In this document: in pieces, positions 1 to 64,000 of the stretch
Layout of the letters: each line of letters begins with the position of its first letter
Position numbering within the stretch: the stretch's first letter is position 1
NCBI GenBank assembly: GCA_963402885.1
Contig: OY727094.1
Location: forward strand, 9,798,501-9,862,500
DNA: 64,000 bases
Source of the DNA: Antedon bifida
Lineage: Eukaryota > Echinodermata > Crinoidea > Comatulida > Antedonidae
Direction: 5' to 3'
Position numbers and translations under genes: made by a program
Notes under the pieces: model-generated
What the model was told of the DNA's origin: nothing
What the model saw: the letters and a program-made list of their open reading frames with translations, nothing else
The model's database searches: none

Positions 1-660
1 ATAGAGTCGCGTCCACGCGACTAAAAAGGCATAATTTTGACGAATTTTTGAACTTTTTCATCAAAAACGTGCGCAAATTATCCAATTCGACGTGCTCGTA
101 TGACGTAATTTTAAGTCGAAATGGTTTAAAAGTTGGTAAAATTATTAGAAAAAGCTGCAAAAACATAAATCACGCGAAAAAAGTATGTATTTAACGCTAT
201 GTGCGCACTGCGCGCGTACAATTTTGCGCGCGTACGGGAATTTTTGACATGCTCAAAATGACAAGAAACGCGTAGAAAAATGATTAAAAATTAATTTTGC
301 GCATTTTAAAATTTTAAATGCGCGTGCGCGCGTAACTTTGTGTAAAACACATTTTTTTTTTCAACAGAAAGTTAGCGCCTAATTAAACTTTTGCAAAGTT
401 TCAATTTAAAATGTTATTTGGTTTTTGACCTATGTTAAATACGAGAAAATCGTTAAATCGCGCGTAAATCACGTTGCGCAACTCTAACGTCATTCACAAT
501 AGGAGGTGCACAGTTTCACGTAAATGCCCACATGTTGACATCAAAACAGTTCAGTACAGAAAAGCGATAAAACGCATAGTGATACCGGACTGACAGACAG
601 ACCGACAGACAGACCGACCGACCGACATAGTGAACTACAGAGTCGCGTCCACGCGACTAA
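1..660 (+). repeat. Hairpin-ended repeat copy (GTCGCG family)
   Basis: AGAGTCGCGTCCACGCGACT, a palindromic end, occurs at 4-23 and again at about 641-659. The body is shared with 48870-49330 in reverse (for example CGTGCGCAAATTATCCAATT and TGCTCAAAATGACA), and part of it with 24065-24330. A (GACC/GACAGA)n tract lies before the right-hand hairpin. It is rich in GCGCGC runs unlike the surrounding DNA. Confidence 0.7.
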
Positions 661-745
661 AAACATAATTTGATTTAATGTACAGATTTTTTGATACGAG
701 TAGTTTCAAAAAATATATCTCTTTTCAAATTCCTCGACCATTGTT
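661..745. repeat. Fragment of the 52895-type repeat
   Basis: AAACATAATTTGATTTAATG and TTTTTTGATACGAGTAGTTT match 53275-53340 in the tandem Helitron-like array. The hairpin-ended repeat at 1-660 seems to have inserted next to or into it. Confidence 0.6.
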
Positions 746-761
746 CTAGTCAATCTTGATT

Positions 762-2206
762 TTAGAAAGGTTATTGATGAATTAACAAGTGACATAATTA
801 AAGCAGGAGGTAATGAGGCAGTAATCCAACTTACCAAACTTTTTAACCAGATTCTGCAATCCAAGAAAATACCACAAAGCTGGAAAGAAGCGAAAGTCAT
901 ACTACTCCACAAAAAGGAGGACAAAGCAGACATCAAAAACTACCGACCAATCAGCCTTCTGTCACTTACAAAATATTCACCAAAGTAATCCAAAACCGAT
1001 TGAAACATATCTTGGACCAAAACCAGCCCAGGGAACAAGCAGGCTTCAGAGGGGGCTATTCAACTATAGACCATCTGCAAGCAGTAAACCAACTAATCGA
1101 AAAGTCAAATGAATATCAACTGAACGTCTGTCTTGGATTCATAGATTACCAAAAGGCCTTTGCCTCGATAGAACACACAGATATGTTTGATGCCATGAAG
1201 GAAATCGGAATACAAGAATGAATACACAAATGCAACCGCCAAAATACACATCAATAAAGACATCTCTAAAGTCATCAAAATAAAGAGAGGTGTGAGGCAG
1301 GGTGACACGATATCTCCAAAGATCTTCACAGCAGCAGTTGAAGATATCTTCAAAAAGGCAGAACTTGAAGAAAAGGGTATTAACGTAAATGGAGAGATGC
1401 TAACAGACCTCAGATTTGCTGATGATGTGGCTTTAATAACTACAAGTGTTAAGGACATGGAAGAACAGCTCAATCGCCTGAACAAAGAAAGTAAAAAGGT
1501 TGGCCTACAAATGCACAAAGGAAAGACTAAATTTATGACCAACTTCTCGACTCAAGAGACAATAACAATAGACAATCACCAGATTGAGAAAGTTGACAAA
1601 TACAAATACCTGGGGCAGACCTTGAAAATGGTCAACACCACAGAGGAGGAGATATTAACACTTGTAAAACAGGTTGGAGAAGCTTCGGGATGCACAAGCA
1701 TATCCTGACCGACCAAGACATTCCCATGTCACTAAGAAGCAGGGTGTAAAATCAATTTGTTCTAATAATTATAACTATAGTTTATGGGGCAGAGACATGG
1801 GCAACAACGAAAGAGATGGAACAAAATTGATAACAACACAAAGAGCAATGGAAAGAAAAATGGTAAATCTATCAATACGAGACAGAGTAAAGCATAGTGA
1901 GATACGGAAAAGAACAATAGTCAAAGACATCATGGTAAAGATCAAAGAATTGAAATGGAGATGGGCAGGACACATAGCGAGAAGAGACGGACAACAGATG
2001 GACAAAGAGATTGAAAATGAATGGCAGCCGAGGACAGGGAGAAGAAGAAGAGGACGGCAAAAAAGAAGATGGCGTGACGACATAACAACGTACATGGAAA
2101 CGGCAACATGGGAAAGATCGGCAAGGAATAGAACTAAATGGAAACAGCTGGAGGAGGCCTTCACACAGCAGTGGGTGAAATAGGCTATGAGATGAGATGA
2201 GAATGT
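762..2206 (+). mobile_element. 5'-truncated RTE-like LINE, decayed
   Basis: Fragments of one reverse transcriptase occur in shifting frames: SWKEAKVILLHKKEDKADIK and NYRPISLLS at about 840-960, QAGFRGGYSTIDHLQAVNQL at 1036-1095, KRGVRQGDTISPKIFTAAVE at 1285-1345, LRFADDVALITT (the catalytic A-D-D) at 1410-1445, and the C-terminal RWAGHIARRDGQQMDKEIEN with a basic GRRRRGRQKRRW stretch. It ends in GAGATGAGATGAG, a microsatellite-like tail seen in RTE-type LINEs. At least three frame changes show it is dead; the endonuclease half is missing. Confidence 0.85.
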
Positions 2207-2457
2207 TGCATTACCGGAGTTTGTTGTATTGAAAATTACAAATTATAAACCCAAGCAGGATTTTAAACCATGTAGGTAAAATACAAGTACTTCACTCAGT
2301 TTCTGAGTGCTTTCATTTTTGTTTGTTTGTTTTAGGTATGCATTGAGAAGAATGGTACTCACACGATATTTTCCAAGTTTTATCGTAGAAAATATATTAA
2401 TTTGGACATAGCCAATGTAAAAAAATCAGAATATGCATTAAACAATATCATACTTAC

Positions 2458-2998
2458 CGCTACAAGGTGGTTCATTCATATGAAGAAGATCTAACAATAC
2501 ATCTTTCTTGTCTGGTTCATTTGATAAACGTTGGTCCTCCTCCAATCTGAATACCACTTCCCAAATGCTAGTGTACTTATATCTTGCCAGATTATAGTAA
2601 GCAATGACCCTATTAAAGGCGTCTGGTCCAACATTTCGTAAATCTGTAAACATCTGTTTTCGACGTGATGATATCTTTTCTCCGTCTGTATTTTCAGCAT
2701 TATTATCCCTAATGTACTGGACTACAAGATCTTCAGCTTTCTTTAGTTTAGAACATTTTGAAATCTCTAACAAAAGATTAACATTATTAGGTGCGATAAA
2801 ACCAGTGTCTTCTAGTTTATTAAATAGGTCATTTCCAATGGCATTTGCTTCTGTAAGGTCCCCTATAGGTAAAAGCTCAAATAGGCAGAACTTCAACCAA
2901 AGCAACCTTTCACCATCAAAGTGTCTACTGAGATCAGACTTCAATTTGGTGAACTCTGGATTAGTTTCAAACGTTGCCATTTAGGTGCTTTCTGTTTC
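2458..2998 (-). CDS. First coding exon of a separate DED gene
   Basis: The exon runs from acceptor attgcag (exon base 2998) to donor AGCG|GTAAGT (exon base 2458). Coding starts at the ATG at 2980, immediately preceded in frame by TAA, so this is a translation start after a short 5' UTR, not an internal exon. Residues 10-90 form a DED (SRHFDGERLLWLKFCLFELL, NAIGNDLFNKLEDTGFIAPN, VNLLLEISKCSKLKKAEDLV). The second half (RRKQMFTDLRNVGPDAFNRV) is a divergent death fold; G-P-D-A-F recalls CARD ends. It ends in phase 1, like the DED exon at 11292-11819, and continues beyond the left edge. Partner and function are unknown. Confidence 0.8.
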
Positions 2999-5845
2999 CT
3001 GCAATAAAACATTGTGTACAATTAATTATATGCCTGATTTAGTGTTAACAATTAATTACATTACACCAGTATTTTATTTTTCGGCAAGAAGAAAAGAAAG
3101 ATATATTCGACAAGAAAGAGAAAAAGAATTATTTGGCAAGAACGAAAGAAAGAAAAGGTTTGTAGTCATAGTGGCTGTAAACAGATGTGGCTGATCGAGA
3201 AGTAGGCCTAATCTGAATGAAAATTCAAAACATATATATATATATATTCAAAATTACAAGTAAAAAGATCACTAGTATAGGCTAGGCTGTAAATTTTTAT
3301 AATATTTCTGATGACTAAGAAAATACGATATGAAAAGGAAATACAAAATTACAGTATGTTTTATTAATCAGCTATGTTACCCTAATTTACAGTTGTTGGG
3401 AAGTAAACTACCAAATTGATGTTTCGTCGGCGTAATGATATAATAATTTTTTTGCTAATTTTAGATAGGTATAGTTACAGATTGCCACTTCCGTAAGTAT
3501 ACGAAGCAGCCGACAGGAAAATAAAGCAAGAATATCTTTGCATTTACAGCGATGGGCCTACTTAATTATACCTACAATTATAGTCAGTACAAACACAAAT
3601 CATTCTTTATTATTATATTACTAGCGATAAAAGACAATGATTATTGTAACAATGAAGTTATGTTGATACTTTTAAAGAATAAATATCTGGTGATCAGATC
3701 TTCTTATAGATAACGGATAAACTAACCCTATAACTTCACAGACATTGCACATTGACAATACATTGTGTATAGCACACGTAGTTTTTGACTATAAAAGGAC
3801 ATTTCTTTCTTATTTATAATTTTTATATGTATTGTTTGGTAGCGTTAACGCTGACAAATACATTACAAATAATTTCTAAAGGCTGTGACATGAAATAGAA
3901 AACAAAGACTATCAACTTCCTATTAGATTCTATGTGAGGTGGGAAAACTGTATGCATTCCTATGTTGGGAAATGCAATATCAATAATAATAATACCAACC
4001 TTAACTTTTGACATGTAAAAAGAGTTTAATTATTATTTCTATCTATCACCATTTAAAAATAAGCTATAAGTAATTATCATTTATGTAGATTTTTCACATT
4101 TATATAATGATATAAGTACCAAAAATGGTTTTCTGATACAACCATTATCATTGATAAATAAATAAACGTTTATTAATCACCAAACTTGGACTCAAACGCC
4201 AATGTTCATTAAATGGTAATTAAATTCATGTTTTAAAATTCACCCTAAACTCATTTAATGTATTATAATTTTATTGTAAGAAGATTTATTTCTTATTTTT
4301 ACAAACTGTCGTATAGTAGGCATATACCACGAATGTACAAATTCAGTTTTATACTAATATTAGCTACCGATTATAATAACCAACTTTAATTAATAAACAA
4401 CTGTAATTAAAGATTGCGACCTCTTGAGGTTTTTGCTGATTAAAACGGTACTAGCGTTCGTGTTCCCTCCTAATCATCTATACATAGCGGTACTGATGAA
4501 GATATCAATCTGTGGCGACAATAGGATGGACCCGAGACCTGACTATCTTCGACTTTTAATTAAAGTTTTGAAAAATGCTGTTAGGGTAGAAATGTACGTT
4601 GTATTTTTATTGAAACATTTCAGTATATACACCCGGGCGGTTTAGAATTAATTTCTATGCCTATTGCGTTAAGGAAGAACAGCAAAGAGATTATGGAGCG
4701 GCTGTACTAGAATATACAATTGCTATGGTAAAGTAGTGAAGAATGAGAAAATAGAGCCGTAAATTTAAGGCTAATATAATCTATTCCAAACTGTTCTTCT
4801 ACAACGGTATATTCGACCTAAATATCAATATTGTGACGATAATTATATAAACTTTATTAAACTTTACTTACACGGTACCGTTATCCTGGAAAACCTATAA
4901 ATAATTTCGCCATTAAACGTACTGATTTCTGTGAAGAAGGAACTACAAACTAGTAACTACAACGTCACGGAAATTTTAAAATTGACAATGAATCGTTATT
5001 ATGGAATTTTATGAGTATACAGCAAAAGTCGTGTGATTTTATTGTATTCTAGTATAGTGTATTGCGGTTTGGCTGACTTTTTATATTTAAATCAACATTG
5101 TTTAATATGAAGTAAGGTGTATTTTACAACTGTTAATGCCTGGAACTGTTCATAATGGCTGGTCGATTGGTAGTTTATGTCGTCACACAATTGGTATATT
5201 TTTAGACGTTTGTTGGGTGATGATTGATTCTATTGAATTATAGATATAACTAATGCAAACATCATAAAGAACATGGGAAAGTTCGTATTTAATATTGAAA
5301 GTAAACCGTACAATTTTAAATTGATAGATATTGACTGTGACATTTTTGTTTTGTTTCCATTGGGAAATTTAGGCAATTGGTCGATATTAATGTACAATTT
5401 AGTGAAAATGTGTCGTGTCACCTAAACCTATCCATTAAATCTAAACTAAATTCAACTCAGATATTAAGTATCAGCACTCTAAAACAGATTTAAACACAAT
5501 CACCTTAAAAAAACAATTAAATAAAATAATAAAAAGTCATTAAATAATAAACATAGGCAAAATGTGGGTGCAAATCAAAATCAAATATATCAAAAGTATC
5601 ATTTTGAATCATGCCCACCCTGTAATGTTTTAACCAATAACACAATGCATCTCTTGAATTTAAATACTACATTGGTTTATTTATGATGGCAAAATGATTA
5701 CAAACATAACAAAATAACGCCGCAGGCATCCTGATCTTTTTAAGCTGAACATTCTGTCTTGCAAAGTTCACAATTATTCCCGTATCTTGCGATTTCCAAC
5801 CATGATAACTATGTTTTTGTTTTATCTTTCTTGTACACAAGGAAA
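2999..5845. other. No gene recognised; AT-rich
   Basis: Upstream of the DED gene start. Contains a (TA)n run at about 3233-3248 and short open frames without recognisable domains. Proximal promoter elements for the DED gene were not identifiable. Confidence 0.5.
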
Positions 5846-6260
5846 TACTAGAAAACAAATCCGAGAGTGCATACCTCCGCCTCCTACATAAGATTTCTCC
5901 GCAACTAACAATAGTTCCAGTTGACTAACAATAGAACAGGAACGCCAAAAACAAACGGGTGAATTTGAAATGAAATAGGTTTGTTAAAACTATTCGTATC
6001 AAAAAACCTTTACATCAAATAAAATTAAGTTTACAATTACAAATCACAAAGTATGCCTCTTGCCTTTTGTACAAAATTGAAGTTTTTTGTAGCAAGTAGT
6101 TCTTAAAAAAATGCAATTTCAGTTTACTTGTTACTTTAAGATGGCTCGCAGGCTTTTGAAAATTCTGTCCTATCTCTTAACACTAGCAGGTCTGAAAACA
6201 ATACTAACAAGTGGGACCGTAGATGGTAGATTTAATTTATGTGGCAAAAGTTCAGATCAT
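5846..6260 (-). mobile_element. Helitron-like fragment, reverse orientation
   Basis: On the minus strand it ends with GGAGGTATGCACTCTCGGAT...CTAG followed by T: a short hairpin-forming 3' end and a CTAG terminus, as expected for a Helitron 3' end. The body matches 53100-54180 (TTTCAGACCTGCTAGTGTTA and the CTATTGTTAGT...GAAGCTATTGTTAG phrases). No coding capacity. Confidence 0.6.
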
Positions 6261-6699
6261 AGGCCTATACCCATGAAGATTACTACTATTGACTCGTGTT
6301 CCAATCATGCTATGGGTTACACGAGCTGTTCGCTCATTGTATGTTTTATTTTTTACAGCACTTTTGTCGCAAATTATTCACACATTCCGTGGGCGCAAAT
6401 TTGTCCCTAGGCCTATTTGTCAAAAAAACTCAAATTTGTCAATGCGTAGCTTTGTAGCAACTTTTTTCAATGCGTAGCTCTGATGAAACTTTGACAATAT
6501 GTAGCTCCCAACAACATTGTTTCAATGTCATAGATCTTAAGGAAATTTGTTATTGATATTTCTAACGAAAATAATTATGTGAATGCATATAGCTTTTACA
6601 CAATTTGTTACTGTGTAATGCTTTGTCGAAACTTAATATATTTTTTTAAACATTTATGTAACTTGTTGTGCACACAGTAGTACGGAGTGACTCCATTTT

Positions 6700-6830
6700 T
6701 TCAATGCGTAGCTCCAAATGTCATATGTCGGTCGGATGGTCGGTCGGTCGGTAAACACTAGTCGCGTGCAACGCGACTTTATAGCTCACTATGTCGGTTG
6801 GTAAACACTAACTCAAATTTGAGCTATTTG
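6700..6830 (-). repeat. End of a GTCGCG-hairpin repeat
   Basis: TAGTCGCGTGCAACGCGACT at about 6760 is palindromic and flanked by (GGTC/GGTT)n. The order is the reverse complement of the right end of the repeat at 1-660. The phrase GGTAAACACTA occurs on both sides of the hairpin segment. Confidence 0.55.
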
Positions 6831-9589
6831 TATGGCCTTGTTTGTATGCGACTTCGCCAAAATTTATCGTTTTGGTATGCTTAATACCTATAAGTCCTTG
6901 TTGGCACAAGTAAAAACATAAAACAATCTCTGATTTTACATATGTAACTCTATGACCCAAGTATTACCATGTCAATATGCATCTTGACCAATGGTTGATG
7001 CCAATAATGCCATCATCCCTAAAGACGATTGCTGATTCTCTATATTCACTCTTCTCTGGGTAATGGAATGAAAAGAACGACAGATAATGAACGAAGGAAG
7101 TATACAATACATAACTAAAAAACAAAAATATTCAAAAAATAAAATGGAATAACGAATGGGGTTGGGCTAAAAGGTATCAAATGTTGTGGGTCACACTATT
7201 TCCAAATTGGTCTCTTTATTTGCACATGCAACACATGATAACAAGTTTGCAAAAATGGCCTTATACCACAGAGTAGGCTTACACCCAAGGGTTATATCCC
7301 AGTTTGTGTTAGTACCTATTATGATAGGTCTGTATCATAGGATCCTATACCTGATTCTGTTTGGTAAAACAGATTAAAATTGAATGAAATTGACCATGGC
7401 ACATTTGACCATTACTACTCCCAGTTGGTTTCTTAGAGGCTTATATTTAAATCCAGATACAAACTTACATTCAGATCAGATTAGAGGAGAATAATGATAT
7501 CTACATGAGAAAAGTGTGTAGCTTGAATCTGATGTAAGTAATCAAAAATGTTGATTAAGAAATGATAGTAGACCAAATTAGGATGTTAATGATGATTTTC
7601 TAGGACTAAAAACGAGATTTAAATTAACTGGATTAGAAGGGATTAGAAACGATTAACAACTGCTCAGATTGAATCTGATGTATAGTAATCAACAATTCTA
7701 GATTAAACATTCTAGCAAGATCCAAATGACACAGGGATTAGAAGGGATTAAAAAAGAAGAGCAGCTCAGAAAATGTCATGAGCAAATATGTTTTTTGTAG
7801 GTCAAAAGTATAGGCCTACTTGTATACTACTTTCCATGTCTTTGTTTTGTTGTATACTGTTATGAGCTGTATGTTTTTGCCTCTTCTCCCTCAGAGATTG
7901 TTATATTATACCAGGAGCTTTGTTTTATTTTATTTGTCTTAAAGCCTCTTTCAATTATTCTGGAAGAATGGATTGTTATTGTATTGACTCATTTGTTGTC
8001 AAAATCGCCTTTGGTCGTTTTTTTAGTCTAGTCTATAGTATTTGCGGTCTCGCCAAGTATGTTAACAAACTTGTTTCTCTTCTATCCCAAAGTTACTATT
8101 GCTTTATCCTCATCATATTTCATATAATTTACTTTTTCTCTTGGACAGATTAAGTCTGGCATCTAGATTTATATTTTATGGACAAAGATTACAACAAAAG
8201 AAGAGAGAAACACTTCCCACTAGAATAAGCCGAGATCTTACATAACCGACGACGACTTACACAAATAAATTAAAATAAAAACATATATACAAAATAATAT
8301 ATGGAAATAGTTTTTTTAAAGAAAATAAGTAAAAAAAAAGTGGAATGAATCCACATAAGAGAAGAAAGTAAAAAAGTTAAATGAAAATTTAAGAAGTTAT
8401 AGATGCAAAAAAAGGATAAATAAAAGTTTTGTAAACATTAAAGAACAAAAATATTAATATTAATGTTAAAGGATGAGAACAATATTATGTTAACAGTAAA
8501 CATTTAGTAAGTAATGAGTATAACAGAGAATATGCATTGTTAAAGGAAAATGTGGTAGATGAAAAAAACAAAACAACTATGTAAGAAAAAAAATAAGCTT
8601 GTTAATGAAAATGTGCTACAGATAATATGTTTAAAAAGAGGAAGCTATGTAATCAATGTGATAATATGTAAACAAATGAATAAAACTCTTTAAATAAGTA
8701 TATGTAAACAGATGATTAAACAAACATTGTAAATATAATGATATGTATAGTGTATAGTGAAAAATATATGTAAAGAGAACAGTTGTATGGAAATAAAAGT
8801 GGGATGAACCCACATAAGATAAAAAAATAAATAAAAACACATGCATATTTAGAAAAACTAAAGAAATTGCAAGGATTACAGTAGGAATCACAGGACTTTA
8901 CAGCGGAACAGCGTAAAATCAGTCAGTCTTGGAAACTACTAAATCACTTAAACATAATACATACATAATAACAGATTGTACAAAATAAATTATATTGCAC
9001 ATTTTATTATCTATACAATAATACAAAATTTTGAACTATAAAAATATAAAAAATATTATTTATACATTAAGCAATTTTGGAATCGTACTTTGTCCTTTTG
9101 CCTTAGTAAATAGCAAAAATCAATGTTTCAGTGAGTTCCCTGTGTAAAATAAAATAATACAGACATTTGCACCAACTCTTTTTATAAAAAACTCCATGCT
9201 GATGGTCCCTTTATAATTGTAACTCCAGCTCATCTTATAAAAAAGTTCATCCCCTCCTCTTTTTTTATAAAATAGCTGCATATCAAATCCTTAGAATCAT
9301 ACCAACGTTCCAACCCCCAGTACCCTCCCCTTATAAAATAACCTAATTCATATTTTTTAAGCCAGCTTTCCTTGAGTCCAACACCCAGTCCCTCCTTTTC
9401 CTTATAAAAACAATTTACCCATCCCATCCCATGTTGAACAACATCCTACCCTACCCCATCCACCCGACACCATAGCACCCTTTCAGCACTTACAAACATA
9501 TCCCTTATACATCAATGGTTGATCCAAACCCACTTTTAAATTGACACCCTCTTAAACATCTATTTCAAATCTATGAACATCACGGATTC
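6831..9589. other. No gene recognised; low-complexity and short duplications
   Basis: An imperfect tandem duplication at about 7480-7780 shares GAATCTGATGTA and GGATTAGAAGGGATTA. From about 8180 to 9060 the sequence is strongly A-rich, with GTGGAATGAATCCACATAAG-like phrases repeated at about 8340 and 8800. No supported exon. Confidence 0.5.
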
Positions 9590-10870
9590 GGATTGTCATA
9601 TTAACCCAGATTTATTGTTGAAGTTCATCTCATCATCCCCACATGTGCATATCTGTCTTCATTTAAGTTAAGAATCACTATTTGTCCCGAGTCTAATCAT
9701 GTGGTGATGTGCAACCTGTTCAGAAAATAAAGAAATTATTTATGATTAAAAAATGTTCAATTCGCTGAATTTGATGTTAAAGAATAATGTAAACAAACAA
9801 ACCTTCTTGTAACAGCTATCAGAGATCTTTCACACGGTTGTTGAAAAATTGTATAATTATAAAAAGAGACAAAACAAATGAAAAAGAGGCTCCACACAGA
9901 GATGTCAATGTTGTTGAAGAAATGAAACAATTGCACATACTTGACTTGACTTGTTGAGCAGAACAAATTGTCAAGAAGAATTTGTAATTTTTGTTTCACC
10001 AACATTTTTTAATGAAAATAGTACATAATATTACCTTCTAAATAACTGTCATAGGTCATGTAAGTTTTAGTACCTTCAAATTATCAATAAATGGTTGCAT
10101 ATCTTGCTCACGGATTACGCCTCTTGCCTCAAGATCCATGATAAAATGCCATTTATCTTCATAAACCGTGGCCGCATTAAGAAAGCTCTTAATTGATTTC
10201 ACATCTTTCTCGGTCAGCTTGTAACCAAATTTGACCAACATCCGTCTGTGAGGAGCCAATTGTGAAAAGCTAATAGCTCTAACGTTTGAGAATGCTCCAA
10301 TTTCCTCTTGAATTGTTGTTGCCAATCTGAAGAGTTATGTTGCTTTTATGGTTTGATAGAGCAAAGTGTAGTCCTCCTTTGTCAGATGCTCTCTGTCTGT
10401 TAATAGATTGAGCAGGTTTAGTGTGCTAGATGCTTCATCAAACTGACCAGTTGGATGAATTAAGCCAACTTACTCAATTAATCTTTATGTTGAGCGAAAT
10501 TCAAGTTGTCATATATAACATGCAGATTTATTAATGAAGTTCATCTCATTGTCCTCTTGTAACACATGTATACATTCTGTCTTCATTTAGGTTGAAAGTC
10601 ACTCTTTGTGTCTTAAGACTGACCCTCTGATGGTGTGCAACCTGTGCAGAAATTAAAAAAATGATTATTTATATATAAATGTGCAGATAGATGAATTATT
10701 TACATAACAAACAAATCTTGATGTAATGATTGTAATATGTATATAAAATAATGTCATAATTCAAGTGACACAACAAAACATTTAAAATGAAAAAATAACA
10801 AAGATGCCCCACACCAAAATGAAAATTTAAATGATGAAATAAAACAATTTGAAAATTCTTAAAACCTTTA
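9590..10870. repeat. Tandem segmental duplication around the DED exon
   Basis: The block 9590-9960 resembles 10500-10870: shared phrases include GAAGTTCATCTCAT, the CTGTCTTCATTTA stretch and GTGCAACCTGT, plus an AT-rich stretch ending near a polyCACAC-like run. Each block is followed at higher coordinates by a DED exon copy (10044-10480 decayed, 11292-11819 intact). The unit is roughly 0.9-1.3 kb. Confidence 0.7.
10044..10480 (-). pseudogene. Decayed copy of the tandem DED exon
   Basis: The minus strand aligns codon by codon with the exon at 11292-11819 (for example SNVRAISFSQLAPHRRMLVK and [20 protein letters not shown]). It carries an in-frame TAA after KAT where the other has Glu, further stops near the 3' end (TGA, TAG), a length change near its 5' end, and no matching acceptor or first 20 codons. 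The 3' donor sequence GAAG|GTAATA is still present. It arose by tandem duplication together with flanking non-coding DNA. Confidence 0.85.
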
Positions 10871-11291
10871 TCCTGTTAAAATGTAAATGTCTATTTTCTG
10901 TTTTTTCCTGTTTGCTAAATGAGAGTAGTAATAGTGTAAGATTGTTCTTAAATAAAATTGGCTTTTTTTTTAGCAGCAAACAACTATTAAAACAACGTAT
11001 ATACAGGTATAAATACAATTATATAAAGTAATCTACACAAAACACATAAAAGATGGAGGAGCTATTTTAGAATGATAATGTTTTTCTATTGCTAAGCCAC
11101 ATACATATCAATCGCTTGAAGTTCAAGCTGCAATTTTATTCAGTTCATTCTATAGAAAAGGCTTAATGTAACGATGGCTCAGCAACTCTAGTGCTTGTAT
11201 TGTATGTTGAAGCTGGCATGAATTTTAAATAGGTAATCTGCATATACTTCCAATGACTTATTAAAATAAACTCAATAATGAAGCATATTAC

Positions 11292-11819
11292 CTTCCAATA
11301 TAACTTGCAAAGGTCTTTGAAGTTTCAGAAGCTTCAAGCTGTTGATAAATGGCTGCATATTTTGCTCACAGATTTCGTTTCTTGCCTCAAGGTCCATGAT
11401 AAAATGCCATTTATCTGCATACACCTTGTGTTCCACTTTAAAATAGCTTTTCATTGATTCCACATCATCTCCGGTCAGCTCATCACCAAATTTGATCAAC
11501 ATCCGTCTATGATGAGTTAATTTTGAAAAGCTAACAGCCCTAACATTTGAGAACACTCCAATTTCCTCTTGAATTTCTTTTGCCAATCCAAATAGTTCCG
11601 TTGCTTTTATGGTTTCAGAAAGCAAAGTAAAGTCATCTCTGGTCAGATGTCCTCTGTCCGTTAAACAATTTAGCAGGATTGGTGTCTTTGATGCGTCAAC
11701 TAACTTACCAGTTGGCAGGAGATCTTTGTACAATACTTTCAGCATATTGAGTAAACAACGATCATCACACAATTGTGCAAATCTTACTTTAATTTGGACA
11801 AATTTAGAATCTGAAATTC
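11292..11819 (-). CDS. Exon 20: tandem DED exon
   Basis: A 528-bp exon, phase 1 at both ends (ttgtag|GAATTTC to GAAG|GTAATA). Residues 1-90 form a [76 protein letters not shown]. Residues 95-176 form a second, more divergent DED ([20 protein letters not shown] and [20 protein letters not shown]). Two DEDs in a row recall FLIP and procaspase-8, but no caspase domain follows in the window. It joins exon 19 in phase. The next exon is not identified. Confidence 0.8.
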
Positions 11820-14800
11820 CTACAAAATAGAAAGAAAAAGGAAAAAAAGTTACAAAATAAGATTATATATAATATTCACAATTTAGGTAACAGACCAAAA
11901 TAATAGAGATATAACAAAAATAAATAAAAAATAACAAATCCTAATATTCTGGTTTTACTTTGACTGCCTGTTTGTACTTTCACAGGACCTAACTACAATA
12001 CAAGTTGCAAACATAAATTATTCACCAATTATTTTGCCAACAAAACATTACGGTCATCATAAATTAATTAGTTCATTTGGTTGGTGTCCAATTAAACCAT
12101 TTCTTTATTAATGTAGTTGAATTAATATACATTTAAATTCTACACTGGTAACATTTCATAACATGTTATTTACAAACACAATTTATATTTGGAAATTTTT
12201 TTAAAATTTTGATTATTGTATTAAATTTGATTAAAAATTGTAAATTCACCGCCTGAAAACCATATAAACGGACAATTAGCAGCCACGATGAATATTTATG
12301 TAGATACCATAAATATGACAATGAGAGAACATTCATTTGTTATAATTCTGTTTGTTTTGAAAAAGTGTGTAACATTAAAGCCCCCTTCCCTACAATTTGT
12401 GACGTTTTGTAAAAATAATACATATATATTACTTTAAAAACATTAAACCATGTCATTCCTTGTCTTAAATGTACGTTTTATGGTAAATTATGATAAAAAG
12501 TGAGAAACAATGCACTACCTAAGTAGCTCGCGGCGATCGACCTCTCGTGGACGGTCTTAGGCCTAGCCTAGCTAGGCTTAGTTTTGTAGGCCTAGCTGGT
12601 AAACATCGGTAACGTACGAACATCGTACGCTAGCTATATACCTAGCCTGAAGTTGTATAGTTGCTGCATTAATTGTCTTTCTATTTTTGCCAGACTCCGT
12701 TGATACAAATTAGGGAAAACCCGGTATTTTCGCTGAAAAGTTAGGAGTCTTCCATTTGTTTTGGCCTCACAATCGATCGAAAAGTGGGCGAATTACAGGT
12801 GAAAAACAAAAATATCAATCCGCGCGCAATGCATTTTGGGATTTATAGCGGGCCGCTATAATTATTAGAATCAACTTATTTTTCACATTTTTAACCGTTT
12901 AAAGACGAAAAAAGTTATCGCAATAGGACCATATAGTATTATTTTTACATTAAATATAGTTTGTGATCTTAAATTAGATCTAAAAAACGTAGGGAAGGGG
13001 GCTTTAATTGTAAGTAGTACTGGTCTAAAGTTTCAGAATGCCATCAAAATAATGTTTTCAAACTACTTTACATTAATCTTGAACCTAAACCCAAGTTGAA
13101 CAACAGAATCCTGAGATACATTAAATGCAAAATTCTGAGATTCTATTTGAACTCATATCTACGTTTCAATTCATCTAGAATGTTCTTTTATGTTTATTGA
13201 TATCATATCATATCTATCATATGCTTTTAAGTTTACTGAAACATTATTGTATACCTTTTTTTCTCTTCTGTTTTGAAGTAGTTTTTCGGCCATCACAAGA
13301 GTACCCTACAATTGCATTAAAAAGACTACAAAAGTTAATGCTCAGTTGTATTGTATCTTGTCTACATTTTTGTATGCATTATAGTCGATACATTTTAAAA
13401 TGATTTTGATTAAATCATAATAGCAGTTACATTAAAAAGTAGTAATAAGTGCAATTTAATATTTTCAACCTGAATTCTCTTCTTCATTGGACATGTCTGC
13501 AGTTGCTGCTTTCTTTCTTTTGCGGGTTCCTTTTAAAGCAGATGCTGTAATAAAGAATTGTTTTCAACAATTTAATGAAAGCACTCAGAAACTGACTGAA
13601 GAACTTGGCAAAATATTGCCACAGCATTGATATTTCGGCACATGTAAGAATACAACTTTTTCTTTTCTTTTATTTGCACACATTTGCATATCTAACAACT
13701 GAATCATTCTCATATCTACAGTTCAATCAATTCAAACGCTCATTTCTTTAAGCTTTTATTGAAACTCTATATTTATTAAGTTGCTGTATTTTCTACATTT
13801 ACGTTCACTCTCATCATACCTTGTCATGATACAAAAACATATTGTATAAATATATTTACTTGTTTTTTCTTGGCCAAACAATTTACAGTAATGTTTCACA
13901 TCCATTTTGTTTCTCCCACAAGGTAACTCATCAGTATCAAACTTGTGAATAGCATGCATATGAGCATGTTCATTGTTTGAACAACATGTACAACGGATGT
14001 GCATCTTCATGTCAAGACCACGTGTATCCTTCTGACCGAACATTTTCAGTTCTTTTTCAAGGAAACAAAGAACCTAGAAAAATATAATAGTGTACATAAG
14101 TAAACAGACATATCAAAATTAGTAGAATTATCATGTCTCAGTCAGTAAGTGGAATAATCAAATCCTAAAACATCAATTGTTTAAACATAATCAAACATTA
14201 TTATTTTCAAAAAAACAAGTATAGAGACAGTAAATTTAAAGACCCCTTCCCTGCAATTTTGGACGTTTTTTGGAAAATAATACATATATATCACTTTAAA
14301 AACATTAAACCATGTCATTCCTTGTCTTAAATGTACGTTTTATGGTAAATTATGATAAAAAGTGAGAAACAATGCACTACCTAAGTAGCTCGCGGCGATC
14401 GACCTCTCGTGGACGGTCTTAGGCCTAGCCTAGCTAGGCTTAGTTTTGTAGGCCTAGCTGGTAAACATCGGTAACGTACGAACATTGTACGCTAGCTATA
14501 TACCTAGCCTGACGTTGTATAGTTGCTGCATTAATTGTCTTTCTATTTTTGCCAGACTCCGTTGATACAAATTGGGGAAAACCCGGTATTTTCGCTGAAA
14601 AGTTAGGAGTCTTCCATTTGTTTTGGCCTCACGATCGATCGAAAAGTGGGCGAATTACAGGTGAAAAACAAAAATATCAATCCGCGCGCAATGCATTTTG
14701 GGATTTATAGCGGGCCGCTATAATTATTAGAATCGACTTATTTTTCACATTTTTAACCGTTTAAAGACGAAAAAAGTCATCGCAATAGGACCATATAGTA

Positions 14801-17800
14801 TTATTTTTACATTAAATATAGTTTGTGATCTTAAATTAGATCTAAAAAACGTAGGGAAGGGGGCTTTAATTATGTAATTTGATTAATGGTTTTCTATAAA
14901 CAGTAAACCATATAAACATAGGAACCAACAGTTATAGTTATGTTGTTTGAATATTATTTTTACATCTTAGCTTTACCTTCTTGCATACTTCAGGCTGTGG
15001 CTTAATGTCATCTTCTGTGCATTGGTGTCCTGAAGAACTACAGGTATTGATGAGTTTTGTTCTGACTATTGTTGTCTGAAATATTTATAAAATGACTGGT
15101 AGTTTACAAAATATATCTGAAATTTATTTCTATAAAATTGTTGTACTTTAAATGTACAATAATTTGTAGAAGTGATTAAAGTTTAAAATCTGATGATGAT
15201 GGTATATCAATGTTTTAAATTAAAGCTTTAAAGTATAAACAATTATACCTGTAACATACGGCGACAGTTTATGGTAGCCACATATAGAATGACTAGATGA
15301 TTGGCATCAACATTTAATTCTACATGCTGATAAGATAATTTAGGTTCAACATCTTTCATTTGGAATTTCTTGATGAATTTAGTTGCAGCACGCTGAAAGA
15401 GATCATCTGGAAGATAGCTACCACGATCAACCCTTCCTTCTCTCTGTTTAATAGCTGTAACAAATGATTTAGCAAAGGTATTACATTTTACATTATCATG
15501 GAAATAATAACTGATATAATACTGTAATAAATATTTTAAAACAACTAGGGTGGTCAAACGTGCATGTGAATACAGACCTTTTTTGTGAAAAATTTAAAGA
15601 ATATAAAAAGTTGTATTTTAACTGTTTGAAGATTTTAAGACGCTGTCAGTTTCAAATTAAAGTAAGGGAATAGAGAATAAGAAAAGATAACATATTTTGA
15701 ATAAATTGGGTTTATGATGTTTTAAAGTACCACTACAGCAACAACTATTTATATCCTAGAAAATCTACTAGAAATATTTGTTTTCTATAATCAGTAGCTT
15801 AAGTAATGTTATGACTTTGTATGTACTTAAATCATAAAACAGCAAAATTTGTTGTTTTAAAAATGTACTAAGTATAAGTGCAATTGGCATATATTAAATT
15901 AATTTTATATTGACAATTTTTTTTTCATTTTGCTTATTTGTATTTACTGTATTAAAATGTGGCACATGGTTCAATCTATTGACTTTTTATGAATATAAAG
16001 TAAATTAAAAAACACATTTAGAAAATCTACTACAGTATTTAGGTGGTGTAGTACTAAACATTGATTAAATAAATGAATTGTTTACATTTATATATATTTA
16101 TATATATATAAACACATCAGGCATAGAACATCAATTCTAAACCGCCTGGTGATATACTGAAATTTTAATTAATTAATTTGAAACGATAAAGATGAGGAAA
16201 AATGTGAGAATGAGAAAAAGTCACCCAACCGAAACTCGAACCGGGAACCTTCTGCTTGATATGCAGATGTCCTAACCAATAGACCACTTCATTTCATGGT
16301 ATTTCACTATAGTCCCTCAATTCTACGCACGCAATATATTAAATTATGAATGAAAACAAGTGAGATGCTTGTACAAAAAGAAAAATAAAAAAAAACTACC
16401 AAAATCATGAAAGAGAGTAATTGCACGCTTTTCATCAAACTCAGGTGGTGGTGAGATGCATGGTTTCAGACGCGAGAGAACATAGAAAATTTGTCCATCA
16501 TTCTATAAAATAAAAAGAATATTGTGTAAATTTTGGAAATTAAGATAAAGAAATATCAGTTTCAAATCATTCATGGGTTTATCATATTATATTCATATCA
16601 AATTAATACCTTTGTACTTTTCTGTTCACACATCAGACCAAAGTTTTGCATGAGAGACGTAAAGAAGTTAAAAGTCTCATCAGAATCAGAGAACTCTTTC
16701 CATAGATGTCTCAACAAACCAACTTCTAGAATACCAGTATCCAGTCTTCTCCAAGCCCTCTTCATAATTGGCTTCTGTTATATTACAAGAAAAAAATTAA
16801 TTTCAATTAATGGACAAGTAATTTATGAGCAATTGTTTATACTGTTTGTATATAATTGATAATGAGATTCTTGTTTGTTTTCTATCTATCTACCATGTTT
16901 ATTTATTAAATACTATAACGCAATACAAACTAAATTTGTTGATTTGAACAGCGGGCCATTATTAGTGTTCAAAATGATGTTTATATAGAACATTTACTCT
17001 ACTAACCATTTCTTCTGGGTCTATGACAGTGATCACTGTTTTGAAAATGTCAACTAGTTTCATCAGATCTATAACTATTATGTATTTTAGTGCCTCGTCA
17101 TCTGGGAAGTAGAGAATCTCGCCGATGTCATGTAAATACTCAAGCAGAACTTGTTGATCTTCTTTTACTTCACAGTCATTTAATAAATCAAAGACCTAGA
17201 AAAAAGTTATTGAAAACCGTATTGGAGTTTGAAAAAAAGTATAAAGATTCTAAAAGATTGGCACTTTTTTTCTGGCTGTTTTACTTTTGATTTTTATTTT
17301 CATTAAGATCAACCAGTGATACTACAGCATTGTCAGTTTGTCAGTAATTTTCTCCTTGGGATTACTCCATCTCATGCCGCATCTTGAACTTTATTGTTGC
17401 AATGCATTATATAAATAAATTGAAATTAACATAAAATATCTCATATAAAAAATACAAAACATTGCACTCAAAAGGTAATCTTATTTTCTACTAAAGTCTA
17501 CAGAAGCGCAAGAAAAGATGCAACATCTGCCTTAAAAAAAACTATTTATCACCTGTCACCCATCAACAATCGACAAAAAAAACCCATTATTACGTAACAA
17601 CTAACCATCCAAAACTTACCACCTGTGTAACAACTGTATGATCATTTAATTAGTAACCTAATAAGTAACGTCAGTGCCATAACCAGCGTGTTGACATTTT
17701 TTATGAATGTTATTTGTGATAGTATCATTTCCGACCACGTAGGGGTGTCATTTAAGAAAATTCACTTTGCCACAGGCCCCACCAAATGATTCACAATGTA

Positions 17801-20800
17801 CAAGGCCATAGCAAGAAGTTAAAAACAGACGAGGAAAAAAATGAAAGGTTGTTGGAGTATTTAAACTACAGGCCTTTTTTTTTCATCAAGTCTCCTGATG
17901 CCTGAGTCACACAACTCTTGACAACAAGCTTATAAAGACAAACGTGTAGTTCCATTTTTTCTTCTCAACTCAAAATATATTTTTGCTCTACTTTACCGTA
18001 TCGAGCATTTTTTTTAACCAATAAGCCTAGAGAGCAGGCCTTTATTTAATTTCATAAAATGGTCATTGGAGAATATAGATGGTACAAAAATAAAACATTT
18101 AAAACTTTAAAAAGGGTAATGAAATTATGTGTCTACTTAATATGTGCCTACCTTAGAAGTTGGTAGATAGATATCTTTTTTCAAGCTTTGAATTTTCTCG
18201 TGGAATTGCAACCAGCTTATTGGCAAAATTTGAACCATTTCGTTGGCCAATTTCTGTATCTTTTTTATAATGACAGAAGCACTGCTTTGTTCGTCAACTT
18301 CCAGACTGTTTTCAATGGTAAATATAGTTGAACACACCATAGCCTCATAAGGTTTGTCTTTCAGGGCTTGCCGAATCTTTTCCTTTATTTTTGCAACCTG
18401 GAGTAAAGTGAAGGTTCCATTTTAGAATCTAATTTGTAAGTGTGTGCATGTATGCTAACCTTTGTTAACAGAGGCAGAGGTTTAGACAGTGCATATAAAT
18501 TCAGGCATGACAACTCCGCCAACTCAAGTTACCCCCTTAAAAAAAATTAAAAAGCATAGAAAGAAAAATAAAATAAATAACCCAAAACCAGAGGTGAAGA
18601 CTGCCACCACACTGGTAGTTCCTTGATAATCAACATAATGATTGTGGGAACTCATAATAATGAAGATGGGTTGGCCTAAATCCCATTTACGCCTTTGATA
18701 TTTCGCGGACTATGAGTGTAAATAGTCGCTTGAACCATAGAATGAATGCTTTTGCTTGGTTTGGTCTGCTAATATTCATGTAAGATCGAGTTGATATGTT
18801 TGTTCTATCAAGGCACAAGTGCAATCATGCTATTTGGGCAAGATCTTCCTGGTCTGCTAGTATGAATACAATCTAACTTTCTATAATCTCAAGGTATAAA
18901 CAAAGTTAAAAAACAAAGTAAACATTTACAATAACGTTGTTTTAATAATTTCTAAGTTTTTAATAAATACCAAAACAACATTTAAAGTTGTATCGGGATA
19001 AACCAGTTTTGCAGATTATTCTGTTACATTACAAAATATATGTTTCAACATTGTTGGAGCTTTTAATTTACCCTTTGTTGCCTTTCTGCTTCATTTCCTA
19101 GGCCATTTAAATGTGTACCTATCAGTAAGACAGGAGGAGAAAGCTGTCCATCAATTATCTTTCCATCAGGTCTACTATTTGTGTATATAGAACGAATCCA
19201 GTAAAGAATGAAGTCAAGATTTGTCATTCGATGTTCATACAGTTGTTTCTATATAAAATATACATAATCATTGACAATATTAACATTTGATCTGACTAAA
19301 ATTATAATTCTCAATCTATTGATTGATTATTTTTATTTATCCTAATGCAAGATGTAAGATGTTTAATATTCAGTTCATGCATCTTCTTTCAATGTGTGTG
19401 TTAATTTTAGTGATTAATTATATTATTGTACCACATCTGAGTAGATTCAATTTCGGTATATGATACAAGTGCAATTTCGTTATAATATGCAGTTCATGCT
19501 TTCTTAATTGAGCAACCGGAACGTGCAACACAATGCTAGGCTGTAGACTGATCGCATTTGAAAACCAACCTGTAGTAGTGGTCTAACACAGATTAAAATT
19601 TCCTTGGGAAAGGTGGAGGCGCCGAGTCGGTCGACTTCACTAATGACTAGCTCAACTAAAATCACAGTTTTGCACGTTTTGTTCTGCTGTATTACGGTTT
19701 GTGTTGTGTTAAAAATAGTTATAAAAGCAATCTACAGAATAAATGTTGGAAATTGGCCGCTGAAATTCCCATAAATTAGCTTACAACTCTTAGCAGTTAT
19801 TATTAAATAAAAAGCTAGCCCCTTACAAAGTAGTTCATAGACAATACCAATAGCTACCAATAGCCTTATCTCCCTACAGACAAAATCTGATCCTGCAGGC
19901 CTAGGAAAAGTGATTGTCTGCTGATAGGATTTGATGGTGTATGACTAGGATTGCATCATATAGAGTTCTTAAATACAAGAAATAAACTGACTATTTATCT
20001 ATTGTATGCTGCCAAATTAAAATCAGACTTTAGTCTAATCTACCTAAAATCTGGCTAGGCCTAATACTGCTAGGCCTACACTACCAGGCTAAACAAATCT
20101 GGCTAGGCCAAATACCGCTAGGTCTACACTACTAGGCTAAACAAAATCTTCTAAATCGTATACCAGCCTAAGCCAAGCTTACCGGTTGTGAGATTACAAC
20201 AATTTATTCATAGATATAGATTTATTAACACGGCACAGTTAAATTAAAGGTGTTTTCTTCACCGCAGTATTCTGTATGGTAATTAAAAAACCTTTGCAGT
20301 ACTCTAGGCAGGAACTTCTACTGCTGGATCCATCAAAATCATGTTTTTCCAACACCAGAAAGTTCTGCTCAACTGAGATCCTAGAAAAGTTTTTTAGATT
20401 TCCAGATCAGCTGGGAATTTGCAAAAATAGGAGAAAGCGCAGAAGAAAGCGTGGAAGAAGAGGAGGAAAAAGAGCTAAGTTCCGATATCTTAATAATAAT
20501 AGAGACAAAACAAGAGACAAAACTAACTCTAATAAAAATTATGAAATTACTCCTAATGATTCAGCCAAGTACTGCGCGGTATGTAAAACCCAAATTACCT
20601 GGGAAAATAAGGCTATTATGTGCGAAACCTGTGAGTCATGGTTCCACAGTCATTGCCAGCAAGTGACTGACTCCATGTACCATGCTTTTGAAGATGACAG
20701 AACTCCAGCATGGACATGCACAATCTGTCAGGGCAACAACTATAGCTCTGTGCTGTTTGACCTGCATAGAACAAGTGATCTGCATTCAAATCCAAGAGAT

Positions 20801-23800
20801 AGCAGCTGTTCAGATAACACCAGCATCAGTAGTCTATCAAGTCCAACTTATGCATCAACACCAATTAAACCTAAACCCAAGACTATAACTGGATCAAGAC
20901 CCCTCAGAATATTCAATATTAACTGTCAATCCTTAGTGAAAAAGAAGCCACAACTAAATAATTTGATAGAAAGTGGAAAACCAGATATTATGATGCTAAC
21001 TGAGACATGGTTTAAGAGCGAAATTAAAGACTCTGAATACTTTAGTAAATCGTATACCATTCATAGACGGGATCGGAGTCTCCAAGCCCAGGGCGGAGGA
21101 CTCATAGTTGCAGTCAACAGCTCGATACCTAGTTCCAGAGAGTATGACTTAGAACAGGACAATACTGAAGTTATTTGGGTTAAAGTGAAGTTGATCCAGT
21201 GTAAGGCACTATATCTATGCGCTTGCTACAGACCAAATGTTGGTGACACCAGTACACTAGATGCATTAGAAATGTCCCTCAGCAAGTTAACAAACAACAA
21301 CAACAAAGTAGTACTCATCGGAGGTGACTTTAACTTAAATCACAACACATGCTATAATTCCTGCCCCTTTCCTTCACTGCATAGCAGATTCTATGGTGTG
21401 ATTTGTGATAATGGCCTCACACAAGTTGTAAGAGAAGCCACCAGAGGAAATACATCCTTGATCTAATAGCAACTAACCGCCCAACTTTCGTACGTAGGAC
21501 CCAGGTGTTACCAGGTATCAGCGATCACAGCATTGTGTACACTGAGCTAAACCTTAAACTTCCTAGAAAGAATCAAGTTCCAAGATCCATTATTCTATAC
21601 AACAAGGCTGACTGGATAGGATTGGCAATGCATATGAGGACCTTGCCACCATTCCCATTAACAAGCTCTGTTGATGATGACTGGAATTGGTTTAAAACTC
21701 ATCTCAATGAAGGTATAAAAAAATACATCCCAAGCAAAATCGTAAAGAAAAAAGAATCTTCCCCATGGATATCTCGGAGCCTAAAAAGAATGATGCGTAG
21801 ACGGGATAAAGCCTATAAAGCTTGTACAAAATGTGGCCGTACACAGGATGAAAAGAAATTCCGTCTTTTGAAGAGCCAATGTCAAAGAGAAATAAGAAAG
21901 CAATATTGGGAATACATAGAGAATATGATAACCCCTAAAGAAGATGAAAACACCTACCAGCCCATGAAAAAGTTCTGGAAATATATAAAACATAGGAAAA
22001 ATGACTTCACTGGCGTCAGTGACATTAAAGATGATGGCAGACTAGTAACCGATGATAAAGCGAAAGCCGAGCTGCTAAATCAACAGTTTCAGTCAACATT
22101 TATACATGAAAGTCCTTTGACTCACACATTTCCCCCTACCGAACACACGCTCATGCCAGAAGTTAACATCACAGAAGAAGGAGTCTGTAAATTGCTGAAA
22201 GAGCTGCATCCAGCAAAAGCCTCGGGACCTGACAACATAAGCCCAAGAGTGCTCCGAGAACTTGCAACAGATATATCCCCGATATTCTGTGGCTTGTTCA
22301 AGAAATCTTTAAATACTGGGATTGTGCCTAGTGACTGGAAGAATGCAAATATTGTCCCCATCTTCAAGAAAGGCCAGCATAGTGACAAAAGAAATTACCG
22401 ACCTATTAGCCTGACAAGTATCGCATCTAAAGTCATGGAGCACATTATCACTAGTAGTCTGATGAACCATGCAGAATTAAACACTATTCTACATTCTAAG
22501 CAGCATGGATTTCGAGCAAGGCGGAGCTGTGAGACACAGTTGATAGAATTTGTACATGATATCACAGCAAATATGATGGACGGTCTGCAAACTGATGTTT
22601 GTATACTTGACTTTGCCAAAGCGTTTGACAAGGTTGGACACCAGCGACTGCTGTCAAAATTGGAATGGTATGGGATCAAGGGAAAAGTGCATAAGTGGAT
22701 AAAGAGTTTCCTCTATGACCGGCAACAACAAGTCGTCATTAATGGTATCATATCAAGCAGTGTGCCCGTATTATCTGGTGTCCCCCAGGGGTCAGTTATT
22801 GGTCCCTGCTTGTTCCTTTTTTATATCAACGACATAAGCTGTGGTCTCAACTCTACTATCTGGTTATTTGCTGATGACACCATGATATATACCACCATTA
22901 CAAGTAATACTGATAGCGGTCTCCTGCAGTCTGATCTCCACAAACTTGAAGAATGGGGTAGGACATGGCAAATGCAGTTCCACCCAGAAAAGAGTGAGCT
23001 TCTCACAATAACAAGAAAGAAGAAGAAGAAAGTAAAGCAGAAATACACCCTATGTGGAAGCGAAATAAAGAGTGTTGATGTTGCTAAATACCTTGGCGTC
23101 AACATCTCCCAAGATATGAAGTGGAACTCCCATGTGGATGCCATAACTTCCAAGGCAGATAATGCACTCAACTTTTTGCGAAGAAACGTGTGTGTCAGGA
23201 ACAAACGGATAAAAGGCCTTGCATATAAATGTTGTGTACGCCCTCTATTAGAGTATTCTAACACCGTCTGGGACCCATATAATTCCAATTTAATTGGTAA
23301 ACTTGAAATGGTACAGAGAAGAGCGGCTAGATTTGCCTGCAACAACTATAAGCGCACGTCAAGTGTAACCGAAATGATGAAGGTCCTTGGTTGGGAAACC
23401 TTGGAAGAGAGGAGGAGGATAGCTCGACTGTTAATGTTCCATAAAATACACTACTGCAATGTAGCAGCCGATATGAAACTGGTCATGAAAAACACCTGTA
23501 GACCCAGTCGGAGAGAGAACAGTCAATCATACCATATTCCTCACTCAACAGTTGATTACTTTAGGTATTCATTCTTTCCACGCACTGCCATCAACTGGAA
23601 TCATCTACCAGATAAGGTTGTAAATTGTACTTCTATTCTGGAATTCAAAACCCATATTGTCCAAACTTAATTAAATAGGGTACCCCTTGTCACAACTTAC
23701 TCTCTGGGGGTCTCTGTCTTGGTGACAGCTCGCTGGGCACCTGGATGGCTGAGGCGGGGTAAATGGGTATCCAGCTACTTTATTCTGCCTCCTAGGTAGC

Positions 23801-26800
23801 GGCCCAGGAAAGTGATAGCGGTTGGCACGGACGGTAGACTTCCATAGTGTTTGATGTTGGGTACAGTTTACTCTATTTTACTCAATACAAGGTGTCTGAA
23901 TACAATACAATTATATAATAGATGGGATAGATCAAATAATTATATATATTCATACTAACATGTATATATATTTATATAAGTAAAATTTAAAAAAGAGATA
24001 AGGGAAAGGGAAGAAAAGAAGAAGAAAAGAGAGAAAGAAAAGTGAAAGGAGAAGTAAGGGGAAAAAAAAAAATTGCGCACGCGTCTGAATTTTTGAAATG
24101 CTCAAAATGACATGAAACGCGTAGAAAGTTGATTAGAAATTGATTTTTCGCATTTTGAAATTTTAAACGCTTTCTGTGAAACATGCCATTTTTAATCCAT
24201 AGAAAGTTTGCGCATGGTATGACTTAAATTTTCACAAAGTTTCAATACAAAATGACTTTTGGTTTTTAATCCATGATCAATCATTGAAATTCATAAAATC
24301 GCGCGTAACTTGCGCTGCGCGACTCGAAATTCATAAAACAAAGTTTCTTGCACATTTACAGCTACAGGTCAATCTTATGACAAAGTTATACAATCTAATG
24401 TTGGCCAGAATTAGAGATATGCGTGCAACAAAATTCGTGGAAAGAAAGAAGAATATAGAAAAAAAAAAGGAAAAAAAAAAAAAAAAAAAAGATCCTGACA
24501 ATAACAAGGGGTTAACCAATAATAATTATAAATAAATAAGGGAGTCAGTTTCTCTCTGTAAAAGAATAACTAAATAGAATAATAAAACACAACCAAATAC
24601 AGTAGAGCTAGCAAAACAGAGTTGGAGGAGCAGAGTCTTCACATATGAAGTTGGCTCCAAATACGAAGAAGTACGAAGAAGAACACTGCGTCCAAAATTG
24701 GAGCGTTGCCTTTTCTAATGTTTTAGGCCTTGGCATAGTCATAGTCATAGTCTGTTAAAAGTAGGTGTGTTACAATAAACAAATAATGAATGTTTTATAT
24801 TCATATAATGGTACAAACAGGGAAAAATGAAATTTCATGAGTTGAAAGATGAAATTCTTTATCTCACTCGTAAAACTATAAAATGATTTGTACCATTGCA
24901 CGACGCATAAAACATTCCTATAATGAAACTATTAAAGCATCAGTTATTGCATAACATTACTGTCTAAGGATAAGTTGTGTAGAGATATGTTTTTCGTTTG
25001 AAACATTAGTAATAGTATTTCTGGTCATCTTTTAATCAAATTTTCTGTTAGAATGAATGTAAATATGTGTATTTCTAAGAATTTGATACCAAATTTAAGT
25101 TTCTACGACCAGTACTTACAGAGATATGAAGATCAGTAGTTACGGAGATACATACATGCTCTGGGGTGTGGGTCAAAGGTCAGAAATGGCATTTCCGCTC
25201 ATTTTTGACTAAAATGTCCCATTAGACTGAATATAAAAGGTATACCTTCTGATCAATTTGAGACCAAAATTACCTCCCTGTGACAAGTGGTTGTTGAGAT
25301 TTAAGGACACATTAGTGTTTAGTCTTTAACCTAATACACCCTGACCTTTTGACCATTTGTCACATTTTCAAAATGTGTAACCAAGACAAAAATGATTGTT
25401 TGACCACCCTAAACCAATTTCTGAATCAAATTCTCTGGACCTCAAAGTGCATACGAAAGTTGATCTAGCTACTAGAGTAAATATGTTTTTGTTTCTGTTG
25501 TATGCTGATGACACAACCTTAATTTACACTGATAAAAATGTAGATTCCCTTTTTAAAAAATCAACTGAAAATCTACCCAAAATGTTAACATACTTTTCTG
25601 GTGTTCAAAAATTCACAAATACCAGTACCTATTAATACCTATTGTTCAGAAACTAAATTTGTTAGTGTTTATCTGGACAGAAAACTAAATTTGGAAACAT
25701 CAGATTACTGAAGTCGAAAAAAAAATATCCAAAAGTTCTGGTATCATATATAGGTTATCATCTTTCATCCCTCAAAACATACTCCGCATTCTTTACTGTT
25801 CATTAATCCTCCCTTACCTCACTGTAATATTAGTTGGGCTAATACATACCCATCCAACTTAAACAAACTGTTATTGATCCAAACGAAAACTGTAAGATAC
25901 ATAGCAAATGCTCCTCCCTTATCCCAATTCCAATCCTTCATTTTCTTCATTTGGTCTGCTTAAAATCCAGGATATAAACGATCTTCAACAATGTGTTTTC
26001 CTTTATTCATGGTTAAACTCGCTCCTTCCATCTTAGTTTGATGATTTAATTAGTTTCAATCTTAATTTTCATAATTACAGAACTCGGAGCGCAAATCAAA
26101 TACGTATTCATTTTTACAAAACTTCTTCTTTCAAACATAGCATTCAGTTCACTGGTCCAAAACTATGGGATCATGTACCTTCCCATCAAAAGTGCTTTAT
26201 CAATGAAGAGTTTTTCTTTTAAATTGCAACGACACCTCTTATCAAGTTATGTGTAATTATCATTCACTTATTGTACTTTTTTAAAATTTAGCTTTTTTCG
26301 GTACTCTGAAACTATAAGCTTTCATTACAGTTTTTGTCCTGTTCCCGGTTCTTGTTTAGTCATGTTTTCATTTTTAGTTTTATGGGCTGCCTCATACAAG
26401 CTTTGCTTTTTTGGAATTTTGCCTGTCTTATTTTAATCAAATTATTATTTGTTATTATGAACTTTATAAGAGAAATAAATGTTACTTTGATTGATTGATT
26501 CAGGGACCGTGCTTCACATTTTACATATACTGCCTTTTTTCACAAACCATCTGAGTTCATGACAACATCCTCATGAATTGTTAAAAGTGTGGTTGATGTT
26601 AAGTGTGAATAATCAGCACTATATTTACATGTGTTCCATCTCAAGACGAATGTTTCAAGAGAATTTTTGGCCAAGGATTATACATGAAAGAAAGAATCAA
26701 GTTAAATCCAAATCAGGTATGTTTGTTGTTTGAACTTTGTCTTAACACCACCTATACTTTGTTTGCAATATGAAATTCTATAGGCAACAACATGGATGTG

Positions 26801-29800
26801 GTTTAGGGTAGCCAGTATCTCCCATTGTGGTGAACCGATGCACCGAACCTGAACAGAAGGGGAGGCCTACGTCATAATTTATCCAGAACTTTCAATTCAG
26901 CTATCAACAAAATTCCTAGACACTTTACTAACAGCTCCTCGACCCCATTTCTGACCAAACACTGACATTCCATCATTTAGCTTAATGTGATACGACTTGG
27001 AAAGATTGTGAAACATCGCTGTTTTTTAACAACTAAGTCCAGTGGATTAGATTAATATCTTTTTAAAATAAATCCAAAGGCAAATAACTGAAAACATGAC
27101 AATGCTGTGGGTATCAGTAAAATAAAAAATGTGGGTAAAATAAAAAATAGATAAATAAAAATAAATAAACTTCTTCATTCATTTTTTAAGCAACTGCTTT
27201 GTTTAATAGAGTGAGTTTAGAATCGGTTCCACTTATTTTAAATATTACCATTAGGGAGGTTTCGCAACCTTACGAATACGATAACGAAAACGGATACGTC
27301 ATACATTTGTGAAACTTTTGAGCTGATCCCCATTTAATATTCGTAAAGCGTATTCGTGTTGACGAATATCACCAGTCATATTCGTAACTACAAAACGAGA
27401 ATTGTTTTTGATCTATTATGTGGATAAATACATGTGACAATTACGCAATGCCATTTAAATACAGCGAGTTGTGAAGACAACAACATTTGCTACAAAACAA
27501 TCAAGGTTGGATAACTTTTTTTTGCATGATATATAAATCATTTCAATTTTCTAAATCAACTATATATTTATACAGAAGTATGAAAAAAATAATACAAAAT
27601 AATATTATTACTGCTTACAGTTGTTGGATTCAGAACTTTAGCTGGAGCATCAAGATCATCACAGAGATTGAATACAACACAAATAACAGCAAATGATACC
27701 ATGAAGATCTACAAGATAAACACAAACTAAAGAATTATTCTCAAGAAAATACAATTAATTTTCTTCTAATGAATAGTAGGCAGTTTCAATGTCTCTATAA
27801 GTAGTTGTTGGTTCTTTATTCTTTTCATGGGCACTCTAACAGGGTTTTATGCTTTTTTCACACGCCATGTGTCTCAAAATGTTTTTCTTTTTACAATTAA
27901 GCCAAATCAGACCATAGACTGCAGAACTAACTCAAGTCATCCAATCGTCTTTTGGACAGCCTACAGGCTTAAGTGAGATGCAGAAGAGCAGCTTATAAGC
28001 AGTGTTTTAGAGCATAATATAAAAAAATAGGTACAGTGTAATGTATAAACTTCTGTCGCCATCCTTTTGTACAATCCCAAAGACTTGTAATAAGACTTTG
28101 TTTATGTAGAGCATCTTGTGTATATATGTTTGTCTTGTGAACCTCCGAGGGTCCCTTTTTTTTGTGGATATTAAATTGCAGCATATACAAAATGAACACA
28201 CAACTTTACCCGCTGTATCACATGATAAACTGGTTGTCCTCCGAAGTCCCAGATGTTCATAACAAATTTGTTGCTAGATGCTTGAATCTCATTTCCTTCT
28301 CTCTGAAACATAATCTCTAATTTCTTTTGGATGTTCGGAGGAATCTCTGTTTGCAGTATCTCATGACTTGGCTCTATATTGCAATTTAAAATAAATTTGA
28401 TTAAAAAACCAAAAATGTCAAATCAAAATGTTAATGTAATAGGTTAAAAATTTGCTTTATAAATAAAGAAACAAATTACAAATGTTATGTAATTCTTTTT
28501 CATAGTAAAACTAAAGGAGGTGGGGACAGGATAGTGAATTCAATTAACATTGAAGATATGTTGAAAATAGCATGCACTGTTGACATTACAATTACAATAC
28601 TTTCAACCAACCACATTCAAGTATATACATATACAGATTGCCTGCTTACAGGTGTATAAAAGATTTGACATCCCCTTGGGAATGATATTTTTCTTGAGAA
28701 AAAAAAAATTCCCAAGGGGATGTAAAATCTTAATAATAAAAAAAAATAATAATATAAAAGGCGATAGCCAAATATCTACTGGGACAGCCTACAATAAGTA
28801 AATAAGCCTACCTAGTTCACCTTTTACAGAATCCTTTATGAAGATAATTACTAATATTGATACTTTTGGCGTTAAAATATTCATTTAGGCCTTGTACAGA
28901 ATTTTTAACACAAATTCTATACTTTACAGTAAAAGTATTAGGTAGGCAAATTACTGTAATTACTAATACTTTGTCTTTTTCGAGCCAAATCACCGGATCA
29001 CAAATAGTCTTTTGTCTCATCTATAGATCCAAAATGAGGGTGCCGCGTGTATGCATAAAATAGTTTAGTTTAAATAGTTTAGTTTAAATATTTATTTTGA
29101 GCATTCTAGTTGTGTCTTTGCGAGTTGAAGTTCGAACCTAAGTATGTTGGATTTTTTTATTTGTCGCCAAACGCGAGTTGCTACATAAAAATTACACAGT
29201 CAAAAATTATAATTATAACAATTGCTATCCTCAGAGTGGTAGTCACGTTCAAGTATTTACATAGGCTATACAATAAATAGATAATACTAAATAGAGGTAA
29301 GAAATTATCACGTGTGTTCACTATGTGAGTTTATTGCATGAATGAACGAGCGTAGTGGAAATTCCATTTGATGTACACGCACCCCTCTGGTAAGAAATTA
29401 TCACGTGTGTTCATCATGCGAGTTTCACCGCTGAACAGACGATTATTGGGGATTGGCGATTCCATTTGATGCACATGTACCTTCTGTTAAGAATTACCCT
29501 CTCCCTTTGTATGAAATTATCATGTGTGTTCATGCTAGCCACACAATAGTTAAAAGCAATTCCATTTGACGTACACACACACCCTATCTCCTGTTTCTGC
29601 TGTACTACTCATGAATATTCATTTGCTTACTTATGAATAATCAATTTGCTAATGCAATTACTGAAATCCACAAGATTATGCATAAACTAACATCTGTTAG
29701 TGCTTTAACCGCTGTAAACTTTGTGTTTGACATGCTCCTAAAGTTATTCACTTCTATAAAAAAAAAATGATTTCACCTATAAAAAAACTAAATAAATGGT

Positions 29801-32800
29801 TCATTAATAACCTTTTGGGTCAAAGTGAATAACTATTATGTGACATTAAAATGGCATATTCAACAAAAAATGTGAAAAAAAAAAATTCTTTAGTGGGACA
29901 ATAATCTTTAAACATAAAACCACATTGGGGAGAAAAATTAAAATGATTGAATAATGTCGAAATTAAAATTTGACTTGTTTTGAAATATTTAAAATTACAT
30001 GTGCTATAAAAATATTCATATTTTGTATATTGTTAGATATTACATTTCTTAAAGATTGAATTAAACTCTGGTCCACGTCATTATGTTATGATTCAATACT
30101 TTGATGTAAATAAATGCTATTGAACATGTGATGAATTCTTACCCTCAAGTTCCCGATCCAACATGTCTGTTGATGCTGCATTTTCTGTTGACTGTGATGA
30201 ATGTTTACATTCCAGATCCAACATGTCTGTTGATGCTGTTGCTTCTGCTGTATTTTCTGTTGACTGTGATAAATGTTTACATTCCAGATCCAACATGTCT
30301 GTTGATGCGCTTGCTTCTGCTGTATTTTCTGTTGACTGTGATGTCACATTTTCTCCTTTCACATCATTCTCGAAATCAGAAACACCTTCTGTTGATGTTT
30401 TGTCAAGTTCTTTTATCACTTCAATTGTCTCAGCAAGTTTCATCATTTCTTCTATGACTGCATTTTCAAAAATTTCAGAAGCTTTAGCTTTGAACAAAAT
30501 AAAATTTAATAATTACTGACATTTTTTGTGTCTTTATTATTATTGTTATATTTTTGTAAATAATGCAATTCTTATTGAGCTTAACAAAATAGCTAATAAT
30601 CTTTAAGACTAATAAAGTAGTAGTAGACTAGACTATAATAATGAAGTAAACAAAAAATAAATATTTCAATAAACTTGTATTTTTCTATCCTTAAAGATGT
30701 ATTGTCCCCCTGAAAAAAATTTTGTTGAAAAAAAATTTATTGAATAGGCCATTTTTAAAACTGGATGAAAAAAAAAATATTTACCTGAGAAAATCGTAAT
30801 TTAAAATAAAAAATGATCAACCAGAAGTCGGTTGGCTGGCAGCCAACTGGCTTCTGGTTTAATTTAATCCTTGCCCTGAATTAGCTTATGAATTATGCAT
30901 ATTGTATGATTCTATTGCGTGCAGTGACCTCTCCATCATAACAACAAAAATATGACGTGATAATAGAGGTATATTCAGAGCATCATTCTGACGATGGAGC
31001 ATTCTCTACTTCGCTACGGAGCGCCAGTTATGCCTTTATTTACTTCCGAAATAGAAATAGTATTACAGCTGTAATTGGTCCAGTGGCTCAAATTTGGCAC
31101 GTGATAAGTCACTAATTTAAATATATTTTCGTATGTTAATACACTGTGCTCAAGTGAACCCAATTTGGCGCCAGTGGAGCACAGTGATATAAAATAGAAA
31201 TAAGTTACTGTATTTTAATATCTTTTGTATATTAATACACTATGTGCTCAAGTGGACCCAATTTGGCACCAGTGAAGCACAGTGTTCATAATGTTAATGC
31301 ACTGTTCTAATTTTTAAATATTTGGTTGCCTTTCCGGGCTTATAATCAAATGTTCATTGTAATACTAATAGTAAAACTGAATGTTTATTAATAAATTGTT
31401 TTACGTAATTTGTTGCATATAAAATATTTCACATTTAAATAATTATGTACTGTTAAATGACTCTATGCCGAATAATATTATAATCTTAAACTATGTTTAC
31501 AGACTGTCATTTTTTAAGGCACACATCTTTCTACCTAGACCTGTAAAATAAAAAATTAAAACAATTTAATCATTAATAATAAATATTAATCGACCAAAGT
31601 AACATCATTTTATTGGGACCAAAATTAAACGTGACCGATTTCCGATTTCCACAGCGGAGCGGGCGACTGTCAGGGCGACTTTGTATGGGACGACTTTGCG
31701 ATCTGGCCTATCTATACTAATGGAATACAGCTTAAGCCTTATTAATAGTTATTGCCAACCTAGCTTTAACTAGGATTAGGCCTACAACATTTAAAAAAAC
31801 ATTTCTTTCAATTTATCTGTGATTATTTAGAGCGTGTAGTAAAGAATAAGGTTTAGTAGAGTGATGTTGACACCACCACCTCTTCTTTCTTATTTTTAGT
31901 ATTAAACTATAATAGTCGATCACCATTATTCATATCACCACCAGGGCCAGGAGAGATTATGGTGCTTGGTTTTTCCATCAAGATGAATTAGCTTTTAATG
32001 CTAATATAAATTTGTGAAAATTATACTGTACATCTAATAATGTGATTATTGTAGTAGAGAAAATGACGAAATAATCAAAGTTAAATATATTTTTGAATGT
32101 GTACTTTACAATGTTGAAAAGGATCCCGTTGAAAATGCTTCCAAAGCAATAACATTCAAACCAACATTCACACAATTAAACTTTTTATGTACACATTTTA
32201 ATAAAAAATGTCTTTCTTTTAATAGGTATTAACACACTATAAATTGAATGAACAATATGAGCAAGTAGTGGAAAATGGTGAAGAAATCAACACAAAATGT
32301 GGTAGCAACATTCACAATATTTATTTGAACGTTTCTTACTATGACACTTTAAAATGGATGTACAATCCCAGAAGACACACTATTGCTGTAATGCCACAAT
32401 CATCTTAAATAGATCAGGTATTAGGCTACGACCTCCAAGAACAAATCTTTGTAGAACTAGAAAATCCTTCGTTGTAAATAGCATTCATATTTTTAATTCT
32501 AATGTAAGACGATAATGCAATTTTTAAATAGTTTTACATTTTTAACAGTATTTTTAACTTTTTATCTTGTAATTTTAATCTGTTATAATACTGCACGTTT
32601 TAAATTGTTGCAATATTGTTGTTTTAATCTACCAAGCAAAGTGAATTTCCATTTTTATGGACAAATAAAATTTCTTGAATCTTGAATCTCATCACAATCA
32701 TCACATCAATTAATAGTTGAAGATAAATTGTCAAAGAGTTTTAACAAACAATAATGCAGAAATTCAATGGAATATACTAGTAATTAACTCATTTTGTACT

Positions 32801-35800
32801 GTACTGTACTATAAATCTTCACACATTAAAGTTATGAAGATTTTAACTTTTTTTTTTTTTTTTTCTTTTCATTTATTTCAATATCGTTATCGCAGCCTTA
32901 GCTGAATTACAAAGATATTTACATATTCTCAATATTAAAATTTGTATAAAAGTATAAAACCAATGATAATTATATATAAAAAAGGATGCAATAGACACCA
33001 GAAATACTATACAGGAACACTATAAAAGTTTACCTTAAAATAGTAACATTAAAAAAAAACACCTAAAAGGACCAATAAGACTAACATAGACATTAAAAAT
33101 AGTGAAAAAAAGGAAACAAACAACTGTACTGTGCGCTGAATATTGGGTGATACATAATGATTATTCATTTAGAAGCGAGGTAATGTATGGTATTGCACTT
33201 TTTCTATATCTTTCAACTCTGCATTTGGGTTGTTGATACTTTACACATGTTAGTTTCATGTTACTTATTCTTCACTGGAAACCATTTTCCAAAATGAATA
33301 TTTTTTTAACAATTCAGAGCAAACTTATAGCATAGATTACGCCTTCTATCAGATAAAGTGTCTAAAGAAAGATCCTTGAGTGCTTGGTCATAACATATGT
33401 AGTCATTACACAGTATTATTCTGCAAGCCCTTTTTTGGACAGATTCTATCAAATCACTTTGTTTCTTAGTGAGACTAGAATGCCATACTGGGACAGAGAG
33501 GGAAGATCGTAAGCCTAATTAAATCTACTAAACCTCCGACCCCGAATGTAACCAAGGAAGAGATGCAAGCTTTGAACAACATCGCGAAAGATAAAACCAT
33601 TATGGTATTACCGGCCGATAAAGGTAGGGCTACAGTAATTCTGGACACTAAAGAATATGATGAGAAAGTGAGAAACATGCTTTCAGATACTGATACATAC
33701 ACGCGATTAAAGAAAAATCCTACCTCATCCTACAAGAAAAAACTTATCACTGTAATCACGAGACTCCTCAAAGAAAAGAAAATCACTGTCAAACAAAAAC
33801 ACTACTTGTACCCCACGTCGGACATCACACCAAGAATTTACTGCACACCAAAAATCCATAAAATGAATAATCCGTTACGTCCCATTGTCGATTATACGGG
33901 ATCCATTATGTACAATTTGTCACGAAGCTTAGCCGACATTCTCGTACCACTAGTTGGAAACAGCATCCATCATGTTACTAATTCACTTGAATTTGTTAAT
34001 GACATAAAAGACATTAAGTTACAGCCAAATGAAACATTGGTCTCTTATGATGTAGTGTCATTATTTACAAAAACACCAGTCAACAAGTCCCTCAAAATAA
34101 TTGAAGAACGCTTACACTGTGATAAGCAACTATCAGAGAGAACGTGGTTACATATCAACGACATTATGGAATTGCTTCAATTGGTTCTTACCACTACATA
34201 TTTCAGCTTCAGAGGGGATATCTACCAGCAAAATTCAGGTATGGCCATGGGTAGTCCATGTTCTCCGATTGTTGCAAATTTATTTATGGAATGGCTGGAA
34301 AATGAGGCAATAACTACAGCTCACACCGACATAAAACCGAGGATATGGAAAAGGTATGTAGATGACATTATAACAATAATTCCCAAGGATGCGACACAAC
34401 CATTATTACAACACTTAAACAAAATCGATGATGACATTAATTTCACGTGCGAAGAAATGTCCATAACTGACAACTCTATCCCATTCTTGGATACGCTAAT
34501 TTTAGTTGATGGGGAAGGCAACATCAACACCAAAGTTTTTAGGAAAGCCACCCACACAAATCAATACTTGGACTTTAACTCACATCATCCTCTACAACAC
34601 AAGTTATCCGTTATCCGCACACTTCTACACAGATGCAACACGATAATCACAAATAATGCAGACAAACAGAACGAAACTAAGATGATACATACTTCACTAA
34701 AACAATGTAACTACCCTACATGGACGATTAGAAAAGTACAACGCAACTTAGATAAACAAAAAACGGACACACAACCTGAAACAGAAGACATAAGAGGGTC
34801 GATATCCATCCCATATATTCAAGGCCTGTCAGAAAAAATCAAGAGAACATTTAAAAAACATAACATACGAACATACTTTAAACCATCTAACAAAATTAAA
34901 AACCTAATCGTCCGACCGAAAGATAAAGCGTGCAAAGATGATTCCTGTGGTGTTGTCTACAAAGTGGGTTGCACCAACTGTGAGATGGTGTACATTGGAG
35001 AAACGGGTAGGGCACTCAAAACCAGAATTAAAGAACACAAGAAAGATGTTGAGGAAAACACACAGAACATACAGACGCGTGCATCACGGAAAGTTTCGTC
35101 CTCCATTTTACATAAATCAGCGATCACAGACCATATGAACACACACAACCACATACCTAACTGGGATAAGATTGAGGTACTACACAAAGAACAAGTTTGG
35201 CTTAAACGTAAAATTAAAGAAAGCATCAGCATAAGAAAGCAAAATAAAAATACAAAGATGAATAGAGACGAAGGCGCGCACCAACTATCTCACATTTACG
35301 ATCAGCTTCTGACGACGGCTGGTCCCCTAGGCTACACAACAAAAACATCTAGTGGCTGGAAAGGAGACCAGTCGGCGTCATAACGCATCATAGCAACTGA
35401 AGAAGTCAAGCTGACAGCTAGACGAAACTGTCTTGCCAACGTAAGTTTTATTGGTTTACTATCAAAGAACTACTTATATTACTGTACTGGGACAGCATAT
35501 TCAACACTTGGTCTTATGTAACTCTTAAATACATCTACAAGATCATATTTGGAAGATTGAACTTTCTTAATCTACACAATATATGCAGACGTCTGCTGGC
35601 TTTGGATACAATTTCTTTAACATTACGATCCCATTTGAGGTTTGCTTGTATCCATAAACCTAGTAACTTAGTTTCATTAACGATTTCAATTGTAGCATTT
35701 CCAATCAAAAGGGGTTCATGCTCATATTGATTTCTTTGAAAGTTAAAATACATAGTTTTACATTTAGTTGGGTTAAGTTTTAGTTTGTTTTCATTAGACC

Positions 35801-38800
35801 ATTTATAGACCATTTAAATACTTGTAGTAGTATTTTTTTAATTTATTTAATGCTGTTGCTATGTTTCGAAAATATGCATTTATTATGAAAATGGACAACA
35901 GCCAATATATTTGTCAAATGCTGATAGTCATCCAATATTTTTCTTGTGTTCCACTACCAAGTCAATCGGGTGTACTATGAGTGTAACCTCTGTTCCAGTC
36001 TTATTAGTCTATAAATTTAAAAAATTAAATAGAAAAGTTGAAGTCCCATTCCCTACGTTTTTTAGATCTAATTTACGGTCACAAACTACATTTAATGTAA
36101 AAAATAATACTATATGGTCCTATTGAGATAACTTTTTTTGTCTCTAAATGGTTATTATTATGGTAATTTTTTGCTGATAGACCCTGGATAACTAATTGCA
36201 TTAGAGACCTAATAGCTAAGAGGCAGGCAGCTTTTGCTAGGGGGGACACCACACTTTTCAAGAAGTTACGAAATAAAGTAAAGCGAGAAATTGAAGTTGC
36301 CAAAACTAAGTATTTTTCAACTAGAATAAGACACCTACGGCACAATGACCCACGAAAATGGCACTCGCAAATTAAAGATTTAACATCATCTAAAATGGGT
36401 CGAGATCTAAATATTAATGTTACAGACATATCCGCCTCTAATCGCTAATGCAATTAATTCCCAGTTTGCTAGCATTAATAATGACATACCCCCACTAGAC
36501 TATTGTATTTTACCGGCATATTTGCCATGTAACAGCCCTGTACCGCAAGTTAAAGAATGGGAGGTTTATAATAAGTTAAGAAAAACCAACCCACATAAAT
36601 CAGTAGGACCTGATAAAATACCACCCTTAATTCTTAAAGAGCTTGCCCTTGAGTTAAGTGAACCCCTTACTAATATTTTAAATTGCTCATTTAGGGAAGG
36701 AAGTCTCGCCTCCCAATGGAAATCAGCTGTGACTGTTCCTATCCCCAAGGTACACCCACCAAAAATTGATAAGTTAAGACCTATCTCGTTAACATCTGCC
36801 TTTGCAAAAGTGGCAGAGCAATTTGTTTGTGAATGGGTGGTATCTGATATCCAGAATAAATTAGATGTAAGACAGTATGGCAATGTCAAAGGGGCATCAA
36901 CTAGCCACTACTTAGTACGTCTAGTTCATGATATGTGTGCTGCAGCTGAGGAAGCTCATAACATAGGGACGGTTGTCCTTACAGACTTCACTAAGGCCTT
37001 TGATCGAATTGAACACAACACCTTAATCAATAAAATCATCGACATTGGAGTCCGTGGGTCAATCGTCCCTTGGATTTGCAGCTTCCTCAGCTGCAGAGAA
37101 CAATGTGTAAAATATAACAACTCCCTATCAAGTGCTATCACGTTAAAAGCTAGTGTCCCCCAGGGGACTAAACTTAGTCCCATTGCATTTCAAATCATGA
37201 TCAATGATGCTGTTAAGGGTGCTAAAACGAATGCTTTAAAATACGTTGAAGACCTATCTGTATATGAAAATCGTAAGATAACACAACCAGGTCACTTGCA
37301 GCATGATCTTAATGAGTTTCATGATGTAAAAGGAATGTTATGGACCTGAACCCTGCTAAATGCCAGGCACTACAAATATGTTTTTAGTAAAAGGAATATT
37401 CCTGAAAATAAAATTTATATCGGGGGTAACGAACTAGCATTTGTCACCCATACTAAAATACTTGGAGTCACATTACAAAATAACTTAAAATGGGATAAGC
37501 ATATTAGGGATATTGTCCTCAAGGCTAATAGGAAGCTTTTTATTTTAAGGATTCTAAAAAAATTTGGCTTCAACCCTGATGAACTATGCTCTGTCTACTG
37601 TGGGTATATCAGACCCCTCCTTGAATATGCCGATGTCGTATGGCACCCCGGCTTAACCAAATCGCTTAGCAACTCTATCGAATCTGTCCAACGCAGAGCA
37701 TGCCGCACCATATTGGGAAGGGATTTTAGTTCGTATGACAAAGCTCTAAAGGTCTGTAACATCTTATCCCTCACTGATAGGAGAATAGCTCACAGTCTCA
37801 AATTTGCCAAGGGAATATCTGAGACTGTTCATTCTGCTGATCTTTTACCGGTGACACGGTTTGAAAGTCATGGGAGGTTGCTCCGTAATAGTAATAAAAT
37901 TTCACAATTACCATCCAGAACCGCCCGTTTCAGTAACAGTCCAATCCCTTATTTTATCCGCCTGCTTAACGCCTGATCTTCACTCATCTTTGTATAATTT
38001 ATTATTTTGTATGTTTCAAATTTTGTATATTTTTATTGGTCTTGGTACATGCATGTAAAAGTTACCCACAATCTGGCCTTTGGCCACTAGTGGTAACTTG
38101 TGGCATGGTGGTGTTTAATGTTTTTGATGTTTTATATGAAATAAAGAAATAATAAAATTTAGCGGCCCGCTATAAATGAATGTAATTCATCCACTTTTCG
38201 ATCGATCGTGAGGCCAAAACAAATCGGAGACTCCTAACTTTTCAGTGAAAATACTGGGTCTCCCCCAATTTGTATCAACGAAGTCTGGTGCAAAAACAGA
38301 AAGATAATTAATGCAGCACCTATACAATGTCAGGCTAGGCCTATAGCTAGCATACGATGTTTGTACGTTACCGATGTTTACCAGCTAAGCCTACAAAACT
38401 AAAGGCGGCTAAAGAGAGGAAATTCAATGCGAGCTACTTTGTTTTTCTCTTTTTATCCTAATTTACCATAAAACGTAAAGGAATGATCTGGTTTAATGTT
38501 TTTAAAGTAATATAATATGCATTATTTTTACAAAACATCATGAGTCTTTAAATATTCACAATTTATTGCATACTGTACATATAATTATTATTTCTGTACA
38601 TGAATCTGAAGTTTTCAATTTGGGGTACTAATGTACAGTAAGGAATTCCTGAAATGGTTGTATCCAAAATAGTCATTCCTTATTATTAGTATCTCATATT
38701 ATTATTAATATTGGTGCATCCCCTCCCTCAAGGTCTAGTCTAATTACTAGTGTTTTCATTTTGGTTGCTATCAACAACAATCTATTCTATTGTAACGGTG

Positions 38801-41800
38801 ATGTTTTAGTGTATCCGTTACTATATATAGTATCAGCAGCAGGATGTCACACACCGCCACTAATGTACAAACAGTAAATATGGTTATGGTCCAGACACAG
38901 TTTTATTTCAATATCCAATGTAATGCAGTCTGTTCTGGCTATATCATCACATACGTTTTCTTCTCAATTATTAAAACGTTTTTATCTCTCTCTCTTCTTA
39001 GCAGTACATGCATATTTAAGTAATGGTCCTAATTAATTATATAATGGGAGGGAACTATTTAGAATAGGGAACATTCCCTGATAATGAGGAATCAATGATT
39101 GATTAAGGATGTGGGTTATAGGAAAGTGAATAAAGAGTAGCTAGGAAAAGGAAGGAACCACTAGAAATGTTAAATTATAGATGGAGTAGGGAGAAATAGT
39201 GAAAAAGGGTTGTTGACCTGATGGTCAGAGTGTTACACTATACTCAACTTCTTTGGTACTGTATCCTGATCATTTTCCTAATGTTTGTTTTTTGTCCAGC
39301 TCCAAATGTATCAATCAATAGTACATCCTATTTCCTGTAGCTAGTTGAATGGCGCGATGGTGTAACGACCACGCATAGCAGTGGAGCATATTTTACCGTC
39401 AAAACAACGTGTTTAATTCACTGCTAGACAGTTTAACTTATGTGCATGCTACTTATGATTATCAGAAGTTGCTATTTGTTTATCGTTTTTTTGAAGTTTT
39501 TTGTATATTTTTCTGTAATTTTACGGCGAAGTGTTACACGGAACCTAGCCTGCCACTATCGGGGTTATAAAACAGGCACCTTGCTGGACTATGAGTATGA
39601 CTGTCACTGCCAGCCTAAATCCACGTGATTGGATGCATCCCGAAAGTCATGACCTCTGAACCACGAGCGAATTTTTTTGAACAAACTGTACAGCTGTAAA
39701 CAATACACGAATTGTAGTGCTTTATTTGAATATACAGTACGTTGTTTTTTAACTACATGATGGATCTGATTTAGTTTTGACGCACTGTTAGTCTTTTGTG
39801 TGGTATTTTATAGTCAGTATTGTTCCTTAAATACTCCTAGATATGTTCATAAGGCTAGTATACTTAGTGAATATAATTATGTTATCTCTTGCCACCTTTA
39901 ATGTACGTGGTATTGTTAATATAAAGCACACTTTAGATGATGATTGTAAGAGGTATAGAAGTGATATCATAGCATTGCAAGAAACTAAAATATGTGAACA
40001 ATATGACTTTACTTTTCCATCAAAAAATAGATTAATTTGTTTTAAACAAAATCATTCTAGACACAGAGGAGTAGGTTTCATTATAAGTAGTAGAATTAAT
40101 GAATATGTTGAGACATGGAACGTAATTAACGATGATATCGCGTACCTTAACATTGTTTTTCCAACCCGGAAAAATAATGGTTACATTAAGTGTAGAGTTG
40201 TTAATATGCATATAGTCCCACTGCTGTGAGGGCAAAAACTAATCCCGGATTGCTAAATAAATTTTATAATGATCTTAAGAAAGCATGTTGTGTACCTGCA
40301 AAATGGGAATTGTTTGTGCTGGGTGATTTTAACGCTGTACTTGGTAAAGCTAATAATATTGGTTTTGACAACTTATCTGAACATATTGGTTCTTATGGAC
40401 ACGGTGTTATTAATGATAGTGGTCAAGTTTTTTTTAAATTTATGATGAATAATAAGCTTTTTGCCTGTAATACAGCATTCAAACATAAAATTCGCCATGT
40501 AACAACACACACAATGTATGTTAAAACCTGGGATGCTGGTAGAGTAACAAAAGAAACTAAGCCATATTATAGACAGATTGACTTCATACTTTGTAAAACT
40601 CGTTTTAAAAGTACTTTAAAAAATAGTAGGGCATATAGTGGCACCAGAACCATCAGTGATCACAAAATAGTGTGTGCTCAATTTAATCTAAATATGCGTG
40701 TACTAACTTTTAAGAAAAGTAAATATACAATCAAGCTTAATTGTTCATTGTTATTAAATCAGGAATCACGTGATAGATATTGTAATCAAATAAAACGTGA
40801 ACTTTGTAAAATGAATATTAATATTAATAATGATCCTAATGTGTCGATGAGTAAATTGTTAACAGCAACTGTACTTTCTGCACGGAAGACAATTGGTATG
40901 ACAAATAATGATAGACCTAATTATGTACAAGACAATGAATTGTCAAGACTCACTGTTGAAAGATCTGAGTTACGTTGTCAATTAAACTCATGCAATACCT
41001 CGAAAGATCATAGTTTATTGCTTACGTATATTAATAAGAAAAAAAATGCAATTTCTAAACAGTTGAAAAACATTGAAGAAAACAAAGCAAAACAATTGAT
41101 CGATAGAATCACTACTACAAATGAAACAAAGAAAATGTTTGATTCTGTAAAATTACTCTACACAAACAAGAAAACTAACGAAATATTTGTAACAAAAAAT
41201 GACGGAAGTGTGATTTATTCAAATCAAAAGAAAGCAGAAGTCGTGAAAGATTGGTTTTGCAAACAGTTAACTGATGTCAGCATTGATCCAATAAACGCAT
41301 TTGATGGTCCACCAAGAAAGTTAAACTACCCAATAACGGTCAGTGAAGTGGCTAATGCTGCTTCCTCTTTAAAAAATAATAAAGCTTGTGGACCTGACAA
41401 GATTGCACCAGAATTGTTCAAGTATGCGAGTGATGACGTCTATGTGCTTTACGCTTGCATCATTAATCAATGTTTTGAAAGAAATATACATCTGCAGAGT
41501 ATAACTGAAGGTTTAATTACACCCCTACAAAAACCTGGAAAACCGAAGGGACCATGTAAAAGTCTAAGGTCTCTTACATTGAGTAACGTTATTCGCAAAG
41601 TTATGTCATTGATTATTTATAAACGTATTGAGGAAAACGTTAACAATTATACAGGACCCTTCCAAAGTGCTTATAAGAGAGGTCGGAGCTGTGCTGATAT
41701 TGTATGGGCGCAAAGAATATTAACATCTATAGTCAAACAAAAGATATGGGAATTCTACAAAATGGGTTTAGACATGTCTTCTGCGTTTGATACTATTAAA

Positions 41801-44800
41801 CGTGATACTGTTTTACGTTTACTAAGCGATGCTGGTTGTTCTGACGATGACATACGTCTAGTTAGGTTTATGTTGTCAAATACCAAACTACAAGTAAAAG
41901 TTGGTGATAAACTTTCCAGTTCGTTTGAATCTGTACTATGTTCGTTTCAAGGCGATTGTTTATCAGGACTTTTTTTTACTATCACATTTGCTGGAGCTTT
42001 GTACCAGTTAAGAGCTATGACTACTTTCAGACCTAATCCACCAATTGACATTAAATGTTTCCCGCTTGAATTCTCCTATGCTGACGATATTGACTTTCTT
42101 TCTGAACTCAAGAGCGAACTTGATAATGTCTTGCCAATTGCTGTTAAAGTTTTTAAAGATTGGAATTTATTTATTAATGAAAGCAAGACTGAGTTTAACC
42201 ATGTGTTTATTGATAGTAAAGACCCAAAATCTGAAGTATGGAGGTCTCATAAGGTCTTAGGTTCATTTTTAGATACTACTAAGGATATTAAGCATAGAAT
42301 TATATTAGCAAATGTAGCATTTAACAAGTTTAATAATGTGTGGCTTAAGAAAAATATTGCAACTGATTTGAAACTCAAGTTATATAATGTATTAGTTGTA
42401 TCTATTTTATTGTATAATTGCAATAGCTGGTCTGCTCCCAAAGTTGTTATGAAAAGAATTGATACCTGTCATAGGTCCCACTTAAGAACTATTATTAATG
42501 TGAAATATCCGAAAAAGATTAGCAATAATAAGTTATATTTGGTAACAAATACTAAACCTTTATCTGAGAATGTAAATAAACTTAGGTGGTCTATGCTTGG
42601 CCATATACTTAGAATGAGTGAAGATACTCTTGCTTTTTCAGCATTGATGTTTGGTATAGTACACTCTATTTCAATAAACGGGCGAATTGGAAAACATCAA
42701 ACAAATCTGTTAAGTACACTTAGAAATGATTTATTTATCAGAAATTTTAAGATAAATAATTTAAACGACCTAATTAATTTGCGTGAGATTGCCAGCAACA
42801 GAAATAAGTGGCTTTTGTTATTTTGAATCTTTATTTTTACGTTATTTTATATTTTTTGTTGTTGTAGGATGCATGCATGTAAGAACTTATCAGATTTTGT
42901 AAATCCACAGTGCGTGGTTTTGTTACATTTTTTGGAATAAAGTTACTTATATAGTTGTGGAGTGATGGCCTAGTTAGGTGAGTACAATATATAGGGCTTA
43001 GCTAGTCTACTTTTCTGACCTGATTATCTCAGTCTGCCTGCATACAGGTATACTACACTACACAGTAGTTAACTACTAACTAGACCTCACTCTAGCTAGG
43101 CTTAGCCCTACAACTAAAGCCAAAAACGTCTAGTTTGTGATATATAACTATTATAGGAGGATGTCATTCATCTACAGTAAAATAAAATTCTACTTACCAG
43201 CAAATTAATGGCAGAGCTTTTTACATTAAACGATCAGGGAAACCCCAGCACTTCTGTTCGTCGCACATGCTTGTTTAGGTGGTGAAGATAACAGATTGGA
43301 TCTCTGTTTGGATGCTCATTAACATATCATATCATACTTATGAGTTATATTATTTAGGAATTTCTGAGCTGATGAGTTCGAAAAAATTTGATTTTTTATA
43401 AAAGAAATAACTTTCATATAACTACAAAATGGTCTTTTAAAAATTAGATATTTTTCATCTTTATTTTTCATGTTTTGGGGGACAATACATCTTTAAAATA
43501 TCGTGTTAATTAGATTTAATGTAGTAGTGCTATAAAGATCATTTTACTTAAACTTATAAACCATGGCATCAGTTAGCCAATATGTTTGACTATGACAAAC
43601 TCTGAAAAAAGTAATTCAAATCATCATGATCCAGTATAGGCTGAAAACTTGTGAGCAGACTTTGGCTTTTGTCTGTTTTGTATACTTACCACCAGTGGCG
43701 CCTCAGGACCAGTGTCTAAAAGGTGAGTAACCCAAAATAATTGTATTCTTCCCAGGGGTAAATTTGCTCAGAAATTGATTGAAACGGCCTATAAATTAAA
43801 AAGAGCCCCTGGCCCCAAGTATTTCAATTAAAAAACGGATCTGCGCCGTTGATACTTACACGTCTCTAGTGATTGTTCTTTCCATTTTGTTTCATCAGCA
43901 TCTTCTTGAGTGCTGCAAACCCTTGTTGTTGATATAGCATCTGTTATGTCTTGCTTTGAACAAAAACTATTGAAAATATATTTCAAATTAAACTATAGGT
44001 AATTTTACAATGCATAATCAGAATTTCACAATTAAAATCTAATGAAATTGTATAATTCATACTTATTTATACTTCACTGAAGGCTTTTTGTGGGTTTTTT
44101 TATACAAACGAACAAAAAACATTTTTCATAATAAATAAATTTAGTTGGCGATGATAACAACAACAACAATAACTAGATTTGAACTCGTCACTTTGACGAG
44201 TTATTCGCGGAAATGCAACATGCACATACGTTAAACTATATAAACATCGACAATTATTATGCCATCCTATGACATGAATTAAATATGTTTACAGTGCTGA
44301 ATTGTACCTATTTTGTATCATACAGCATATTACAGTATTTACGGAATACACTGTACACTGTATATGTTATATACAGTGTAGCATAGATAAAATTACGAGA
44401 CCCGTCATATAATCCAATTTTTTAACACGATGACATCATCAAAGCGACATGTAAAAATAACAATTTTAGAAGAAAATTATCTAAATAATTACATTAATAC
44501 AAATTTGAAGAATTTTGGGATCCTGACAATAACACGCCAAGTGCGGATAACCAATAATATTAATGCTGCGAGAGTGGTGACAGAATGAAGAAAAAATGAC
44601 TTTTGTATTGTCTGTGTTTTCACTATTACCGTAGTTCCTCGGGTATAATCCCACCCCCGATTTTACGATTACCTTCGAACGCAAGCATATCCCCGGGCAA
44701 AGTCCCAGTGTATAATTTAACATTAGGCCAGAAGTGGGCCTAGGCCTACTGTAGCTAGGCCGACGTCAATTTCTCAACAAAAAAATAGAGTAATTTCTCT

Positions 44801-47800
44801 GAATTTGGCTGACTTAAAACTCATCAAACATTGTTAAGTTGAATACAACCTTAAGGCTAGCATGCCCCGATCATCCTTTTGCCGTCGTGTACATTCTTTC
44901 TTGTTGTTTACACTACTGTGCATGCTTGATTACCGTAAAAAAAACACCGCCCTCTATACCGACCGGCTTGTGCAACAGTAGAGTTTGTGTCACATGCAAC
45001 AACATGCGATTTACACAGAGAGCTCGAGCGTGTGGGTGAACATGGAGAACTCGTATGATCGAGTTCATGTCGATTTAGGAAGCTAGGCCTAGATCACATT
45101 TTATGGTATTTTTTAAGTAGAAATCTCGGGGAAAATCTATACGGTAGGCATAGCACAGGTAAGACCAATTAGGCCGCCTAGGCCTAGATGACCTGGCCGT
45201 CTAATTGCTAGGCCTACATCGGAATATAGCTTTTAGATAGCCTAAATCGTAGCTAGAAGAAATATCGTCATTTTCAGTTCATGCAGCGGGAAATCCTCGG
45301 GTATAGTCCCACCTCCCAAATTCGGGCAAATTTCACGTACAAGGGGGGTGGGATTATACCCGGGGAACTATGGTAATAGGTTTGCTTACCCTTTCCCTAA
45401 TAAGGAATTGATCGTAGAGGTTTTTCCAACTCTCTCAAGACCTACAAAAATAGTTCTCCCCTGTTTAACTTCAGTTTTCCCATTTTTCAGAGCTTCATTG
45501 AATGCTTTAACTGCTTCAGGTCCTCGAGCCAGTATTTCTGCTGGAGTTAAGTCTAGAAAACAATAATTAGTATAGAAAACAATAATTAGTATATAAAACT
45601 GATGTTTAATAATTGAATGTTAAGAACAGGACACAGTAACTTGCTGACCAATTATAGATGGGGTATTTTATGGGTTAAAAAACTTAGGTAGGCTACTTTT
45701 ATATGATGTCAAAAAATTTAAAATTTTATGAATTTGAATGTAATTTGATGTTTAATGAAATCATCTGTAATAATGTAGTAAAGCTGTTAGAGCAGATAGC
45801 CCCGTAAAACAAAGATAAATAAATAAATAGTAGCTGATAATATGTTTTGGCTATTTTACAAGTTGACTGTTCAATTTAATGAACCAGAACCGATTTTAAT
45901 GTGATAGAAAATATTGTATTCATTCAATGAATACAACCTTGTCATATGTTTTATTGAATACTGAAAGAAACAATATTTATTATAGGTGTTATTCTCTCAG
46001 ATGCAAAATGATTTTCTAGACACTCACTGTTTGGAACTGTGTATGAGGAAGACAGCATTGTAATGTTAGCTTGTATGGAAGGCACCAGCTGAGATGGTAT
46101 AGGTTGAGATGACTTGGTCGCACTCTGTATCCGTTTCTGTCGTTTACTCTCTAATTCCTTTTGTATTTGATAGAGTTTCTCAGCGAGAAGATGATAATAC
46201 TCTTCCTGTAAAAAATAAAACATCTTAAGCAATAAATAATGTGATTCCATCAGATTTCTAATATTACAGTTCCATTCAAAAATGTTTAAATAATGAAGTA
46301 AAGTAATGTTTATCACAATTTATCAGTTCAATTTAATCATTACGGTACTACTATTACTACTATTTCACAAGCGAAATGGGCCCAGCTGGATGATGCACTG
46401 CCTAAACCTTGACAATTACAATACAAAAGATAGACCATTAGGTTTAGGTTTAAAACTTAATTGTAATATATTTAGGCCCTAATTTTAACATCCTGGACCC
46501 ACCACTCAGAGAATCTTACCCTACTACTAGCCGTCTGATACATATCGTTCTCCACCTTGCGTGCATAGGCTACTAAATTTGCCATTCGCCTATCTTTAAT
46601 AGCAGCTGGATCACGACTCGGGAAGATTGCTTGAACCCTGTTAAAAAAAATTATATTGTATTGACAATTCTTTATTAAAAACCAAAATTTAGTGATAAAC
46701 TAACCTTGAAAGATTTGCTGTCCTGATTGGACAGTTTTGCTAATTGTTGATTTTGAAAAAAGAATTGTCAATTTATTGTATAAAAAAAACAGATGAACAT
46801 TTTTAAACAACATTATACAGTACAACATTAGCAATTGCTCAGAACACTGAAAATTGGTAGAAGCTCAAGATATCATGATCAGACCTTCTTACTGATATAG
46901 TTTATTATCTCAAGATATTGTTCAGTCTTTGAGATTCATTATTTCCTGCCACCAATTCATGTTTCATATTTTTTTAATTTTTAAATCATTTGTTTGTCAA
47001 AAAAATTCAGAAATATCGAAACTGGTTATTTTATTACATTTTTTAAAGTTAATAATAAAGTCTTTTAATTAGTATGAAAAACTTACAATCTATGAACGAT
47101 ATGATTACGTTGATCCTGCGTGAACTGACTGTGCCATGGCTGCGACTTGCTTGCAATTGCTGCAAAATGCACTGAACCCACTAAAAGATTGTTTAGGGAT
47201 ATATATATACAGTATTCTAAACATATTAATAGTAGTAAAAAATTAAAAAATCTTAACATCTTCGACATAAATAAATTACAGACTGCTTTGTTCATGCACA
47301 AATTTAATAATCGGAAACTTCCTATCACATTTAATGGATTCTTTACAAAAAACAATGAAGTTCACAACACCCGCCACTCTAACAAATATATCCCTATCAA
47401 TAACCATTTCACAGCAAGAAACACAAATAAAGCCACTGGCCCCATTTTATGGAACTCACTTCAAATTTAGCTACAAATCATCATTGGTATCAAAGTATTC
47501 AATCGATTTCCCCTAAGAATTCAGTCCCTCCCCTCTGAGTCTAACCCAGTTTTTTAAACTTTTGTTCTGCGTCTTTGTTTCTTCTGTCCTCGTTTTGTCA
47601 CGTGTTTTTATCCTGTGTCTTTGTTCCTTCTGTCCTCGTTTTGTCACGTGTTTTGTCCTGTTTCTTTGTTCCTTCTGTCCTTGTTTTGTCACGTGTTTTT
47701 GTCCTGTGTTTTTTGTTCCTTCTGTCCTCGTTTTGTCACGTGTTTTGTCCTGTGTCTTTGTTCCTTCTGTCCTCGTTTTGTCACATGTTTTTGTCCTGTG

Positions 47801-50800
47801 TCTTTGTTCCTTCTGTCCTCGTTTTGTCATGTGTTTTGTCCTGTGTCTTTGTTCCTTCTGTCCTCGTTTTGTCATGTGTTTTGTCCTGTGTCTTTTTTCC
47901 TTCTGTCCTCGTTTTGTCACGTGTTTTTGTCCTGTGTCTTTGTTCCTTCTGTCCTTGTTTTGTCACGTGTTTTGTCCTGTGTCTTTGTTCCTTCTGTCCT
48001 CGTTTTGTCACGTGTTTTTGTCCTGTGTCTTTGTTCCTTCTGTCCTCGTTTTGTCACGTGTTTTTGTCCCGTGTCTTTGTTCCTTCTGTCCTCGTTTTGT
48101 CACGTGTTTTTGTCCTGTGTCTTTGTTCCTTCTGTCCTCGTTTTGTCACGTGTTTTTGTCCTGTGTCTTTGTTCCTTCTGTCCTCGTTTTGTCACGTGTT
48201 TTTATCCTGTGTCTTTGTTACTTCTGTCCTCGTTTTGTCAAGTGTTTTTGTCCTGTGTCTTTGTTCCTTCTGTCCTCGTTTTGTCACGTGTTTTTGTCCT
48301 GTGTCTTTGTTCCTTCTGTCCTCGTTTTGTCACGTGTTTTTGTCCTGTGTCTTTGTTCCTTCTGTCCTCGTTTTGTCACGTGTTTTGTCCTGTGTCTTTG
48401 TTCCTTCTGTCCTCGTTTTGTCACGTGTTTTTGTCCTGTGTCTTTGTTCCTTCTGTCCTCGTTTTGTCACGTGTTTTTGTCCTGTGTCTTTGTTACTTCT
48501 GTCCTCGTTTTGTCAAGTGTTTTTGTCCTGTGTCTTTGTTCCTTCTGTCCTCGTTTCACGTGTTTTGTCACGTGTTTTTGTCCTGTGTTTTCTTGTGCTT
48601 TTGTATTACCTTAATTCTTTTTCTTTATTCTCGTTATTTATTCATTTATTTACTCATATTTGGTTATCCGCACTTGGCGGATAACCCCTTGTTATTGTCA
48701 CGATCTTTTTTTTTTTTTTTCTATATTCTTCTTTCTTTCCCAGAATTTTGTGTCACGTGTATCTCAAATTCTTCTTAACATTACATTGTATAACTTTGTC
48801 AGAAGATTGACCTCTATCTGTAGAAGTGCAGGACAGTTAGTTTTTTTACTTTAGAGTCGCGCAGCGTAAGTTACGCGTGATTTTATGAATTTCGCGTATT
48901 TAACATAGACTAAAAACCAAAAGTCATTTTGTAATGACACTTGGTGAACATTTAAGTCATATCAAGGGCAAACTTTCTATGGATTAAAAATGGCATGTTT
49001 GACAGAAATTTACGCGCGCACGCGCGTTTAAAATTTCAAAATGCGAAAAATCAACTTCTAATCAACTTTCTACGCGTTTCATGTCATTTTGAGCATTTCA
49101 AAAATTCCCACGCACGGCAATTATTTTACGCGCGCGTGCGCATATAGCGCAAAATTATAATTTTTCCGCGTGATTTATGTTTTTCTAGCCTTTTCTAGTA
49201 ATTTTACCAATTTTTTAACAATTTCGCCTTAAAATCACGTCATACGAGCACGTGGAATTGGATAATTTGCGCACGTTTTTGATGAAATAGTTCAAAAATT
49301 CGTCAAAATTATGCCCTTTTTTAAACAGTCATAGATTCTAAACTACAAGGTGAATTTTATTGTTTATTACATATTCTGAAAGTAGATGAGTTGTAGATAT
49401 CGAATCATGCATTGATATGTCTAACTGGATATTGTGACGTCATCGTATGGCCACTCGAATATAAAACATAGGATTTTTGTCTCTTTCGTCATAGCTCATC
49501 GCATTTAATAGAGCGCATCTCCATTTATCCGTATTTCATTTTCCCCATGTTTTTATAGTGTCTAGGTCAATCAATTATCTTTCGCATGATTTACCGTTTT
49601 TAAATTTGTTGTGACGTCATCATGTCCAAAAGCGTCAATAACTTTGGTCACTTATTTTCACCTATTCTTCACTGTATGTAGTACGTATACAATATATAGT
49701 GTAAACTGTTTATACTTAGACGTGACACAAAATAGAGAGCGCACTAACATTTTTCCAATGGCATAAGCGTTTTTCTCTGCGCAATATTCTAACGTATGAC
49801 GTGCACGTGGCGTTTACTCTGCGGATAACCTAACTCGTCCGTAGTGACGAGTTCAAATCTAGTTTATTTTTTATATTTGTTTATTTATTTATTGACTACT
49901 TTTGAAACAGTTATTATATACTTTTATATACTTTTTGAATTATTTTTTTCTGGTGGAACTAACCGTAAAGCCCTATATATTAGACTAGCGTAGAGTTAAA
50001 TAATCAGGTTTCGAGAATACTATTCTCATCATCAGAACTAAAATCAACAGTTTGAATGACCCATCACATCCTGATTGGTCAAATTACCCGAGCGCTTTTG
50101 TCTTTGCATTTTGTGCGAACTGCATTTAATGTGCTAATTTAGAGCAGTAACAGTAAGAGAAAAACCGTGTAGCTTTTCCTACAGAATCTAAATCTATACT
50201 GAGCATGACATAAACATGGATTCGTATGTGTACCTGTCAGTAAAATCATTAAATATTTTAGTGGTAACTCTTGAACAAACTACTAAAATATCATTTTATT
50301 AATCAACTTTACCTATTGTTCTCAACCCTAGTTGATACAATAATGCAGTAGTTTGGTTTATAGTCGACGGTGGTGGCTATACACCATAAAATGATACGAA
50401 ATGTTAAACATAAACAATTCAAATATTGAGCAATTATTTTTCATCTTCAATATGGAGATAAAAGTAAGTTCCTACTGTAAAACTAAATGTTTGCATGCCA
50501 CATATTATATGACTGTTTTTTTTAATATTTAGTATTTCTTTATTAAGTACGTTAGTCTACAGTAAATAGGAAAATGTAGAAAGAAACAAGGGGCATCAAA
50601 TTGTCAAGTTTTTCAGCTTTTTTGAAAGTTATTTATGGTGTAGTTAAAAAATCTAGATAGATTTTATAAACAGCTGTTTTATCTCAAGTTTTATACACAC
50701 ATGCAACCATGATATATGTAAATTGTAAAGTGTGAACAGGCCCTTACTTACCATGAGTCCATGATCTGTCTGAAGCATTTCTGAGAGGCAAACACACAGG

Positions 50801-53800
50801 ACAGTCACTACGAGTACAATTCTTCCAATGTGAGATTATTTGACGAGACGATACGCAGTGAGGCACTACAAGAAGGTAAAACCAGATTATTATTACTGTA
50901 AACGTTCAATCAATCAAATTAGGAACTATTTTTAGGCCAATAATTATTAAAGATGCTGTCAATTTAGTCTAGTCACATAAATCGGTTATCACATACCCCC
51001 TCTCCACTCTCCACCCCCCACTCCCACATCACCAACACGAACAACATTTTGTATTTTTACTTTAGTTTCAATTTCAATTTAATTTATTTCCAGAAAATAA
51101 TAACATACAGTATAATAAATACAAAATGAAGTAATCATGTTGGGGGGAGAGTTGTTGAACCCACAAATGTGCAAAACAACCACAAATGTGAAAACAGCGC
51201 CAACAAATGTAAAAAAAAAAAACCTTTTCGCCCACAAATGTAAACAAATAATCTAAATTTAGTGTTGGCCCAAACAATTTTGATAGAGTTAATGTTAATG
51301 TATTTTTATATGTTGTATTGAGTTGTTTCAATAATTGTGTGTTCACGATACGTCTGTTAGGGTCGTCGTTAACGCGTTGGATTATTACCATTTGCTGCTC
51401 GTGTGCGCGTTGTTTGCATGCTAACTCGTTGGTTTAATGTACATATAGTTCAAGACGATATTTGTTATTTGCGCATGCATGATACTTCAAGGTCAAGGCC
51501 ATGTTATATCATTGTTGCTTGAAGTGTGCAGTTAACTTGTTGGCTTACTATTATTTACGTATAGTTCCAAGTCGATGCAAAAAACATCGAACATCGACTT
51601 GAAACTATACGTACATAATAGTAAGCCAACAACCACACACTACACACTACTTAAAATGTTTTTCTTTAATTAAAATATTATCAATTTTGATTTTTAAATG
51701 ATTATTATTCCCTCGGACGTGTCTTCTGTCACTTGCGAAATATAACAAATTAGTTTTATCAATATTTAACTTTGAACCAATCTGAGACATACAGTAATTC
51801 CCTATTGGAGTGTTTCAAAAAGTTTATTAATATTTTTATGTGATAAATTTTTATGTTTTCATCAGAAAATAATATACAATTTAATAACTCAGAGGAGGTT
51901 GGGATATCATGTACATAAATAAGGAATAAGTAAAGGACCTAAAGTAGATCCTTGTGGTACCCCGCAGTTTACAGGCAGTAAATTAGAAGTATGTGAATAA
52001 AAATAGGTTTACTGTCGTAAAGATAATTCAATAATAGAAGAGAGAGTCCTCTGATGCCATAATGTTCAAGTTTATGTTTTAAAATGGTATGATTAATAGT
52101 GTCAAAGGATTTCGATAAATCCATAAAGACTCCAACGGTATGTTTATTTTAGCAGAGGCGATTTTGTTTACAGATATCTACTGTAGCAATGCTAGGTCAG
52201 TTGAGTGTTCTTTACGAAAACCACACTGATTAGGGGGAAGAATATCAATAGTGTTTAAAAAATCAATGAGTCTAGATTAACTTTTCAAACCCTTTCGAAA
52301 AGCATGAAAGAAGCGATATCGGACGATAATTAGATATAATGTGACGGTCATCTTTTTTATGATAGGGATAATTTTAGCTATTTTAGGTGCTGTGGGAAAA
52401 ATCCCAGTAAGAATAGATAAGTTAAAAATATGAATAAGTGGTCGAACTATAAATAGTGCTATTTGTTTAATCCATTGTCATCATATCCGGTGCTTTTTTA
52501 CCAGATTTTGCTTTATTTACCTCTGCCAAGGAAGTATTGTAATCGATCGCGCGCGTTTGTTACTTGGCCAAATTGAAAATTGGCCAAGTATGTTGATCGG
52601 TGCGGTTTGTGTGGGGGTGTGTGTGTGTTTGTTTGTCATCACTCTAGCGCTCACAATTTTGATTCGAATAACTACAAATTACTGTCATACATGTTCTATT
52701 GTTAGTCGCCTGAAGCTATTGTTAGTTGAAAGGCTGGTAATACATAACCTTTACACCAAACTCGTATACACATGATTGTATTGAAATTAGCCTAAATCAC
52801 ACGGCATTAAGACACACACTTTTGGTGAAAATCGTGTCAAGGTCAGGAGGCCAATTTTGATTTGGCCAAGTATCGCGCTATGCGCGAGGACTAGTTACTT
52901 GGCCAAATTGAAAATTGGCCAAGTATGTTGATCGGTGCGGTTTGTGTGTGTGTTTGTGTGTTTGTTTGTCATCACTCTAGCGCTCACAATTTTGATTCGA
53001 ATAACTCCAAATTACTGTCATACATGTCGGCTGGTGCAAGGACGACACTGCCCAATTTTGGTGAAAATCCGGACCACAGTCCTAATTCTAGACCACTTTT
53101 TAGACATTTTTTCAGACCTGCTAGTGTTAAGAGATAAGACAGAATTTTCACATGCCGGTAAGCAGTCTTAAAGTAACAAGTAAACTAAAATTGCATTTTC
53201 TCGAGAACTACTTGTCCAAAAAATTTCATTTTTGTAAAAGAGGGAAGAGTTATTATTTTTGATTTGTAAATTTTAAAACATAATTAGATTTAATATACAG
53301 GTTTTTTGATGCGAGTAGTTTAAAGAACCTACTTCTTTTCAAATTCACCCGTGTGTTTTTTCGCGTTGCTGTTCTATTATTAGTCGACTGAAGCTATTGT
53401 TAGTTGAAAGGCTGGTTACATAACCTTTACACCAAATTCGCATACACATGATTGTAGTGAAATTAGCCTAAATCACACAGCATTAAGACACACACTTTTG
53501 GTAAAAATCGGGTCAAGGTCAACAGGCCAATTTTGATTTGGCCAAGTATCACGCTATGCGCGAAGGCTAGTTTGTTTGTCTGTTTGTTTGTTAGCAAGAT
53601 TACTCAAAAAGTAATTACAAGATCTTTACCAAAATGAATACAATAGATAGGTGCTCAAGGACCATTCCATTAAATTTTGGGACCATGGTCCCAATTCTGG
53701 ACCACTTTTTAGTATACTTTTCAGACCTGCTAGTGTTAAAAGATAGGACAGAATTTTTCAAAAGCTGGCGAGCAGTCTTAAAATAACAAGTAAACTGAAA

Positions 53801-55196
53801 TTGCATTTTCTCGAGAACTACTTCTTTTTTGTACAAGAGGCAAGAGTTATCATTTGTGATTTGTAATTTTAAAACATAATTTGATTTAACGTGCACCTTT
53901 TTTGATGCGAGTAGTTTAAAAAACCTATTTCTTTTCATATTCACTCGTTTGATTTTCGCGTTGCCGTTCTATTGTTAGTCAACTGAAGCTATTGTTAATT
54001 GAAAGGCTTGTTATACATAACCATTACACCAAACTCGCACACATGCTTGTAGTGAAATTAGCCTAAATCACAAACAGCATTAAGACACACACAAATTTAT
54101 ATATATTTATATTTTCCCGGAGAAATCTTACGTAGGAGAATTTTACAGTAGGCGGAGGTATGCACTCTCGGAGTGGCTTTTAGTTTATATTTTAACCCAA
54201 TATTTCATTTATATTTTTCCATGTTTGCTTAATACTATTTTTATATAAATTAAATTTATTAGCATATTTCTGGCATGCATGAATCAAATGTTTTATATTT
54301 ATTTTTAGCCAATGTATTATCATTAATATTAGTTTTTAAGAATTGTTTGTAGAATCTGTCCCAGGTGTTTTATTGATTTTATTATGGCCAAAGTGATCCA
54401 TGGTTTTCTTTCCTTTCCTCTATTTTTTTAAGTTATTTTAATGAGATATTCATAAGCATTGGAAAAATTACTAAGAAATATATCATATGCTTTATTACAG
54501 CAGTTATTAACATTAAATACGTCTCTGTAGTGCCACTAAACTAGAACGATAAATTTATGGGATATGCACAGGTCAATTACGAGTCCATCCAATGTGATGC
54601 GAAAACTAACTATTGGTTAAAATAAGAACTAGCTTTATAAAGGATGACATATAATATTTACCTGTACAGTTCTTGCCAGCTTTACAAACTGTCAGGTGAT
54701 TGAGTACATTTTTCATGATCTGACAGTGTGGAAATGAGCATTGTTTTAATTCACCGTTAGCCTGGCTTTCCCTCCGCTGACACTTGTGTGCGTGTAGAAG
54801 GAGCACTAGTTCCTGCTGAATACGTTTTGTTTTCTCAGGATCTCTTGGAGCTTGAGTTGAATTTGTGCCTATCGCAGCTTGATGAGCTTGAGATTCATTT
54901 TTGCCTATTGCAGCTTGCTGAGCTTGAGTTGCATTTGTGCCTATTGCAGCTTGATGAGCTTGAGTTTCATTTTTGCCTATTACAGCTTGATGAGCTTGAG
55001 TTTCATTTTTGCCTATTACAGCTTGCTGAGCTTGAGTTTCATTTTTGCCTATTACAGCTTGCTGAGCTTGAGTTTCATTTTTGCCTTTTACAGCTTGCTG
55101 AGCTTGAGTTTCATGTTTGCCTATTACAGCTTGATGAGCTTGAGTTTCATTTTTGCCTTTTACAGCTTGCTGAGCTTGAGTTGTATTTGGGTTCAT
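11292..55196 (-). CDS. Chimeric multi-exon gene: TAZ1 - KIX - Roc - COR - tandem DED
   Basis: Twenty exons on the minus strand were linked by GT/AG sites and reading phase (18 of 19 junctions agree). The product of about 1,300 residues has, in order, a 12-residue repeat tract, TAZ1, KIX, a Roc GTPase with P-loop GLERVGKTS and G3 WDFGGQ, COR, a Cys/His-rich segment, a basic linker and two DEDs. TAZ1 and KIX of CBP/p300 bind transcription-factor activation domains. Roc-COR is the GTPase module of LRRK/DAPK-type ROCO proteins. DEDs bind other DEDs in apoptotic and inflammatory complexes. A role linking GTP-regulated death-fold signalling to transcription is inference. The P-loop exon to next exon junction is out of phase by one base, and the terminal exon is not identified. 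Two separate genes is the alternative, but the KIX to P-loop junction is only 475 bp long and phase-compatible, which argues for one transcript. Confidence 0.8.
12379..13003 (+). mobile_element. MITE flanked by TTAA (copy 1)
   Basis: A 625-bp non-coding element between TTAA at 12375-12378 and TTAA at 13004-13007. Inverted ends: AGCCCCCTTCCCTAC at the left and GTAGGGAAGGGGGCT at the right. TTAA duplication is the hallmark of piggyBac-type transposition, so this is probably a piggyBac-derived MITE. It sits between exons 20 and 19 of the chimeric gene. Confidence 0.85.
13470..13544 (-). CDS. Exon 19: basic linker exon
   Basis: A 75-bp exon with phase 1 at both ends (attacag|CATCTG to TTCAG|GTTGAA), encoding [20 protein letters not shown] plus EENS. 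RKRKK could act as a nuclear localisation signal, which would suit the TAZ1/KIX modules; this is inference. It can be skipped without changing the frame. Confidence 0.75.
13860..14073 (-). CDS. Exon 18: Cys/His-rich post-COR segment
   Basis: A 214-bp exon, phase 0 to 1, encoding [19 protein letters not shown], then [37 protein letters not shown] and [14 protein letters not shown]. The spacing of CTCC, HAHMH and LPC resembles the metal-binding-like region after COR in many invertebrate ROCO proteins. Zinc binding is inferred only from the Cys/His pattern. Confidence 0.85.
14240..14865 (+). mobile_element. MITE flanked by TTAA (copy 2)
   Basis: About 96% identical by eye to the element at 12379-13003, same orientation, between TTAA at 14236-14239 and 14866-14869. 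It sits in the intron between exons 18 and 17. The high similarity suggests recent activity. Confidence 0.85.
14977..15075 (-). CDS. Exon 17: post-COR segment
   Basis: A 99-bp exon, phase 0 at both ends (ttcag|ACAACA to AAG|GTAAAG), encoding 33 residues: [19 protein letters not shown] then [14 protein letters not shown]. It links COR to the Cys/His-rich segment; the final CKK runs into VLCFLEKEL of the next exon. Confidence 0.78.
15249..15454 (-). CDS. Exon 16: COR C-terminal part
   Basis: A 206-bp exon, phase 1 to 0, entered at tgttacag|CTATTAAA. It encodes [39 protein letters not shown] and [24 protein letters not shown]-x-L-F-x-R corresponds to the F-L-P-x-G-x-F-x-R segment of COR. The acceptor was chosen because only it restores the frame from exon 15. 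Confidence 0.85.
16206..16292 (-). pseudogene. tRNA-like sequence or SINE head
   Basis: The minus strand has a good box A (TGGTCTATTGG) and box B (GGTTCGAGTTTC). An anticodon-arm-like stem TCTGC/GCAGA encloses the loop ATATCAA. The acceptor ends do not pair and the T stem has mismatches, so it is not a working tRNA. It lies in the intron between exons 16 and 15 and may be a tRNA-derived SINE relic. Confidence 0.6.
16400..16502 (-). CDS. Exon 15: COR domain, short exon
   Basis: A 103-bp exon, phase 0 to 1, encoding [20 protein letters not shown] then [17 protein letters not shown]-x-S-R-L matches the COR strand where the consensus is FYVPSRL; the usual Pro is Leu here. The donor TTTG|GTAGTT is weak but keeps the frame into exon 16. 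Confidence 0.82.
16610..16774 (-). CDS. Exon 14: COR domain
   Basis: A 165-bp exon, phase 0 at both ends, encoding 55 residues: a basic stretch ([20 protein letters not shown]), [20 protein letters not shown] and [12 protein letters not shown]-x-L-x-x-x-L-L-x-x-x-W followed by L-M-x-x-F-G-L is usual for COR. Confidence 0.9.
17007..17195 (-). CDS. Exon 13: COR domain
   Basis: A 189-bp exon, phase 0 at both ends, encoding 63 residues including [20 protein letters not shown] and [19 protein letters not shown]-x-x-L-H-D-(I/L)-G-x-I-L-Y-F and the D-x-x-x-L-V-D-x-F-K-x-V-I-T stretch are characteristic of COR. Confidence 0.92.
17196..18151. other. Intron between exons 13 and 12
   Basis: AT-rich intron without recognised repeats or exons. 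Confidence 0.5.
18152..18397 (-). CDS. Exon 12: end of Roc and start of COR
   Basis: A 246-bp exon, phase 0 at both ends (tccag|GTTGC to AAG|GTAGGC). It encodes 82 residues: [34 protein letters not shown] and then [18 protein letters not shown]. The (I/L)P-I-S-W-L-x-F-x-E-K block marks the Roc to COR boundary in ROCO proteins. Confidence 0.88.
19072..19248 (-). CDS. Exon 11: Roc G4 region
   Basis: A 177-bp exon, phase 0 at both ends, encoding 59 residues with [15 protein letters not shown] and [20 protein letters not shown]. The G4 motif of ROCO proteins is usually T-H-x-D; here it reads THLN, with Asn where the guanine-specifying Asp is expected. It is separated from exon 10 by an 8.4-kb intron that holds a full-length LINE. 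Confidence 0.88.
20276..23900 (+). mobile_element. Nearly intact CR1/L2-like LINE with a PHD finger
   Basis: Open from 20276 to 21466, then from 21505 to 23670. Parts in order: a basic region ([20 protein letters not shown]), a PHD-type zinc finger ([20 protein letters not shown] with WFHSHC and WTCTIC), an AP endonuclease ([35 protein letters not shown]), then reverse transcriptase ([67 protein letters not shown]). One base is missing near 21455 (NTSLI instead of [12 protein letters not shown]); otherwise it looks whole. It fills the intron between exons 11 and 10, in the opposite orientation. Confidence 0.9.
24065..24537 (+). repeat. Partial hairpin-ended repeat copy
   Basis: Matches the reverse complement of 48650-49110: ATGCTCAAAATGACATGAAA, CGCGTAGAAAGTTGATTAGA, and the end GATCCTGACAATAACAAGGG. 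The copy lacks the terminal hairpin GGTTATCCGC...GCGGATAACC and has a long A tract at 24460-24490. Confidence 0.65.
25450..26505 (+). mobile_element. LINE remnant (RT C-terminal half)
   Basis: [17 protein letters not shown] carries the YADD box at about 25495-25540. Broken frames further on give [12 protein letters not shown] and [14 protein letters not shown]. It ends in GATTGATTGATT. Several frame changes; dead. Confidence 0.75.
26506..27618. other. No gene recognised
   Basis: Intronic DNA between exons 11 and 10. A segment at about 27255-27390 has repeated TTCGTA/TACGAA motifs and may be a small repeat element; its ends were not defined. Confidence 0.4.
27619..27708 (-). CDS. Exon 10: Roc beta strand after G3
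   Basis: A 90-bp exon, phase 0 at both ends (ttgtag|ATC to ACT|GTAAGC), encoding [20 protein letters not shown] then [10 protein letters not shown]. It fits the Roc strand with the V-F-N-L(S)-x-D-L pattern directly after the G3 helix. Confidence 0.85.
28210..28373 (-). CDS. Exon 9: Roc G3 (DFGGQ)
   Basis: A 164-bp exon, phase 1 to 0, donor CGG|GTAAAG. It encodes a helix ([18 protein letters not shown]) and then [25 protein letters not shown] is the DxxG (G3, switch II) motif in the WDFAGQ form usual for Roc domains. Confidence 0.9.
29290..29600 (+). repeat. Three imperfect tandem copies of about 110 bp
   Basis: Each copy begins with GAAATTATCACGTGTGTTCA or a variant (29300, 29395, 29512) and contains ATTCCATTTGATGTACAC-like sequence at its end. 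Non-coding, in the intron between exons 9 and 8. Confidence 0.7.
30143..30487 (-). CDS. Exon 8: Roc insertion with 24-residue repeats
   Basis: A 345-bp exon, phase 1 at both ends (ttcaaag|CTAAAG to GAGG|GTAAGA). It starts with a helical stretch ([20 protein letters not shown]), then [14 protein letters not shown], then two and a half copies of a 24-residue unit of the type [20 protein letters not shown] plus CKH. It falls between the G2-like exon and the G3 exon, so the repeats form a Ser/Thr/Glu-rich loop inside the GTPase domain. TSTEGV also resembles a ROCO G2 motif, so which exon carries the true switch Thr is open. Confidence 0.75.
30150..30345 (-). repeat. 72-bp coding tandem repeat in the Roc insertion
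   Basis: Two full and one shortened copy of a 72-bp unit (24 residues) lie within exon 8; the third copy lacks a few codons but keeps the frame. The unit contains the phrase TCCAGATCCAACATGTCTGT on the plus strand at each repeat. Confidence 0.85.
30686..30870 (+). repeat. Left end of a second TTAA-flanked element family
   Basis: TTAA followed by AGATGTATTGTCCCCC; the inverted form GGGGGACAATACATCT then TTAA occurs at about 43480-43498. A subterminal hairpin, AACCAGAAGTCGGTTGGCT with AGCCAACTGGCTTCTGGTT, lies at about 30818-30860. The matching right end of this copy was not found. Confidence 0.55.
31085..31300 (+). repeat. Two tandem copies of about 110 bp
   Basis: Copies share GTGCTCAAGTG(A/G)ACCCAATTTGG then CCAGTG(G/A)AGCACAGTG, with an AT-rich spacer. 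Non-coding, intronic. Confidence 0.65.
32849..35820 (-). mobile_element. Minus-strand LINE remnant (CR1/L2-like C-terminus)
   Basis: On the minus strand: [20 protein letters not shown] and [20 protein letters not shown] at 35540-35813. The frame continues after the inserted Penelope-like element as EYAVPVWHSS, then [21 protein letters not shown] poly-T at 32849-32866 is its reversed poly-A tail. It is split by the element at 33497-35484. Confidence 0.8.
33497..35484 (+). mobile_element. 5'-truncated Penelope-like element
   Basis: An open frame to 35383 encodes a Penelope-type reverse transcriptase ([71 protein letters not shown]) and a C-terminal GIY-YIG endonuclease ([20 protein letters not shown], then an HN-type helix). 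The frame is open from the insertion point, so the 5' part is missing while the rest looks whole. The flanks carry the 11-bp duplication TACTGGGACAG (33486-33496 and 35485-35495). Confidence 0.9.
36042..38547 (-). mobile_element. MITE copy 3, split by a LINE
   Basis: Both halves match the TTAA MITE in reverse: 36042-36165 (CCCTACGTTTTTTAGATCTA) and 38158-38547 (GCGGCCCGCTATAA, TTTCGATCGATCGTGAGGCC). TTAA is at 38548-38551 and TTGA at the other side. This copy is more diverged than the other two and is interrupted by the LINE at 36170-38157. Confidence 0.8.
36170..38157 (+). mobile_element. 5'-truncated LINE (CR1/Jockey-like RT), decayed
   Basis: Coding starts at the insertion point ([20 protein letters not shown]), shifts frame near 36420, then continues with an RT core: [55 protein letters not shown] and [18 protein letters not shown]. 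The catalytic box reads YVEDLS instead of YADD. A frame change near 37345 leads to the C-terminus ([14 protein letters not shown]). It ends in AATAAAGAAATAATAAAATT. Not functional. Confidence 0.85.
38552..39840. other. Intronic DNA; possible LINE 5' region
   Basis: No gene recognised. The last few hundred bases may be the 5' UTR of the LINE that follows, but no boundary was seen. Confidence 0.4.
39870..42960 (+). mobile_element. Nearly intact single-ORF LINE (endonuclease + RT)
   Basis: It begins with [19 protein letters not shown], an AP endonuclease ([28 protein letters not shown]). Then reverse transcriptase: [78 protein letters not shown]. The C-terminus contains [16 protein letters not shown]. 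One base shift near 40207 separates the frame ending at 40229 from that running to 42826. No ORF1. It ends in GGAATAAAGTTACT. Clade uncertain; RTE/Proto2-like is a guess. Confidence 0.85.
43190..43497. repeat. Right part of a TTAA-flanked element
   Basis: Ends in GGGGGACAATACATCT then TTAA, the inverted form of the end at 30686. The left boundary is unclear. Confidence 0.45.
43860..43953 (-). CDS. Exon 7: Roc switch I (G2) region
   Basis: A 94-bp exon from ttcaaag|CAAGAC to GACGT|GTAAGT, phase 0 to 1, encoding [20 protein letters not shown] and a short acidic tail with a Trp. The D-A-I-S-T-T block resembles the Thr-containing G2 stretch that follows the P-loop in metazoan ROCO proteins. Only this frame is open, so it cannot join the phase-2 P-loop exon directly. 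An undetected small exon or a one-base defect is implied. Confidence 0.65.
44173..44555 (+). mobile_element. Short hairpin-ended element (internally deleted copy)
   Basis: Left end ACTAGATTTGAACTCGTCAC with an internal palindrome (AACTCGTC...GACGAGTT). The right end is GATCCTGACAATAACA then CGCCAAGTGCGGATAACC. The same two ends, in reverse, bound the element at 48650-49862. Non-coding. Confidence 0.7.
44629..45378. mobile_element. TIR transposon remnant beside the P-loop exon
   Basis: Inverted ends: CTATTACCGTAGTTCCTCGG then GTATAATCCCACCCCC at the left, and GGGGTGGGATTATACCCGGG with AACTATGGTAATAG at the right. A second inner copy of the CTCGGGTATAGTCCCACC motif lies at about 45296-45313. 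About 750 bp, non-coding. Its right end is 12 bp from the P-loop exon. Confidence 0.75.
45390..45552 (-). CDS. Exon 6: Roc P-loop (G1)
   Basis: A 163-bp exon, entered in phase 1 and left in phase 2 (AAAGG|GTAAGC). It encodes [20 protein letters not shown] and then [33 protein letters not shown] before GLERVGKTS is typical of invertebrate ROCO proteins; GxxxxGKT(S) is the nucleotide-binding P-loop. A TIR transposon ends about 12 bp inside the following intron. The phase at the next exon does not match by one base. Confidence 0.85.
46028..46205 (-). CDS. Exon 5: KIX C-terminal helix and linker
   Basis: A 178-bp exon, phase 0 to 1, donor AACA|GTGAGT. It encodes [20 protein letters not shown] followed by a Ser/Pro/Gln-rich linker. 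The Tyr and Lys that match CBP Tyr658 and Lys662, known contacts for phospho-CREB, appear conserved; the residue matching Lys659 is Gln. The exon joins in phase to the P-loop exon 475 bp downstream. If that intron were retained, a short TAZ1-KIX-only protein would result. Confidence 0.9.
46520..46637 (-). CDS. Exon 4: KIX core
   Basis: A 118-bp exon (ttaacag|GGTTC to TAGG|GTAAGA), phase 2 to 0. It encodes [18 protein letters not shown] and [21 protein letters not shown], close to the CBP/p300 KIX sequence including the [10 protein letters not shown] helix that forms part of the activator-binding groove. Confidence 0.92.
47087..47180 (-). CDS. Exon 3: start of KIX domain
   Basis: A 94-bp exon entered in phase 1 and left in phase 2 (AGATT|GTAAGT). 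It encodes a short linker and then [19 protein letters not shown], equivalent to the start of CBP KIX (GWHEHVTQDLRSHLVHKL). The split Leu codon is completed by the first base of the next exon. A plus-strand LINE tail begins only about 20 bp upstream of the acceptor. Confidence 0.88.
47200..47470 (+). mobile_element. LINE remnant (C-terminal tail)
   Basis: Encodes [40 protein letters not shown] and [14 protein letters not shown], the tail seen after RT in CR1/L2-type LINEs. It is 5'-truncated and starts about 20 bp from the first KIX exon. Confidence 0.7.
47545..48590. repeat. 46-bp minisatellite, about 22 copies
   Basis: Head-to-tail copies of TGTCCTGTGTCTTTGTTCCT, TCTGTCCTCGTTTTGTCACG and TGTTTT (45-47 bp). 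Most contain CACGTG. Copy-to-copy changes are few and shared between distant copies, as after recent expansion. Long open frames on both strands here are by-products of the repeat length and low stop content. Confidence 0.95.
48650..49862 (-). mobile_element. Hairpin-ended non-autonomous element, fullest copy
   Basis: On the minus strand it starts ACTAGATTTGAACTCGTCAC then TACGGACGAGTT (palindromic) and ends GGGGTTATCCGCCAAGTGCG with GATAACC (palindromic). The interior shares about 450 bp with 1-500 and about 400 bp with 24065-24500. Many GCGCGC blocks; no coding capacity. The 46-bp minisatellite adjoins it. Confidence 0.7.
50752..50865 (-). CDS. Exon 2: C-terminal part of TAZ1
   Basis: A 114-bp exon, phase 1 at both ends, with acceptor tgtag|TGCC and donor CATG|GTAAGT. 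It encodes [20 protein letters not shown] then [19 protein letters not shown]. This completes TAZ1: the H-W-K-N-C-T-R and C-P-V-C-L-P-L signatures are those of CBP/p300, with the third zinc site present. Joined to exon 1 it gives AGKNCTV-PHC, the order expected for the family. Confidence 0.9.
51539..51630. ncRNA. Near-perfect 39-bp-arm hairpin
   Basis: Left arm GTTGGCTTACTATTAT...CAAGTCGATG pairs with right arm CATCGACTTG...ATAATAGTAAGCCAAC around a 14-base loop (51578-51591), with about four mismatches. The size suits a small-RNA precursor, but a tiny foldback transposon is equally possible; transcription is unproven. Confidence 0.45.
51640..52540 (-). mobile_element. LINE remnant (RT fragment)
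   Basis: On the minus strand the phrases [19 protein letters not shown] and [15 protein letters not shown] are recognisable in broken frames: the RT stretch around the first catalytic Asp and the conserved G-V-P-Q-G-S. Many stops; old. Confidence 0.7.
52560..52894 (+). mobile_element. Helitron-like unit 1 (short)
   Basis: Starts with the hairpin TTACTTGGCCAAATTGAAAA then TTGGCCAAGTA. It ends GGCCAAGTATCGCGCTATGC then GCGAGGACTAG, that is a CGCGC/GCGCG hairpin followed by CTAG. The next unit begins at the following base. Confidence 0.7.
52895..53570 (+). mobile_element. Helitron-like unit 2
   Basis: Same start as unit 1, and the same kind of end (CACGCTATGCGCGAAGGCTAG). It has about 340 bp more interior than unit 1, including TTTTCAGACCTGCTAGTGTT and CTGAAGCTATTGTTAGTTGA. 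Head-to-tail with unit 1. Confidence 0.7.
53571..54182 (+). mobile_element. Helitron-like unit 3 with another 3' end
   Basis: The interior repeats that of unit 2, but the start lacks the TTGGCCAA hairpin and the end is GGCGGAGGTATGCACTCTCG then GAGTGGCTTTTAG, the same 3' end as the element at 5846-6260. It looks like a related subfamily fused in tandem. Confidence 0.65.
54662..55196 (-). CDS. Exon 1 (as seen): coding minisatellite plus first two-thirds of TAZ1
   Basis: From the ATG at 55196 the frame gives about nine or ten 12-residue repeats of the type [12 protein letters not shown]. Then comes [40 protein letters not shown] and [17 protein letters not shown], which follows the CBP/p300 TAZ1 finger almost residue for residue, with its His/Cys zinc ligands. 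The exon ends at ACAG|GTAAAT in phase 1. The frame is open a few codons upstream to a TGA, and a good acceptor (ttgcag) lies about 45 bp upstream of the ATG. This ATG is therefore a plausible start after a non-coding exon, but further upstream coding exons cannot be excluded. Confidence 0.85.
54848..55190 (-). repeat. 36-bp coding tandem repeat (12-residue QA-rich units)
   Basis: About 9.5 head-to-tail copies of a 36-bp unit lie inside the first coding exon, each encoding a variant of G-(K/T)-(N/H)-(E/A/S)-(T/S)-Q-A-(Q/H)-Q-A-(V/A)-(I/K). The copies keep the frame and mostly differ by single substitutions, so the array expanded recently. The product is polar and Gln/Ala-rich, presumably a flexible spacer before TAZ1. 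Confidence 0.9.
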
Positions 55197-55734
55197 TGCA
55201 GCATGCTGACCTTGAGTTCATTTTATTGTATTGTTAACTGCAAGATTACATTTCAGCAAATGATTTTCTTGACAAGTAATCCTGGTATGGTGGTAGTCAC
55301 TGCAAAAACAATGAACATACAAATTACAATTACATTAAATTTATTATTTTTTAAAGGCAATACATCAAATTGATCATTTGTTGAGGACAATACCATGAAC
55401 TTTTATTATTTTTTGAAAAAATACAGTATATTACAGTAGTATGTTGTATTCAAGATTCTATATACAGTACTCAAAATGTGTTATTGACTATAAATAAAAT
55501 GCTAGTAAGGTGTGTCACTTTTACAGATGTGCAAAATTGATAAAAAATGATTTTAATACCATTACGCGAAATTGGCACACCATTATTATAATGTTGTTAT
55601 TTACCCAGAAAGGTGATATTAAGCCGGTTTTAAGATCTTTGGATTTACATTTGCATGAATATGATCGAAACCATATGACTGTCCATTTCTATGCAATGCA
55701 AAACTTAAGGTCGGAATGAATAGTTGCATACATA

Positions 55735-55990
55735 TAGTGCCTAGGCTAGGTAGAATTGTTATTTTAGCGGGATCCAGTCCCCCTACCTACAAGGCCTAGG
55801 TTTAGGCCTAAACTACGATAAGAATTAAGAGTAAGACTTTAGAGCCTAGCTAGGCCTAGGCTAGGCTAGACTAGTTAGAGTGTGGGCTTAGGCCTAGCTA
55901 GGCCTAACTAGGCCTATAGGCCTCCCTAGTAAACCGTAACTAGTTAGTAGGCTGGGCCTACTACTAGGTAAGCTGGGCCTACTTTCGGAA
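55735..55990. repeat. AGGCCTAG-rich palindromic stretch
   Basis: More than a dozen TAGGCCTA, CCTAGG and GCTAGG motifs in about 250 bp, many overlapping. It lies 0.5-0.8 kb upstream of the candidate start at 55196. Similar motifs are scattered through the window (12550, 20050, 44740, 45170). Confidence 0.6.
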
Positions 55991-56478
55991 TTATTAATAT
56001 CAATTACGGTGCTTCTGACCTTCCGAAATCTTTAAAAGTGTCATTTTTTAATTCTTTAAATAATGTTATTTTTACTTACAAATCACTTTGTTTTGATACA
56101 CACACAAACAACACACAGTCTAGATTACGTCACAGTGTTGCCAGCGATCGTAATGAAATTATGCTAGGTGGCAGCACAAAATTATGCTATTATGCCAGAC
56201 ACAATTAAGGCTAAAATTAAAATTGCAGGTCTTCGGGTTTTCGTCCAAATTATGCTAGATTGTGTACAAATTATGCCAGATTTTTTTGCAATTATCATCA
56301 TCATCATAATTGATTCGTATTTTACATGCGGTCCGGCGATATTATCAGTCATTTCCACTAGTACTATAGTACTATTACTAGAGACACCAATTTCATGAAT
56401 TGGGTAAGTTGAAGTCGATTAAAAATATAAATATATTTCTATAATTAATTTGCTTAGAGATGTGTTGTCTTCCGAAGA
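55991..56478. other. No gene recognised; candidate upstream region of the chimeric gene
   Basis: Sequence right of the AGGCCTAG cluster. No clear TATA box, initiator or upstream coding exon was seen, so the transcription start of the chimeric gene remains open. Confidence 0.35.
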
Positions 56479-56690
56479 CTCTTAACCGGGTTTTTTTTAT
56501 TTAGGCCTTTAATAAGCCTATAAAAAATGAAATAATTATAATAATCAATTTGTGGGTTTTTTTTCTACAGAAGTTAATAAGGTTACTAAAACTTCAGTAG
56601 AAAAAAAAACACAAAATCACTATTAGAATTATTTCACTTTTTATAGGTCAGGCCTATTAAAGGCCTAAATAAAAACAACCCGGTTAAGAG
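56479..56690. mobile_element. Foldback MITE with arms of about 100 bp
   Basis: CTCTTAACCGGGTT at the left and AACCCGGTTAAGAG at the right. The arms (about 56479-56580 and 56590-56690) are inverted copies through ATTTAGGCCTTTAATA, TATAAAAA, GAAATAATT and TTTTTTTCTAC. Transcription through it would make a long hairpin. Confidence 0.85.
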
Positions 56691-57556
56691 TAAGTCCCAT
56701 TGTCTGACAGACAGTTTTTTTGGCTTTAAATTACATTTTTTTTCCAATAAATCTTTGAAATATTCAACAAAACAGGAGGACAATATTATATTTTTTATGA
56801 AAATTGGCCTAGTATGTGTTTTTATTTTATGGGCCAGACAGAGCGCGAGTCTAAATTATAATTTCAAATAGTCAAGGAATTCAGGCATCGACAGAGCTAT
56901 ATGGATTACACAACAACATATCAAAGAGTTTGTATTTATTTTATTTTGTAAGAATTGCAAAATGTAGTACTTTTCATAGTTTTCATCAATACTTTAAAGT
57001 AGGTCACATGAATTTACCTGGAGGAGATAAGTCCTCATGATTTTACAAATTATCACATTTCCTAAAGTCAAAAATAGTCTTGCCATTCACAACTATATGA
57101 TCTTGTTATACGTTATAGATCAAATTGTAATTTTGCAACATGTAATTATTTATCTTCAAATGCGTGCCAATCACATGAAGTATAGGCCTATTTGTCTCCC
57201 AAGAAAACACGAAAACAAATCGGAAGCAATAGAATAATGTCGGTACAAAATGTAATACTGTAGGCCTACAGTTACAACACGATCAAATAAAAAAATGTTT
57301 TCCAACACTTTATTTAGGCCTATTTATGTCAATCACAGTAATGTGTATAATATATATTGCCTCATAGAAAACATGCACAAATATCAGTATAAAGAATAAA
57401 ATATCGGTTCATCATGTTCTATTTGACCATTATATTTTTATACAATTCACAATTACATTAGGTACCAAGAAGCGGGTGCTTGACGGGGTAGGCCTACTTA
57501 TCATTAGATTTACACACAGACCAGACAATTGGAAGACATAAACAAGTTTATATAAG

Positions 57557-58185
57557 GGCGCGTTTATACAACACGCTATTACACGCATATTCAACACGCC
57601 TACGAGAAGTGTGTTGTATAACATCGAAGAGATTCCGTGTAATGAGATTTTAATTGCAAAAAAGGCTACTTGGCTGAATCCTAACATTTTGTGGATTCCC
57701 GGTTGCTGTTGGCGTGTTGGAAGTGTCCTCAGGGTATTGTTTTGACCTCTCGTTAAAAAAAAGTATAATGTTTTGAAAATGTTGACCAAATCTAGTAGAT
57801 TTGTGCCTTTTTTGCATATTTTAACCCGATTTAGCACTTAACATTAACGCTAATCAAATGTTGGCATAATTGGGCAAAATGTAGCATAGTTTTATCCTAA
57901 TTCTAAAACATTTTTTTTCATAATTTCAAAAGCAGATTTAAAAACTCAATAACTGAATAAACTAAATTTTAAACGAAATCATCCTTTATAAATATCCTTT
58001 AAAAAACTCATATTAATTCATAATGCATGCAAGAATATATACAACTTAGGATTATGAACTACGGTATTACACGGTATTACTATTTAATGTATAACTGCAA
58101 GGTTTTTGTGGGGTTGACCTCGGCCCGTGCAACACGCTAAAAATTAAAGACGTGTTCAAATTTAGGGTGTTGTATAAACACAGCC
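57557..58185. mobile_element. hAT-like MITE
   Basis: Inverted ends GGCGCGTTTATACAACACG and GGTGTTGTATAAACACAGCC, flanked by TAAG on both sides (57553-57556 and 58186-58189). About 630 bp, non-coding. Family inferred from the ends only. Confidence 0.6.
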
Positions 58186-58189
58186 TAAG

Positions 58190-60144
58190 ACAAATACATT
58201 TACATACATGATAATAGCAATGAGTCGTCCGTAGCCGGTCAGCTGATGAAAGAAATTCTCATGCGTGGCAAGGGGAAAATCCCCTTTGCTTTATCCTGAC
58301 GACAGTTTATAATCACGTGTCATCTGCGCACATTAAAGTGTCCACCACAGGAGAGGTAACAACAGATTAATTCCCCATACAACATTTCCATATTGAAAAT
58401 AAGATGTGGCAAGATAAGGACGTTATAGATTCGTGAAAAGACAGAAATTGGACAAAAAACTTTCGGTCCATTACAGTTTTTATGAGACGCATCTCAAATA
58501 ATTTGCATATTTTAACAAAAATTGTGACGAGGGAAAATGTAAAATGTTTAAAGTTCAATTATTGTAGAAACAATAAAAACCCAACAATCAAGTTTATAAT
58601 GTTGCATTAGGAGTCGCCAGATCGAAGCAATTTCCGTTCTTATTAATAAGTTACTATAATTAATAGGACACCAAAACCCAAATACATTTAATTATACAAA
58701 TATTTGAAATAAATACAATTAGCAGTCAGCATAACTTTTGTTGATTTCATTTATTCACAAATAGAAGAAAATAAAACAAAGTCCTAAAACGACGCAAAAT
58801 AATGTAAACGAACACTTATCTACAATGGTGTAATTCTACATCAGTTCAATTCAATTAATTATTGAAAAATAGGTAAATTTATATTTAGTGGTTGCCACTA
58901 GAAACAACGCAACGACGTAAGATAAGAAAATACTATTCTATCAATTTCGCATCCCCCCTCTTACGAGAAATTGAATCATAATAACTGTTGTGACGAACGT
59001 AAGCAGAAAACGTGTTAATGTTTACGCACCGTGCTTACGTCATCGGTTGCCACTTGTGACACGCAATGTGTTATATGTTCTTACGGTACGTTACGTCAAT
59101 ACTTTGAATCTATGTGGTTGCGTCTTAGTTGAAACCAATCTTTCAAACTAATAGTTTACTATACTTTAACTGAAGTCAATAATTAACAAGTTAAACTAAC
59201 TGTTTATTTATTTTAAAAACCATTAGTCAGTACTACTTTACTATACCCTGAAAGTTCATTGTAAATTATATAATTTACTACTGGTATTTCAAATTAATAA
59301 TATAATCCATTCCTTAACATTATGTTAAACTAATGGGTTATTTATTTAAAAAAAAACTTTACTACTGTGAACTTCTTCTTTTCAAATATTAATATTAGTC
59401 TACTGTCAGTCGAAAAAGGCTTAAAAAGGGCGTTGGGGGCCAGTTAGGGTTCCTAAACCAGGGGCATCAGGCCTTTGCGTTACCGTACGCCACTGAATAC
59501 TGTCAGTGTTCTTATTAGAGTAAACATCAAGAGTAAATGCAAAATATCTTCAATACTAGGCTATTTGTACTACTACTATCTCTATGAAAACGAGTAAACA
59601 ATTGTTAATTCATAATATGCAATAAAAGCAGTTTGTACAATTTTTTGTTTACTATATCAAATCAAACTCATATTAAAATATCAAATTTGGTGCGACATTT
59701 TTCTTGTTAAAAAAAAAAGTTGTTTCTGAAATCCATTTTGCACACATTGCAATAAAAATAGTTATAGGCCTAATTGTTAGCAATAGTAGCCTAACAACAA
59801 TACTTATTACTTGCTTATTAATTAATATCACTTCGAAGGTATTTTATATCAGGATTTAGCAATAAAAATAGAAATGTTCCATCTCATTAGTTTTTGCATT
59901 ATTTGGCCCGACAACTATGTTATAACATTAACACACTTTGAAGTAAAGTCGGTCAATTTTGTTTAAAGTGTAATTTACTTTTAATATTAATTATTACTTG
60001 TCGCTAATATTGTTACAGTAAGCGTCGAACCCCCATACAACTTAGAATTGTTATGACAGAACGCTCGAGTTGGAGAGGATTAATCAAATAACCCAGTAGA
60101 TTGAAGTTAATGTCATTCACATCTGCCCGTGGTATTGTGTGTAT
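58190..60144. other. Intergenic region between the NLR-type and chimeric genes
   Basis: No exon recognised. It contains the two CRE-like sites near 59035 and 59091 and AT-rich DNA. Both neighbouring genes are on the minus strand, so it holds the 3' flank of the NLR-type gene and possibly distal upstream sequence of the chimeric gene. Confidence 0.45.
59035..59098. promoter_or_regulatory. Two CRE/ATF-like sites
   Basis: TTACGTCA occurs at 59035-59042 and 59091-59098 (TGACGTAA on the minus strand), a CREB/ATF-type core, in a stretch richer in CG than its surroundings. Whether this is a promoter is unproven. Confidence 0.3.
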
Positions 60145-60545
60145 TTATGACAAAAAAGTTACTCCTCCATTTGAACAGTGTATTGTTATGGCACTGATTA
60201 CACCTTCTGATAAATAGCAATCATGCATGTTAAGCCACCTCAGTTTAGGTAACATATTTAATAAAGAACCCAGTAAAGTATCATCAATGTCACTAAGGTT
60301 ATTACCACTGATATTTAAGTGTGTTAATTTCAACCGAACTCCTTTAATAGACAACTTTCTGATCATAGCATTCATAACAGCACTTGATAGATTACAATCA
60401 TGTGTGTCAAGTGTAAACACATCATCATCATTATCAATACGAATCATACTAAAAATGGTACCCAGTGAAATACCATTAATGTCATTGATATTGAAGTTAT
60501 TTACGCCACCTGATAGATTACAATTATGCATTTCAGGTGTAAGCG

Positions 60546-60580
<35 letters not shown>

Positions 60581-63239
60581 ATCATACTTAAAAGAGAACC
60601 CAGTGAAGTACCATCAATGTCCTCAAGATTATTACCACTGATATTAAAGTGATTTAATCTCAAAAGAACTCCATTATTAGAAAACTCTCTACTCATAGCA
60701 TTCATTGCAGCACCTGATAGATTACAATTATGCAAGTCAAGTGTACGCAACAAAGTCATCATACTCAATAAAGAACCCAGTAAAGCACCATCAATGTGAC
60801 TAAGATTATTACCACTGATATAGATGTGATTTAATTCCGATTTAACTCCTTTATTAGAAAACTCTCTACTCATAGCATTCATTGCAGCACCTGATAGATT
60901 ACAATTATGCAAGTCAAGTGTACGCAACAAAGTCATCATACTCAATAAAGAACCCAGTAAAGCACCATCAATGTGACTAAGATTATTACCACTGATATAG
61001 ATGTGATTTAATTCCGATTTAACTCCTTTATTAGAAAACTCTCTACTCATAGCATTCATTGCAGCACCTGATAGATTACAATCATGCATGTCAAATGTAC
61101 GCAACAAAGTCATCATACTCAATAAAGAACCCAGCAAAGCACCATCAATGCCCCTAAGATTATTACCACTGATATTGATGTGATTTAATTCCCATTTAAC
61201 TCCTTTATTAGAAAACTCTCTACTCATAGCATCCATTACAGCACTTGTAATCATACCATTTATTATACCACCTGATAGATTACAATCATGCATATCAAGT
61301 GTAACCTTATCTTGATGATATTTTACTGGCGTAATCTTATGTAATAAAGAACCCAGTAAAGTGACATCAATGTCACTAAGATTATTACCACTGATATCTA
61401 AGCAATTTACTCTCAAGTCAACGCCATTCAACCCTGTAATCATAGCATTCATCATAGCACCTGATAGATTACAATCATGCAAGTCAAGCTTATTGTCTGT
61501 ATCATACGTTGAAATACATACAATGTGTGTAAGAACCTTTCTTTTACAATCAGATGATATTGCATTCAAAAAACTGCGCAAATGATTATAAGGGTTACGT
61601 ATTTCATGAAATTCCAGGAGAATATTTACAACATGTTTATCAACTTTGTCTTCTTTTTTTACAAACTGAATGAACATTTTTAATGAATTTGAAATGTCTT
61701 CCAAGTGTTCTTTTATTTCTAAAGATGTATTAGATATGTGATTAATCAATGTTTTTTCAACACTATCCATATGATGCTTTTTTATCAATTTAAAGTAATT
61801 TCCCATAGATCGATATGCTGCCAAATCATTTGTAATCCAATGCTTTAAGAATTCACCAGCATCAGCTCCAAGGAACCCAATGGCAAACTTCCTTGGTATT
61901 TGGAAATTCTTACTTTCTTTTATTTCTTTTCATTCTTTTTCATCTAATGGAATAAGTAATGGATTTACGTCAAGAGTACATGGGCTTTTTATACATTCAC
62001 ATAGTTTGTATAAATAAAATCCCACCAATGACTCAACTATTAACTTGTGTGGAGGCATATAATTCTCTTCATAGCTGGACTTTAACATTGGTGTATCTTT
62101 ATATACAAACCCAAGTTTCAGAGCAATATCTACCATACTTTTTTCACCTAAAAGGTTCTTTTTATTTATTGAAAGTTGATTTTGTTTTAAGCTACGATAC
62201 ATGCATTCCCCTAAACAAATCATAGCATTGACATACTCCTTTGGAGCTTCATCAAATTTAGAAATAAAATTGTGTTGCTGTTGTTTTTTAATGAACTGAT
62301 TTAAAATACTTCGAAATAGTTCTTTAAAAAGACCAGATTTATCGGTAGGAAGGTTTTGGTTTTCTTCCCACATAACACAAATTGTGAGAAGTAACAATGG
62401 ATTTTTGCACATAAAACGCAATTCTTCATGTCCATAATACCACGACGAATAGCCATAATGTACGAAAACATCTGTTAGGTTTTTAACAATGCCAAGCTTT
62501 TTTCTAAGAGATTTTCCCAAATTACGTTTTCGACGGTTACGTTTTCTGAAATGCTTAAAGTAATTGTCAATATACTTGCCAATGTTCCTTTTATTGAACC
62601 CGTTTACTCTTACGTGCACATTACACGCATTAATGAATACATCTATGTTTACTGTTCGCGAGGTCAGTATCACAACACTATTCTTTAATTTTTCCCTTCT
62701 GAAAAGGCGAATACAATCTTTATTCTGAAATCTTAATTCATCTAGTCCATCTAATAACAACACAAGTTTGTCATTATGTTTTAAGATAAATTTTTTGATT
62801 ACTTTTGAATCTTCTCCAAGATCTGTTTCCAAGTCAAATTCTTCCATATCGAGTTGATCTACCATAAGATCTAAAATTCCCTTTCCTTCCTCTAGATCTC
62901 TTAATTTTAACAAAAAGACAATTTTACCTTCAAACACATCAAATGATTTATCTGTAGCTGAATTGTATGCTATGTACCTTAACAGTGTAGTTTTACCTAT
63001 ACCGCCTTCGCCATCTATTAGGACTTTGCACGCAGGCGTGGTTTTGATGGTAGCTAACACATCTTGTAATGTCGTTGACTGACTCTCCTTCGTTTTTGTA
63101 TTTCCTTTAAGTAGGTCCAACTCTGTAAATAGTTTAGAAATATCGACTTGGTATGAATTATTAAATGTCGCTGGTGTGAAAGTCTTGGCATTCTGTAGAA
63201 ATGTCTCTTGTTTGCTTAGTAGATATAATTCTATCTTTT
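60145..63239 (-). CDS. NLR-type gene: NACHT plus leucine-rich repeats, with one in-frame UGA
   Basis: One long exon enters in phase 1 at tttcacag|AAAAGATAG. The frame runs through LFTELDLLKGN, a NACHT domain with Walker A (GEGGIGKTTLLRY), Walker B (KLVLLLDGLDEL) and VVILTSR, then the winged-helix region (NPLLLLTICVMWEENQNLP, FAIGFLGADAGEFLKHWI), then LRRs to the stop at 60145. About 1,030 codons are in one frame, broken only by a TGA at 61930-61932 between LIPLDEKE and KEIKESKN. Animal NLRs of this type are cytosolic sensors. The N-terminal effector domain lies right of the window. Either the allele is broken or edited, or the stop is an assembly error. Confidence 0.88.
60160..61480 (-). repeat. 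LRR-coding repeats with near-identical 171-bp copies and an Asp run
   Basis: About eight LRR units of the pattern HINISGNNLxxIDGxLLGSLL and LDLHNCNLSGAAMNAM occur. Two adjacent units at about 60690-61030 are almost identical over about 171 bp, and neighbours differ by few changes, so the array expanded recently. A (ATC)n tract at about 60547-60583 encodes a run of about eleven Asp inside one LRR. Confidence 0.85.
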
Positions 63240-63719
63240 CTGTGAAATAAAAGAAAAATAAAATAAAATAGGCCTACATGAAACAACAAATGTTATTGCC
63301 GATTTTTTTTTCGGTTGTTTTGGGTTTCGAAAAAAAAAATCATAATTTAAAAAGACATGCAATATGATGGAAAAATATAATTTTAACTATAACTTAAATT
63401 AAAAATGTTATAAGTAAATCTTAAATTAAAATCATGATTTTGTAGTCCGCGAAGACGCAAAAATAGACAAAATGAATCGAATGATGTTAGCTAAAACTGA
63501 ATTGAAGGTGAAGGATACCGTTTCCTGTTTCTAAATTTACGTGAAGAAGTATAAACAATACCAATTGCAAAGATATATCACTCAGTCTTTAAAAAGTTAA
63601 ATAAAAATGGCTTTTTTGTCAAAATGCAATTCTGATATCTAGAAAAACACTGCTGTTTTTAGGCATTTGACAACAAGCATCAACATTTAAGTCAAAGGGG
63701 TCATAAGAAGTATACATAC

Positions 63720-63752
63720 TATGGTTTTCATCTTGAGGTGTTACAGGAAAAT
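63720..63752 (-). CDS. Small upstream exon of the NLR-type gene
   Basis: A 33-bp stretch between acceptor ccatacag and donor CATA|GTATGT, phase 1 at both ends, encoding FPVTPQDENH. It joins in phase to the NACHT exon at 63239. Such short linker exons occur between N-terminal domain and NACHT. It is supported only by splice sites and phase. Confidence 0.5.
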
Positions 63753-64000
63753 CTGTATGGAACAAAATACATCAAGTTAGAGTTATTATAGTGGAATTCC
63801 AACTTTGTGTCACAGTATTTCTTTTGAGTGTACAACAAATAGTAATTGATTAAATTTCCTATATGATCGGTTAGGATTCTATAGGCAGTCAGTACTATAA
63901 GATCCTATAGAAATAAATAAAAATATTTTAATGTTTAACACGTTTTAATACACGATACAGTTTTACAGAAATATTCCAGGGTAGGGCCTAACCCTGGTGA

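What the first reader, a model, noticed from the sequence alone, without database searches (positions are those of the whole stretch)
11292..55196. CBP/p300 TAZ1-KIX fused to a Roc-COR GTPase and tandem DEDs
Seen directly: TAZ1 and KIX coding exons with near-consensus CBP/p300 sequence, followed on the same strand and in phase by all main Roc motifs, COR, a Cys/His region and a tandem DED exon. Known: TAZ1 and KIX bind activation domains, Roc-COR is a GTP-dependent dimerisation switch, and DEDs nucleate death or inflammatory complexes. Inference: a GTPase that could carry a death-fold signal to transcription factors, or a decoy that titrates activators from CBP. I know of no described protein with this domain set.
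Basis: partly seen in the sequence, partly recalled or inferred. Interest (0 to 1): 0.95.

Follow-up and report, generated by a model that had tools for sequence, protein, structure and literature searches.

The report
CBP-bait domains on an immune-type GTPase
A feather star carries a gene that joins two docking domains of the gene-activation hub CBP/p300 to a GTPase with a cell-death tail; related joins occur in other marine animals, and one docking domain changes unusually fast, as expected if it serves as bait in an immune sensor.

Summary
A 22-exon minus-strand gene model (55196 to 10613), in phase throughout, encodes Gln-rich repeats, CBP-type TAZ1 and KIX, Roc, COR, a Cys/His region, two basic (NLS-like) exons and a probable tandem DED. 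Antedon mediterranea has an annotated protein with the same domains (87%, 100% covered). This genome holds a second, collinear, open copy about 39 kb downstream and a separate CBP gene on another contig. TAZ1(-KIX)-Roc-COR proteins also occur in a brittle star, a sea urchin and a coral, without a detected death-fold domain; their Roc-COR parts do not form one clade (AU p 5e-46), so the join was made repeatedly, at least three times by my reading. Between the two copies, KIX exons differ over 4 times more than their flanking introns (28/372 vs 20/1173, p 3e-7), mostly by replacements, while the Roc-COR core is constrained. COR-A exon matches are very numerous here (122, a lower bound). Best explanation: an immune GTPase with CBP domains as integrated decoy for proteins that hijack CBP, signalling through DEDs. 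No RNA or binding data.

The parts
54662..55196 (-). exon 1: Gln-rich 12-aa repeats, then first two thirds of TAZ1
   Evidence: repeat perhaps grown from the CBP linker (GPNATQTP in this genome's CBP)
50752..50865 (-). exon 2: last third of TAZ1
47087..47171 (-). exon 3: KIX helix 1 (alternative acceptor at 47159, same frame)
46520..46637 (-). exon 4: KIX middle
46028..46205 (-). exon 5: KIX end and tail; donor and first 39 bp of intron resemble the CBP intron
45390..45552 (-). exon 6: Roc N-terminus and P-loop GLERVGKTS
43860..43966 (-). exon 7: Roc switch I region
   Evidence: same residues in P0001
30143..30487 (-). exon 8: repeat-bearing insert in Roc
28210..28373 (-). exon 9: Roc G3 motif DFGGQ
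27619..27708 (-). exon 10: Roc
19072..19248 (-). exon 11: Roc, degenerate G4 (GTHLN)
18152..18397 (-). exon 12: end of Roc, start of COR
17007..17195 (-). exon 13: COR-A
16610..16774 (-). exon 14: COR
16400..16502 (-). exon 15: COR
15249..15454 (-). exon 16: COR
14977..15075 (-). exon 17: post-COR, Cys/His region begins
13860..14073 (-). exon 18: Cys/His-rich region
13470..13544 (-). exon 19: basic [11 protein letters not shown]-like
13255..13305 (-). exon 20: basic SKQKRKK, NLS-like
11292..11819 (-). exon 21: probable tandem DED
10613..10641 (-). exon 22: last codons and stop
10035..10454 (-). decayed second DED exon (stop codons), 95% like the DED exon used by the second gene copy

Best explanation
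A genuine single gene. WELL SUPPORTED BY SEQUENCE: in the crinoid line a CBP segment (TAZ1 to KIX, exon by exon) was copied upstream of a ROCO-DED gene; the break lies inside the intron after KIX, so an old CBP donor faces a ROCO acceptor in the same phase. INFERRED mechanism: the protein is an intracellular, probably nuclear, immune GTPase with an integrated decoy. TAZ1 and KIX are docking sites that activators, and viral proteins that hijack CBP, bind. A foreign or excess ligand on this bait would change the nucleotide-driven Roc-COR dimer switch and expose the C-terminal DEDs, which nucleate a caspase-8/FADD-like assembly.
For: Open in-phase 22-exon chain; same domain set in A. mediterranea; second full-length copy. 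CBP origin: same exon borders as this genome's CBP and a CBP-like intron start after KIX, 39 bp at 85%; crinoid fusions group with crinoid CBPs, 99/96. Repeated joining: TAZ-bearing ROCOs polyphyletic (AU 5e-46, AU 0.0014). KIX exons differ more than flanking introns: 28/372 vs 20/1173 (p 2.6e-7); replacements 25/274 vs introns p 2.7e-8; KIX+tail dN/dS 2.87 vs Roc 0.33, COR 0.38. CBP KIX is 95% identical between two crinoid genera, but 81% between the tandem copies. 122 COR-A exon matches in clusters; NACHT and LRR ORFs next door. CBP and KIX are targets of viral proteins (PMC3936767, passages). LRR-ROCOs of brown algae are proposed as immune receptors with diversifying selection (PMC11378527, abstract and passages).
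Against: No RNA, protein or binding data; I know of no crinoid virus that targets CBP. The brittle star, urchin and coral proteins show no DED or Death match even at E<=1, so the death output is seen only in crinoid fusions. dN over dS within KIX alone is marginal (one-sided p 0.047) and rests on one pair of copies. TAZ1 shows no excess over neutral (dN/dS 0.67; p 0.10 against intron 2). The recalled 12-ligand zinc pattern is whole in 3 of 6 fusions (window, P0014, P0159) and broken in 3 (copy B, P0001, P0100), against 3 of 3 CBPs whole, which fits relaxed constraint on TAZ1. Introns 3 and 4 show no alignable likeness to CBP. Cases outside crinoids are database gene models. After the once-over I lowered this from 0.5 to 0.48 because.
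Confidence: 0.48

Rival explanations
1. A genuine fusion that works inside the animal's own signalling: TAZ1-KIX reads host activators (CREB-, HIF- or NF-kB-like), or soaks them up as a dominant-negative of CBP, and the GTPase-DED part couples this to cell death or transcription.
For: KIX keeps Y658 and K662 in the window copy; the recalled TAZ1 zinc pattern is whole in the window copy; basic exons suggest nuclear location; CBP-fusion dN/dS 0.13-0.21 suggests long constraint.
Against: Host ligands should keep KIX conserved, but it changes faster than introns between copies, and the A. mediterranea protein has L at Y658. Repeated capture by an expanded ROCO family is not predicted.
Confidence: 0.22
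2. A genuine fusion whose TAZ1-KIX is losing function: a passenger under relaxed constraint on a working ROCO-DED protein.
For: TAZ1 dN/dS 0.67; zinc pattern broken in copy B, A. mediterranea and the urchin; A. mediterranea TAZ1 lacks helix 1 in its annotation.
Against: Relaxation alone should not push KIX replacements above the intron rate (25/274 vs 20/1173), unless conversion evened out introns but not exons; frames stay open in two copies here and in the annotated A. mediterranea protein.
Confidence: 0.22
3. Two adjacent genes: a truncated CBP copy ending after exon 5, and a ROCO-DED gene starting at exon 6; no joined transcript.
For: No RNA seen here; in-phase splice sites alone give only about a 3-fold argument.
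Against: Only a 475-bp intron lies between; donor and acceptor are kept in both copies and the donor is CBP's own; NCBI annotations join the parts in A. mediterranea and Amphiura; exon 6 has an acceptor and no Met between the upstream stop and the P-loop.
Confidence: 0.06
4. Assembly or annotation artefact.
For: The cases outside this genome are database gene models.
Against: Two full-length copies inside one 36.7-Mb contig and a second species' protein agree.
Confidence: 0.02

Closest known systems
CBP/p300 (KAT3)
   Same: TAZ1 and KIX sequence, exon borders, post-KIX donor
   Different: no bromodomain, HAT, ZZ or TAZ2 in the model; CBP's linker exon between TAZ1 and KIX is not in the model; KIX diversifies
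ROCO proteins (LRRK, DAPK1, MFHAS1, recalled; and invertebrate death-fold ROCOs such as S. purpuratus LOC752124)
   Same: Roc-COR core, death-fold partner
   Different: N-terminus is TAZ1-KIX instead of LRR, ankyrin or Death; G4 is degenerate, as in near kin
Plant NLR integrated decoys (RRS1/RPS4, RGA4/RGA5; PMC4246468, abstract read)
   Same: proposed logic: a copy of an effector target fused to a receptor as bait
   Different: GTPase is Roc-COR, not NB-ARC; output part is a DED; no ligand is known
Brown-algal LRR-ROCO candidate immune receptors (PMC11378527, abstract and passages)
   Same: ROCO expansion, exon shuffling, diversifying selection on the N-terminal part
   Different: LRR repeats, no captured host hub domain, no DED
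Caspase-8 / cFLIP / vFLIP tandem DEDs
   Same: predicted fold of exon 21
   Different: attached to a GTPase; no caspase domain in the model

Membership tests
ROCO GTPase | Roc followed directly by COR | tested here: met
   Roc 5.5e-10 and COR-A 9e-14, both over the cut-off
ROCO GTPase | G1 and G3 nucleotide-binding motifs | tested here: met
   GLERVGKTS and DFGGQ; motif definitions recalled
ROCO GTPase | canonical G4 (T/N-K/H-x-D) | tested here: not met
   GTHLN; kin also depart (P0002 THLN, P0014 THRN, P0100 THRE) while P0159 has TNLD; definition recalled; a trait shared with near kin
CBP/p300 | TAZ1 and KIX | tested here: met
   nearest row is this genome's own CBP, 87%
CBP/p300 | bromodomain and HAT | tested here: not met
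   absent from the model; pieces matching those parts of P0017 and P0018 lie in the separate C10 gene
tandem-DED protein | two DEDs in one stretch | tested here: inconclusive
   Pfam sees one, below cut-off; the first 43 fold hits are caspase-8, cFLIP or vFLIP DEDs, but E >= 9e-3
integrated-decoy immune receptor | bait copied from a host protein that is a pathogen target | tested here: met
   CBP-derived by sequence; CBP as viral target from PMC3936767, in mammals
integrated-decoy immune receptor | bait diversifies while the core is conserved: KIX | tested here: met
   one pair of copies
integrated-decoy immune receptor | bait diversifies while the core is conserved: TAZ1 | tested here: not met
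   dN/dS 0.67; no excess over intron 2, p 0.10
integrated-decoy immune receptor | binds a pathogen protein and triggers defence | not testable with these tools
   needs experiment

The most novel reading that the evidence does not exclude
Several animal lineages (crinoid, other echinoderm, coral) have independently turned the docking domains of CBP/p300 into integrated decoys on ROCO GTPases, an animal counterpart of plant NLR-decoy receptors, with the KIX bait under diversifying selection and, in crinoids, a DED output.
Probability: 0.38. Interest if true: 0.95.

Novelty: new variant of a known kind. Interest (0 to 1): 0.87.

Why it matters
If true, invertebrates guard a favourite viral target in the nucleus by fusing copies of it to a GTPase alarm, by a route parallel to plant integrated decoys and separate from NLRs. 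It would make the function of the large, mostly uncharacterised invertebrate ROCO families directly testable, and would flag fused host-hub domains as clues to what unknown viruses of marine animals attack.

Tried and rejected
Rejected: chance exons (22-exon chain, second copy, second species); a single ancient TAZ-ROCO gene (AU 5e-46 and 0.0014), although Amphiura and urchin TAZ1 group together (95/77), so the two may share one capture; their own CBPs were not in the set. Coral P0159: placement in the TAZ tree unresolved; one predicted gene model. Exon 30487 cannot follow exon 6 in phase, which led me to look for exon 7. The DED exons of the two copies are not counterparts, so their dN/dS (0.46) is not used. 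In the Fisher test (24:2 vs 21:16, p 0.002) the Roc and COR segments overlap by six residues, so a change there is counted twice. In the intron test, gap columns were left out and only the two ends of copy B's long intron 4 (314 of 3532 bases) could be compared. AF2 of the brittle star protein P0014 (18 rows): mean pLDDT 61.7, pTM 0.55; KIX and Roc-COR blocks mostly 70-90, TAZ1 about 45-57; too weak to say how the parts sit together, and not searched against the PDB. After the once-over I lowered the best explanation from 0.50 to 0.48 and the novel case from 0.40 to 0.38, and raised relaxed constraint from 0.20 to 0.22.

Full report
1. Observation. Working out splice sites on the minus strand by homology, consensus and phase gave 22 exons from 55196 to 10613, in phase at all 21 junctions. 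The product is 1322 aa, or 1326 aa with the longer exon 3. Pfam finds zf-TAZ, KIX, Roc and COR-A above cut-off, and one DED below cut-off. AF2 on the DED exon, with five rows, gave pLDDT 80.4; of 52 PDB matches at E<=10 (50 listed) the first 43 are DEDs of caspase-8, cFLIP or vFLIP, best E 9.4e-3, none at 0.001. Two basic exons ([15 protein letters not shown]) lie between the Cys/His region and the DED.

2. Independent support. A search of 5.8 billion proteins (7987 candidates scored, 96 at E<=0.001) returned an Antedon mediterranea protein, P0001, 87% identical over 100% of the query. It has KIX, zf-TAZ and COR-A above cut-off, Roc just below (26.5 of 27 bits) and DED at 9e-6. Its sequence follows my exon chain closely, including the small exons I had called before seeing it; it differs in TAZ1 (helix 1 missing), the TAZ1-KIX linker and the repeats. 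The window's genome (315.6 Mb, 27 contigs) is therefore probably a congener; no call names the species. A second copy (B) lies on the same strand at C7:9770119-9711589, collinear, with an open 1221-aa frame. KIX in the whole genome: 4 matches of 8 candidates, that is the CBP gene on C10 (2 exons), the window and copy B. zf-TAZ: 5 matches of 10 candidates, that is C10 (TAZ1 in 2 pieces, TAZ2) and the two fusion genes. The C10 gene gives tblastn pieces from TAZ1 through KIX and the bromodomain, HAT, ZZ and TAZ2 parts of other CBPs, plus a weak N-terminal piece (E 0.004); domain labels by order along P0017 and P0018; I did not look for its far C-terminus.

3. How the join arose. In CBP the third KIX exon ends ...CTCA|GTGAGTGTCTAGAAT, and in the fusion ...AACA|GTGAGTGTCTAGAAA. 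The first 39 bp of the introns align at 85%; introns 3 and 4 do not align with CBP's. So the fusion uses CBP's own donor, and the break lies in the intron. Exon 6 is reached in phase 1; in crinoid paralogues with other N-termini (P0002, P0015) the split codon reads D instead of N, as expected if the same acceptor serves different upstream exons (inference). The repeats of exon 1 look grown from CBP's GPNATQTP linker (inference).

4. Recurrence. Of the 236 proteins held, four carry zf-TAZ with Roc-COR in the Pfam columns: P0001; Amphiura filiformis P0014 (TAZ1-KIX-Roc-COR); Strongylocentrotus purpuratus P0100 (TAZ1-Roc-COR); Acropora digitifera P0159 (CBP-like N-terminus, TAZ1, Roc-COR) (140 of the 260 hits were not listed). 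P0014, P0100 and P0159 have no DED or Death match at E<=1; P0159's COR-A is just below cut-off. In a Roc-COR tree of 36 rows (35 chosen by me of 152 usable, plus copy B) each sits inside its own lineage's ROCO set: crinoids 100/100 (8 rows), Amphiura with P0097 100/100, urchins 100/100 (7 rows), Acropora with Montipora 100/100; holding the six TAZ-bearing rows together is rejected (p-AU 5e-46). A quick tree of 73 rows agrees. In a TAZ1+KIX tree of 22 rows, also my choice, the crinoid fusions join crinoid CBPs (99/96), Amphiura and urchin fusions join the Acanthaster CBP (96/88) and each other (95/77), Acropora is unresolved, and one clade of fusions is rejected (p-AU 0.0014). I read this as at least three captures, perhaps four. 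All but the crinoid case rest on database gene models.

5. Selection. Between copies A and B, Nei-Gojobori counts give dN/dS 0.67 for TAZ1, 0.33 Roc, 0.38 COR, 0.91 Cys/His region (5 changes), 0.09 basic exons (4 changes) and 4.34 for KIX (1 synonymous, 17 replacement changes); KIX plus tail 2.87 (2.5 and 25.5), with, when polarised by CBP, 13 replacement and 2 silent changes in A, 10 and 0 in B. KIX exons differ at 28 of 372 sites, introns 3-5 at 20 of 1173 (p 2.6e-7): intron 3 16/444, intron 4 0/309, intron 5 4/420; replacements exceed introns (p 2.7e-8). Exons 6-18 differ less than the introns among and after them (36/2115 vs 426/12182, p 5e-6). Each copy against CBP gives dN/dS 0.13-0.21, which suggests constraint first and fast change later. 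Within KIX, dN over dS alone is p 0.047 one-sided. TAZ1 replacements do not exceed intron 2 (p 0.10), and the recalled zinc pattern is whole in 3 of 6 fusions and 3 of 3 CBPs tested. Identity A/B: TAZ1 64/81, KIX 70/86, Roc-COR 584/603; A/P0001: 66/81, 69/86, 583/607. The CBP KIX is 95% identical between this genome and Anneissia. Changes include positions 603, 653 and 657, listed in PMC3936767 as a conserved allosteric network (here mostly swaps among I, L, M and V), and Y658, named there for CREB and c-Myb binding, which is L in A. mediterranea.

6. Context. COR-A gives 122 exon matches at E<=0.001 in this genome (248 candidates, 150 scored, so a lower bound), in clusters on several contigs; 8 are over the family's cut-off and about 50, counted by eye, contain stops, so some may be decayed or run into introns; copies A and B are two of the 122. 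Just upstream lie a NACHT ORF (63273-61933) and an LRR ORF (61929-60148), in one frame with a stop between. Basic clusters (5 of 8 K/R) after COR occur in 4 of 4 KIX-bearing fusions, 0 of 2 TAZ-only, and 3 of 18 other ROCOs examined, one of these the sister of P0014.

7. Mechanism. TAZ1 (recalled) and KIX bind short activation domains; CBP is a target of HTLV-1 Tax, E1A and SV40 T, and Tax, HBZ and HIV Tat bind KIX (PMC3936767, passages seen). A host target copied onto a receptor as bait is the integrated-decoy model (PMC4246468, abstract; PMC11781737, passages). Repeated capture by an expanded, shuffling GTPase family, a diversifying KIX and a constrained switch fit that model. The sensing step, the switch and the DED output are inferred. 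The strongest rivals are a domestic role and relaxed constraint; the latter explains the TAZ1 losses but not KIX change above the intron rate.

8. Novelty. Full-text searches of the open-access library: TAZ/KIX/ROCO/COR domain (one paper, listing only, with no KIX in it); ROCO/sea urchin/death domain/COR (two papers, one listed; its passages on Aplysia TIR-ROCO proteins read); TAZ zinc finger/KIX domain/GTPase/DED (none with three of the four terms); KIX domain, TAZ1, integrated decoy, echinoderm, crinoid (8 of 693 listed); Roc-COR and immunity (8 of 164 listed). By titles and abstract starts none of those listed describes such a protein; unlisted papers were not seen. PMC11378527, which counts some forty animal ROCO domain combinations, has no TAZ or KIX in its main text (figures not held). 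The proteins themselves are in NCBI as uncharacterised.

Noticed in passing
10454-10035 and C7:9712431-9711907: The terminal DED exon seems to have been duplicated before the gene was: copy A uses one version and its second is decayed, while copy B uses the second version (95% like A's decayed one, 84% like A's used one).
   Followed up: yes
63273-60148 minus: NACHT and LRR ORFs (NLR-type) directly upstream, in one frame with a stop codon between them.
   Followed up: partly
G000, contigs C1, C7, C8, C10, C12, C15, C16 and others: 122 COR-A exon matches, many in clusters: a very large ROCO family in a crinoid, part of it perhaps decayed.
   Followed up: partly
20243-23670, 33479-35383, 40205-42826 plus strand: Reverse-transcriptase elements lie inside the gene's introns; the first has a PHD finger and an endonuclease domain, and 33479-35383 ends in a GIY-YIG-like stretch (by eye), so perhaps Penelope-like.
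   Followed up: partly
47516-48778: Minisatellite between exons 2 and 3, open in several frames on both strands.
   Followed up: no
P0013 (Temnothorax americanus): Annotated protein with three TAZ1 copies and one KIX and no HAT: a free-standing CBP-docking-domain protein in an ant, if the gene model is right.
   Followed up: no
P0176 (Anneissia), P0110 (S. purpuratus), P0167 (Amphiura): Other ROCOs with different partners in their Pfam columns (Macro, DED and Death; ankyrin array; kinase), so domain capture looks common in this family.
   Followed up: no
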